Positions 1 to 64,000 of a DNA stretch of 64,000 nt are shown piece by piece. Numbering within the stretch: the stretch's first letter is position 1; each line of letters begins with the position of its first letter. Where the stretch lies: NCBI RefSeq assembly GCF_910592395.1, contig NC_088311.1:746501-810500 (forward strand), written 5' to 3'. The notes under the pieces are model-generated. The model was not told the DNA's origin and did not search any database. It saw nothing but the letters and a program-made list of their open reading frames with translations. The stretch is from Lineus longissimus (taxonomy: Eukaryota > Nemertea > Pilidiophora > Heteronemertea > Lineidae). The position numbers and the translations under genes were made by a program.

Positions 1-106
1 CTTGACAAATTTTGGAGAGAAGTGGGAATAATGTCTAAGGCTAGCAGTATTTCTGAATGAAGTGAGACTACTACTTGCTAAGGGCCATTGTCTTGTTTCC
101 TTGCAG

Positions 107-874
107 CTAATGGTAACTCATGGTGAGCCGGGGAGGTGTGTCTGTGAGATCAAAGTGTGTGAAGAGCACACCAACAGCAGTGGCACCCTGCATGGAGGAT
201 TCACCGCTACCCTGGTAGACATTGTCTCCACGACAGCTCTCTTTACTACTGCTATCTCCGCAAGAGGCAGTAGTGTGGATATGAACATAACGTAAGCATC
301 CGTCGGTGTATTACTCCTGGTGACTGGTTATGGTGAACCCCAACAAATTTCAAGAGAGATAAGTTAGATCAAATAATAGACACAAATTTAACTACAAAAT
401 ATCTTCGTTTATATCAATATAAACACATACTTAGACTTTAAGTAGAGTTGTAAGTCTCACCTGTTGGTGATGGACTTACGATGAAAACATATATGTATGT
501 TTATGTATGTTTATTCGTACAAAACTAGTACAGATTGTTGTGCATAGTGCAGATCAACTTGTCTTTGAACCTTAAGTGCATAGCTCTGTCATAGCACTGA
601 GTGTGTGTTGACCCCATTGTAAGGATGCATTCCACACTTGTTTCATTTCTTAGTACCATTTCCTTCCAGGTATATACGTCCAGTGAAAATCGGGGAAGAG
701 ATAATCATCGATGCTAAAACATTAAGATCAGGTCGGAGTCTGGCTTTCCTCACTGTGGACATAATGAACAAGAAGGATGGCTCCCTTGTTGCTCAGGCAC
801 GACACACCAAGTTTATCCCCAAAAAGGAACCTCCAATACCAGACACAAATGAGCTTTATTACTTAGTGTTTTAA
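107..874 (+). CDS. ACOT13: Acyl-coenzyme A thioesterase 13 (THEM2-like), last two exons, 5' partial
   Basis: Seen: two exons, 107-291 and 670-874 (TAA at 872-874), joined in phase 2 (AC + G gives Thr), with acceptors ttgcag and ttccag and donor gtaagc. The spliced protein reads through EEHTNSSGTLHGGFTATLVD and then SVDMNITYIRPVKIGE. Known: this is the hotdog-fold core of the PaaI-type thioesterase ACOT13. The family hydrolyses long-chain acyl-CoA in cytosol and mitochondria, and its Asn, HGG and Asp active-site residues are all kept here. The tail after RHTKF is about 15 residues longer than I recall for the human protein and ends in a hydrophobic YYLVF. The start codon and first exon lie left of the window, so length cannot be compared. 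An in-frame ATG at 62 lies in the intron and is not a start. Confidence 0.9.
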
Positions 875-3800
875 AGATCTCAGGTGTGAGATAGAGTTCT
901 CTGATTAATGTAGCGGGCTTCAACTGTCATGGCTGGCATGTGTGTGAGGTTACACACAGGTGCTTTCATTGTATTCAGAGCAGGTGCACAGTTCTGAAGA
1001 TGTTTGTCAGTTGGAGATTTAGCTGCATTGCAGTGAGACAGATAATTACAATGATTCCTGCTAAGAAACCTCTTGTACAGCAAGCAGCCTGTCGGCCTAT
1101 CTGAGAATGTTTGGTGTTACAATGTTGCACCTTTGATCTGAATGTACATGTTTCCATGGCGACACCTTGAGGTCTCATAATGCAAAACAATGCTCGGTTC
1201 CTTGTCAAGACCACAGACTCTTTGGTTAGATCTGATGTTTATGATATGGTTGTAAAGCCTCGGACTCCAAAGTTTCATTAGCCAGTGATTTCAAGAATAT
1301 GGAACACAGAACAGGTACTGTTTGCTAAGAAATTTGTCAGCCGTGTTTCAGTCATCAGATAATACACAAGTAAGAGAGCACAAAGTTTCAGTTGGGGCAT
1401 AATATACCAACTGAAGTAAAACTATCCAATGTCTTTCAAACTATACAGGGTAACAAACATGGTCAAAATCTGGAAGTGAACATCTAAAGCACTTTGTTAT
1501 ATAAGCGATCACCAGAAAACACCAGGTTCTTTTTATGAGCCACTTTTGCTGGATTGAATGAGCATCATTATTTCACAAAGGCATTGCATCAATCTATTCC
1601 AGAAGGAAATTCAGTCCTTACTCTTCCCTGTATAGTTTCCTCTACAGGGCTTATCAAAATGAATACTGTCTCCTGATTTTGTGGTACAGAGGATCAACGA
1701 GCACAAACCTATTTATGGAAGTTACTGTTAATGGGTTTCATAAAGGAAAGTTTGTTAATCCTTGTGTGCTCAGCATTTGTTTTGATCAACCCTGTATACA
1801 TACCACATGTTGACTTCCATTAATGGGGCATTAATGCAGACTGCTTCTGTTTTGTGAAGCTCGTGATACAAGGCCAGCAGGACAGACTAAGTCCTCTGAC
1901 CAAACCCATAATCAGCCACATCACTGCCAATGTTTACTTTCATTAAATGCATGTCAAGTATTACTTGCTTACTGAATCCTGTACCTAAGTAGCACACAAG
2001 GTAAGCTTACTTGGCCTTCTTATATAATGGTATTGATCTCTTAATGGTAATCCACAACAAAGAGGAAATGGGATTGGATGTCTATGATTTAATCCCAATG
2101 ACTTTAACTGCAAAGGAGGGTAGTGCATGAGGGCAAAATCTGTATGAGCTAGCCTTATAAAGTTGACTGGGGTGTTCCGATGCTGATGGGTTAAGTTCTG
2201 ATTTGGGTGTTCTTATAAAGTGGTGGTATTGGCTGCATTGTCATCTCAGACATTTAGTTTGACATGTCAGCTTCCCTTCTTGCTTCATGACAGACAGGAG
2301 AGCGTTGTGACAGATCACTCACTTCATTCAGTTGACTGGCATAAGCAACATTGGACTTTATTTTATGTCATGTCACATCAAATGTGATGAGAGGATGACA
2401 CCATAGATTACTGTCTGGTGCTTCACTCCATTGAGAGATAAGGTTTATGTTATGAAGGGAGGTGAACAGCCACTTTTTGTTATGATATTGATGTCAGTTT
2501 GTGTTGTCTTTCTGTTTTAGTGCACTTCACAGAATGCCTTTGATATATAGATTAGGTTCCCTCCGTTTGTTTTGTTACATCCTTTATCAGGGTATGATGT
2601 GCCAAGATTATTTTATTATTAGACTGCTGCAGTGCTGACAAGGTTCTATTTTGAGAGGGTTGGTTATTTTTGCTTTTTTTTATAACCACAATATGTGGTT
2701 TCGCAAGCTTATGATCGTGATGACTATAATTCAGGCTTTATAAGTGTTTAAACACTCATCCAATCTGTCATAGATCTTGCCTCATACTAGAACAGTAGCT
2801 TTCTGTTATGCTTAGATTTCCCACTTGTTCAGTTCATATCTAGTTTTGTTCAGTTCTATAGCAGTAATTGATATATGTAGATCATTGTAGCTTGTTTGCT
2901 GCTTGAGGCCATGGGCCTGCTTGTCTGGTGCATAGGCAGTTTATCCCTGTCATATATGATATTAAAGATATTAATATATACTACTCTAACTATGCAACTT
3001 GTTGCAGTACGAAACACACCTCACTAGGATGTGTTAGTTTAACATTCCGTCATCAGATAGCACCACTAGCAAGGTTCCTGGTGTTAACCCATGGCGGCCT
3101 CAAGCAGCAGAGGGGCTAAAGTACATCTTACCAACGAGATTGTTATCAAATATTTCCATGCAGTTTCTTATTTCATACATCTAAACCCATTGATGTGAGA
3201 GTACATTGGTGGAATGTGTATTATGTTGGTTAAATTCAGTTCTTACCTGATGGTCAACAAAGGTTTTGGGGCCTTGTCTTCCAAGTTTGAAGTACTACAG
3301 GTGACATCTGTCACCAAGAATGACAACTGAATTCTTATAGATTGGGATTATAAGTTCTAGATGTTATTTTAAGATTTTTCTTCAATTGTAATAAGTGTAT
3401 TACTGCATAGGTTTTGCATATTGTTAGAGTATTGATGTTAACAGTTCCCTTCTAAATAGTTAGATTTTTACAGATGATGGTACCATTGTGGTATATATTT
3501 CACTGTTTATGATTCAGCATTGCTCAAATACAAAGTGTGGTTGCCACTGTTTCAATCGTGTGCAGCAAAAGCATTGTGGTGACGTTGATACTTCTCGGCT
3601 AGAGATGTGAAGAGGCAGCGGTAAGCAGCCAAATCGGCCCTGCTGAGGGCACAGATTGGAACAGTGACTTTCCAACTTTACAAAACGATACCTTATTTTT
3701 TATTACTACATCTCTGCTCAAAGTAATGTTGGTGGAGATTGATGTTGCTGGTTGACGACAAAGGTTGATAGAATTGTTGAATAAAGATTGACTTGATCCT

Positions 3801-6800
3801 TAACGACCTTATCTCATCACTTTTGTCCTGCCATCAAGTGCCATATTTTATTGAGGGGAATCTGAGGAACTTATAAAGAGTAATAGCCAGTTGAGCATCT
3901 CAAATAAACTGTTAAATGTGTTGATTGGATGGAAACAATTGATTAGACTGTGTATGAATATTGATGCTTTTGTGGTCATTTTTGTGAGGCGATATTAAAT
4001 TGGGGTACTGTATCCGTTTCATATCTAGACTAGAATTGTGTTTTGATGTGTCAGAGACCACTAATCTCAGGGAATACCATCATTATCAAGCCTGGGCAGA
4101 TGTTTCCAGATTTCTGTGGAATGAACAGTCAGCCATTTGAACTTTCCTCAAGCAGGAGAGTCTTGGGTATTGACCAATCATCCTTGTTTGTTTCAGCCAA
4201 TAAGGGCCATGGAGCTTACAGGGTTTATGACTGGCCAATACCTGAGCAGAAGTGCCACATCCTTCCTTGGGTAAAATGACAAATGCAGTGATTCAGGTAG
4301 TTGTGCTCTGGGACTAGTTCCGTGCCCACATCAGTGATCTGGAAGTTTCTCTCCAGGTGAATCTCACCTGAATTAGTAACAGTCATGACTAGTAGAGGGG
4401 AGAGCAATAAATCATTTTGATTGACTGAGGTGTTGACATTATTTTTGGAATATGTCAGGTTATAGAGCTTAATTTAATAAAAGACAATCCTGATTTCATA
4501 AGACCTCTGTGTTGTTCCTTGATTCATTCAGGTATACCATCGCAGGACGTCCTGTGAAGCGGTGATATGTCACAATCAAGACAATGATCAGGATGGTTGC
4601 AATTTAGATGATGAAACTACTGGATACGGCCGAGTAAACCATATTAAAGTATTGCAAGTCTTGATAAGATCTGTACACAGCTCCATTTCTTCATACCATG
4701 TCCTACACATGTATGTGTCTGGACACAAGGTCCTTCATGCTTGGATGTGCTTCTTCAACTGGATGTGCCGAAATGCAGCATGGAGATAATAAGACCATTT
4801 CTTTATGATATATCATTTATTATAAGATTTCTCTACATGATACAAATACAGCCCCAATCAGGATCACACAGTGCAGTTTAACTTTGCACGTTTTCAGGCA
4901 GAATAACCATATCTCACTGTTGAGTCAATACCTTAGTGCATTTCAAACCACTTTGGTAGATGACAATTACCTGAACAAGGAATGCATACATCTCTACATG
5001 CCGCCCAACGATAAAATTGTGGTACAGAATAATTTACCCGTTTTAGCAACCAACAGGACCATCATACAGCCAGGCATTAAAAATCTTAACTGGAATGTTT
5101 AGAAATAGAAAAAAATGAATTGACACGTGTAAAATGGTTAATCATAAGGCTGATTACTACTTCACTTCACCAAGCTCATAATACGATAAGATTCTTGTTT
5201 GCAGTCTGACCAAAGAGTCAACAAATTCAAAACGTGTAATCATGTTGTCAAGGTAAACAAACTACACATTATGAAACAAGCAGTTCGACAATCATGTTAG
5301 TTCCTGGTTGAGGATGTCTAAAACCTGAAAAACTGATTTGGTAAAATATAAATTATTTTGGACAAACAGGAATGCAGAACGGATGCAGTATATATCATGT
5401 CTTGAATACAATACCAATACCAGTACCGGTATTTAAGCAAATGACACTTACTAAATGATGCAGAACCCTCATCAAGTCCATGATGTATAGAAAAGTGTGT
5501 ATTCCCACTGCAAGCTGAAGCAACCTTACGTAACGTTACTTGACCAATCGTCTCATTATATCAAAACTGATGAAGGTTCTGCTACATTACGTAGGATATA
5601 GGAATACATTTCATAACTTTAAATTCATTTCACCCTACAATCTACATTGCAAAATATACACATGATATGTGGAAATTGGCGGCATATAATAATAAAACAA
5701 TGGCAGGTATAAAACGTTTATGTACAACAATGGATGCAAAAAGCATGGACGATTGATTAGTTATTTAAGGGGGATCCGGGTGTTTCCTGTCGAGATGAAA
5801 TAGAAGACACTGACACCACTCAGTAGTCTGATTGAAAAGCTACAGACAACTGGCTTCAAACCACTCAAGAGGTTCATAGATTTCTCCAAAATGAGGCATG
5901 TTTTATGAAGGTTTTAGCACAAAGAACTGACAAGGATTGATGAAAGGTTCCCTGGAGTCCCCCTCCACTAAACATGGAATGTACACAAGAAAGACAATAT
6001 CATAGACAACCAATCATAATCAGGTTAACACGCCTTATGAGTCATTTGATGATATGTTAAAAAATACTAATTATCATTCAAAACTCGACATTTGTACATT
6101 CAGATATTATATTCGTATATGTTTGAACCCTGTAATGTACACTAATCAGCTCACAGAAATTTAGTGACAGTGTAATACCAAGTATGTATTAACTTGGTGT
6201 TATGCATGCATCTGCAATTTGAAGACATTGTTTTTGTTGAATCTCAGCTTATTAGTTCAGATGAAGATGGCCTCCTTGACCCGTCTTTAGACCATTCATC
6301 TTCCCTATGTTAGATCTTGATGTCACTCAGATTAATGTAAGTCCCTCTGACTTTTTCTGTGAGCTGATAGTGAACATTACAACACTTAAAACTGAACTAA
6401 TACAAAACATTATTTACATGCTTTCACAATTGATTCTATGTACAGTTGATTTAATCAAATTATATATATACAGGGTGTCCCAAATTAAAAGTCACTTGAG
6501 GATGAATTCCATCTTTGAGACAGCCTATTCTATTTAAGTTGGAATGTGAACGAACAGAAAGCGCTGTAAAAAGCAGCATAGAAAGAAAATGCCAATATAC
6601 AATCAATACTAAATATATTTGGTTTTTCACAAAGGTTGTGTATGATCTCATATAAATGAGCTCAACTGGAAATCAAGATAAAAGAAAAAATTAGATAATG
6701 ATTTTGTTGGAATAGTCAAACAAAACCAGTTTTCATAGAAATTGAACCGAACAAATTCCTCAGACGAGTGGATGGATTCAGAGAAGGATGGATAACAGTA

Positions 6801-7040
6801 ACACACAACTTACCATGGAGGATTTTGAGGTTTTCACAAGTCACTCCATGGTCAATGACAATGTCCTATTGCTATGTGACAGACTGCAATACTTCCAATA
6901 GGAGAATGATTCCTCTGTTACCATTGGACTGAAAGAGGATCACACCAAGCCGTATCAGCCACCATGTCACTTTCTAAACACACTGCAGTCATATGATCAG
7001 AAGGTGGCATGGCGTAAGTATATGAAGAGCTCTCAGGTTT
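875..7040. other. Gene-free stretch: probable 3'UTRs and intergenic DNA
   Basis: No open frame here has splice signals, family similarity or a sensible context. The left part is probably the 3'UTR of the thioesterase gene; AATAAA occurs on the plus strand at 3780-3785 and 3903-3908. The right part is probably the 3'UTR of the minus-strand gene ending at 7041; a reverse AATAAA (TTTATT) sits at 4816-4821. Both assignments are guesses without transcripts. The sequence is AT-rich with no clear tandem array. Confidence 0.5.
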
Positions 7041-10000
7041 CTAATTGAAGTACAAAGTTACAAGGAGCAATGATACAGCTGTGATGATGCTAGCACGGTT
7101 GGAGGCAGATCCTGCAAGGTAGAGCATGTCTGGACGGTTGCTAGAGTCCTTCTCACCATCAGCGTACCACTGAGGACACTCATCAACTGAAAAAAGAGAT
7201 GAACTATTACAATTCAATTCGAATTGCAGCAAATCATCATAATCTAAAAATGTCCAAGATAGGTTGCTTTCAATGTATGGTCTCCTTTATAGCTTTCAAC
7301 AACAGCATTCAAATAGATAGATATGTGGTTGTCAACAGAGATAAGACTTGGAAAGAGCCTCTGGTGAAACATGAAAATATATTCTCAATCCTTTGGGAAA
7401 AAGGCTGCCAAAATCCACTTACACTCTTGCTCCCATTCGTGGAGCTCGAGAGCCAAGCTGGCGCCCTCTTTTGCTTCAAAGCTATCCGCATTCTGTCCCA
7501 CGTGGCAAGCTGATCGCGAGGCCTTCGACATCAGGATGGTCTTATAATCAATACGCCGGTACACCTGAAGCCCAAGACAAAACTATCATTTCATGAACAG
7601 AACAAAACAAATAGATCCTTAATGCCAAGGTGTTGTCTCTCTCTCTCACACTGCTTTCTTGTCCACAGCAAAGGGAATGAGAATGGGGACAAGGAATCCA
7701 GATGAGCAGATCAGAGAGAGTGCCTGGGTTGGTAAACATCCTACACGCCACAGAGAACAGAACCAGCTTATGCCCCAGTACTCTTCCCCCACAAAGCAAT
7801 TCATGTCATTCTAACTTGTACTCGAAGAGCACTCAATGCATTTTGCATGAAATAGAAACTCACTTACCCAACACCTGTACTTTGAATTGGGATCCTCCTC
7901 ATCATATGTGATAAGGTACGATTTAGAATCTTCCATCCAATAGCCGACACACAGCAGCTCATGATCCCAAGCGTCTGAAAATAATCAAGACTTCAGAAAA
8001 TGATTTTGAAAAATCGAAACAAATCAGTCTTCAAAATGATCACATCATGGAACCATTGGCAGGGATCAAAATCAGATCCAGTGTTTAGGACTTCGTTTTT
8101 TATTCTCAATAAGCATCTTTTGAAAAGTTCATTAGAGTAGCATGCACCCACCATATTCTCCGATCGGTCTTGCAATCATGTCCAAAGTCACGCAGCGTCT
8201 GGCATCAATTAAAATCTTCTTCAAATCCTGGCGGCAGGCTTTGAATTGCTGTTCATACTGGCGACAATCAACCTGCATCCAGGGACGTTCAGTGATACCT
8301 CTGATACGATCCTTGTACAACTCACTCTGCAGGCCTTTCTGGGTGAAGGCGTACATCCCCGCAATTGGACAGGGAACAGGATTTGGTGGGTTCACTAAAA
8401 TCAAATCAAATTCAACATTGAGTCTCTCCTATGGTGAAGGCAATTTCTTAATTGGATATAATAACACTGTCCGCCTAGTGATGATATGATGTACTACACA
8501 CTGAAGAGCATTCTCATTCACTTTCATTCTTCACCCATCAATGATGAAAGCTCTGTCTTGAGTGATCAAGCACACTGTCAAATACGATAGTGCCCCCTGC
8601 ATGAAATCAATCCTAGCCTTTTTCATAGTTGCTCCCGAGCGTTTTCCCCAGACTCTAATGAAGTTAGTGTTGCTAGCTACGACTCTGGATATGGCAATAA
8701 CTATAGCTACAGCCCGAGCTCAGATCTGTGTCTTTGCTGCTACCAAGTGACGCATACTCACAGATCAGTGTGTTGTATTTCCACTCCTCCTGGTTGAAAT
8801 TGAAAGAGGACCAACTGCAGGCTTCAAGGAACTTCCTGGCCTTGTAATCTGGTAGTTTTCGCTCATTTGTTGTTAGACGGTATGGTTTGGCTGAAAGGAG
8901 GAAAGCCAAATGAAAGCACATTCATCACAGAGATGCACCAGATGTTATATATAACCTACGATCTCTTCCATGCCTCACATCAAACAAAATATTGCTCTCT
9001 ATGGCCAGATACATGTATAATAGGCCTCATCTTGGTTACGACTGGCAGAAATGTGAACAAAAGACTTACCCATTCTGTATCGGATGATGTTATGCTGTCT
9101 GGGCATGAAGTCAAAACAAATGTAATCCACCTCGCTAAAAACAGAAGAGAAAGAAGTCAACACTTCATTCTATTGAGATCCAATGGTGTGCTCTGTAATA
9201 GCATTGCACTGGAACAAAACACACCAATCATACCAATCATACCCATAGAAGAATGACAAGTTGACGGTTCTGACCAGGAAATCAACAAAGAGATGTTAAG
9301 ACTCTTTCAATTAATGAAATTCCTCAGCAATATATGACTTCATGTAACTAACTCACCATTTGCCTCTGGTGACGGCAGCCATCAGGTAGCGTGTCTCCCT
9401 ATTCTGCTGACAGGTGAAGAATGTCTCACGGAAATGATACTGATCGAGCTTCGTCTTGAAGTAAACATGTGTATTATTGATCTCGACCTCACTATCATAT
9501 TCTCCTGTTGTGAACCAGTTGCCAACGTAGTCCATGGGGAAGTTACATGACGGTGTGATCTCCTTGTACTGAGCCTCAGTCAATTCTAAAAGATACAATA
9601 GGTTGTCTAATGAAATGATTCCACTAGGAATGTCCACATAACCAGTAGCAGCCTGACTCACAAAGCTGACTCTCTTCAAAGCTCGGCAATCAAGGTGTTC
9701 CAAAACATCTGTTAGACGACCTCGTTCTTCTTCTCCTTGGCATTGGATGACAGTATCAAAATCTAAGGTAGTTGGATGTCATGAATAGGGCTGCGGCCTT
9801 CAGGCCTTTCACTCTTCCCCAGTTTTGTATTGACACCTTGATCTGCTGGTCATATGACATCTCAGTGACCTACAGGCAACACCTCATGAGATATAGCAGA
9901 GAATTTCTGGTGACTAATTCAACTAGCACAACTATGAGCTACAGTTAGCGGCATGAGTAACATATGAACGTACCTGGTGTAAGCACAAGTTCCACTGGAC

Positions 10001-12596
10001 CGGTACCAATACCCTGGAGCTTGGAGCAATCTGACTTGATCGACATGACGTAACGTTTCTTCATGTCAGTACGCTGCTGATCTTCATTTGTCATCTGAAA
10101 TACAGGCAAACATCATCAGCATTCGCTTCATCGTTTACGTTCTAATTTTACATTCACAAAGAATGGAGGCAACTTCTTCTCTTTTTTATGAAACTTGACC
10201 AGACCAGAGCAGCTATGAACCGCCCCATGGTCATCAACAGATGCTAGAGATACAGATATACCTGTCAATAGGAAGGTCAAGATAATGACTCGGTCCAAGA
10301 ATGTTGGTTGACATGACAACTTACAATACACCTGAATTTATCCTCATCTGAATTTGCTCCAAGGTTTGCCACTCCTGAGTAGATGTTGCCACCTTCCTCT
10401 GTCCAAGTTCCCATACACTGGAAACGAATACCTACAAAATATAAGGCATGTATTCAGATTGGAAAAACATTATTATCAAATTACGGAAAAGATGAGGATA
10501 AAGACTAGTTGTGGACCAAGTGAGACAAGTTGAACCCACCATCTCTCTGTTTAATAGCCTGCATTCTAACAATCTGATTACGACTCCTTTCAAATGAGAG
10601 GGGCAATGTATTTCTCTAAAGAGTTTCATCAGTTTGACCTATTTCTAGGTACATCCGATATTTCCATACCAGCCAAATATAATAAGTGAACATCTACTGA
10701 TATTAGAGATAAATTGCTCACCTTGTTTGAATGATGATTTGATAGCCAGACAGAAACCAAAGTACATATCAAACACTTCATTGTCGACATACGGTGAACC
10801 AGGCTCCTGGCAAGCTTTGATCAAACTCTTGGGACTGTCACAGATACCACCACCACTCTCTCGACTCAGATATGTAAACTGGTACACGCCTTCAAATGTA
10901 GTCTTACAATTGACCTTTTTCAAAGCCTTGCCTACATATGGAAAAAAAAATCAATTAGATTCACAGATATCATACATGTATGTTTTGTAACATTATATTC
11001 AAGGATGTACTCGGAGTCTGCATATGTTTCCCTACAATCCTTTAGAAGAGGAATGGCCGAATTTAACAAAAGTTGATACATTTTTGAAGAAAAATATCTT
11101 CAGAACTTGGGTTTCCATGAAAAAATCCTCAGTACTTACGGAAATATGTCACATACTGTACACCAGTTGTGTCATACAGTTCTTGACACACTTTCTCAAA
11201 GTCAGAGTCTCGGTTACAGGAACCTGGAAAGATAAGAAAATGCCTGCATTGTTCTCATATCAACCAACTGGATACACACAGTGTCACAAGGTGCACGACA
11301 CAATATGCTTAAGATAGAAAAAAATCTACTCTAACCAAGCAAATGAATAAATCCTACATCACATGATACTTACTGTATCTCGTTTGTAGAATGTTTGGTG
11401 TTTTGTATCGAAGCTCGTAACACCTGTAGCAGTCACTCCTGAAAGAATTAAAAAAGGTGTTGACACGCACGCCATTATATAATCTTTCCTTTGTACATCA
11501 AGACACATTCTGTATTAAAGCGATCAAAAGACACAGCATGTTCCTCGTCATATTACAATATCAATTAGTTGTGTTTCAGCTAACGCGTATTACTATTATC
11601 ATGATACACCACCCTAAATTTATCAACTTTCATTTATTGCCACGCTATTCTTGATCAGTGACAAGCAAGGGCATGTAGCCCACTTTCTTCAAACGGTGCC
11701 CTTCTCTGTCCTTCACTTTCATATGTCAGGTTGAAATGCTAATAAGTGATGTTTTACTTAGAAACATATGTAATTGTCACAAACCTTACATTACAATTCA
11801 ACATGTTCTAAAAGCTTTTCCACAGAAGTTGACCTGGGAAATTCACTTACGATGATGTTGACAGTGGCTGGTAAAACAAGACATAAGCATCAAAGTTGCT
11901 AGGATGACTGTCGGCAATCTTTTTAAAGCTCTGGACATCTCCTCCATAGTTTTTGTTCTTTAATTTGGCATCGGAGATAATGGTAGTTATTCCCTCGCCA
12001 TTTTCATAAGAGTACCAATCGCCCACGAATTGCTGCGGAACATTTACTGAGAATACATCTGAAAGAGGCGATGTCACAATACATTAAAACACCCGAGTCA
12101 TTGAGAGGGGAAGATACCACCTACATATAACATTTATTGGGGATATAAATTATATATGGCCTCCACTGCGGGCACTGGCACTGGCACTGAATAGTGAATA
12201 AGAAAGGGGAATCATCGCATCAGTCGGAGTTGGTCGTTTCAAGCCAAAACAAACCTAAATATACATGTAGCATCTGTGACAGCACTGAGAACCACCGCCC
12301 AGTCAATAGTCAAAGGATGAATCACTCCCACTGCATGGATACACAATCATCATTTCCACTGTGCTCTGTGCAGCGGTTGTACATTTTTATGTACTCGGAA
12401 GTATGACCTACTTTTACTCAAAATTGGCCGAATTTGTGATGATCACTAAGCATTAAGACACAATAAACGATATTTTACATTGAAATACACAATAATGCAA
12501 GTTTATCAACTAGTTTCAACACAAACCTTCAGCTACTAACACCACCAAAACGAAGAATTTGATAAAGTTTCGCATTCCTTTACTAGTAGCCGCCAT
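7041..12596 (-). CDS. Secreted cysteine-rich DUF7042-7045-type protein, probable GPI anchor, 14 exons
   Basis: Seen: coding exons in transcript order are 12596-12527, 12058-11851, 11438-11374, 11223-11140, 10931-10722, 10431-10325, 10094-9974, 9762-9357, 9134-9070, 8890-8762, 8394-8152, 7974-7868, 7564-7423 and 7186-7041. All junctions are GT-AG and in phase; the sum is 2,103 nt, so 700 residues plus TAG. The start MAATSKGMRNFIKFFVLVVLV gives a signal peptide. The end (SASNRASIITAVSLLLVTLYFN, read from about 7107) has small residues then a hydrophobic tail with no cytoplasmic segment, the pattern of a GPI-anchor signal. Two segments repeat a similar motif: VPQQFVGDWYSYENGEG near the N-terminus and CNFPMDYVGNWFTTGEYDSE near residue 340. 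Many Cys and an NNT glycosylation site fit an extracellular protein. Known: I relate it to the uncharacterised invertebrate DUF7042/7043/7044/7045 proteins by the C-FP-GxWf motif and cysteine spacing, from memory. Function unknown. Confidence 0.8.
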
Positions 12597-13023
12597 TTTA
12601 ATTGGAAATTGCTCTAATGGCATCAGTAGCCGTGAATATAGTGGGATAGGGGTGGCAGATAGAATACGAGTCACACCTTTTCAAAAAACCGTGATACAAT
12701 GCTTATAATGGATTTTGTTGAAGTAAATTCACGTATTGTTTAGTATAAAACATGATTAAACTTGATTGAAACGTGTCTTTAATCTGATTTACATGTGCAT
12801 TTCAACTTTTTACAAATATATTGCAATCCCATATACCCCTCATAGTAAAAATGGACTTGTCCGTCAATTAACGCAGTTTACCAAACGGACGATAGACGGC
12901 GGTCTAAAGGATTGATGCGCATGCGTGCATTGTAGGTCAGATAACTTCCGGTGTAGAAAAGAACGTGTCTATATGAAATTAGATTGTTAAAAACAAATTT
13001 TTTTATCATTTCAAAGATTCAAA
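12597..13023. promoter_or_regulatory. Divergent promoter shared by the DUF704x gene and EIF3I
   Basis: Only 427 bases separate the two start codons, which point away from each other, so both core promoters must lie here unless there are distal noncoding exons. No TATA box is evident. Near the EIF3I side are an NRF1-like palindrome TGCGCATGCG (12916-12925) and an ETS-type ACTTCCGG (12944-12951). Both elements are common in TATA-less promoters of housekeeping genes, which suits a translation factor. Transcription start sites were not determined. Confidence 0.6.
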
Positions 13024-16000
13024 ATGGTATGATGTCTTCTATTATCATAACTTAAATCTATGTTTTATATGAAACATCAACAGTTATCAACGAGTTTGTT
13101 GTAAGAAATCGAATATTGAACACCGTCTGTGTCTTCTTTTGCCTATCCGGCTATCCCTGCACAGAGGCCACATATTTATTACAATGCTTGTGCACATGAA
13201 ATTTGTGTGCACCACAGCAGTGCTGAAATTCAGGTATCGTGCGACTTCAATTGACAATTCGACGAAGTCTGATTGGATGCTGCATTTCAGCTGGAACCGA
13301 ACCGAGGGTCGTCACAGTGAATAGTCGAATTCGAAGAAGTTTGTTTTGGCGCTGACCATCTCGGCATCTGCTAGTTTAGGCCTTCTGACGTGTTTCGAGT
13401 GTGCGCATTTGATTTGTTTTGACATTCCTTGTATTCGTCTATGTTTTGTTGTGGCATTTGATTGATCGTCCAAAGTTGGCTCAGGCCCTAAGCCCGGGGG
13501 GCCGAGGGCCTTGGCCTCTCACCCTCTGTGTTGACCTGTCTCTGACATACGTCTATGTGTTCCCCCCGAGTGTGTGCATTGATTTGTTTTGTTTGGGCTA
13601 TCATTCATCCATTGTCCGAAGCTGGCTGTTACTGATTCCACTATGACTACGACTACGTAAGTCTTTTTTTATCTTGCCGCATCCATCTTTTTCTGTTTTT
13701 CAGAAGCCATTAATGCTGCACGGCCATGAACGTTCCATTACACAGATCAAGTACAACCGGGAAGGAGACCTGTTATTTTCCTGCTCCAAAGATCACATAC
13801 CAAATATATGGTATGCCCTCAATGGAGAACGACTCGGAACACTCAAAGGTCACCAGGGAGCAATCTGGTGCATGGATCCAATTTGTATCCTTTATAACTC
13901 AACAAAAGATAATTTTCCTGTGCCAAACAACTCTTGTATTAACCTTTATACCACATTTATAAAAAGAAAGAATATAAAGGACAGTCTCTTTTCAGAGGGA
14001 GTGATAACAGCTCTCCAAAATTTTTAGGATAGTGAAGGGGCTTTAGGGAAATCTGATTGCCTGTGCATCCAATTTGATTCCTTAACCCATCATTAGGGGA
14101 CACTAGTAAAACCATGACTGGCTCTGCTGACAACACTTGTAAAGTATGGGACACACAAACTGGTAGGTCAAATGTTTGTAGCCATAGCTCTTTCTGAGTT
14201 TGATTGCTTTCTTTGTTTATTTTAAGATCAGTTCAATTAGGAGGTGCCATGTTTTGGTTACTATTTACATGATCTGACAAAACATTTTCTTGAGAATTCT
14301 GAAATTACATAATTCTGGAGAAAAAAGGTTTGTCTGAAGAAAGCTGACTTTATTGATGCTCAGACTTGACTTAGAAGTAGTGGAAATGTCAAGTCAATGG
14401 TAATAATAGTACAATGAATTGATGTTGCGCTGTTTTGCTTTGAAAATGAGCACCAATACTTTTGCAGTTTATCGTTCTACTAGTTGTGGTTTCAATCTTA
14501 TTCTAATTATGTCCTCCAATGCTTTACCTGGTTTTTCTCTCGTCTCTAGGGACCTGCGTCGCGACGATGGAAACCAGAACTGCTGTCAGGACATGTGGCT
14601 TCTCTTATAGTGGAAAGACTCTCATGTATTCCACCGATAAAACCATGGGCCATCCGTGTGAAATACATTTATACGACGTCAATGATGATGAACAGATTAG
14701 TAAGTTTCTAGGGGGGGGGGGACTAGGGTTTTTGCTATAACAGTGTTTTCCCTGGTTTGTTTGAAACAAATTTTTTGAAAAGCTACCAGTTTAACTGCGG
14801 GCCTCTCCATTGCATCATTTGGGACATCGCCTGCTTTCCTTGCAATTTTTGCCTCTGTTATTGTGATTTCATAAAGATACGGTAAACATCAAGGAAATTT
14901 TTTTGCCCTTCAGGAAGTAATAAACCATACATGGTGATGAGTCTTCCAATGGAGGAGCCCAAGATCACCAGTGCCATCTGGTCTCATCTTGACGATCAGA
15001 TCTGTGCCGGACACGAGGACGGTTCGTTATCGCAATGGGATGTCCGGGTAAGTCAAGAGGGCTCAGTGAACTAGCTGAATCACTCATTGGACATATGTAG
15101 TTTGCTCACAGGCACTTGTGTATTTAAAATGTGTTACTTAAACAATCTTAACAATAGTTTTTTTTGAACAGTTGATCATCTTATGATTTGAAACACTTCT
15201 CTCTCATGTAACATTGTTTGATCCCCAGATGGGAAAACAGACGTACAAGATGCGTGAACACAACAAGCAGATCAATGATATCCAGTTATCGAAGGACACT
15301 ACCATGGTGATAACAGCCTCTAAAGATACAAAAGCCAAAGTAGGTATCGTTATTGAATCTGTCTGTCTTCCTCTTTAATGTGGTAGGGTAATGCCTGAAG
15401 CCAGTTATGGTGGGCCAGGCTATCTTTTGGGCAGCCCAACGATGGAGCAGGCAAGATACTGCAGTTAAGTGGTTGACCTGGGCACTCGGGGGGGGGGGGG
15501 GGGTGTCTTCTATTTCACAATACATGAAGAGAAGCTCCCCACTTGTAACTGGCTACCAATATACATATTCAGTCATCTGTCCTGCTTGCAATGGCATGAT
15601 AGCTACCAACTGCCATGTTTGATTGTTAAATCGACACCAATTTTACCCCCAGCATGATGTGTTCTCTAATGATACCTTTCAGATCTTCGATTGTGCCTCT
15701 TTAGAACCTCTCAAGACATACAAGACAGACCGACCTGTCAATTCTGCTGCGATATCACCCACCAAAGATCATGTGAGTAGATTTACTGTTAGTGTTTAGG
15801 TTTTAACTTGAACTCGTGCATACTGTCTCAAACCTTGTGGCATTTTACTGAGTCCTTCAGCTCAAGCCAAGGGGGCCCATATTTACATTTGGAAGGAAAA
15901 GCCAGCACAGTGGCTAAAATATGCCAGCAGGCATATCATCAAAAGCTACAGTAGTGGAATTTTTGCTGCAGATTATCACTTTCAGAGTTCAAAACTACTT

Positions 16001-16731
16001 GTCCCCCACCATCAAGCAGTCCAGGTGAATGATCACTAGTTGTTGGACGGAACAGCAGTCCGGACTGGAGGACAGTCACACGCAGAATTATTAAAGGTGT
16101 CTCCTTGGTGTTTCAGGTTGTGTTAGGAGGTGGCCAGGAAGCCATGGATGTCACAACCACATCAACAAGGGTTGGTAAATTCGATGCGAGGTTTTTCCAT
16201 TTGATCTTAGAAGAAGAGTTTGGTCGAGTGAAAGGCCACTTTGGTCCCATCAATAGCTTGGCATTTAGTCCAGATGGAAAGGGGTAAGTACATCATGATG
16301 ATATGGCATTCTATTGGAACTGGCCAATCAGGATGTGACCTTGGCTGTGGATGTTCCTTTACAGTGGATTTTATAAAGAAACGTATTTCAGCTGAGCTTT
16401 CTGCAACAGAGAAAGTAGATCAGGTCCATTTTAGGAATATGTCTGTCATCCCTTTTGTTGCAGGGGACAGCTTCAGTAAATGTTACTCATGCTCTGGATG
16501 AAGTTGTTGTCGTGTTCAATAGAATCAACGAGGTTGCAGTATGACTTTTGTCTTTGATTTGGTGATGAGTAAAGAGAGTGCATTACAAGTTGGGGACAGT
16601 ATCAATATCGTAAATTGAACACACATCATGTCTTGTTTGTTTGTTTCAGGTACAGCAGCGGTGCAGAGGATGGTTATGTCAGGGTGCATCAGTTTGATCC
16701 TGAATATTTTGAATTCGAATACGAGTATTAG
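13024..16731 (+). CDS. EIF3I: Eukaryotic translation initiation factor 3 subunit I, 9 exons
   Basis: Seen: exons 13024-13026, 13704-13884, 14097-14162, 14550-14699, 14914-15047, 15229-15339, 15683-15772, 16117-16283 and 16650-16731. The total is 984 nt, a 327-residue protein (human about 325). The first coding exon is only ATG, followed at once by a gtatga donor; the next codon AAG gives [20 protein letters not shown], the family N-terminus. WD-repeat blades are visible throughout ([21 protein letters not shown]), and [20 protein letters not shown] and [20 protein letters not shown] are signature stretches. Known: eIF3i is a seven-bladed WD40 propeller in the peripheral b-i-g module of eIF3 and acts in the cytoplasm in 43S complex formation and scanning. 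It lies head-to-head with the DUF704x gene and tail-to-tail with the C8orf74-like gene. Introns 4 and 6 hold poly-G runs. Confidence 0.97.
14711..14721 (+). repeat. Poly-G run (11 G) in EIF3I intron 4
   Basis: Eleven consecutive G start 11 bases after the donor of exon 4 (exon end 14699). In the transcript this is G-rich RNA close to a 5' splice site. Confidence 0.95.
15488..15503 (+). repeat. Poly-G run (16 G) in EIF3I intron 6
   Basis: Sixteen consecutive G between exons 6 and 7. Such a tract is length-unstable and is a likely sequencing or assembly error site. Confidence 0.95.
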
Positions 16732-17911
16732 AGAACGGTTGGCCTCGAATGAGACTGTTGTTGTTCTGATATATTAGTAACAGGTGTATCAGGATTGTGG
16801 AGGATATGGGTAATGTGCTGGTGGGAGACTCTGAGTTGAGAGAGCTGACTTTTGCAAAAACTTTATGGACAGTTTGTTGTTGTGGACAAGTTTCTACGAT
16901 TTTGGATCCTTCGGAAGTCGGGGGCTATTTTCCTTGTCTGTGATATATTTTGTCAAACTGTAGAATCTGTGCTTGGAAATGCTTGGAAATGCTAAGTGAC
17001 CCACATAGATCAGTCGAGTAAAGTGCTCTAACAGGGAAATAGCCCCCGGCACAGAAACAAATGTTTTACAAGAAGATTGACACCTTGGGTCTGCTAGGAA
17101 TATGAAGAAGCAAAATGACATTTCATCGATCGACCCTGATTTGATATGTGATCTGTATCATCTTCGTAGTAATGCCTTCTTAACTTGGTAAATGGAATCG
17201 TCAATGAAACATGTTCGGTATCCGACTGTAATAAACTATTTGCATAGAAAGAACGGTAGTATTTTCTTCAGTTGTTGTGGTTGGAGTCGGGTGACGAGAC
17301 TGTCATTTACATTGATTATACGGCAGCCTTGCTATTGATGGAGACAACATGAGAGAACATGCAAGCAAAGTAAAACAGGCGAGGTGCCGATTCTTGTTGA
17401 CACTTATTCACCAGGCTGTCACATCTCAAGTCCCCTGATGTGACGTTATTGTTCATGTGTCCCTGGGTACATTCAGTCCAAGAGGACAGTAAGGGACAAA
17501 GAAATAACAAATCAACATGACTAATTTCAACACTTTTTCTTAATATTCACATCCTATACATTGTATTTACATCTATGTACAGCTTCGAATACATGTCTAC
17601 CCAAATATGTAATGAAATCTACACGTCCAGCCATCCCAGTTAGAAAAACACAAGATCTCTCAACATGAATGATGGTGTTATTAGTGAATCATTGGATGTA
17701 TCACATGTCTCTTACTAACAACAACAATTCCTACTGCTGCAAATGACTGCTTTGGCACAATTACATCAATGACACAGGCAACTGTGCCCAACATAAAATT
17801 TCAAATTTATGTTGGACAGCTTCAACCATAACCATCATTATTCTCAATGTCCAATGTATCACAGTTGCAGATCCTAGGAAATCAGTTTGCATAAATTTCA
17901 ACGTTGACATC
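16732..17911. other. Convergent 3' ends of EIF3I and the C8orf74-like gene
   Basis: This 1.2 kb separates two stop codons on opposite strands. A plus-strand AATAAA at 17230-17235 is a good EIF3I polyadenylation signal, giving a 3'UTR of about 0.5 kb. I did not find a canonical reverse-strand AATAAA close to the other gene's stop. No coding potential is seen. Confidence 0.6.
17230..17235 (+). terminator. Polyadenylation signal AATAAA, EIF3I
   Basis: Perfect hexamer about 500 bases after the EIF3I stop codon, followed by a GT-rich stretch (17262-17290) that could serve as the downstream element. Confidence 0.6.
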
Positions 17912-20900
17912 CTATGACTTCTTGCCAGTTCTACTCGATGCTCGTGACTTGGCTTTGGGTGACTTAGGGGTCCTGGGTTTATCAGCTTTACCATTGACCA
18001 CTTGTTTATGGAGGGGCGTCTTTGGTTTGAATCTGGGAGGAGCTCCTGAAACGTCAACAACAAAATGTTAAGATACAGATTACAGAGCATAATGAGAAGT
18101 CTCTATTTACATGAACTTGGGTAACTTGTTCCAGATACGGGTAATTGAACTTCTGTACCTTTGAACAGATTTATAAACAATTTTACTGTAAGCATCAAAA
18201 ACTTCTGTCAACTATTTTTCTCTAAGCAACACAGCATAAAAGAATAGTGTCTGAAGTTTCCTGTACGTTCGAGGTGCTAATTGTTAGCTGTAACATAACT
18301 GAGCAAAACATCTGTCACTGCTGATTCTGTGCCAATCTCCATGCATTGGGTGATCATGCGTGTTGTTAATGCCCAGACAAATACAAGAGAAATTGCCATG
18401 GAATTTCCAACAGTACTGGTAAAAGTGAAGGAGTGATATGTTCAAATTCAACTGAAGCTAATTCTCTCTTTCAACTAAAAAGATGACACGGTTTCTTTGA
18501 AGAACACAAGAGAAAGAACTGAGAAGTGAAAACTTTTTAAAAAGGGAAATCAACCTAATGAAAACCTGGCCACACCATAATGTTCAAGCTTAAGCGAGAG
18601 TGTTCTGATATAATCAAAGAAACGTTTCCCCAAAACTTGGCCAAGCCCAAGTCAACCGAATTTTAAGACAGCAGCATTATTTATTGATGTGTAACCCCTC
18701 CGATTCTATAGAATTGGTTTGAGCTTCTATTTCTTTTCAATATGATGTTTCATTGGTCACATACATGTAAGTTACTCTCAAACGTTAGGTTATTGGCCGA
18801 CAACCACTGACGGTGAATGTCTCCACACAGGTCCTTTTGTTTTACACTGATTTAAATATGATATACTTGCACACTTCACAATTAATCAGACAAAAAAGAA
18901 TTGTCTCCATGGTCTGAAAGCAAATGAATACGACTTTTAAAGACACCCACCTACTTATATTTGCCTCAGTTATTGAGAGCAACAAATTACTGTCATGAAA
19001 GTATAGCCAAGGCACTCTGAAGCATAACAAACTCAAACTTCATGAAATATTCAGCACCTTGACCTGCTCTTATGTTGGCTGAAGCAATAGGGATAATCTG
19101 TCAAGGAATGGCATATTGACTGCAATAACAGACTGATTCATAAACCATGTAATTTGTAATTTAACTATGTAGATGATCTCAACAAATAAGCTGGATAGTT
19201 CCTTTGTCAGACGATCATCAGAATTCTGCTGAAACCCAATACTGCACCAACAATGTAAAAGCCGTGTTGATCTACCCACCGAGAGCTTGTGGTCTTGGCA
19301 AACTCGTCTTTTCTAGTTTAAACTCCAAGTCTTCCTGTGTATCATCAATTGCACACTTGATTCTGTGAGAGACGGTTGACATGTGAGCTGATGTCACCTC
19401 CTTGATGATCTCTTTGATATGCTGCAAGTGAAATAAGATTTCTTCAGGCTGAGTTTTGTTGCAAAGTTATTTTCCATCGAAACAAAGCAACAACTCTGGG
19501 TGAACAAGATATGCATTGGTTGCCAAGGACGAAAACATCAAAGGTAGGTTTATTTCCTGGACAGCATCAGGTAATAAAATGTGTAAGTCTTTTTCAACTC
19601 CAGTCTAACCGCAGTATAGTCCACTAACCTGTCTGTCAAGTTTTGTGGAACTCTCTGGGTCTGATTCATAACCACTCCCAGCCTTCTCCAGTAGGTCACT
19701 GTCGGCCAACATGAACATCTCTTTCGCCACGAGTCTTTCATTTTTCCGTTCAGCTTCATGTCGTTCGATGTCATGAAGCTGTTCTTCATATTCCCAAATC
19801 TTAACAGGTTTAGATGTCTTCAAAGGTTGAGGTATGTGAGGTGCATCGACTGGACGATCGTATTCAACCATCATGCGATCTTGTTCCCGGGTGAAACAAT
19901 ATTGAAAGAGTTTATAGTGGGTCATAAATGATCCAAAGAAATATTCTGAGAAAATCTTTAAACTTCTTTCATGAACACTTTGTACCAAAGACTGGAGTTT
20001 GGTTTTGAAAAGTTTCACTGCATCTGTGATTGGCCGACCTGAAAAGAGGAGACTAAATTTAAGGATGGGTACCTCAAATGTTGTAAAGGCTCAGCTAAGA
20101 ATGTTCAAGAATATTATTTTGTAAAATTAGATGTTTTGTACATACTGCCTCATCATCTATATTAATGGACAAACACCAGACCATCGCCAAGGAGGGATCC
20201 GAGGCCAAATCCACAGCAACACTCCAACAGCCTTGAATTAATTGGTCTACAGAGTTTACTGAAAGTTGTAGACAAATGTTTTACCAATTGTTTCCTCTTG
20301 CATTTCCTTTGCTAATGTAAAGAGCAGACAGACTTCCTTCCAGCTGAAGCCTTTCTCTATTGGGAACATCAAAGAGTCATAGAGAAAGTCTAAAAGAATT
20401 GACTGTTGCAGGTTTTCTTCAAAGACAAAATCATCCCACTTCAAACATGATGCCAAAAAAGCTGAGCCACTGTTTCTCTGAAATGAAAATGTTATTTATC
20501 AGAGGTCGACGGGACGATCAAAGTGAACTGTCAATGTCATGCACGACTTCAGCATTCAATGGGTTTTTCAGGGGTACGTATTGTAACAGCACTGCAAAGT
20601 TTTTGGAGTGTAATGTAGATAATGTATAATGATCTGCCTTGTTTGACTCAACTCTCAAATCAAGCATGCCAATATTGCCATAGCGATTACGGATGAGGCC
20701 TAGTATTACTATTATATATAGGCCAGCCCTAGTAACTATTTGATGGTCTGCTAAAATACTTTCTTTAGGTCTCGTTTGTCACCTTTTCGCAGGGAACTTG
20801 AGTTTACCAAAACTATGATATAAATGTAACATAAAAGTAACAGGATCGGCTGCGGACCTCAATGACCAATCGTCTGTCCGGAAACCGGTCACTCACTGAC

Positions 20901-21130
20901 AGTCGTCCGACAAACAATACACAATACTTTTCGGAACTGTCAAAATTTCGGTGGCTTGAAAAGTATCGACAACCTTAGAAACAACATGCTTTACTGTGGT
21001 CATTCGATAAAGTAGTATATAATCTTTGTTTTGGATGCAAACAGTTACGAACTGTGTATTTGAGTAAAGAGAATTTACGCACATCGAGTTTTGAAATTGC
21101 TTTCGCTTCTTCCAAACCGAGAACCGCCAT
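17912..21130 (-). CDS. C8orf74-like protein, 5 exons
   Basis: Seen: exons in transcript order 21130-21083, 20477-20285, 20038-19629, 19421-19280 and 18045-17912, all GT-AG and in phase, total 927 nt, 308 residues. The N-terminal half is helical and conserved-looking: KWDDFVFEENLQQSILLDFL, then KGFSWKEVCLLFTLAKEMQE, then a segment with MTHYKLFQYCFTREQD. A charged middle (KIWEYEEQLHDIERHEAERK) may be coiled coil. The C-terminus is basic and low-complexity with several TP/SP sites (KPRTPKSPKAKSRASSRTGKK). Known: order and motifs match my memory of vertebrate C8orf74, an uncharacterised testis-expressed protein; a CFAP119/CCDC189-type protein is a less likely alternative. The start MAVLGLEEAKAISKLD is the first ATG of the exon. 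It lies head-to-head with the RP1-like gene, as I recall for human C8orf74 and RP1L1. A ciliary role is inference. Confidence 0.75.
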
Positions 21131-21547
21131 CTTAGCTTGGTGTTGCTAGGCACGAGTCTCGTCGGTGCGAGTATTTTTAATCAACAACCCTCAAATGACC
21201 TGAATAATTTTCATCAAATACACAATAGACATAAATCAGGTAAGAGTTAACACGTTTCTGTAAGTTGAATTACACAACAATGAGCGGTTAAGCCGGTAGA
21301 CACGCTAATTGATTCAGCGAAGTTGTTGTCACGTGACGTTTCGCGAGAACGGCACCTGCTAATTGCCACAGCATGTCAACACAGTCATGACAGTACACTG
21401 ATGTCTAATAACATTCATTCTCCAGTGTTTTACTTCAATATGTACCAAGCTGTCAAATCTTAAACACAGGCTTATATTGCTGCTCTGAGCCTCATTGTTG
21501 TGGTCTTTGGTTACACCATAAGCCAGTCACTCTATTGACTACTGATG
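21131..21547. promoter_or_regulatory. Divergent promoter of the C8orf74-like and RP1-like genes, with probable 5' noncoding exon
   Basis: A strong donor (GATG|gtaagt, exon end 21547) lies about 400 bases from the C8orf74-like ATG and has no coding frame. It is a good candidate for the end of a 5' noncoding exon of the RP1-like gene, whose first coding exon starts with an acceptor at 25808. Sites seen: palindromic E-box GTCACGTGAC (21329-21338) and a TTTCGCGAGAA element (21339-21349), one base from the CGCG-type TCTCGCGAGA motif of TATA-less promoters. Transcript data are needed to place the start sites. Confidence 0.5.
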
Positions 21548-24500
21548 GTAAGTTAATTGGGGGCCAACCTACCTTTTTTCAATTTCATTTTCTTATTCAG
21601 ACTTCAGTTATTCTCATTTAAAATTCATCTCACACTCACAAGACACAATCTCAGGCCAGGGTACAGTAGGCCTAACTTGATTTGAGTAAGCTAGCTATGC
21701 ATTATCATTGATATCATGGAGATCATGGTCAGTGAGTCGCATCATCGGCTAGCTGCCATGCTCATCACTGCCATCAGAAATTAAAATGCAGTTGAAGAAA
21801 AGGGTGGCATTTAGATGAAAATGGACAGTAGTGGATTGGATGACATAAGATGATGCAACTGAAATCCTATAAGTATCGTCACATTTTTCATAACAGACTG
21901 TAGTCCGTTAGAAATACAGGCCAATAGAACTTTCAGGAACAATCAACTGGCCAACCTGTTCTGACTGCCGGACAAAGCTGATAAAAGCCAGTCATGTCAA
22001 TGACAACATTCTACAAGTGTGCTGTTATTTTCGTTCTACTCAGAGCAATCCTTCTTGCATGTTTTGCAAACTAGAGACAACGTCACAACCTTCTTTTCCT
22101 AAAGACAAAGTCACAACCAGTCCGCCAGTATTTGATTTCTAATCCGATTCTTTGGAGATTCAGGGATAGATTTTAATTCAGTTCAGAGTAAAACAGAACT
22201 CAATTGTGACTTGGCCTAATGATATCGTGAAATACTGAGAGTGGTGGGTGGAGGACATTGAGAGGAGATATAACAATGGTGTATGTCGTTGTGAAAAAAA
22301 CCCAATCTAGCTTCACTTTGAAAGTCTGAGAGGCTAAGTGGACCCTACTAGGACTTGAGTCTTGATAGGAAAAGATGATAATTGAATTGGTTGGCTAATT
22401 GTTGTGGCCACCTATGATAAGAGCAGATCCAACAATTGCTTTTTTGTCATGAATATATGTATCTCATTGTTCTGGATTAAAAACACCAATCTATAAAATG
22501 TGTACAATAAAAAGTTTGCATTGTGTCAGAGTGCAGTGAGTGTCGAGTTTGAAATCTACTTTCAATAGTGAGTAGTGTAATCTGGTTTCCATGGCAACAC
22601 AAGTGTGTTGATAGTGATACAGTACTGAAGCTGGTTTTGGTAGTAATGATGATGCCATTCCTAGTCGTGTGTAGAGAGGATGACGGTTTGGATGAGCATG
22701 ATCGGATATCGTTGATAATGATATAATGGAATTAGTTATTCTTGATACACATTTTGGAGTTTTGTGTATGTCGCAGAACTTTATAACTCTGACATAAGGT
22801 AGGCACCCAGATTCTTTTTTCAATACAAGGCACAATACATGTGTGTGTGAAAACATTTACTGATGAGAGCTGCTTTCATGGTTTGAAGTCACATTCTCCC
22901 GTCATCTGGGCTGACCATTTTTCACATAAATGTGACTCTTCGTCAGGTTGACCAGATCTCTGTATTCAGGTGAAAACTAATTTACTTGAAAGAAAGATTC
23001 CATAACACCTGCCACTTATGCACCACTTATCTGTTGTGCCAATTTTGCTTGCTTGTTACTATGTACGGCATTGCTCTGATATATTCACAATATCATAGTT
23101 AGCGGTGTATGAGCTCATTGAAGCGTGGTGCATGTCTGTGGCTACAATAGCAGTGATATATTCACCTCTGGGGGAAAGTGAAGATCGTATATTGTTTGGG
23201 TCTTTTGAATAAGTATGCTAGATGCTCTCTTAAGACAACTGGAGAAACACCTGAGACAATATAATCATCCAAATGAGATTAGATGTGATAATGTGAACTC
23301 AGATTACAAACACCTTGTTTGATGGAGAGGGCACCTTTGAGCTCTGAAGCTTTTTCCAATTTCAGGTCCATTCTTGTATCATAAACAACCCTGTTTTCCC
23401 AACGAGAAACTGCTTGACATTCAATGGAAACATTCATTGTGGGAATGATCTGACCTGCTCTGGCAAAAATCAGACTGAACTTCCAGCAGTATTGCCTCCG
23501 TTACCTCTGCCCATACACGCGTTTTCGGTAAAGCTTAGCGATGTCAATACATGAGGGTCAAGATTACAAAACTAGGTGCTTATCATTTAGATATTTCGTT
23601 CTAAAACGTGTCTTGTAGGGCCTTACTCATTTGTGGTGTACTGTCATGTCCCCCACCCTACCTCCACTTTCTACCCTCCATCGATCTCAACAATTGTATC
23701 ATGATTTACAGTTGAGTTGAGAGGTCTGATGTTTGTAGTAGGTGGTTGTAGTAGGTGTGCGATACTAGGATCAATCAATGATGGATAGGCTCAGTCAGTA
23801 TATTCTCAAGTAACAATCAATATATTGCTGTGTATTTTAAACTCATAAAATTGAAATTGCTTTTAAAAAGGATAGAGTTAGACCATGAAGGTTTTGTACT
23901 GTGCATGTTTGTGAATTTGCCAATGCCTTTGATAGATAATGTCATGTCAGTCCAACGTTATTTAAACAGAGGAGACTTCTTCAGTACTCTTGTTGATCTT
24001 GAGCCTACTAACATGTTTCTTCCTGGGAATTTAACCACTCCGCAACCAAAATAAGTATTGACCGAGGCCTGAGTGCATGAGAAAAATGTGTCAGTTACCC
24101 ATTCCTGTGTGTGAGCTTTTCATCACAACTACAAGTTCAATAGTGTACTTTGACAATATCAAAATCAATACACCTGTACAACTTGATCAAAGTGAATCAT
24201 GAATTCATTTGACCATGTGACCTAGAAAATTAATGTCAGGATCTTTCAATTGAATGAACTTGACGTCTGGAGGTCTGATGAACAAGTTATGTTAAAAAAA
24301 AAATTGATGGAAGGACTGCATGTAAAACGCCTAAAGGAAACTGAAACTCCGTAACTAAAGTCAATGATGCATGCTGTTACATTTGGACTGAGTTTTTAAA
24401 AAAATTTGATGAGCTTCAAAAACCAAATTGGATATTGCTTTGATGATTGGTACTCGATAGATGAATAATAATACTGTTGCCTATACTAATATGCATACTT

Positions 24501-25808
24501 CTTTTTACCCAATTTGTTTGCCCTAACTTGCTTCCCTCCAGGGCAAGGTACTTTTGGAACGGAGACTGGCCAAACATGGTTACATCACTAAACAAGCATT
24601 ACAAAATATTTGAAGTGAGTTATAAAATTCTCGGAGGGCTTGTCATTCCAAGAGTAAAAGTTTTAATAATTTATTCAATTATTGATTCGGTTGTTGGGGG
24701 CAACCGGTTTTGGCGGTTTGTTTACATCTGAAGTCCCCTTCGCGATATTTGCTAGTCTCACTGGCTACAGGCGTAAACCTGGGACAGCTACAGCTCGGAT
24801 ATTTTGCTAGGGAATTTAATGGCTATGAAAGTTTCTCGTTCTATCAATCCAGAAGTGGATTATTTCTTTTTGTGAGTTATGATTCCTATTGAGTATTTCC
24901 TATTCTCAGTCTGTGCCAAAACTCCTGAATTTGATGATATTTGAGATTATGAGGTGACTCTGGAAATAATCCAATGTTGTTGATTGTACTATTACATGTC
25001 TTCAGATAGTTGGCTGTTCATCATTTCTTTTGATAAGAATGAAGATAGATCATCAATATACGTGTATTAGTAAAGTGAGATTCTAAGGGTTGTGCATTGG
25101 TCTGTGACAGCGGTCTGTTTAAAGACCATCCATGCTCAGAGAGTTGTTCTGGTTTGAGCTGTCGTCACAGTGGGTCTGTTATGATTAATACATGTATGTT
25201 TTATCCATCATTCAACTTTTGACTTGAATTCTATTAGTCGGCCTAGTCGGGTCCTTTTATGAAGTGATTGACTGTATCAACATATTTAGCTATTATATCC
25301 AGATTATGTCGCTCTTGAGTCAAGTCATTTGAAATCTAGAATTGAATTATGTTGGCTGATCAAACATATCCTTTTGGTTTGGAAGTGCAATTTACAATTA
25401 CATTTATTTGGCATGATTTGAAGGCATGTAATTCAGATTGTATGTTTGTCTTCTTTATAGGACTGGTAGCTACTAGTGTGTTGACTGTACTCTGCACTTC
25501 AAGTAGGAAAACTAATAAACTACATGACAAATACAAGGCCTACTGAGAGCTATAATATGTAGACCATAGTATTTAGAAACACATAAAAGGTTGAGTCTAT
25601 TTTCCATATTAAATCCTCTTAAGACGTGAGTCTTTTGCCCTGAACTCATAAGCCTTTATGAAATGTGGTGTGCAAGGACGAATGAATGGGTTATCGAAAA
25701 GCGGACAATGTAAGACGTGACACACTCTGAAACATTTTGAAGACCCATACTGTCTCGGTCCAGATACATTTGCTTACTTACAGAATGAATTGTTGTATAT
25801 CTTTTCAG
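21548..25808 (+). other. Probable first intron of the RP1-like gene
   Basis: This is 4.3 kb from the putative noncoding exon donor (21548) to a clear pyrimidine-rich acceptor (cttttcag, 25801-25808). Open frames inside, such as 23830-24054 and 24477-24731, have no splice support or family similarity. It contains one notable site, the X-box at 22585. Confidence 0.5.
22585..22598. promoter_or_regulatory. RFX X-box-type motif
   Basis: GTTTCCATGGCAAC is a perfect match to the imperfect-palindrome X-box bound by RFX factors (two 6-base half-sites with an AT spacer). RFX factors drive ciliary genes across animals. It lies about 1 kb downstream of the putative RP1-like noncoding exon, inside intron 1, and about 1.5 kb from the C8orf74-like start. 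The position suits an intronic enhancer for either gene. Confidence 0.6.
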
Positions 25809-25845
25809 GAATATTCTCGCGTAATGTCCAGGTGAAGTGGCCAGA

Positions 25846-27827
25846 ATGCAGAGAAGTCCAGAACAGCAACCAGAGCAAGGGAAGGGCTCGACTTCCACCT
25901 TTAACCGCCTGCATAACGGCGGTATGGCCAAGATTGTCTATTTCTATAAGGATGGTGACCAGAACTACACAGGTACTCGTGTCACTCTCAATGACAGGAG
26001 ATATCGGACCATGGACGCGTTATGTAATGACCTCAGTAATCGCATGAAGGATCTGAGGTTTGGTGTGCGTGCTATTTGGACACCTGGTGGTCACCACTCG
26101 GTCGATACACTCGATGGATTGCAAAATAACGGACGCTATGTGTGTTCGACGAGTAAGAATAAAGCCAAGGGTGTTGACTTCAATCACTTGACGGAACGGA
26201 AGCCGTGGCATGTTTCAAAACCTCACAGTGGAATGCGAGCTTATAGTAAGTTCTTACGAGGTGAAGGAGGGAATCAAGCAAATGGGCCGTCACATCATCC
26301 GAGGCCGGGTCGCCGAATAGCACAGCAACGGCTTAGTAATAAAGCAACCAGTGATGACTCATCCCCGTCAAGTCTCAGGTCAAATAAGACTCCGAAAAAA
26401 ATCAGTGTGTACAAAAACACAGATCATACGGAAAAACATGTGCTGTTACTGAACCGACGGACTGCTCAATCGTTTGAACAGGTATTGGATGATATGAGTG
26501 AGTTATTCAGGATGGGGGTCAGGAAACTATTCACAGTCGAAGGAAGTAGGGTGAGTGAAGAACTGTTGGTGTCGCCATTTCATGACACAGCGCCAGTTTG
26601 CAAGTTACGTCAGTAGAGGTACTGGTAACTCAAATGTCCCTTTGTCCACCACACACACTTCACTTTAGTACAACCCTCATTCTATTATACATAGCTGTCC
26701 TTGTTCACATCGTTTGGGCATTGTAAGGTGTGTATGTCAGAGGTCATCCCCTCTGATTACAAAGTGCATCAGCCTCCTCTTTCTTGAAACATCAGTCTAA
26801 CATCATAACAATAGTATAAGGTTTCGAATGGTCCAATAATTGATTTTTACTGTTCAATCAATTGGCATAACCACAATATTATCACTTGTTTCTTTATCCT
26901 GAGAATATTTTAATAATCAGGTACAGCAGGGGGTTACATGTACTGTTATAGCTGAATAATTAATGATAATCTAATGTCAGAAATGGTATAGGCGCAGTAA
27001 ACCATGGCTATTGTGTGCAGTAGTTATCGATTGATTGGAAATGGAAGCTAAGGGTGTATTCTATACATCCTTTGGACCAAAATAGCATCATGGGTCGTCT
27101 TTCTGATAGCTAATCATTTGGCTGAAGATGCAATTCATAAAAATACTGAGAAAGACCAACTTAACTCTGCCCTGGAGTTAGCTGTTTGCCTAACTGCAGT
27201 GATACACACCTACTACGCTTGTAGAGTGTCATCTAAGATGCACTCCGAGAAGAAGGGGAGCTTCATGTGTCACTTCCTTCCATTCCAGATGCAATCACTC
27301 TCTGATATATTCCACGGGCCGGACCAATACGTTGTGTGTAGTAGTGAGCGATTGCGATCGACTGACGATATAAACAATGACCTCACCACAAGGGGGCGCC
27401 ACCCTGTGCCAGACATGCGAGTATTCGCCAACCGTAACAAAGCCAGGAGAGATAATCTCAACCGAACAAGTAAGTTGATTTAGAAGAGTTGTCGGATGAT
27501 GTGACTTATCGTACTAACTTGATGTCTAGAATGTTTTGTTACCTGTTCTGTGTAAAATACTTAATTGGAGTTGGTATATAACATTGAAAGCTGGGATGTC
27601 ACTGATGATTGCACAGCCACATCATTTGGGGCGGGATGAGGAAGTGCAAAGTATTGAGACTTGGCAATGCTATGAGACAAGACTCATCTTCATCTTGAGA
27701 AGGATCCCGTCTAAACTTGGGTTGAGTGGCAAATTAAGACTTGATCAATGAAATGCGTTATTTTGCCCACTTGCTTGTTCAGCATCGCCAATGGAATGGA
27801 GCTCTGTGTCTGTGTCACCACACAGAG
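25846..27827 (+). CDS. RP1-like gene segment: tandem doublecortin domains
   Basis: Exons 25846-26550, 27289-27469 and 27783-27827. The first carries DCX1 complete (KIVYFYKDGDQNYTGTRVTL, then RFGVRAIWTPGGHHSVDTLD and a GRYVCSTSKNKA end) and most of DCX2 (KKISVYKNTDHTEKHVLLLN, RRTAQSFEQVLDDMSELFRM). Exon 2 finishes DCX2 (DIFHGPDQYVVCSSERLR). The spacing of Gly, the FYK-GD opening and the R-G-H-S motif follow human RP1 rather than doublecortin itself. The 45-base third exon is a short SP-containing linker. The frame of exon 1 stays open past its donor to 26616, so retention would give a short DCX-only form. Confidence 0.9.
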
Positions 27828-30800
27828 GTAAGTGATGACATCACAGCACCAGCCTTATTTTTCAAGAAGAAATGAACTTAAAATCTCTCATTTACCTGTG
27901 TCTTGCTTGTTGCATGGTCAAATATATATTTTGGACATGTTTTAAAGTCATATTTGCATTCTGGCTCACTTTGCCTGCAGATATATTACTTGTTTCATGA
28001 ATCTTCTCTTTCACTCTTTGTTAATCTCAACCGGGGCTCTTTCTTTAAAAGTTTTTTTCCAAATGCTCTGTTTTTCTCACATCTCACATCAATATCTTTA
28101 TCATTTGTTATGCTTAAGACAGCCTTAGAGTTGAATAAAAAGGTGTGGAATCAACAAGTATCATTGCTGCTGTAAACTATCACAAATGAATGTCAATACA
28201 TTTGGATTTCTCACAGGTTGCAAGACAACATGTCTTTGACTGGCACTTGCACTTTTTCCAGATTCGTAGTTTAAAAGTCTGTACCTGGCATGCTAATGTA
28301 AGATATGCTTGGACCACGCCCTCCTATTCTAGCTGTAAAACGTATTCCTTCTTACTTATGATGTACCTTGTAGCACTAAACAGGCAGAAAAATAAAGCCG
28401 TTCAGGAAAGCCTGGATAGCTGCCATTCATATCATTATAGGGCTGACATTATTACGATAAGTCTTTGCCAACTTCAGCTGTAAGTTACCTGCTAATAGCT
28501 TTGCCAAAATTTCATACCTAGTGCACTTTGACAGATTATATATTTTGCATGAGATTTAACCTACTTTTTTCTATTTGTTTATCCCACAATATTGTCAAAG
28601 TTACAGAATATATGGATATCCGAAATGATGCAGTAAATATTTTCAAAACTTGATTGCATATACAGCGGTTAGTACCATGGTAGCTTAACAATGCTACTCA
28701 ATCAAATTGAAACTTTCCGTCATTGAATGAATATTTCATGATTCGGGCACTCTGGTGAGTGAGTGGTGAATGCAAGCAGGAAAATTGTGGCAGGTTTTAA
28801 GTGCTAATCATGACACTTTTTAGATTCATGAATAAATGATCTGGCCATTTTAGTTTGGTTGGATGTGAGGGAGTCGTAAGGCAGAATGAGCGCTAATCCA
28901 TATTTTCTTTGCAATAAGGTACAGTGACGAGAAGACGACCACAAATTAACCCATCGCCCCCCTCCCTCATGCCCTTTACACGTCTTGATTGTTTCCTCCA
29001 CTTCTTTCAGGAGGCAAGTGGAAGATCTTCATAACAACTGGTGATGCAGAAGATGCCGGCACCACTTCACAAGTGTCCATCACCATCTACGGTGACCGTG
29101 GCAACTCTGGCCCGATCCCGCTCGGTGATGGTGATGGTGAGACGTTTCAGAGTGGACACATCGATGAGTTTGAGGTATTTCCCAGGTTTCTTATTTGACA
29201 GCATGTTTTAGAAATCCCATACTTGATTTTACCCTGTTTCTGGCAGGAGAAAATTTCTGATTTGTTTCTGCTGTGATTTTTCAATCAGTTTTGTTATACC
29301 ATGCTGTGCGCAGCTAAGGTTACATAAATGTCAGGCATGCCATCTTAACTTGATAATATGTAATCAATGATGTTATGAAACATAGATGGACAGGCTAATG
29401 AGCTGTATTAATGAGTAGTTGTCATCAGTCACTGATCTTATATCTTTCTCAAGTACTGTGTTAAAACTGTCATTGTGGTTGGAAACATGATAGGACATTT
29501 ACAAGAGAGACCTATCGCAAACGATTTCCGTTGCTAATATCAGGTCAACTGAACTTGTTGTCAACCAATCAACATGACCATGACGGATCATGAAAGAGAA
29601 GAAATTAATTTGATGGAAATTGCTTTTTAGTTCATCAAATGTGTTTAAAATTCTGCCCTCTGAATTGTTAAGGTAGAGGTGGAACGTTATTTGCCTATCG
29701 ATCTTGATGATTAATTCATCATCTCATCATCCTTATCCCTTGATTGATGTCGACAATGTCAGTATTGATTGGGGAAAGCTGTCAGCATTTGTTTACATTT
29801 GTCATCCATATTGCTATTGATTGATTTTGGTATGGATGACTGGGTGAAGAAGAGATTGAGGTGGGAGTTGTTCTAAGCAATCACGATGTTTTGTAAGTTC
29901 AGGTGTTACAACGTGTTTAAAACAAGAAGCCGCCTTGCTACTGTTGCCACGGCCTTTAAAGCAGACCTGGTTAAGATGCCGCTCGGTACATTATACAGTC
30001 TATGTTTTTCTTTTGAATTTGAAAACAGTTAAACAATTCAGGCCATTATGTTACTATTGAATATTCTCCCCAACACAAAGCAGATTGCTCTCAGCTCTTC
30101 ATGCCTCACGGCACCATTAAACTTTCAAACTTGTTGCAACTGACAGAATCTGATGTATCTGGTCGCGTAATATTCCGTAATTTGTGTGGAAAATATTGAT
30201 TCCAGAATAACCGCTATTGTTTTATTACTTCACTTTGTGTTGAGCGTCCTCAACGGATGTTCACACAGAATGGTTCCAATGTTGAGTTGACTTGAGCCAT
30301 CAGCTTCAATGTGATGGAAACCAACAAGTGCTTCTAGGATGAGGATATTTAGCTAATAAGCCTCTTCACTGAATGTCCTCGTTTGGAAAACAAATGCTGG
30401 TGGAAACCCAGCATAAATCTAGAGGGTATGTCAACTCTGAGTTCAAACAAATCTGGTAATACTGGAGGTGTGCTTGGTTTATTCGTTTGCCCAATACACC
30501 CAGTTTTATCATGAAGAGAATAATACCAAGTGTCGGATGGTCTTTTGCATTGGGTGTGCTTTTGTCTTTCTGGGACAAGATAGATTAAATCAATAGATAT
30601 TCACTTCAGTATGACCTGCGTCATATACCATGAACAAATTTGTATTTATCTGTTTCATGAGAATGCCAATGTTTTCTCTGACAATGAGAACATCGCCCAT
30701 GTTTAGAGAGATGCCTCTAAGGCAACTATTGAATCGTAATCCAAACAGTCAAAATGTTCACAAGTTTGTCATTTTTCTGGCTCTGTTTTGTTTCCTTGTC

Positions 30801-33800
30801 AGTCTATTTACTTTGTGGGTGTCCTTCCTTCATGAAGTGACCCGTCATCCCCAGGAGACCCATGTCTCGGGGAGGCTTTCTGATATTCATGTGGTGATCT
30901 ATTGATATAAACTTGTATAGCTTGGAACCTTGCTGAAGGCTTTCATAATTTATGTTTTAGAAAGGAAAAGTGGGCAAAATGTCTACTGGTACTAAGGCAA
31001 GAGGTTTTTATACCTTGTTTTGTGAACCGTTTACGAAAATGTCACATTTTCACAGACAACTGGAGTTTAAAGTCATAAGGGAAGCAATGGAGAAAGTTAT
31101 TCAAACAATCTTCTTGCTCATGATACGTGATGGTATGATTCGGGTCAGAAACAATAACTTCATGTTAGTTGGAGGAAGCTGGTGAGAGCTACAACAAACC
31201 AACCACAAACCTCCAAGATCAAAGACTGCATACTTCATTTGTTTGTCATGCCTATCTTAGGTTTGTTGTGGCTCTGAGCAGCCAATTCCTAATAATTTGG
31301 TGTCAACAACATTACACACGGATGGGAATGTGAATTTGAACAAGTGAAATTGAACTCGTGAGTTTGAACAAGTGCATGTTGACAAAATCTTTTCAAATCA
31401 CTTCACCAACCTTATAAGACTCGATCCAGTTGGTGTGTGTTCCTCTGTCTTCATGAAAACATCTTTCACATAGTTTGCTGATACATAATCCCAAATTGAA
31501 GGAGGTCCTAAAAAGACACTCATTTTTGCACACACTTCAGCCCAATTCAAATCATGGACTGATTGACCAGTACCCTAAACCAGTCAGATCTGGTTCTGGT
31601 CATTGTCACACTGTAAGGGTCCCAAAGTCATGTGACCCAAGCCAGCTAGTTTATTGAGCTTTATTACCATTTGTATTGTTAATCCCTGTTAATCCCAATC
31701 AAGTAATCATTCTAATCCTGATTTTTGATTGGCTTACCTTATAACTGAATAAAAGTCATGAATGAGTGACGATGTCCCATTGCATCATATTGATGATGAT
31801 GTTGACAATGTTGATGATGATGATATAATGATGACCATCAAAATAACTTTGAGGACAATGATGAGAAATGATGATGATGATGATTTTCACAGTGCTGCTG
31901 CTGATGATGATGACGAGGAATGGTGATGATGATAATGATGATGAAGAGCTGGGAAAAGGGTTTTAAATATCCTTCAACATTTTTCACTCTGATTTCTTTA
32001 TCTAGGTGTCTACGGGTAACATTGGTACCATCTACAAGATACGCGTTGCTCACGACAACTCGGAGGGATCTCCTGCATGGTTCTGCGATGAGGTAGGTGC
32101 ATTTTATACCCAAGCTTTGCAAACAGCCAAACTATAATTGGTGTTTTAGTCAATTTGGTTGCCAGGGAGATATGAAGAGGTTGTTTCTGCGTTATATCTC
32201 AAAGCCACACCAAAATACTGACACATCAATGTTTTATTCATTGTGGTTTGCATAAGCATACTTGGGACGTTGAAGTCTCATATTCGTGGATAACTTCATC
32301 TAAATTTGGTAGTTTGAAGTGTGTTCATTCAGTCCACACCCATTTCAGTTCAGTAGCACATGTGGAAACTAAAGTGCTTTGGCTCAATAAAAAACATGAA
32401 TAGAGAGTCACATTGGTTGTTACTTCCAGCAGTCCAAGCTTGAATTCTATTTCCAAATGATCATTCCATTTGAAATGAAATTTAGAGGTCAAATACGTGT
32501 CTTGTAAATGGTCTTCCAACTTGCATCAGCCACTAGATGCAATTACCACTTATACTGCAGTCAATGTCTCAGCAAACTTTACACCGCAGTGAGATGGGAA
32601 ATCAATATCAGCCTGATTTGACATGCCCACTCAATGGATTTATTGGTGTGGCTGCCCGATCATTAGGTTCAGTAAGATGGCATCTTGTCAACTGCTGGCA
32701 ATGATTGCTTTATTATCTTATGGATTTCCATTCTCACTCGGAGATCGCTCAGCGACATCTGCCATGTTGCTCAGCCTCAAGTTTCGTTAGTTGTGCTAAT
32801 GCTGGCATATTTGCTGACTCAGCAGCTGCGCCCACTTCAATAAGCATAAGACATGAACCTGAAGTGATCCTATTATACCTCACTAAACCAATCAATCAAC
32901 AACAAAGACTCACGTCTGCAACATTGGATTTCTCTTACCTGGTACATTTAAGCAAATTATCATCTACATCTCGTATCTGAAGACTGGAGATATAAATGCA
33001 GAAGGTTCATTGATTATTACTGATCCAGTCATTAAGTGTCTATTGAGAGAGGAAATCCGTGAGTTATTGACAAGAAGAGGATGGCATGATTATCCGGTAA
33101 AACATCCGATGCATGTCTTATCACATTGATAACAGGAAACTTTATACGCCGGAAGACATAAAACGTGTTCATGAATAAAAACTTGTTTGAAGTGCTGTGG
33201 TTACTTCTCGTCAGCGAGAGGGTCCTGCTTAAGTCTTGTCATGACTCGTGTCATAACTGTTGTTTGTAGGTGCGAATGGTTGATATCAACTCTGGTGAAG
33301 AACTCAAGTTCAACGTCAGTCGTTGGCTCGCCCGTGACCAGGACGATGGTGAAATCTGCAAGGAGTATGCAGCCATACGCAATGGCAAGGAGGTCCTCCC
33401 AAGTAAGTCAAAACTTAGAGGAGATTGCGTACTTTGAAGTTTGAACAGAAGAGTGTGATGTATATTGGAGCTTTAACTTGTTGTGTACAAAGACCTATCT
33501 GTAGCTTGAAACCTCCTTACTAGCGAGAGAGAATCTCAACTTATGGCGGAAGGATGTGGTGAGTGACATACTTCAGTAGTTGGTGGCAGTTGTGTCATTT
33601 CTGATCCAAGGATACACACTAGGGGTCAACTTGACAATCATTAAGAGCCTTTGAATGACAGAACTGTCTCTCTTGCAGCTCGAAAATACCAAGCGAAGGT
33701 GATCACTGGTGATGTTTACAATGCCGGCACTGATGCTAATGTTTACGTCACCATCTACGGTGAGAGAGGAGACACTGGGGTCCGCCAGCTCCTTAAGTCA

Positions 33801-36800
33801 CTCAACTCAACCAAACCCTTCATGAAGGGGCAGGTAAGATGGTCACCCTCAATAGTGTGTGCAGTTTGTTCATGACCTGAAGCTGAAAGGCTGCTGACAC
33901 GCACAAGCTTACCTTCATTACAGGTATAAAACAAGTGTGTGTTATCAAATTGCATGCAATATCTAACTTATCATAAAGAATTCATGGTGTCCTGTCTGTT
34001 GGGAATGCATCATCATATTTCAATAAATAACTTCACCAATCAATCAACAACATGATTGTGGGAACAACTTCAGAAGATGCCAACATTTTAGAGGTAAAAA
34101 TGAATCATCAGTCTAAACTTTTACAATAGTTTTGATTCTTCTTATTTCCAGTCAGACATGTTTGAAGTGGAGGCTGTTGATCTTGGTGGATTGAAGCGGG
34201 TCATCATTGGCCATGATGGTGATGGGCAAGGTAATCACGATTATGTGACTTTCTGCTAAAATCAGTTGGTGCTTCGTATCGCTACACTTAGCCATGTTCA
34301 AACTCCAATCTCTTGGAGTTTTACAGGTCAGAGCTGCAGGTCAGAGCTTGGTGCTCAGGACTGACTTCACATAGTAACATCTTTGCCTGCTACAATTAGC
34401 AAAACTATTCTGATCATGAACCACCAGATTTATGTATCATATCCAGTTGCATGTTATCGTCTGCTTATATTCAAGAGTGAAGATGTCATAATGTCACCTG
34501 TGTCCAATGACTAGCATGATGGTCTTTGTTATCCAGGCAATGGTTGGTTCCTCGACAAAATCATAATAAAAGAATCATCTGATGCAGTGGAAGAGGCTGT
34601 GTTCCCATGCAGCCGGTGGCTGGATGAAGATGAGGATGATGGGAAGATAGTCCGCGAGTTGAAGATCCAGGAGGAGTACTTCATGGATAAGTTAGCCGCT
34701 GAGATGGTGAGTACTGCCAACACACACATGCAAGATGTCTTTGCCGCCTAGCTACTGTTGGAGAGCAAAGGTTCCCAAGTCTATTTATTGAAATCCTCAC
34801 ATCTGAATCAAAGACCATCTCAGTACAGTAACTCAGTGAGTCTGCTTGTGAATAACTGTCCTGTGTCTTGTTACAGTGGGAGTACGAGAGGTGGAAGTTT
34901 GCGCCGAAGTCACAGATCATGCTCTTCTCCAAGGTCACCCAGAAGGCGGTCAGGATCTTACGTAATGGCCGCGTTGATGGTCTTGGCGAGCTCGATGATA
35001 AAGAGAATGGTGAGTGTATAGTTAATAATGAAGATGGCTAGGGTACGCGACATATCTTGGGTGGTGACTGCTGATTGGGTAACTGAAATGGTTGAGCCAG
35101 ATCTTCTGACTTGTTGCCAAAGAAAATGACACTGTAACACCTCATTCAAGAAAGTTTGTAGGCAACTGGTTAGTTGCTGGGCAGAATTAAATGTAGTTAT
35201 CTGCCCTCGTCTTTTGTTAAACTATGTGTGTATAAAGATTAGATGAGATGTTTGTTGATAACCTGCCTGTCTCTGTTTCAGCATTCTTCAATGTGATCCC
35301 CAAGAAGGACATGATCATCATGCTCGCAAGTACGAAGAGACCCAAGCATCATCTCACCATTGATAAAGCAAATGTGGATGGGAATGTAGGTTGAACCAAG
35401 GAGATGTATGATCTACCAAAGATTAGGCCCATCATGATCTGAACGAAACCACTGTCCGAACGAGTGAAACAAATATTTGGACTTGAATTTTGTAACTGAT
35501 GATGTTGGTTCATTTTGAGCAGAAAAAACAAAACCAGTGAATAATAATGTCGACTCCCTTCCTTCCAGGGTCGTCCCAGCATCTACTCTGAGTTCCGTGT
35601 CTTCATCCAACCAGATCGCAGTGCAATGTTTGAATCGGTGAAGTTCCCGGTGCAGCATATCAACATCCAGAAAGATGGCTACCCGGGTGACGCAAGAGGG
35701 AGTGTGGCTAATCCGTCCAAACAGTTCTTCGTATACTGCAGAGTAAGTAGAGGGCATGTAGGTTGTCATTTCCTGATCGAGTAGATTGGCCTGTTCCTTA
35801 AGGCTCCACTGTTGGAGGGTTGGTCCACTCCTGGATAGGTTGTTGTGCTCATGTGGTGTTCCACTCATCTACGGCACATACTATCACCAAACTGATTGAT
35901 AGATTCCTTGATATTTCAGGGCCAGTTCCGCGATGACAGCATCATTATGCTGTGTACCTCCATGACACAGACGATCGCCATCGACCACAACAACACACTC
36001 TACGGCACTGGTAAACGTAACCGCATGGCTCAGTTCAAGGTCAAGAAGATCAGCTCCGGCAATGTGCGCATGTTCGAGAGTGCTGTATTCCCCGACCAGT
36101 TCATTCAGATGCGTGATAATAAGTGTGACTGTATGGGATCTGGGGACAGCTACTGTCACTTTAAGGTTCATCGCTACAAGGAGTTTGGCTATGTGACACT
36201 CGAGTCAGTGGCGTGCAAGGGGCTCTTTATTGGCCTGACACCAGATGGACAGATCAGGCCAACTGTCGATACAAATGAGAAGAACATATGGCTTTTCCCC
36301 GAGGTTATCCAGTGTAAGTAATTACATGTGTTCTTAACCCTTTCATCCTGAGTGGCCAGATCCTGGCAGCTGAAGAAGATAAACACTTCAGTTATCATGA
36401 CGTCTGCTGCTGTTCCAAGATGCTACTGTTGGTCTTCATTGAAATTTGGAGTGATGTTTTGAGATTTAGTTGTATAGTTTGGTGGCAGATTTAGGTGGTT
36501 TATATGACTTGTAAGTCTCATTCATCATTTCAGTTGGTAAGCCAAAGAGAGTTCCAACTCCACCTCCACCATCGCCCGATCTTGAGCCACTGCACTACTC
36601 ACCAACTCCACCACCTAGTGGTAAACCAAAGAAGAGAAGAACACCTGTTCGTACACCATCACCAAGGCGGGAGAAGTCACCAGACAAAGTCACACTTGAG
36701 TTCAAGGAAAGGACAAAGACGCCTGAATCTAAACCTTCCAGTGCAAAATCAGTCTTTGAAGGTTAGTGTGGGAAATATTTTCTTGCCCAGAAATGTGGAG

Positions 36801-39800
36801 ATATTCGGATATCTCTGATTATTAAGTATGCTGTGCGCAACAGCATTGTGATGGATGATTAGTAAGAGGACAGATGCCAAAAACTACTTGTTTGTCTGTT
36901 TATTTGGTGGTATATATTGTGGTATTCTCTGTTGATGAACTAATCAATACCCATATTGTAGATCAATCAGTGACAAATCAACCTGTTTCAATTCCATTCT
37001 GTTTCCTTTCAGATGGAGATTGGAAGATCTGGATCCATTCAGCTGAGTCTGCAAGCAATGGAGACATCGCCATGGTGGTCTATGGAAGTGAGGGGCGATC
37101 ACCACCAACCATCCTGGGGACCGCTGGGGAGAATGATCTCTTCCAAGCAGGCAATAAGGATGAATTCAAGGTAACTGAACTCGCATAGCTGGCGGTCTGG
37201 ATCATACTTACAGGCCTACTTCTTGAATTTAAAGTGGAAAGAAGAGAAGGCCAGCTTAATGCAATTGGTGTTTGGATTAAGAACACTGACTTGTTTTATT
37301 ACTTTATCATGTTTTCACTGCTTCTATTCTCAGGTGAATCTGAAGGAAGTTGGTGAGGTGTACAAGATCAGAATGGAACTCATCAATCAAGACCCAAAAG
37401 CAGATCAGGCTTGGTTACTGAAGGAGGTCAAAATGCAAGACATGAGCTCCAGGGAAGTTCTCAAGTTTAAGGTCAATCGATGGTTATCAAAGCAACATGA
37501 CAACCTGGAGACTGTCCGGGAGTTGCCGGCTGTGCGACCTAGAAAGGAAGTCCTGCCAGGTAAGTTGGAGCTGTCAGATTTGAAGCCTTAAAGGGCCCAA
37601 CCCACACCTGCTGAAAGTGGTGATTCACATAATCATCAGCTCTGGAGATGAAACTCAATCACGATTCAATTCTTTTTCAGTTGTGACGTACCTGATAGAA
37701 GTCGCCACTGGTGGTGAGCCGGGATCAGATACTGATGCGAATGTTTACATCAATCTCTACGGTGAGCGGGGTGACACCGGCAAACGTCTGCTCAACCGAG
37801 GGCCTACTGAGGGTCTCTTCCAACTCAATGCAGTAAGTAAACACCCATTGTCCTGGACTCCAGCTTTGTGGGAAATGAAACCTGTCTTCATCAGTTTGTG
37901 TTTACATGCCTAAAACCTGACATGTTGTTTCAGGGGTGTGTTTGTCTAATCGCTCACTTTCTGCCCACCTCTGTCTTGGCTCTATGCTTGGGCTGACTTT
38001 GTTTTCCTCTATCTTCAGAGAGATAAGTTTGAGATTGAGGCTGTGTCGCTCGGCAAGCTTGACAAGTGTGTGCTGTCACATGATGGTGAGAACCCGGGTG
38101 AAGGCTGGTACTGCGAGGAGATCATTGTCAGGGAGACTGAGGATGCAGAGATGGAATGTGTCTTTCAGTGTGGAAGGTAGGTGATGGGTATTGTGTGTTC
38201 ATAGTTGGTCTGGAATGCCTGCAACAGTGGTGATGATGATGATGGTGTAGTGAAAGGCTGATAATGCTACAGTGTGACTATAATCATGAGGTCCTATTCT
38301 ATCTTTGGGTACATATGGTGAGCTCTCTTAAGTCTTTGTTAAGCTGAATTCATGGTTTATTTCCTCATCTCCCTCCTTCAATGAAACCCTTATTACTGCA
38401 GGTGGCTTGACTCCGGAGTAGATGACAAGAAGACAGAGATCGCCCTCAAAGTCAAAGGTAGGATACCTCAATAAGTTAGAATGTGCTTTTAGATGTAGAC
38501 TGCTCAGCACACTGAGACTTGTGACCCCAAGGTCCCCACTATGATGTGTGGTATTACATCAATAGGCGTGAACAGATTCTCCTTGATGGCATTACCTGAG
38601 TGAGCCATTTTAGTCATCTACAACGTTCAATGATGTACCCATGATGAACTTTTTGATTTCCTGTTTAGTTTTCCTACCTTTCACTCTTGAACCTGACATT
38701 TTAATTTTCTCGTGATTAGAACAAACTCCAAGTCTAGAAGATGGTGAGTCAATTCTTTGCAGTGGTTTTTTATGGGCAGCCTGAATATTCCTCTATGGTC
38801 GTCACTGTTTAGTAAGCAGGGGCTTGACATGCAGAAACACGCATTATAAACTGTGGAAGTGTCTTCTTATTGACGAGTTGTTGTGGGTGAGAGGACTTAT
38901 CCGCTTTTGACAGAGTCATAACAGAACCTTGTCGTTTCTTTCATAAAGATCCTGAAGGAATATTCACGTCTGCCTTTCTACTTGGCTTGATTATCTCTTG
39001 TTTCCTGTATTTCAGTGATTGTGTACTTCATTTCCACCAGTTCTGTATTAACACTTTTAGTTTTCAAGGACTGATATTTTGAACGACCAGCAGTATAATT
39101 ACATATGGAATGTGTGAAACTTTGAAGTATTGCCCACAACCGCATCAAAATAACTTGAATGGAATTGGTATTACACCTTAACTTGTGTTCAAAGTCGCCT
39201 CTGTTGGTACCATCCATCTATCAGTCTTACATGTGTTGAGTGTTTCAGAAGCAGACGTCATGTTTACTGTTTCAGTCAACTGTATCTTTTCAACACTCAC
39301 ATGGAGAAATGCTTTAATGAACTGTTTTCAATTTCATTCTTATGCACAATGCTTCACTGTTTCTGCTTTCTAGATAGTTCCAATGATAACGCGGCTAGTA
39401 TTAGTCCGGTTCCCTTGACTCAGGTGGCGCTTCATTCACCTCGGACACCTGCTATGCAGGAAAAGCAAGGCGATGAAATCGAGGCTCAAGTGATTTCCTC
39501 TGCTGAAGATGATAGCACCTTGATTCCCCCGTTGGTGGGAGGTCCCTTGGAACACGTGCCTGATGAAGGCAGTAAGCGATTTGAAGACATCGCAGAGGAA
39601 TCTGATGGACAGTCCTTAATGAGTGATCGCAATCACACAAGTCATGAGCCTCGTCTTAAGCCAGAGTCGGCCCGATTAGAGAGGCCATCTCGCCAGGCAT
39701 CTGCCCGGCCGCGGTCAATCAGGGAGAGAGGGTCTGTTGAGGTTCCCAAGGAGACGTATGAACTGATGTCAGAGATCGAGGATGTCTCGGCAACAGAGGC

Positions 39801-42800
39801 AGACGATGAGTCATCTCACCATGACGAAAATGAAGTTGAAGGCGGCCATCTTGAATTCCATTTCACAACTGGAGACCAGTCAGAACCTGTTGAATCTAGC
39901 TTCCTCACACAAGACCAGGGGGACAGTGAACGTCTGCTTAATGAACCTGAACAGGATAAACATCTTGATGTCGCGGATGCACCAACAGAACCTATCATTA
40001 CCCCTGAACCTGTTGTTGGTGAGTGCCAGGTGTGCACCCTTGTCAAGTGACCATAACCAAATATCAGAAAACAATAGTCACATGTATCAATTTGTTTAAA
40101 TATAATCTCTTGTTTTCACATACAATGTATTTCTAATCTTCTTTTCGAGTGCTCTGACTTGTTTTCCTAACGTGAGCCTTTCAGAGATTATCAATAACTT
40201 TGCACATTGTCATTGTGTCATGACTCCTTTACTTTCATGAATCTCTTGTTTCAGTATGATACCCTGGAGATGATTTATCAAGCACAGTCATTAGATCTCT
40301 ACAAGAATGGTCCTGGAACTTGCAGTAATAAACCTAACAATGATCTATTGGATGTTGTTGCTAACATGTTTATGTTATTCACTGGAGGGCTCTCGTCAGG
40401 GTCCTCCTAAAGTATTGAACTTGGTCTGCCTTTATAGCAAGTGACTACCAGCCTTATACCATGTTTGTCCGCTGTTTTCTCTACAGATTATGAGGATGAG
40501 GCTGCATATTCAGATGATTTTGATGGTGAGTGGCAGTCCAAGCGTGGAGTCAACTTTGAAATACTTGATTTACATTTTGCAGATTATTGAAGTTTTCGTC
40601 TTCCTGCTTCTCTGTTATGAATGTGTTTACAGTGGAACCCCAGTAATACAACCACTCATTGGGCCGAGGTTGAATGGTCGCCTTACCAGGGTGGTCGGTT
40701 AGTGAAGTTGAAAATCCGGGGACAAAATGCATTACCATTTGGGGCCAGCGATGCTTGGTCATCATAGCGGGGTGGTCGTGTTACCGTGGTGTTCATCAAC
40801 CGGGGTTCCACAGTATATTATTTTTGTGATGTGTGTTATTTATATGTTTCAGTCCACTTCGACATATAAGTTTGATTTCTCTTCTCAGGTTTTGCCACTT
40901 ACTTTGATTGTTACTTCAGAATTGTTTTCATTTCAGAGTTCGTTTCATGTCAGTTTTCGTAAACTCGGATGCTTTGAGTGTTGGTTATTTCTTCAAATTT
41001 CTTCAAATTTCTTGTTATTACTTTGTTGGATTCCATTGCTTGTGAATGGTGCAATAACGTTAGGTGTCCTGAGTGCCTCTTTAAATCTGATTGTGATTAT
41101 CATGATTTGGTTGAATTTTGCATCAACTGCTGGAAGTTTGATATTGACAATCTCATTCATGAAGCTAGATACTTCAGACTGATTTAATATTTATGATATC
41201 GTTGAGATAATGATACAGTGTATTGATACGATCTTCAGTTGAGTTCTCTTTACTCTTAGACTATTTGTTGGTTCTGTCCTTTAAATACGCTTGTAAACAC
41301 TGCTTCCTTCTTCTTGCTTGCGGACAGATGAAGCATCACAAAAAGCTGCAACCTCACCCATCAATAGATGTCTGACCTATACCCCTGACAGTGCAGGAAA
41401 GTCATCTCCACTCCTCACACAAGTTCCAACAAGACACAATAGCGCAGATAGCAGGCGGTCTGCGGCTGGGACTCCAGGAGAAGAGCAGGGAGTGGATGAT
41501 CGGGAATGGTCACGTGAGAGTGTCAGAGCAACTTCAACTCAACATCCCAGCTCTCACTCCCGCCGTTATTCAGCGTCTGATCTGTTAGAATCTGCTACAT
41601 CTGGTGGTTCGCGGCGTGGGAAGTTAGTGAGACAGCATTCATTTGATGAGGAACGGGCTTTATCTCGGCCAACTACTGGTGTTAGGACTCGCCTCACATC
41701 ATACAAAGCCCTGCCTCCTATTGGCAGCTCACTAGACCAAGAGGACAAGGTGGATCCTGATGATTTGGATGATGACAAGGCAGAGTCTGTTTTCGAGGAT
41801 GTTCCAGTAAAAGAAGAGGCAACTGAAAGGGCTTTCTCTGGCAGAAGCCGCACAGTGAGTCGCTCTGGAACTCCTGTGGCTGTTGATGATAGTGAGGAAA
41901 CAGAGAGAGCTTTCTCAAGCAGAAGCCACCCAGCCAGTCACTCTGGAACTCCTGTGGCTGTTGATGATAGTGAGGAAACAGAGAGAGCTTTCTCAAGCAA
42001 GAGCCACCCAGCCAGTCACTCTGGAACTCCTGTAGCTGTTGATGATAGTGAGGAAGCAGAGAGAGCTTTCTCAAGTAGGAGCGGCCCAGCCAGTCACTCT
42101 GGAACTCCTGTAGCTGTTGATGATAGTGGGGAAACAGAGAGAGCTTTCTCCAGCAAGAGCGGCCCAGCCAGTCACTCTGGAACTCCTGTAGCTGTTGATG
42201 ATAGTGGGGAAACAGAGAGAGCTTTCTCCAGCAAGAGCGGCCCAGCCAGTCACTCTGGAACTCCTGTAGCTGTTGATGATAGTGAGGAAACAGAGAGAGC
42301 TTTCTCCAGCAGGAGCGGCCCAGCCAGTCACTCTGGAACTCCTGTGGTTGTTGATGATAGTGAGGAAACAGAGAGAGCTTTCTCTAGCAGGAGCCACCCA
42401 GCGAGTCACTCTGGAACTCCTGTAGCTGTTGATGATAGTGAGGAAGCAGAGAGAGCTTTCTCCAGCAAGAGCCACCCAGCGAGTCACTCTGGAACTCCTG
42501 TAGCTGTTGATGATAGTGAGGAAACAGAGAGAGCTTTCTCTAGCAGGAGCCACCCAGCGAGTCACTCTGGAACTCCTGTAGCTGTTGATGATGAGACACA
42601 TGTTTCTCCCGACCCACAGCTGGCAACATCTTCTGTTGTTGAGAGAAATGAAGATGAAGGTGGTTCAGTTAATCATGTTGATGGGGAGGAATCAGGAGAA
42701 AAGGAGGATGAGGAAAAACCACAGGAGAATGAGGCTGAAGTTGCCAGAGCTGAAAATGAGGATGAAGAAGTTAATGAAGCTGAGGTCAGTGAGTTCCCTG

Positions 42801-45800
42801 CTGTTGATGAACATGTTGAAGCAGGTGAAGATGATCTAGATGGGGAGAGTCATGATGATGTTAGGGAGCAGGAAGAAAAGGCAGACATTGGGCAGAATAA
42901 CAATGAGGTGGCAAAGGAATCTGATGATGAAACCACCGCTGATAAAGGAGGAGTGGACAAGGCTGAGAGTGTCACCGAGGAAGGCAAACGGGAATTGGAT
43001 GATGTTCATACGGAAGAGGCTCCCGCGGATCAAGATGCTGAGGATCCAGCACTGAGTGGCAATTTGGCAAATGATGATGATGGAGAGGTGAATAAGAATA
43101 AGACAGCAGAACAGGAGGAGAATCCGTCTGAAGTTGATGCTAAGGAGGTTGATACTGCTGTAGTTGCTGTCCCTGTGGAGACAGCTGAGACAGCTTCAGA
43201 TGTAGGTGGAGGGCATGAGGTACAGCCTGAGGAAGTTCCTGAAGCACCAGTGGAAGCAGATACTAAACAAGAAGATATTGAGCTATCCCCAGAGGGTGAG
43301 AGTCATACTGAGATAACTGAGGATAGTCTGGATAAACCACTGGAAAATGCAACAGCAGAGTGTGAGACTGGGATTGAGGTTAAACCAGCACAGGATGAGC
43401 CTGTGACTGATGATAAACCAGGAGAGTATGAGCCCACAAAGAACGAGGCCACAGAGGATAAACCAGCAGAGGATGAGGCCACAAGTGAGGATAAACCAGC
43501 AGAGGATGAGGCCACTAGTGAGGATAAACCAGGAGAGGATGAGCCCACAAAGGACAAGGCCACAGAGGATAAACCAGCAGAGGATGAGGCCACAAGTGAG
43601 GATAAACCAGCAGAGGATGAGGCCACAAGTGAGGATAAACCAGCAGAGGATGAGGCCACTAGTGAGGATAAACCAGGAGAGGATGAGCCCACAAAGGACA
43701 AGGCCACAGAGGATAAACCAGCAGAGGATGAGGCCACAAGTGAGGATAAACCAGCAGAGGATGAGGCCACAAGTGAGGATAAACCAGCAGAGGATGAGGC
43801 CACTAGTGAGGATAAACCAGGAGAGGATGAGCCCACAAAGGACAAGGCCACAGAGGATAAACCAGCAGAGGATGAGGCCACGAGTGAGGATAAACCAGCA
43901 GAGGATGAGGCCAGAGCTGAGGATAAACCAGCAGAGGATGAGGCCAGAGCTGAGGATAAACCAGCAGAGGATGAGGCCAGAGCTGAGGATAAACCAGCAG
44001 AGGACGAGGACTCAAAGGACCAGGTGACTGAGGACAAGCCAGCCAATGATGAAACCAGTCAGGATAAACCAGCTGAGGATGAGGCTACAACTGAGGACAG
44101 TCTGAACAAACCTTCAGAAGAACATGCTCCAACTGTGGATCCTGAGGAGACAATGACAGAGAGGGAGGCTAAAGCTGAGGATAGTCGGGATGGGCCAGCT
44201 GATGATAAAGCTGGTAATGATAATGACAAACCTCTTTCTGGTCATCTCCAACCAGCACAGGCTGGAGATGAGAAAGCTGATTAAATTAACAAGGAGAAAT
44301 ATGTTGTATAATAGAGTTGTGTGTTTATATATGATTTGAATGAACTGTTGAAACAATATAATAATTTGGTATGGATATATATGTATGAATATCTTTATTG
44401 ATAATGAATATACATGGACACTTGTTTTGAGATATGTTTTTAAGTGTGACTAAAAGTGAAAACTATAGCAATATGGACTGATAGATAACCAGGTTCAACC
44501 TTTGAGTGCTACTGTAGTCAACATCTTTACCTTTCACACTCTCCCTCTATTGACTCTATTATTCTGGTCACTGGATTACTAAAACCCGGAACATGTGTTA
44601 TCACGCTTGCTCGTTGTTTTGAGGATTTGGCATTGAAAAGTGTATTGGAGAGAAGGAATTGATATGGATGGAATTCTGTAGAAGAGTTTGGACCTGACAG
44701 TTGAGGAACAGGACACTGATGCAGGATCAGGGCTCTAAACATCACTGTAGGCCCTACTTGGTCCCATGGAAAAGAGTAGTTTGGTGAGTCATGGAAGAGT
44801 GCTGTGATGTTTGACTTGGATCATCTACCCAGTGGTGTGGAGTGGAGAATGATTTTCTTTTGCTCAGGGATGAGATGGGTTAATTTTGAAAAGCGGGTGC
44901 AGAATGCTGCGAATTGTGAGAAATATCCATCATCCGAATGTTGGGCTGTTTGTCGTACAATTCTAGCCACGTTACTTTCATCTTCAGTGAATCTTGTCTC
45001 ATCCCTGTATTTTGCTTGTTTGTTTCTTTCTGTTGAAGTTCTTGTTGTTTGCTGTCATTGAGTGACTTCAGTTGTGATTTGTTCTGTGCTGATTAAAGTC
45101 GTCTTTTCTGTGTCACAGGTGTGAATAGCAGATGGGAAGTGCTCCATCCCGGTGGCTCCCCCTGGCCAGTGACCACATCGCCCTCTCTAGGGTACTCCTA
45201 CAGCCGTAATCGAGGTGAGACCTTCGAGCACAACCAGCAGGAGAAACAAGGTCCTTCTCAAATCAATTTCTTCTTTTCAAACTTTCTATGAATTTATAAA
45301 GTAGCGATCTTATTTTTGTTCCTAACAATGTTTCAGAATATGCGTTTTATATTCGCTTTTATATTAAAGGTTCCAAGAAGATGGAAATGATAATGAAGAG
45401 AACATCTTCTCATTCTTCATTCCAATTATCAGTGTCAAATGATTTCTAGCTTCCCTCAGCTTCAGTCTTGTCTTTGCATTTCTCTTCATGTTTCTGAACA
45501 AGTTTGCTTTCTTTCTCAGCTAAATATTTGTGGTGCTGTGAGAATCTGGAAGGAGCTTTCAGTACATTTGTTGATCCTGAATCATCAGTCTTGTAAACCT
45601 CTGCTGCAGAGTAATAATCAGATGTGCCTTGAAGTTGCAGCAAACTTTGGTACAGTATCAAGTTTTCATATCTGCTTTGAACTTTTGCTAAAATACGTAT
45701 AGTTACTTTTATGCTTTGTCTTCTCGAAACTTAGTCTTGGGATACCATCATGAAATAGTATGTTACAATAGGTTCTGGGGATGATATCCCTGGTATCCAC

Positions 45801-48800
45801 TCCATACAAAGTCTAACCCAAGGTGTGTTCTAACTTTTGGAATCGGACTTCTTACTTTCGCTTCTAAAGAACGCGAATATTGAAGTATAAACAATATCTA
45901 AGTAGCTCATGTAGATTGAATCTTTGAAGTGGAATTGTATTGGCAGAAATTAATAGATAGTGATTATTGTAGCATCCTCTTGCTGAAGTCTTTAGAGTCA
46001 TGGCAGTAATGCTCCAGTCCTGAATGATGTTCCATGCAGGTGCAGATGATTCTAACACTTCTGTATTGTTTCCTTGGACAGCTGACTTTATCCAATCACT
46101 TGTGGAGTACAGCGACACAGACTCTTGCACTACACCACCATCCACTGATACTATCCGCACTAACACGGCTCGGCATCCAAGTATCTGTCATGACACCGAG
46201 CATGGACCACCTGAGACAACATGGACTGCACCCCTGCCGTGTCCAAGCATGTACGATTATTTCAAAGTCGGGCCAGCTCTGGAGAGTAGAACACGTAATC
46301 TGCCGCCTATTTCATACAATGGAAACTCCAAGTGTGACTCGCTTAGGGCAACTGACCACAATGGGTTCCCATCCAACAGCAACTGGCCACCTCAGAATAT
46401 CAGCCCTGGCCAGGAGCCTTGGAGTAAGGAGACAACGGGTTCAGATCTGGACTGGTCAAGGAACCAGGACCAGAATGGCCAAGGAGTAACTAGTGACTCT
46501 CAGTCACTATCTGGGCAAACTCGAGCTGGGAGGGACAGGTGTGGAGATGTTGACAAGGTAGAGCCACTAGAAGTGAACAGTCATCCTAAAACGGCTTGTC
46601 AACTGAAAGGTTCCAGTGCAAAGCAGAAAGTTCAGAACCCTCGTCCAACAAGGGAGAGTCAGAGACAAGCTTACAGTGCAAAACTGAAGCCTCAAAACCC
46701 TCTTTCAAAAAGGAATTGGACCAAAAAAGGTTGCAGTGCAAAGCCAATTTCACAGAACCCTCGTACCAAGAGGGATAATGAAATCAAGCATTACAGTGTT
46801 GGGCCAAAACTACAGGACCCTCCTGCAGAGAAAGCTCAAAAGACTGGTAGCTATGCAGTGCCAGAATCTCGGAACCGTCGTCCCTGGAGAGTGTGTCAAA
46901 TAGGTGTTTACAATGCAACTTCTCAGCAAAGGGAAGAAGGTCAGGTAAATACACAGATAACAAACAAGATCAGCCAAGAGAAACAGTCTCCTACTTCAGA
47001 AAAGTCTTCTACTTCAGAAAAGTCTCCACAGATTGTATCTCAACAAGAGAGGAAATCATTCCCTGGTCAACACTTGAAGCCTCAACCCAATAACAGTATA
47101 GGCTGGCCTAGGAAGTCAGTTCAAGGGAGAACAATGTCTCACCCTTTTCTGCCGACTCATGAACTGAGACAGATGTCAGCATTCCCGGAGAGAGCAACAC
47201 CTTTAAGCACAACCCCAGAGTCACAACGTGCTCTGTCTTATACAAGGAGCTCTCATTATCTTGGGAGTAATGAAGCATCACAGTCATTTAGTGAATCAAA
47301 TCAAGAGTTTAAGAATGCATGCTGGAACTCCAGTCATAGAAACATTGGAACATTGACAAGCCCTCTGCCACCAATCATGGCAAGTTATAACTATACACAC
47401 AAGAGCCAGCAAGTTCTTGATGTTTGTAACTGTAAGATGAGCTCATCCAATGCTAATCCACCAACTAGGATTACCATTGATAAATCGGCATCACCGACCC
47501 CAATGTTGTCTTGTGAATCAGGGAATAAGGTATCTGCTGGAACAAGTCCATGGAATTCCATCACACCAGATGAAAGGTTGACTGGAGCAGGTTGTGCTAG
47601 TACTTGTACAATTAGAGGTCCAATCCCACCAAACAAACCTGATTATTGGTCTCCTCTGACTGGTGGAAGCCCTGTAACACCGAAGGCTCTTGAACACCAA
47701 AATATAGGGAGTGGGTTGAGTCCATCACCACCACAGACACCCAAATACCAGACAACTGGGACTGGAGCTAGTCCATTTCCACCACGGACACCTGCTTATC
47801 GAACCACTGGGACTGGAGCTAGTCCATTTCCACCACGGACACCTGCTTATCGAACCACTGGGACTGGGGCTAGTCCATTGCCATCACTTGCACCTGAATA
47901 TCGAACCACTGGGACTGGAGCTAGTCCATTTCCACCACGGACACCTGCTTATCGAACCACTGGGACTGGGGCTAGTCCAGTGCCATCACTTGCACCTGAA
48001 TATCGAACCACTGGGACTGGAGCTAGTCCAGTGCCATCACTTGCACCTGAATATCGAACCACTGGGACTGGGGCTAGTCCAGTGCCATCACTTGCACCTG
48101 AATATCGAACCACTGGGACTGGGGCTAGTCCAGTCCCACCACGGACACCTGCTTATCGAACCACTGGGACTGGAGCTAGTCCAATGCCATCACCTGCACC
48201 TGAATATCGAACCACTGGGACTGGGGCTAGTCCAGTCCCACCACGGACACCTGAAAACCAAACCACTGGAACTGAGTTAGGTTCAATGCCAGCAGTGACA
48301 GCTGAATATCGGAGCACAGGGGTTGGGGCTAGTCCTGTGCCACCAGGAACTCCTGAATACCAAACCTCTGTGACCGGAGCAAGTCTAGTTTCTCCCATTA
48401 CACCAGAATATCAGAATACACCAGAATATCTGAGTACTGAGTCTGCAATACTTCCGCATATTGGAGGGTACCACACCACCACACATGAGATGAACAGAGA
48501 TCTGGCGATGCAAAGTCTTCCGCGGAAGATGAGAAGTGCATCTCTACCTGCAATTGGGACAGAAACCTTGAGAGATGTGAAAAGAAAGACTCGGTCACGA
48601 CCTGCTGGGGAGACCCAAGACGATGATTTAGTCCTGAAACAGTTTGCTATTGAAACCTGGAAAGAAGATGATATTGCTCTTAATGATGCTGAATGTGAAG
48701 ATTTGCTAACTAAGTTTGGAACTCCTGACTCAACAGCTGAATTTGATACGATATCCAAAGCTACAGAATGTGTGGCAAAGACAGAATATAGGGATGAAGA

Positions 48801-51800
48801 TGCCAGCACCACTCCTGTGATGCCCATGGTAGAGACAGAAACTGCTGTGAGCCCTGGTCTACTTTCTGAGGTGGATCACCCTGGAATGATGCTAGGTGTA
48901 ATCTGCACTCCTCCAGAGAGGACTCTGTTGGATAGGCCCAACACTCAATCCATAACCTGTTACGATGTTGGAACTATGATAAATCCTAATGAACTTCCCC
49001 TGTTCAAAGATGCAAGTACATCAGTGACTCCAAGTCGACTGCTGAACAGGGAAAATACTGCCACATCTGATGATTTTGAGAGGACATCACCACAGGAGAA
49101 AGAATATCCTTCCGACCTAGAGGCACTTTCCACGAACAGAGATACATGGACCTCTGTAACTCCTGAGAGGTTACCTGAATATAGTGATGCAGAAACCAGC
49201 ATAAGTCCAGGAATGCTCCATGACTCCTCTGATGCAGCAACTGCAGTGACTCCTAGTCTGCTCTCACAAACTGTTGATGAAGGAACCTCAATGAGCCCTT
49301 TACCACAACCATTGTCCAGGGAGGTGGAAACAGCTGGGAGCTTGGATGGACTGTCCACTTTCCCGATTGTTGGTACCATTCAAACTCCTGATGACTTGTC
49401 TGGTTCAAAAGACTCTGGCACTTACGACAGTATGAGTCCTGATAACTCCCAACCATCCAGATCTCAATGTGTTGGGAGTAGTCCAGAGAGCTTGGTGGAA
49501 TCGATGACTAATTCAGAAAAAAGATATGAACGTAATGACTGTGTTCTCCTGAGCCCTAATGTGAAAGAAACTGGGGATGGACCTAAACAAAGCAAGAATC
49601 AACCCAACATGTTTGAAAGTAATGAATGGGATGCCAATTTCTGTACGAGGTCTGGAGTGATGGCTCTTTACAAGGATGCCATGACTTTCATTACTCCGGA
49701 GTGCCTGCCTCCACATAAAGACACAGAAACGACAACCACTTGTGTTAAGCTACCGATGTACAAAGATGTAGGAACAAATGTCAGCCCGAGCCTTCACAAG
49801 AACTTGAGTCTTGAGGATTTACTTGGTGTGTCCATGGGATACCATGTTCAAGGGCGCCAGATAAACATCATTCAGACTTATGTTTCCAGAATTGGTGAGA
49901 CAAACACAACGCACGGATACAGATGGAGAACCTTAGCAACACTTGGTGCAAGTTCAAGGACAGGAAATCATCCCACAAGGGTTGCTGTTGATGCCTCCAC
50001 ATCGCCTAGCAAAGTATCGTCAGGTGAGAAGCCAGAGAAAGTGTCCACTGGTACAAGCCCATTGATTGCCATTACACCTGATAAGAAGAGAACTGGAACT
50101 GACAAGAATGCAACAGACGGAACAGACTCAACTGCAGGTCCTTCTACTGATCTTGCTGCGAGTCAAGATGTTGGAACTATAATGGAAGCAGGAGATCTGC
50201 CAGCTTACAAGGAAACAAGTACATCAGTGACTCCAAGAAGGTTGCTTGAAATAGCAGCAACTGGTACCTCTGATGATTCTGAAAATTCACCAAGACAGGA
50301 GGAAGGATGTAATGTGAGCTTGGATGCACTCTCTGCTAGCAGGCACACTGGGACATCTATAAGTCCAGAGAGACTTCCTGAATTCACAGATGCAGAAACA
50401 AGCACTTGGCCACCACCAAATGAACCAAAGTACTGGTCTGTTGCCATTGGAACGAGTCCTTTGCAGTCGGGTGCCAGTCCAGAAAATGATGACCCCTACC
50501 TAGTGTTAGAACTGGAATCAAAGTACAGGAGTATTGGTGCTGGGGGCACTCCTGTACCAAGGATCATAATCCCCACCAGATCGTCCTCCAGGGGACCTGG
50601 AGAGATCGATCAAGACCTAGAATCGACCTACAGAAGCATTGGAGTAGGAGTTGACTCCGACTGTACGAGTGAACATTCAGAGGACATGTTTAGGTCTAGG
50701 ACAGTGACTCGTGGTGTTGGAACAAGCCCGCCACCTACAGCATCTTCGATAAGTGGAATAGAACATATATTTCAGTGGCGGTACCGAAGTATGGGAATTC
50801 CACCGGTATCATCTACAAACACCCCTGCCAGTAGAAATAGAGATAATCCTTTTACCAGGGGATTTAACTTCAAAAGTGTAGGCACAGGAGCTGATTCTGA
50901 ATCAACTGCTAGTAGTCCAACATCACATTCATCTGAGGGAGAAGAGGATGGCATAAATCTGGGACCAAACTATAGAAATGTTGGAAGTGGACTCAGTCCT
51001 CCATTGTCTAGTCCAGCCATTCCGGCCAGCCACAGAGACTCTTTGGGCTTCACATTTAAACAAAGGCTCAGGAGTGTTGGTACAAATCCTCAGTCTGCAA
51101 GTGAATCAGAAGACAATGATTCAAGTAAGGGGCCAAAGTACTGGACTGTGGGGGTCGCCACAAGTCCATTGTCCACCAGTTCATCAGATGCAGTAACTGA
51201 AGACACACCTAGGATTAGTAGATGGCAAAATGTTGGCAACAGAGCAAGTCGGAAGCCAACTGCAAATGAACTTTTCAAGGAAACAACAGGTAAAATTCCT
51301 GGTGTTACACTCGTGTGCAGACCTCGCCGAGAAAGCAAATGTGTTGGAACTGAGAGAAGGAACTCGAAGGAGGTAGGAGCTAAAGCTTTGCCACAAGAGT
51401 CATCAGCATTCTTCAAGTCAGTGAACAAGTTTTCATCATTCCGAAAGCAGCAGAGAATCTCTGTTGATGAGGGTACAAGCCCAGATAAACAAAACCAGGA
51501 GAGAATCTATGATGCTGAACATACTAGCCCAGAGGCCACAGATCCGAAAGATAGTGGATACTTTACAAGAGGCAATGGAGATGAATCAGTTGTGTCCTCT
51601 CAGGAGAAGAGGCAACAACTGCCTTCAGTGACGAGGAAATCATCCGTGATGTCCCAGACATCTCAAGGCTGCAGCACAGACAGCAGTCCTTCTTATCAAA
51701 AGGAGATGTCCAATATACCAGTGCCATTTTACCTTGGGTTGGGCCAGGACTCTAGTGAATCAACGAGTAGGCATGTTGGTTCTAAGCTGAAGAATGAGGC

Positions 51801-54800
51801 AGATTTACCAACTTTGCCAAAGAAGATGAAATCAAAGGGCAGAAAGAGCTGGCCATCTCTGAAGAGTTTGTCTGAACTGTGCAAGAAACAAACACTTCAA
51901 AAGCAGAATGAGGTTGTTACCAGAGAACCAGCAGTCTCTCTTCCAAAGATTTCAGAAGGTCAGGGACAGGGCAAGGCTAGAGACCAAAGCTATAAAAAAA
52001 ACACCAGTCCTTACCTAGAACCCCCTGTGTTCATGAGGCAAAGATCTAATTCCCAGCAAAAGACAGGCCAAGTGTGTCCACATTCTCATTCACGATCTAA
52101 AAGTGATTTTCCAAGAGGTACAAAGACCAAGCACAAGAAGCACCAGAAAGTAAGAAAAGCCAGTGAACCCATTGTGTATCCAAGATTTTATCCATACACA
52201 GGGTCTTTTTTAGTGATTGGTGAGGAATCTGGAAGGTTGGCTACCCTGGGTTCCTCATCCAAATCGGCCTTGTCAGTTGACAGTCATGTGTCCTCTCAGT
52301 TCAAGTCAGTACACGGGCGTGTACCAACACCTTTTTCCTTCAATCATGAGGAGGAGGAGGAGAGGGAAGAAGAAAACAAATCAAGACCAAACGCACCCAT
52401 TCGTCCTGCATGCGTGGTCCACAGGACTGTAGCCACCAGCCCTTCAATTCCATCCACCAGTGTGTCAGTGGAAGGAAGGCCAGTGAGTTGCTCTGAAGAT
52501 ACAGCACAGTCTAACACTTGTGAAGAAGCAGTCATTACTCCATGTCCTGAGTTATTTCTTGACCAAAAGCAAAAAACAGGTGTCTCACTGAAACAGTGGA
52601 ATACATTATTCAACGGGAATAGAGCTGTGGACACTCCATCAATAGGATGTTCGTCAGCAAGTTCCAAAACTGTTTCTTCAAGACTAGATGGTGATGGTTC
52701 TGGTCCTATCAGTGAGAACAAGCCAGGAAAGGAAGACTGCCACACTCAGAATGAAAAACCTGTGAAGGATGATAAGATGGTTGGAACTGAGCCAGAAGGC
52801 TTGTCCTTGCAAGCTGTTTCAATATCACACTCACTCAATGAAGTGGCTGGCCTGCAGATCACTCCAAGGGCAAACCCTGCTCCACAGCAGTCATTTGATT
52901 TGGCCTTGCATTCTGAATCAACTGGAGACAGTCAGCATTCGAGACGGGCGTTGATAGTTATGTATGACCAATACCCTGATGACACCCGACTTGAAAGTGA
53001 AACTCATCCACTTGCTGGAGGAACTTCAGGAGGCCTTCATGGAAGGAATGATCGGAAAGTGTCATCTCCAATTGAGTATGCGGTTATTTCTGTGCCCAAC
53101 AGCCAGGATCTTGAAAGCATTGCATCTGTCTTGGCTGCAAGAGAACCTGAGTTAGAGGTACAAACAACTCAATACTCTTTGCCAAATCTTGGTGGTGAGA
53201 ATGGCCATCCTGATTGGAGGAAGGTGCTGAGTCTGCTAGTCAGGTTGATAGGGAGTGATGGCGTCAATGAATCTGCTAATGGAAATGTGAGAGCTGCATC
53301 TCAGGCCAATGTTACTACTCATTCCAGTCTGCAGGAGTCAGTGTTACACTGTGATGTGGAAACCATGACCAGTCCATCACTGATGAAGAATTCCCAAAGG
53401 GTAGTGACGACCTTCACAAGGTCAACGTGTGTGACTCGTGTTGAGACTTCTTCCGAACTTGGACATGAAAGCTTTGATGTTCAGACGATGACCAGCCCGT
53501 CCTTGTACTCCTTCTCTACTGTTACACAATCACAGACTGTCACAAGGGCAAAGAGCACCTTTCTGGGTGCTAACGGATTGAAGCCAGGTCAGGTTTTTCA
53601 TGGAAAAAGAAAAACGCAGAGCAAGTCAGTACTGTCACCACTTTTGGAGCCTCATTTTGAGCCAAGTTACAACCAGTCAGCAGGAAAAGACACAAACACA
53701 TCAGAAAGATGTCAAATTGATGATGATTCCAATGTAAATGCCAAAGCTGTGGGGAGGGATAAGCCTCTGAGAAAATCAGCTCCAATCGTAAGTTGTCCGG
53801 TCTTTGAGCAAGACTCTGGACCAGTGGTGAATCGGGTTCCCGTTGAATCTACCCAGAATGACATAACTCACCAAGTGCCCGAATCTGCTGAGTACAGAAC
53901 TGACAGAGTGTCCTCAGCAGGTCCTCAACCATCACATGAGAACATAAATGAGATGCCAAGCCTACTTCCAGCCAGGGATGGGACAAATCATCGTACTGGG
54001 AATGCTGATGAGAAGAATTGTAAAAGCCTGCCGGCTACCCTTGCATTGAAAAGTGTTGGAAAGTGGAAGTCAGTTGGTAAACATAGAGATGAAAATGAAC
54101 AGGAGAAACGTGCAAAAGGCCAAAATGAAACCAAACAATCTGCAGAAATGGCTATGTTTGCAAGCCCTGAGGTCGATATAGGGACACTTGTTAGCCCACC
54201 AGCGCATCTTGAAAGGCGTAGAGGAAGGCATGTACATTTTTCACCTGAGAGGAATCCAGCAGGCGTTCATCATATGCACAGCAGCATTGAGGGACCAAAT
54301 GAAGGCATGATGTCTGAGGCTGAAGGAAGGAAGAATAACGGGAATGTCCCTGAAGAAACTGAACCCACCCCAGATCAGACCAACTTAACAGAAGACTACA
54401 AGATGATGCTTGGCCAAGAAGCGGATAAGATGCTTACTTTTGGATTTGGAGCTGTCGGTATGAGTGTCAGTGATCAGAAAGGTGTTGCTAAAACTCACCA
54501 GTCAACATCCCCTGTTTGCTTCCCTGATGTAGGAGGGGAGAGGGCTCATAGCAGTGACTCTACATGTAGGACAGTTGCTGTTGGTCCAACACCTCCGATA
54601 TCAGCAGCGACTATGACTGATGTTGGCACTTCAGTGTCTGAGCCAGTTGAACATGTAGCAGTGCCAGTAACTCCTCGAATATCTGAAACGCGTGGTTTAA
54701 GAAGTTGGACTGATGCTGATGATGGCTTAAACAATCCCAGTGACTCTGAGGATAGCTCATTGGATGAGTTCTGTGATTGTGATGAGGATGAACTGTCTCA

Positions 54801-57800
54801 TGTTGACTATGGTGAAACACATCCCAATCACAAGTCGACTGCAACCAACACCTCAAGACCTTGTTTTGAGTCTGAGGATGAGATAGAGGAAGCTGTAGGA
54901 TGGACAGACAACGAGAATACAATGGTAGAGAGGTTACTACCACAAGTTTCAATTCAAGAACCGACGTTTGCAACAGAAGAAACTGCAACAAGTCCAATTA
55001 ACCAATCACTTCTTGAGTTCGAGGAATTGGAGAGAAAGATAGCACAGGAGACACAAAGTGCTGAATGTGATGGTCGGACATCTATCAATAAAGGAGCAGC
55101 CCAGATGAGAGTAAACCGAACTGACACAGGTACTGGAGCGTCTCCACCAAATGAGGCTTTCAACAAATCACCTCTGCCTCAACTCTTGAAGACGATGTGG
55201 GGGACTGTGAATCAAGCACTTGCTGTCAATTCACCTGTGGAATATCCAGTACCTGATGTGAACTACCAGACATTCTTCGTGACAGAGCTTGATCCAAGAT
55301 ATTATGATGAACCTGTTCGTACGACATCAACTCTCCAGCAGGATGCTACCAAATCAACTGATATTCATGGCAATCATTGGCCTCGGTTTGCCCTAAAGGC
55401 AACTGCTGTCAAAGCAGGAAGTCCAAATCAGGCTATGTCATCTTTTGATATGAGCACATCACCAAGTCCACCAAGTCCAATAACTGCATTGGAGTCTAGT
55501 GATGTGAAAACATCACCCAGAATACCTCCAAGTCCTGTGGTGGAATCTAATGATGTGGGCACATCTCCTGGAATACCTCCAAGTCCAAGACCTGTAGTGG
55601 AATCTAATGATGTGGGCACATCTCCCGGAATACCTCCAAGTCCAAGACCTGTAGTGGAATCTAATGATGTGGGCACATCTCCTGGAATGCCTCCAAGTCC
55701 AAGAACTGTAGTGGAGTCTTGTGATGTGGGCACATCACCCGGAATGCCTCCAAGTCCAAGACCTGTAGTGGAGTCTTGTGATGTGGGCACATCACCCGGA
55801 ATACCTCCAAGTCAAAGACCTGTAGTGGAGTCTTGTGATGTGGGCACATCACCCGGAATACCTCCAAGTCAAAGACCTGTAGTGGAGTCTTGTGATGTGG
55901 GCACATCACCAGGAATACCTCCAAGTCCAAGTCCTGTGGTGGAGTCTCAAGATGTGGGCACATCTCCTGGAATACCTCCAAGTCCAAGACCTGAAGTGGA
56001 GCCTAATGATGTGGGAACGTCACCCGGAATACCTCCAAGTCCAAGTCCTGTGGTTGAGTCTCAAGATGTGGGCACGTCACCAGGAATGCCTGCAAGTCCA
56101 AGTCCTGTGGTGGAGTCTAATGATGTGGGCACATCACCAGGAATTCCTGCAAGTCCAAGACCTGTAGTGGAATCTAATGATGTGGGAACGTCACCCGGAA
56201 TACCTCCAAGTCCAAGTCCTGTGGTGGAGTCTCAAGATGTGGGCACGTCACCAGGAATGCCTGCAAGTCCAAGTCCTGTGGTGGAGCTTAATGATGTGGG
56301 AACGTCACCCGGAATACCTCCAAGTCCAAGTCCTGTGGTTGAGTCTCAAGATGTGGGCACATCACCAGGAATTCCTGCAAGTCTAAGGCCTGTAGTGGAG
56401 TCTAATGATGTGGGCACATCTCCAGGAATTCCTCTAAGTTCAAAACCTCTTAGTGTAGGAAGAGGCCAAGTAGTAGAGTGTGTTGATGTTGGCACATCAC
56501 CTGTTATATGTCTTAGTCCAAGACCTGCTAGCTCAGGCAGTCTGCTGCTTTCGTGTGATGCTGGCACATCCCCTCTAAAGTCCCTTGATATGGCGACATC
56601 ACCTACTCCTCCCAATGCTACGAAGGTCAATTCTCAAACTCACCAGACTACAATGAGCCTTGGAAAGAACTCTCTAGACCTGGCAACATCCCCCACGCCT
56701 TTGGGCTCACCAATACTAAAGAACTCCATGGACATGGCCACGTCCCCCACACCTCCAAACACACCAGTGGTCAAGATTTCGTTAGACATGGCCACTTCCC
56801 CAACACCTCCAAACTCACCTATGGTCAAGAAGTCTATGGACATGGCCACGTCCCCCACACCTCCAAACTCGCCAATGGTCAAGAACATGGACATGGCCAC
56901 ATCACCAGTGATGAAGAACTCAGTTGACATGGCCACCTCTCCTACTCCACTGAGCACTTCAAAACCTGCCTCTCCAAGATATAGAAGTCATTCAGGGCGA
57001 AGTGACCATGATCAAGTCCTACCAATGGAGGACAAAGATGTGACCAGGATCAGTCCTGTCCTCGATGCACCAAGTCCAGTCAAGTCTGCTGTAACTGTGA
57101 AGCAACCAGGTGATCACCTTTTAAACTGTCTTCATCATCTTCTATATTGCATAAAACGGAACTGCTTCTGTGTGAGCTTGGTACCAGGGAGAGCATGCAG
57201 GTTGAGAAAGGCCCCTTGATGATCAAGTTGCTTCATGCCATGAGAACAGACCTGACATCAGGTTTAGATAGCCCTGGATTACTCTCCATTGCTGTTGATA
57301 TTTTGACCTGAACCTCAGCCAAGACTGCTGTTTGAAATTGGCTTGTGATGTGTGTTGTCATTAAAACCTACTTGATAGCTCTAATCAGCGACGACTTCTA
57401 TAAAAGAGGCTACTGAGCTGTAAGCAAATTTCGCTTTCTTTATGCCTGGTGACTCCATCAGACTCATGTTACACACCATTTCCATTGACAGGTGACTATA
57501 TTCCCTTATCACACACAACCACGGCAACTGGGGCGAGTCCTCCGTCGTCTATGACTCCGTGGCAACGATCAGGTGACTACTATTGCCTCCAATTTCATTC
57601 ATAACTCTTCTTCTAGCTTGCCATCTAAGACATCATAATCGACCTTCTTAAGTTGTCATGAAGATAGAAAGATTGATGGCTCGAAACAGAAGATCCATTG
57701 ACTGGCCTTATAATGAAGTCAGTGGACATTTTATTGACCTGGCTTTAAGCAAATCGTCCATTATTCTTTAAACACTCTTGAAAGGGTGAAATGCTTGTAT

Positions 57801-60800
57801 CAGTATTCTACAAATGAAAAATTAAGATCAAAATTTCCTTTTTCTAGTTGGAACAATAACTGAGAGTTCGAGAGGTAAATATTGATCACAATGTTTTTAT
57901 CCTTTGATATTTTCTTCTGATTTATTGCTTGAGCGAGTCTAGCCTATAGTCGACAAGGTTGTCTGATTGTCTCATGATGGGTTGTCCCTTGAATCATTTC
58001 CTGCTCATACATGAGCCATCGTTCTTCATTGGTCTTTGTCCGGCAAACAGTGTAGCAGCAAAGCTTCGCGGCACTGACCATCACTAGGGTATCGCATTGT
58101 TGTGAGTAATAATGTCAGTAACTAACAGTCTCTGTCCTTATTGAACAGCATTCCTTACCAGGCTTGAGGACTTCCTTGATGAAGGTACTTTATATTTGTT
58201 CTTTTATCTTAAGTTCTTCACGACTGTTCAGACATTCCTGACCAGATGAGCCTTTCTTGAAGTCTTTTCGTAATCAGAGCTATGGTTTTCATGTCAGTGA
58301 TCTTGATATGGCATGGCTTTGACCGGCAAATTTTCAGAATTTTGAACTTGGGTGGTCGTGTTACTGGGGTTCCACTGTAGTTTGAATGGGCTAATCCAGG
58401 AAGGGGCTGCACATTGAATATAAGAGGGAATCTCTTGCCCTTATTCATACTTCTATCTACGAGTTGTATTATTCTCAACTGGTTTCTGTGTAGATGACAG
58501 TATCATCCAGGACGATGACGGCAATGATGACCAATCATTGACGCTGTCCGATATGTCTGAAGTCGACAGCTTCTTCAACAATAACAATGACTCATTAGCT
58601 AACACAGGTAAAACCTTTTCGTGTTACTTTTCTCTCTTTCTCAAATTTCCAAGATAATTTTGTAAGTTTTCTGTAAAGATTGCAAGTAAAAACATGAGTT
58701 TTTCTTCCCGATATGACGAACCTTCAACAAACTCACAAGGGGTTTCATTGAAGAAGCAGATTCTCCATATGTATTTCTTACTCTGAGTGATATCGGTGAT
58801 CTTTCTTCTAGCTATCTTTGGTGATAGTGAGAGAAAGGACTGGCGTGATTCTGCCGAGCGCTCCATTGAAGATGAGATTCAGAATGACTTTGGATCATCT
58901 GAAGGTACATGTAGACTAATGGTTAAAACATCATGGAATCATTGAAATTAAGACCTGCCATGTTTGATGTGTGGTCTTGGTTCAAGGCTTTTGGGACTGA
59001 AGTACAATATGCCGTGGACAGATAAACAGTCTTTTCTGTATGCCACAAGACTTGTAAGAAAACAAGGCTCTCAAGTTCCATAACAGTTATACCTCAAGAT
59101 TCAGTCAGTGTGAGAAAGAGTCTGCTCCATATTTGACAGAACTGGACACCACCTGGTGATTTCTGGTGCCTTGGCCTTGCTTGTATTATTCTCAACTGGT
59201 TTCTGTGTAGATGACAGTATCATCCAGGCGTTTAGCGTTTAGATTCATCGTTCTCGAGTATGGTCACCCTGGGCTTGAAATATGAGTAGTGCAAGGTGAA
59301 TACTTTAACCTTCTTGTTCCTTCTTCAACTCTAGTTCCTGTGAGTACCCCAGGGAGTACCCCAGGGAGTGCTCTGCTACCTGTTGCACTCATGGACCGGA
59401 AGCAAAAACTCATCAAGTGGCTGCGAGCGTACGTAGGAGAGGAAGAGGAGTAGAGTTGTACATACATTGTAAAATAGGTTTCTCTCAGCACATGTTTATA
59501 AAGCAACACATTTTACCCTGCATGCGATCATTGGAATATTCTGCCAAGCGGCTGCACAATCACTGCGATGATGGCTTCCGCATAAAATCCCGTAAATTTT
59601 CTTCAAATCTAGCATGGACTCAAACTGATGAGCCATCTACAGGTGGCCAGGAAACATACAAAGGTGAATAACGTTATATAACTCTCTACTGTTCTACGAT
59701 AAACTGGATTCGCCATCTTTGGTGTAAAAGTGTTTTTGGATATTTCTCATGCATATTTTCTAACTTTGTTAAGCGCTTAATCATTTTCATCTTTCTAGGG
59801 CTTGCGTGCTTTTGTGATTTCCAAACGTCATGCTGCACAAGGCTCCATCATGTACTTAGATGCTTCGGGCACTTTATGGCTGAATGGACGCGAAAATAAC
59901 TGTACTGCAAAAGTGTTTTTCTACATTGCAGATTTTTATATTCGAGGACATTATCCTACTTCTACTCCAGTTTTCAGGGCTACACTTTAATCTTTATGTT
60001 ATGCACATTGTTATATTCATCAATATGTTTCCATCTAATATCAAGTTTTGTTTATCTTACATGTGTGAACTAACATTTCTTGACGTTTTCTAGCTTTTTT
60101 CCATGTTTCATTGTACATGTACATGTATGTCTTACACGTGATGAATGAATACCATGAACAAACTCTCATATATCTGAATCCTGAATCACACCTGTATGAA
60201 CAACTTGATCAGCGCAGTTCTTTGTGCTGTTTCAGAAACTTAGAATTCAACAAGAGATCACAGAACAGTTGAGTCTTGGAAACCACTACCAGTTTGAAAC
60301 TGTAAAATATTACAAAATCTGTCAAGTGCAAGGTTCTTGTCTCAGGCCTCAAGATGACTTCATCTAAATGGCAGTAAAAGGAACCCAAATCTTGGAGGAA
60401 ATGGTAAACCCTGTTGCTGTTTCTCTTTACAGAAGAACGCCCGGTTCCTGTAACGCCCGATGCAGATCAGCCAGAGAGTAAGTCAACCCTTGATATCTTC
60501 TGTGATGGGTGGATATGACAGGATGAACTGCTTCTGAATGCAACCAGCAACCCATAGGGGTCAGGTGTGCTGTACAAAGTATTCAACTCAAGTGTGTGGC
60601 ACATCGTTTCTTCTGAGACAGTTAGAAACCGTCCAGTATCAGTGACTACTCGACTGTTGATTGTATTGTTACTCTTGTCCTAAAAGGTGCTTGCCTTGTA
60701 GGCCGATCTTCCTAGTAACATCTCACTAACTTTATTTCCAGCGGGTGAATGGAAAGTCTGGGTGACCACTGGTAAGGAACCAGATGTTGGGGTCGGTGAC

Positions 60801-63800
60801 GTCGTTCTCTATGTTTATGGTGAGAAGGACCATGTTGGTCCGATCGTTCTCGGAACTGGCAAGGAGGAGCTCTTCAAAGCTGGAAACATCGATGAATTCA
60901 AGGTAAGGAGCTCATTCAATAAGTGATTTGGGCTGGTATGATAACTATATCAGCTGGAATGAACTCAGGGCCACATTGTCTGTAAGGCATGAACAAAGCT
61001 CTATTTGATCCACTTATCTACTGGAGTACTGGTGTAGTACAGCACATCTTATCACAAGCGACTTGGCACGTCTTGTGATGTTATGTGCAATTCAGGTTTG
61101 TCTTCTCTTTGCAGATCAATCTTGGCGAAGACCTTGGCAAGCTCTACAAGATCCGTATTGGACATGATGATACAGACCCATCCGGCTGGTACTTAGAAAA
61201 GGTAAGCTCATTGGCATCGCTAGTGTTTGTATTGTGTCATGGTAGGCTTCATGTTTGAAGTGGCCACTGAATCCGGGCCAAGGTACGCTAACATTTCTAC
61301 ATCAAGAATGGAGTCTTTATCAAAGGAGTATCTTTGAGTATCCTCTGGTCTGGCGCTGTGAATTGTGATACTCACAACATTAAGATAAATCAGGTTGTCT
61401 GTGTGCTGATGGAAGTGTCATGAGTTTAAACCTTAACATTCTTCTTCTCTTTAGGTCAAAATGCGCGACCTGAACACCAAAGAGTTGCTCACATTCCAAG
61501 TGAACCGCTGGATGTCGAGGCATGAAGATGATCTGGACATCTGGAGGGAGCTACCTGTCACAAGACCAGGAGAAGTGCCTCTACCATGTAAGCTAGCTTC
61601 TGTTCAGGTTATTGACAAATCAGTGTAGCAACCTTTTGATTTGAGGGGGTAAACTAGTTGTTTCTTCATTGGCAGGTTTTGTTCATTCTTGTTTCCCTTC
61701 ATTCTAGGCGTGGTGTACACACTCGAGGTGTACACTGGTAATGAGTTGGCTGCCGACACCGAGGCCAGCGTCTTCGTCAACCTGTACGGTGAGCGAGGGG
61801 ACTGTGGCAAGAGAGTCCTATTCAAATCCAAGGATAACACCACCAAGTTCAGGGCAGGACAGTGTGATGTGTTCGAGGTGGAGGCGGTCCACCTTGGGGC
61901 CATTGAGAAGATCACGATCGGTCATGATGGAGAAGGACCCGGTATGTCTGAGATGAATCATCTCCTAAGTTAGGGTTTTAAACTCAGCCTGGCTCCATCA
62001 TTAGTTTTCCCTGTTGTTTTTCCCTTCTCTGCATTTACCCCTTTAGACATTCATGCGTGTTGAGAATAATCAGATCAAAAATGTGTTAAATTCCATGCTC
62101 TGGCATAGCCCTGGTTCAGAAAACACACTTTCTGCCCATCTCATTGTGCATGTGTGTCATTGTAGGTGCTGGTTGGTTCCTTGAGAAGATCGTCGTCACA
62201 GAATCTTCGGACGATCAGGACACGGAGACCAAGTACTACTTCCCCTGTCATCGATGGTTGGATGAAGGGCAGGATGACGGCCTCATAGTGCGAGACATCC
62301 AGGTTGTAACTGGTAGGTTGTCCTGAGTGAGAGTTATTTCATGTGTTGTCTCAAAGATTCCATCATGTTGTCACGGTGGTATCAATGATTGAAGACTTTC
62401 AAGGCTTGTTCTGGGTGCATTATCATCTGAAACGTTGATGTATGGTTTGATAAATGTGTCGTCAAATTTGACCTCTTTTGCCCAACAAAAGTGACATGCT
62501 AAAACATACCAGCAGCTATCTGAAGACCGACTTCATTCTTTCACTGCTCTGTCTCTTTATAGTTGGTGAATACAGCGTTATTGTGAAAACAAATGAAAGC
62601 AGCGCTGCACCAAATGGAGGGACGGCGCGCTTGTCAGTCTACGGCACCAAGGGCAACACCAGTGATGATATCATCCTGTCGTCTGGTGAAAGTACAGTAT
62701 TCACACCTGGTAACCTTGACACATTTGAGGCGACCATTGGTGACCTTGGTGAGTTCTACAAGGTCAGGATCTGCAAGGATGATAACGACGCTTGGGAGTC
62801 GTGGCAGATTGATGAGGTAAGGCAGACGTCTTTTAGCTACCAACCTTTCATCAGAATTTCACTATGCTTGGGTTGCTGATGGACAGAAGAACAAAGTGCC
62901 CTTTTGCCATCATCTACTGTTTAGAGTTAGATACTCATCTAAACAACAGTTTGACTGATGTGTGTTTCCAGTAACTTGCTTGCAGAGAGATTATCATGTT
63001 AGGCAGGAGCTCAAAATGGTCAAAGTGTCACTGTCAACCAACGCTTGTCTTTTATATTTGACCAGATCGAGCTTGAAGAGAAAGCTACCCTTGAGAAGGT
63101 GACGTTCAAAGCCCCGGAGCCGTTTACCCTGACCACTGGTCCGTTTGGTAGTCCCAACACCACCAAGGAGGTCGCTGCCATCCGGGATGACCAACCTTGC
63201 CTTCCAGGTGGGTACATGAGTTGGGTTGCAGGGTTGAGGCTGTGATCTATAGATCCACGCCTAGTACCCATCAGGATCGAGGGTTGCCCCCTTCTGGTGA
63301 TGATATTGATGATGGCGTAGACAATGTCTGGTGTTGTTAGGTAATGATGATTGATGAGCAAAGCCACACCAGTCAAAAAGGTTTGCCGGCTTGTTGACAA
63401 AGGAGTGGTGTGTTTGCCTGATAACAACCTTTCATGAATCAAAACTTTCCTCATCTTCATTGTAGTCTTCCAGTATCAAGTCTACGTACACACTACCGGA
63501 GAGGGTGATGCTAAACCTCTCCACCTGACCATGTTTGGAGGGAAGGGTGACACAGGTGCCCGACGTCTGCTTGATGGCCAAGCTGAAGAAGGTGAAGCAG
63601 ACGCCAAGTGTGATGTTTATACTTTGGAGGCAGTCTACCTGGATGCATTGGAGAGTCTGTGTGTTGGGAAGGAGCCGGGTAAACCTCTCTTCCTCAAGGA
63701 GATCTGTGTGAGGGAATCCAAAGATGCAAAGCAAGAGTATGTCTTTGAATATAACAGGTGAGAGCAAGTTGCAGGTGTCATATACATTTACTTTCACAGG

Positions 63801-63954
63801 ATATAAACTTTCATCGAACCTAAGCATGCTTAGGTGAGCTATTCTATTACTAAACTGAATTGCTTGTGTTTCAGTGGCCTCGGTGAAGGACAAGATGACT
63901 TCTCAGAGACGACCATTACGCTCAAGGAAATCCGCCCACTTGGTGCTGCCAAAT
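25846..63954 (+). CDS. Giant RP1/RP1L1-like DCX-PLAT-trefoil protein, 3' partial
   Basis: Seen: 41 coding exons, all GT-AG and phase-consistent, total 20,239 nt in the window (at least 6,746 residues), open at the right edge. Exon spans are given in the segment entries below. The start at 25846 is the first ATG after an in-frame TAA at 25822-25824. Order of parts by residue: two DCX domains (about 29-115 and 184-290), PLAT 1-2 (311-573), double beta-trefoil-like block (574-841), proline-rich basic linker (842-917), PLAT 3-4 (918-1167), disordered repeat region (1168-6236), PLAT 5-8 (6237 to edge). Known: tandem DCX domains bind microtubules in RP1, RP1L1 and doublecortin; PLAT arrays typify LOXHD1, a stereociliary protein. 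Inference: an axonemal or photoreceptor-cilium scaffold. The alternative, two adjacent genes, is disfavoured by the unbroken phase and the lack of a stop or new start between DCX and PLAT parts. No gene symbol is assigned because orthology to RP1 versus RP1L1 cannot be settled here. Confidence 0.85.
29011..33402 (+). CDS. RP1-like gene segment: PLAT domain 1
   Basis: Exons 29011-29174, 32006-32092 and 33270-33402. The start GGKWKIFITTGDAEDAGTTS, then SITIYGDRGNSGPIPLG, a YKIRVAHDNS strand and an FNVSRWLARDQDDGEI end follow the PLAT/LH2 beta-sandwich. The PLAT fold in lipoxygenases and LOXHD1 is thought to bind lipid or protein at membranes. It is separated from DCX by a 1.2 kb intron and split by a 2.8 kb intron (29175-32005) that holds a GAT-rich simple repeat. 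Confidence 0.9.
31786..31945 (+). repeat. Imperfect GAT/TGA microsatellite in a PLAT1 intron
   Basis: Many GATGAT and TGATGA blocks, interrupted by short unique sequence, end about 60 bases before the acceptor of exon 32006. The open frame on the opposite strand here (His-rich) is only a by-product of this repeat. Confidence 0.85.
33679..34706 (+). CDS. RP1-like gene segment: PLAT domain 2
   Basis: Exons 33679-33833, 34152-34230 and 34537-34706. Diagnostic stretches are DANVYVTIYGERGDTGVRQL, KRVIIGHDGDGQGNGWFLDK and the end FPCSRWLDEDEDDGKIVREL. It has the longer second-type PLAT ending that recurs in PLAT 4 and 6, so PLAT 1 and 2 form an A-B pair. The exon ends in a charged helix-like tail before the trefoil block. 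Confidence 0.9.
34877..36313 (+). CDS. RP1-like gene segment: double beta-trefoil-like block
   Basis: Exons 34877-35009, 35282-35385, 35569-35742 and 35920-36313, about 268 residues. Two similar halves are seen: QIMLFSKVTQKAVRILRNGR... with MFESVKFPVQHINIQKDG, and SIIMLCTSMTQTIAIDHNNT... with MFESAVFPDQFIQMRDNK and VTLESVACKGLFIGLTPDG. The FES-x-x-FP-x-x-x-I motif and short alternating strands recall IL-1/FGF-type or fascin-type beta-trefoils. This fold call rests on motif reading only. Neither vertebrate RP1 nor LOXHD1, as I know them, has this block between PLATs. Confidence 0.6.
36534..36761 (+). CDS. RP1-like gene segment: proline-rich basic linker exon
   Basis: A single 228-base exon, phase 1 at both ends. 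It encodes a linker with PTPPPPSPDLEP, GKPKKRRTPVRTPSPRREKS and several TP/SP sites. The charge and proline pattern resemble microtubule-binding or kinase-target linkers; this is inference from composition. Confidence 0.85.
37013..37559 (+). CDS. RP1-like gene segment: PLAT domain 3
   Basis: Exons 37013-37170 and 37334-37559. It starts GDWKIWIHSAESASNGDIAM and ends with LKFKVNRWLSKQHDNLETVR then ELPAVRPRKEVLP. The ending closely parallels PLAT 1 and PLAT 5, the A-type half of the PLAT pair. Confidence 0.9.
37681..38457 (+). CDS. RP1-like gene segment: PLAT domain 4
   Basis: Exons 37681-37832, 38019-38176 and 38402-38457. Stretches DTDANVYINLYGERGDTGKR and KCVLSHDGENPGEGWYCEEI are typical, ending FQCGRWLDSGVDDKKTEIAL. 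B-type PLAT, pairing with PLAT 3. It is the last folded domain before the disordered region. Confidence 0.9.
38720..40525 (+). CDS. RP1-like gene segment: first disordered exons (24, 645 and 39 nt)
   Basis: Exons 38720-38743, 39374-40018 and 40487-40525, each phase 1 in and out. The 24-base exon encodes only EQTPSLED with one split codon. The 645-base exon is acidic, Ser/Pro-rich and without recognisable domain (SPVPLTQVALHSPRTPAM; EIEDVSATEADDESSHHDEN). The 39-base exon is YEDEAAYSDDFD. Microexons this small are often regulated in neurons, but no expression evidence exists here. Confidence 0.75.
40630..40813. mobile_element. 184-bp MITE with terminal inverted repeats and TA target duplication
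   Basis: The left end CAGTGGAACCCC (from 40630) pairs with the right end GGGGTTCCACAG (to 40813) with one mismatch. The element is flanked by TA on both sides (40628-40629 and 40814-40815). It has no coding capacity. The TIR style and TA duplication fit the Tc1/mariner/pogo group. It sits in the intron before the 2.9 kb exon. A related right end occurs at 58351-58377. Confidence 0.75.
41328..44213 (+). CDS. RP1-like gene segment: 2,886-nt disordered exon with Ser/Glu arrays
   Basis: One exon, phase 1 in (acceptor gcggacag) and phase 1 out (donor AAAGCTG|gtaatg, moderately weak), 962 codons. If the donor is not used, the frame runs on to TAA at 44282-44284. Contents: a Ser-rich start with KAATSPINRC, ten 26-residue repeats, a Glu/Asp-rich middle, then an 11-residue acidic array. 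Human RP1L1 also has a long Glu-rich repeat region, so composition agrees with the DCX-based assignment although the repeat units differ. Confidence 0.85.
41822..42601 (+). repeat. Coding tandem array: 10 copies of a 78-bp (26-residue) unit
   Basis: Ten consecutive units with consensus TERAFSSRSHPASHSGTPV then AVDDSEE; the first and last units are the most divergent. Variation is mainly K/R at position 8, HP/GP at 10-11 and E/G at 25. High base identity indicates recent amplification or homogenisation and likely copy-number polymorphism. Confidence 0.95.
43408..44100 (+). repeat. Coding acidic array: 11-residue units in a higher-order repeat
   Basis: The basic unit is EDKPAEDEATS (33 bp). 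A variant, EDKPGEDEPTKDKAT, recurs and marks a larger period of one variant plus two or three standard units, repeated about three times. The last part switches to EDKPAEDEARA. Strongly acidic and disordered, close in style to Glu-rich repeats of RP1L1-like proteins. Confidence 0.9.
45119..45214 (+). CDS. RP1-like gene segment: 96-nt exon between the two giant exons
   Basis: Acceptor gtgtcacag, donor CGAG|gtgaga, phase 1 at both ends. It encodes GVNSRWEVLHPGGSPWPVTT then SPSLGYSYSRNR. The TTSPS core is another copy of the motif that runs through the giant exon, supporting membership of the same gene. Confidence 0.8.
46040..57109 (+). CDS. RP1-like gene segment: 11,070-nt giant disordered exon
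   Basis: One exon, phase 1 in (acceptor ccatgcag) and phase 1 out (donor CCAG|gtgatc), 3,690 codons without a stop. If the donor is skipped, the frame ends at TGA 57217-57219. The protein is Ser/Thr/Pro-rich and largely disordered. It holds a basic 20-residue array (46612-46917), a 17-residue array (47746-48408), dispersed degenerate copies of a G/A-T-x-SP module, a 19-residue array (55537-56448) and an 18-residue array (56581-56962). Islands that look less disordered are YAVISVPNSQDLESIASVLA with PDWRKVLSLLVRLIG (53076-53253) and YQTFFVTELDPRYYDEPV (55264-55317). An acidic patch lies at 54736-54890. Exons of this size in a disordered ciliary protein recall the huge last exon of vertebrate RP1. 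Confidence 0.88.
46612..46917 (+). repeat. Coding array: about 5 copies of a basic 60-bp (20-residue) unit
   Basis: Units begin SSAKQKVQNPRPTRESQRQA, YSAKLKPQNPLSKRNWTKKG, CSAKPISQNPRTKRDNEIKH and continue with more divergent copies. The core is Y/C-SAK-x-x-x-QNPRxKR. Net charge is strongly positive, unlike the acidic array in the previous giant exon. Confidence 0.85.
47746..48408 (+). repeat. Coding tandem array: 13 copies of a 51-bp (17-residue) unit
   Basis: Consensus YRTTGTGASPVPSLAPE, alternating with a second version ending PPRTPA. The two versions are mixed along the array, so amplification involved dimers or gene conversion. The last three units decay. A degenerate unit (QNIGSGLSPSPPQTPK) precedes the array. 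Confidence 0.95.
55537..56448 (+). repeat. Coding tandem array: 16 copies of a 57-bp (19-residue) unit
   Basis: Consensus VVESNDVGTSPGIPPSPRP, with N/C/Q before DVGTSP, I/M in the GI/GM position and P/A before SP. The DVGTSP core is invariant in all 16. Degenerate units flank it on both sides (ESSDVKTSPRIPPSP before; ECVDVGTSPVICLSPRP after). Confidence 0.95.
56581..56962 (+). repeat. Coding array: about 6 copies of an 18-residue DMATSPTP unit
   Basis: Units such as SMDMATSPTPPNSPMVKK and SLDLATSPTPLGSPILKN, with one shortened copy (NMDMATSPVMK). The D-[MLV]-ATSP core lines up with DVGTSP of the preceding array, so the two arrays look like separate expansions of one module. Confidence 0.9.
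57492..58184 (+). CDS. RP1-like gene segment: three small phase-1 exons (81, 27 and 36 nt)
   Basis: Exons 57492-57572, 57848-57874 and 58149-58184, all phase 1 in and out with proper acceptors and donors. Products are GDYIPLSHTTTATGASPPSS then MTPWQRS; VGTITESSR; and AFLTRLEDFLDE. The first two carry the TGASP and VGTIT forms of the giant-exon module, which supports their being real exons despite their small size. Confidence 0.75.
58351..58377. mobile_element. Fragment of a MITE: right end only
   Basis: GGTGGTCGTGTTAC followed by TGGGGTTCCACTG and then TA matches the right arm of the element at 40630-40813. The 14 bases starting GGTGGTC are shared exactly with 40771-40784. I find no left end nearby, so this is a truncated or decayed copy. 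Confidence 0.55.
58464..58511 (+). repeat. 48-bp direct repeat, copy 1, with exon acceptor
   Basis: Identical over 48 bases to 59181-59228, from TTGTATTATTCTC to CATCCAGG. This copy spans the pyrimidine tract, the AG acceptor (58492-58493) and the first 18 bases of the 114-nt coding exon. Confidence 0.95.
58494..58904 (+). CDS. RP1-like gene segment: acidic exons (114 and 93 nt)
   Basis: Exons 58494-58607 and 58812-58904, phase 1 symmetric. The first encodes DDSIIQDDDGNDDQSLTLSD then MSEVDSFFNNNNDSLANT; the second AIFGDSERKDWRDSAERSIE then DEIQNDFGSSE. The acceptor and first 18 coding bases of the 114-nt exon are duplicated downstream at 59181-59228. Confidence 0.8.
59181..59228 (+). repeat. 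48-bp direct repeat, copy 2, dead exon start
   Basis: Perfect copy of 58464-58511, displaced by 717 bases. It would act as an acceptor, but the frame behind it reads DDSIIQAFSV and then a stop (TAG at 59240-59242), and no donor precedes the stop, so it cannot be a productive internal exon. Confidence 0.95.
59335..59453 (+). CDS. Possible alternative terminal exon of the RP1-like gene
   Basis: A good acceptor (caactctag) in phase 1 opens a frame VPVSTPGSTPGSALLPVALM then DRKQKLIKWLRAYVGEEEE, ending at TAG 59451-59453. The available donors (GC|gtacgt, TAC|gtagga) are in phase 2 or 0 and would break the frame of the next exon. It therefore fits best as an alternative last exon giving a protein without PLAT 5-8, or as an unused cryptic exon. 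The STPGSTPG part is a 12-base duplication. Confidence 0.4.
59613..60477 (+). CDS. RP1-like gene segment: last two small disordered exons (51 and 45 nt)
   Basis: Exons 59613-59663 and 60433-60477, both phase 1 symmetric. The first encodes AWTQTDEPSTGGQETYK, containing a TQT core as in dynein light chain LC8 ligands. The second encodes EERPVPVTPDADQPE and leads into PLAT 5. The first is inferred from splice sites and phase only and could be optional. Confidence 0.6.
60742..61587 (+). CDS. RP1-like gene segment: PLAT domain 5
   Basis: Exons 60742-60902, 61115-61201 and 61455-61587. Starts GEWKVWVTTGKEPDVGVGDV, then YKIRIGHDDTDPSGWYLEK and TFQVNRWMSRHEDDLDIWRE. A-type PLAT. Its three-exon layout and splice phases copy those of PLAT 1. 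Confidence 0.9.
61708..62312 (+). CDS. RP1-like gene segment: PLAT domain 6
   Basis: Exons 61708-61941 and 62166-62312. Stretches DTEASVFVNLYGERGDCGKR, KITIGHDGEGPGAGWFLEK and FPCHRWLDEGQDDGLIVRDI match PLAT 2 closely, including the W-F-L-E/D-K turn. The intron found inside PLAT 2 after the first sheet is absent here. Confidence 0.9.
62563..63207 (+). CDS. RP1-like gene segment: PLAT domain 7
   Basis: Exons 62563-62816 and 63066-63207. It starts VGEYSVIVKTNESSAAPNGG and includes ARLSVYGTKGNTSDDIILSS and YKVRICKDDNDAWESWQIDE. The C-terminal strand region is more divergent than in PLAT 1-6 (no clear RWL motif). Confidence 0.85.
63466..63954 (+). CDS. RP1-like gene segment: PLAT domain 8, open at window edge
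   Basis: Exons 63466-63757 and 63875-63954. It starts VFQYQVYVHTTGEGDAKPLH, then LTMFGGKGDTGARRLLDG and ESLCVGKEPGKPLFLKEICV. The last exon ends with a gtaagt donor at 63955, phase 1, so the coding sequence continues beyond 64000. Confidence 0.85.
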
Positions 63955-64000
63955 GTAAGTTCATTTCATGATCATTTCCATGTTTTTGAAGTCATGTTTT

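Follow-up and report, generated by a model that had tools for sequence, protein, structure and literature searches.

A phase-consistent exon chain joining doublecortin domains, PLAT domain pairs and beta-trefoils in Lineus longissimus, a candidate relative of RP1/RP1L1

Exons for doublecortin (DCX) domains, PLAT domains and a double beta-trefoil lie on one strand in Lineus longissimus, which raises two questions: do they form a single gene, and to which known family would that gene belong? We analysed a window of 64,000 nucleotides (contig C4, positions 746501-810500; the genome comprises 391 Mb in 30 contigs) and read the next 30 kb of the contig. A single in-phase exon chain runs on the plus strand from an ATG at 25846 to 63954, where it is open in frame, and it reaches a stop at 75186 on the window scale, 11.2 kb past the window end. 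The full model has 61 exons, 7,080 residues and 18 PLATs. Its domain order is two DCX, two PLATs, two beta-trefoils of the FGF clan, two PLATs, a disordered-looking region, and further PLATs. The features of the window are as follows.

19280-21130, minus strand: CLAMP-domain neighbour, head-to-head, exons joined by eye (PF14769, 33.9 bits)
25846-26550, plus strand: first coding exon, DCX1 and most of DCX2, phase 0 out (PF03607; donor AGG/GTGAGT)
27289-27469, plus strand: second coding exon, end of DCX2, phase 1 out (the PDB doublecortin alignment runs through)
27783-27827, plus strand: linker exon of 45 nt, symmetric (1-1), with a possible internal start (ATG 27791)
29011-33402, plus strand: PLAT1 (type A), three exons of 164, 87 and 133 nt (PF01477, 77.5 bits)
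33679-34706, plus strand: PLAT2 (type B), three exons (PF01477, 73.9 bits)
34877-35742, plus strand: beta-trefoil 1, three exons (PF00167, 22.5 bits singly; repeat units)
35920-36313, plus strand: beta-trefoil 2, one exon (PF00167, 27.6 bits; repeat units)
36534-36761, plus strand: Pro/Lys-rich linker exon, symmetric
37013-37559, plus strand: PLAT3 (type A) (PF01477, 54.7 bits)
37681-38457, plus strand: PLAT4 (type B) (PF01477, 66.5 bits)
38720-38743, 39374-40018 and 40487-40525, plus strand: three symmetric (1-1) linker exons
41328-44284, plus strand: stop-ending exon, Glu/Asp-rich coded tandem repeats, phase 1 in
45119-45214 and 45772-45822, plus strand: two small symmetric linker exons, the second with a poor acceptor
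46082-57109, plus strand: symmetric exon of 11,028 nt, Ser/Pro/Thr-rich, the longest open frame of the window
57492-57572, 57848-57874, 58149-58184, 58494-58607, 58812-58904 and 60433-60477, plus strand: six small symmetric linkers, several with weak splice scores
60742-61587, plus strand: PLAT5 (type A), three exons of 161, 87 and 133 nt (PF01477, 51.9 bits)
61708-62312, plus strand: PLAT6 (type B) (PF01477, 68.9 bits)
62563-63207, plus strand: PLAT7 (type A) (PF01477, 42.9 bits)
63466-63954, plus strand: PLAT8 (type B) (PF01477, 21.5 bits, below the cut-off of 23)

A preliminary description of this DNA had assigned the DCX pair, the PLATs and a double beta-trefoil to one exon chain, consistent in phase and on a single strand, and the Pfam matches and the open frame confirm that arrangement. 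The Pfam search of the spliced model that it had proposed as a check recovered both the DCX pair and the PLATs. Its eight-PLAT array is present inside the window, but the array runs on to 18, and its estimate of at least 6,746 residues in the window falls to 5,770 when the stop-ending exon 41328-44284 is omitted, with the chain still in phase. Splice sites were scored with our own generic consensus and exons were chosen to keep the chain in phase, so the symmetry of the linker exons (all 14 are in phase 1 at both ends) is not independent evidence. Some splice scores are weak: donor 29174 has 1.0, and acceptors 38720, 63875, 58494, 57848 and 45772 have 0.1, 0.1, 0.2, -0.3 and -2.3, respectively.

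The decisive junctions for a single gene are 27469 to 29011 and 40525 to 46082. At the first, PLAT1 requires an upstream coding exon because its first exon is entered in phase 1 and has no in-frame ATG; between the DCX exons and PLAT1, the only start exon with a phase-1 donor scoring above 4 is 27783-27827 (ATG 27791). At the second, exon 45119-45214 has good splice scores, phase 1 and no in-frame ATG, and thus needs transcripts that begin upstream and splice past the stop-ending exon. Together, both observations favour run-through transcripts.

Alternatively, two or three adjacent genes could mimic a chain, simply because their phase-1 exons neighbour one another: a DCX gene ending at 27483 or 44284, and a PLAT gene starting at ATG 27791 or 46024. 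Exon 41328-44284 does terminate in a stop, the exon that holds ATG 27791 has a strong donor, the ATG ATG at 46024 opens an 11-kb frame, and three AATAAA (28134, 28391 and 28831) lie between DCX and PLAT1, where one or two are expected from base composition. However, several genes fit poorly with the phase-1 entry of PLAT1, for which there is one other strong-donor start exon only, with exon 45119-45214, which reads best as an internal exon, and with the alternation of two PLAT types (A and B, described below) through every block. Moreover, there is no AATAAA in 44285-46100 and no ATTAAA before 45092, and even if the chain were divided at 44284, DCX, four PLATs and two trefoils would share a gene. 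We regard separate genes as unlikely. DCX and at least the first PLATs probably form one gene, and it is somewhat likely that one transcript covers all 18 PLATs; transcription could also start from a second promoter, at 27791 or 46024.

For the stop-ending exon, which comprises 985 codons including the stop as the last one, internal use needs a donor within the repeats (43772, score 4.0) or the weak 44213 (1.7). It is followed by AT-rich sequence in mid-gene, and it is probably an alternative last exon. Joined to the upstream chain, it would give a predicted isoform of 2,388 residues. Joined straight to the DCX exons, the predicted form of 1,280 residues would have the canonical RP1 outline: DCX plus a disordered tail, as in vertebrates. 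Of RP1 itself, a passage in PMC6599023 states that its last exon, exon 4, carries most mutations.

Exon 46082-57109 is open throughout and codes for 3,676 residues with [AGM]TSP and TGASP repeats; 35 [AGM]TSP motifs occur in it, where shuffled sequences average 0.7. In-frame coding tandem repeats were seen at 41816-42592 (78 nt), 43363-44097 (33), 47728-48389 (51) and 55471-56448 (57), and we would expect such repeats to vary in length between individuals. The Rfam search gave no match at gathering scores.

Each PLAT was scanned singly against PF01477 (cut-off 23 bits): seven of the first eight pass, and 17 of all 18, with PLAT8 (21.5) just below. PLAT9 to PLAT18, outside the window, score 57 to 134 bits with a profile built from the eight window PLATs. 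The domains alternate between type A (odd) and type B (even), and this alternation continues across the trefoil block and the disordered block through all 18. Odd and even PLATs split at 100/100 in a tree of the first eight. In the tree of all 18, which also included 13 PLATs of the LOXHD1-like gene discussed below and two lipoxygenase PLATs, the nine odd ones form one clade (97/90) and the nine even ones another (84/95, below the strict threshold and present in 83% of bootstrap trees). PLAT1, PLAT5 and PLAT17 have the same three-exon layout (164/87/133, 161/87/133 and 164/93/136 nt). The simplest history would be that one two-domain unit was duplicated repeatedly. The first eight PLATs are only 16-52% identical to one another, a wide divergence that suggests an old array. 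PLAT2 matches coral 11R-lipoxygenase (E 4.9e-11) and polycystin-1 (E 1.3e-6); in the viral contigs searched with PLAT2, there was no relative among six pattern matches.

The genome contains a separate long PLAT array on contig C8 (20,199,311-20,229,423, minus strand), which we take to be LOXHD1-like from the general make-up of LOXHD1. We compared 13 of its 19 pieces –the six dropped were shorter than 85 residues– and 0/13 fell inside the two clades of the window gene. The reading of the window array as a piece of a LOXHD1 gene is not supported, its PLATs forming two clades of their own. The even-type clade branches at an unresolved node, next to LOXHD1 and lipoxygenase PLATs, and for this reason the window PLATs and the LOXHD1 PLATs may have a distant common source. 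The preliminary description had also suggested an ancestral ciliary scaffold that was split or trimmed in vertebrates, or else a lineage-specific fusion. A division of such a scaffold into RP1 and LOXHD1 finds no support, because the genome has its own LOXHD1-like gene on another contig, and the PLAT clades are separate; the evidence tends to speak against it.

Regarding the beta-trefoils, the FGF model PF00167 matches the pair with 45.8 bits (E 7.6e-12; cut-off 24), and singly trefoil 1 (22.5) stays just below the cut-off and trefoil 2 (27.6) exceeds it. Six units of about 42 residues have a mutual similarity of 373 versus a shuffled maximum of 303, and 0/500 shuffles reach it. The score of the pair, over the curated cut-off, and the three-fold repeat assign the trefoils to the FGF/IL1 clan as far as sequence can tell. 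Seven solved chains were matched (E 0.006 to 0.023), all of them designed symmetric trefoils, and AlphaFold run without relatives gave a mean pLDDT of 36.6 for trefoil 2 alone and 37.0 for trefoil 2 with the three trefoil-1 exons. An exon-by-exon genome search with the FGF model, at its own threshold, matched three exons, which lie on C9 and C6; the window gave no match. FGF growth factors are secreted ligands, whereas the window trefoils sit within a DCX-bearing chain. DCDC1, which carries DCX with a lectin-type trefoil, resembles the window gene in having both in a single protein. Kinship with DCDC1 is not supported: the model PF24478 (DCX2_DCDC1) scores 14.9, below its cut-off of 27.8, and the matches listed for the trefoils include FGF and no ricin-type model.

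The family assignment starts from the DCX domains, a tandem N-terminal pair matched by PF03607 in two stretches (115.2 bits, E 1.4e-33). The human RP1 and RP1L1 sequences in our tree and alignments are provisional versions, and what rests on them is a lead. DCX1 groups with these provisional RP1/RP1L1 (84/87) and is 44% identical to RP1. For DCX2, grouping with RP1 lacks support (42/0), and the rows closest to it by path are of doublecortin type; overall, DCX identity is 28.7% to the provisional RP1 versus 33.2% to human DCX. A short DCX2 loop is common to the window gene, RP1 and RP1L1 only, among seven rows with the latter two provisional. The short DCX1 loop does not single out RP1 because genes on C20 and C12 have one too. 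The border between exons 1 and 2 lies at the residue aligned with Arg205 of the provisional RP1, and exon 2 exits in phase 1; in RP1, presumably, the exon 2/3 border is at Arg205 (c.615/616) and the following exon ends at c.787, in phase 1.

A search with a provisional motif for the vertebrate 'RP1 domain', run over positions 1-76000 in all three plus frames, did not recover it. Its best scores were 22.0 and 20.0, at an intron position and out of frame, versus shuffled maxima of 8.0-20.0 (three frames were scanned, and the control was 20 shuffles of one frame). The RP1 domain may be vertebrate-specific.

Five DCX loci (8 matches) were found in the genome, the window gene included. The others are a DCX/DCLK gene that groups with human DCX (96/95), a DCX-kinase gene whose kinase start was judged by eye, a locus provisionally labelled DCDC2-like, and a DCX-EMAP-like locus with an EML propeller match of 58.1 bits, below the cut-off of 88.2. 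A follow-up scan of the DCX loci took a single frame per stretch for three stretches, two of which gave nothing. At L031 (1189-3183), one open frame shows DCX, a charged stretch and an apparent kinase start, and looks DCLK-like. Since the remaining four DCX loci resemble other families, the window gene is the RP1 candidate by elimination.

The neighbourhood bears on the same question. Among solved structures, the CLAMP-domain neighbour (21130-19280, minus strand) is closer to FAP114 (7n6g, E 8.6e-7) than to CFAP119 (E 0.025); a second CLAMP gene is on contig C2. We take C8orf74 to be the counterpart of FAP114, lying head-to-head with RP1L1 in human. The XK-related exon matches listed for the genome are all on C4 (12/12), in five places. 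The gene table for human 8p23.1 in PMC8027303 gives PRSS55, RP1L1, C8orf74, SOX7, PINX1 and XKR6 as consecutive genes. The neighbourhood is comparable to that of RP1L1, with a C8orf74-type gene adjoining and XK-related genes on the same contig. From the grouping of DCX1, the FAP114-like neighbour, the XK-related genes and the elimination of the other DCX loci, the window gene appears to be the RP1/RP1L1 relative of this animal.

Other genes were also noted. The window holds, at 7157-12058 on the minus strand, open frames and candidate exons, three of which match DUF7042, DUF7043 and DUF7044 –only DUF7043 above the cut-off– and this looks like an ordinary gene with no assigned function. Among the best 30 open frames, we noted by eye a 361-residue frame resembling part of a retrotransposon polymerase (L010, 5957-7039, minus strand) and flanking genes that look like an SLC1-type transporter (L011, 1340-2026, minus strand) and RAD23 (L012, 4324-7026, plus strand).

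At the functional level, the explanation that we favour, with moderate confidence, is a relative of RP1/RP1L1 that would act as a ciliary tether between microtubules and membrane. The DCX pair would bind microtubules, holding the axoneme. PLATs elsewhere bind membranes or proteins, and the nine two-domain units (A plus B) might here hold membrane lipids or membrane proteins, with the double beta-trefoil placed after the first unit and the disordered exons presumably setting the tether distance. Phase-1 splicing could join the DCX exons either to the PLAT array or to exon 41328-44284; entry in phase 1, shared by the linker exons and most PLAT modules, permits either joining. A ciliary site and membrane binding of the PLATs seem most likely. 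Our confidence in a tether related to RP1 is lowered by the placement of the even-type PLATs and by the in-repeat donor 43772. Concerning RP1L1, a section of PMC7600334 describes a microtubule-binding component of the axoneme that may tether outer-segment discs, with partners unidentified, and a statement in PMC12206149 reports that it binds RP1.

Another role would be to cross-link the cytoskeleton away from cilia, for instance by bridging microtubules and actin through trefoils that bind actin as in fascin. The beta-trefoils of fascin do bind actin. However, the trefoils here match FGF and IL1 models with no fascin model listed, and the neighbour gene and the RP1 kinship point to cilia, so we consider this role improbable.

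The gene might also have arisen when PLAT exons were fused to a DCX gene in this lineage only, with no bearing on vertebrate RP1, a reading that does not exclude the tether mechanism. The nesting of the even-type PLATs among LOXHD1 and lipoxygenase PLATs speaks for it; the divergence of the PLATs speaks for an old array instead. Mouse and human RP1 annotation appears to contain very long transcripts in which the giant exon 4 is left out, which also counts against a lineage-specific origin; if they encode PLATs, the architecture is shared and already visible in databases. In the open full-text literature (PLAT/LH2 spellings and most subscription journals lay outside this scope), no paper paired doublecortin with PLAT domain, or RP1 isoform and photoreceptor with PLAT, which also speaks for a fusion. 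Likewise, the portions of PMC7600334 and PMC12206149 on the make-up of RP1L1 describe two doublecortin domains with an RP1 domain or repeats and leave PLAT unmentioned. On balance, we think such a fusion rather doubtful.

A bolder history, which we think less likely than not, is that the original RP1 was a giant tether between microtubules and membrane, combining DCX, PLAT dimers and beta-trefoils in a single molecule. The canonical vertebrate RP1 and RP1L1 would then correspond to the short splice form, in which DCX is joined to a giant last exon, with the membrane end lost, moved to partner proteins or hidden in little-studied long transcripts. RP1, the retinitis pigmentosa gene, and RP1L1 are retinal disease genes. 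A relative with domains of a membrane-binding type opens the tether idea to testing and suggests a way in which RP1 proteins may link ciliary microtubules to membranes. The intervals downstream of vertebrate RP1 and RP1L1 are places where overlooked exons could be sought.

Compared with known systems, lipoxygenases and polycystin-1 share the PLAT domain family with the window gene, but the scanned modelled pieces of the latter are without an enzyme or channel domain. LOXHD1 also has a long PLAT array, but the LOXHD1-like gene of this genome differs in that no DCX match is listed on its contig. In the sections on its architecture, RP1L1 is given as two doublecortin domains and 28 repeats of 16 residues (PMC12206149), an RP1 domain is named after the DCX pair (PMC7600334), and the human protein has 2,400 residues (PMC7600334), against 7,080 in our long model. 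The window gene has 18 PLATs and two trefoils in addition and differs in the RP1 domain motif, not found here. It resembles RP1 and RP1L1 in its two N-terminal DCX domains, in giant disordered exons and coded repeats, in its FAP114/C8orf74-type neighbour, and perhaps also in a start exon that ends inside DCX2 followed by one that exits in phase 1.
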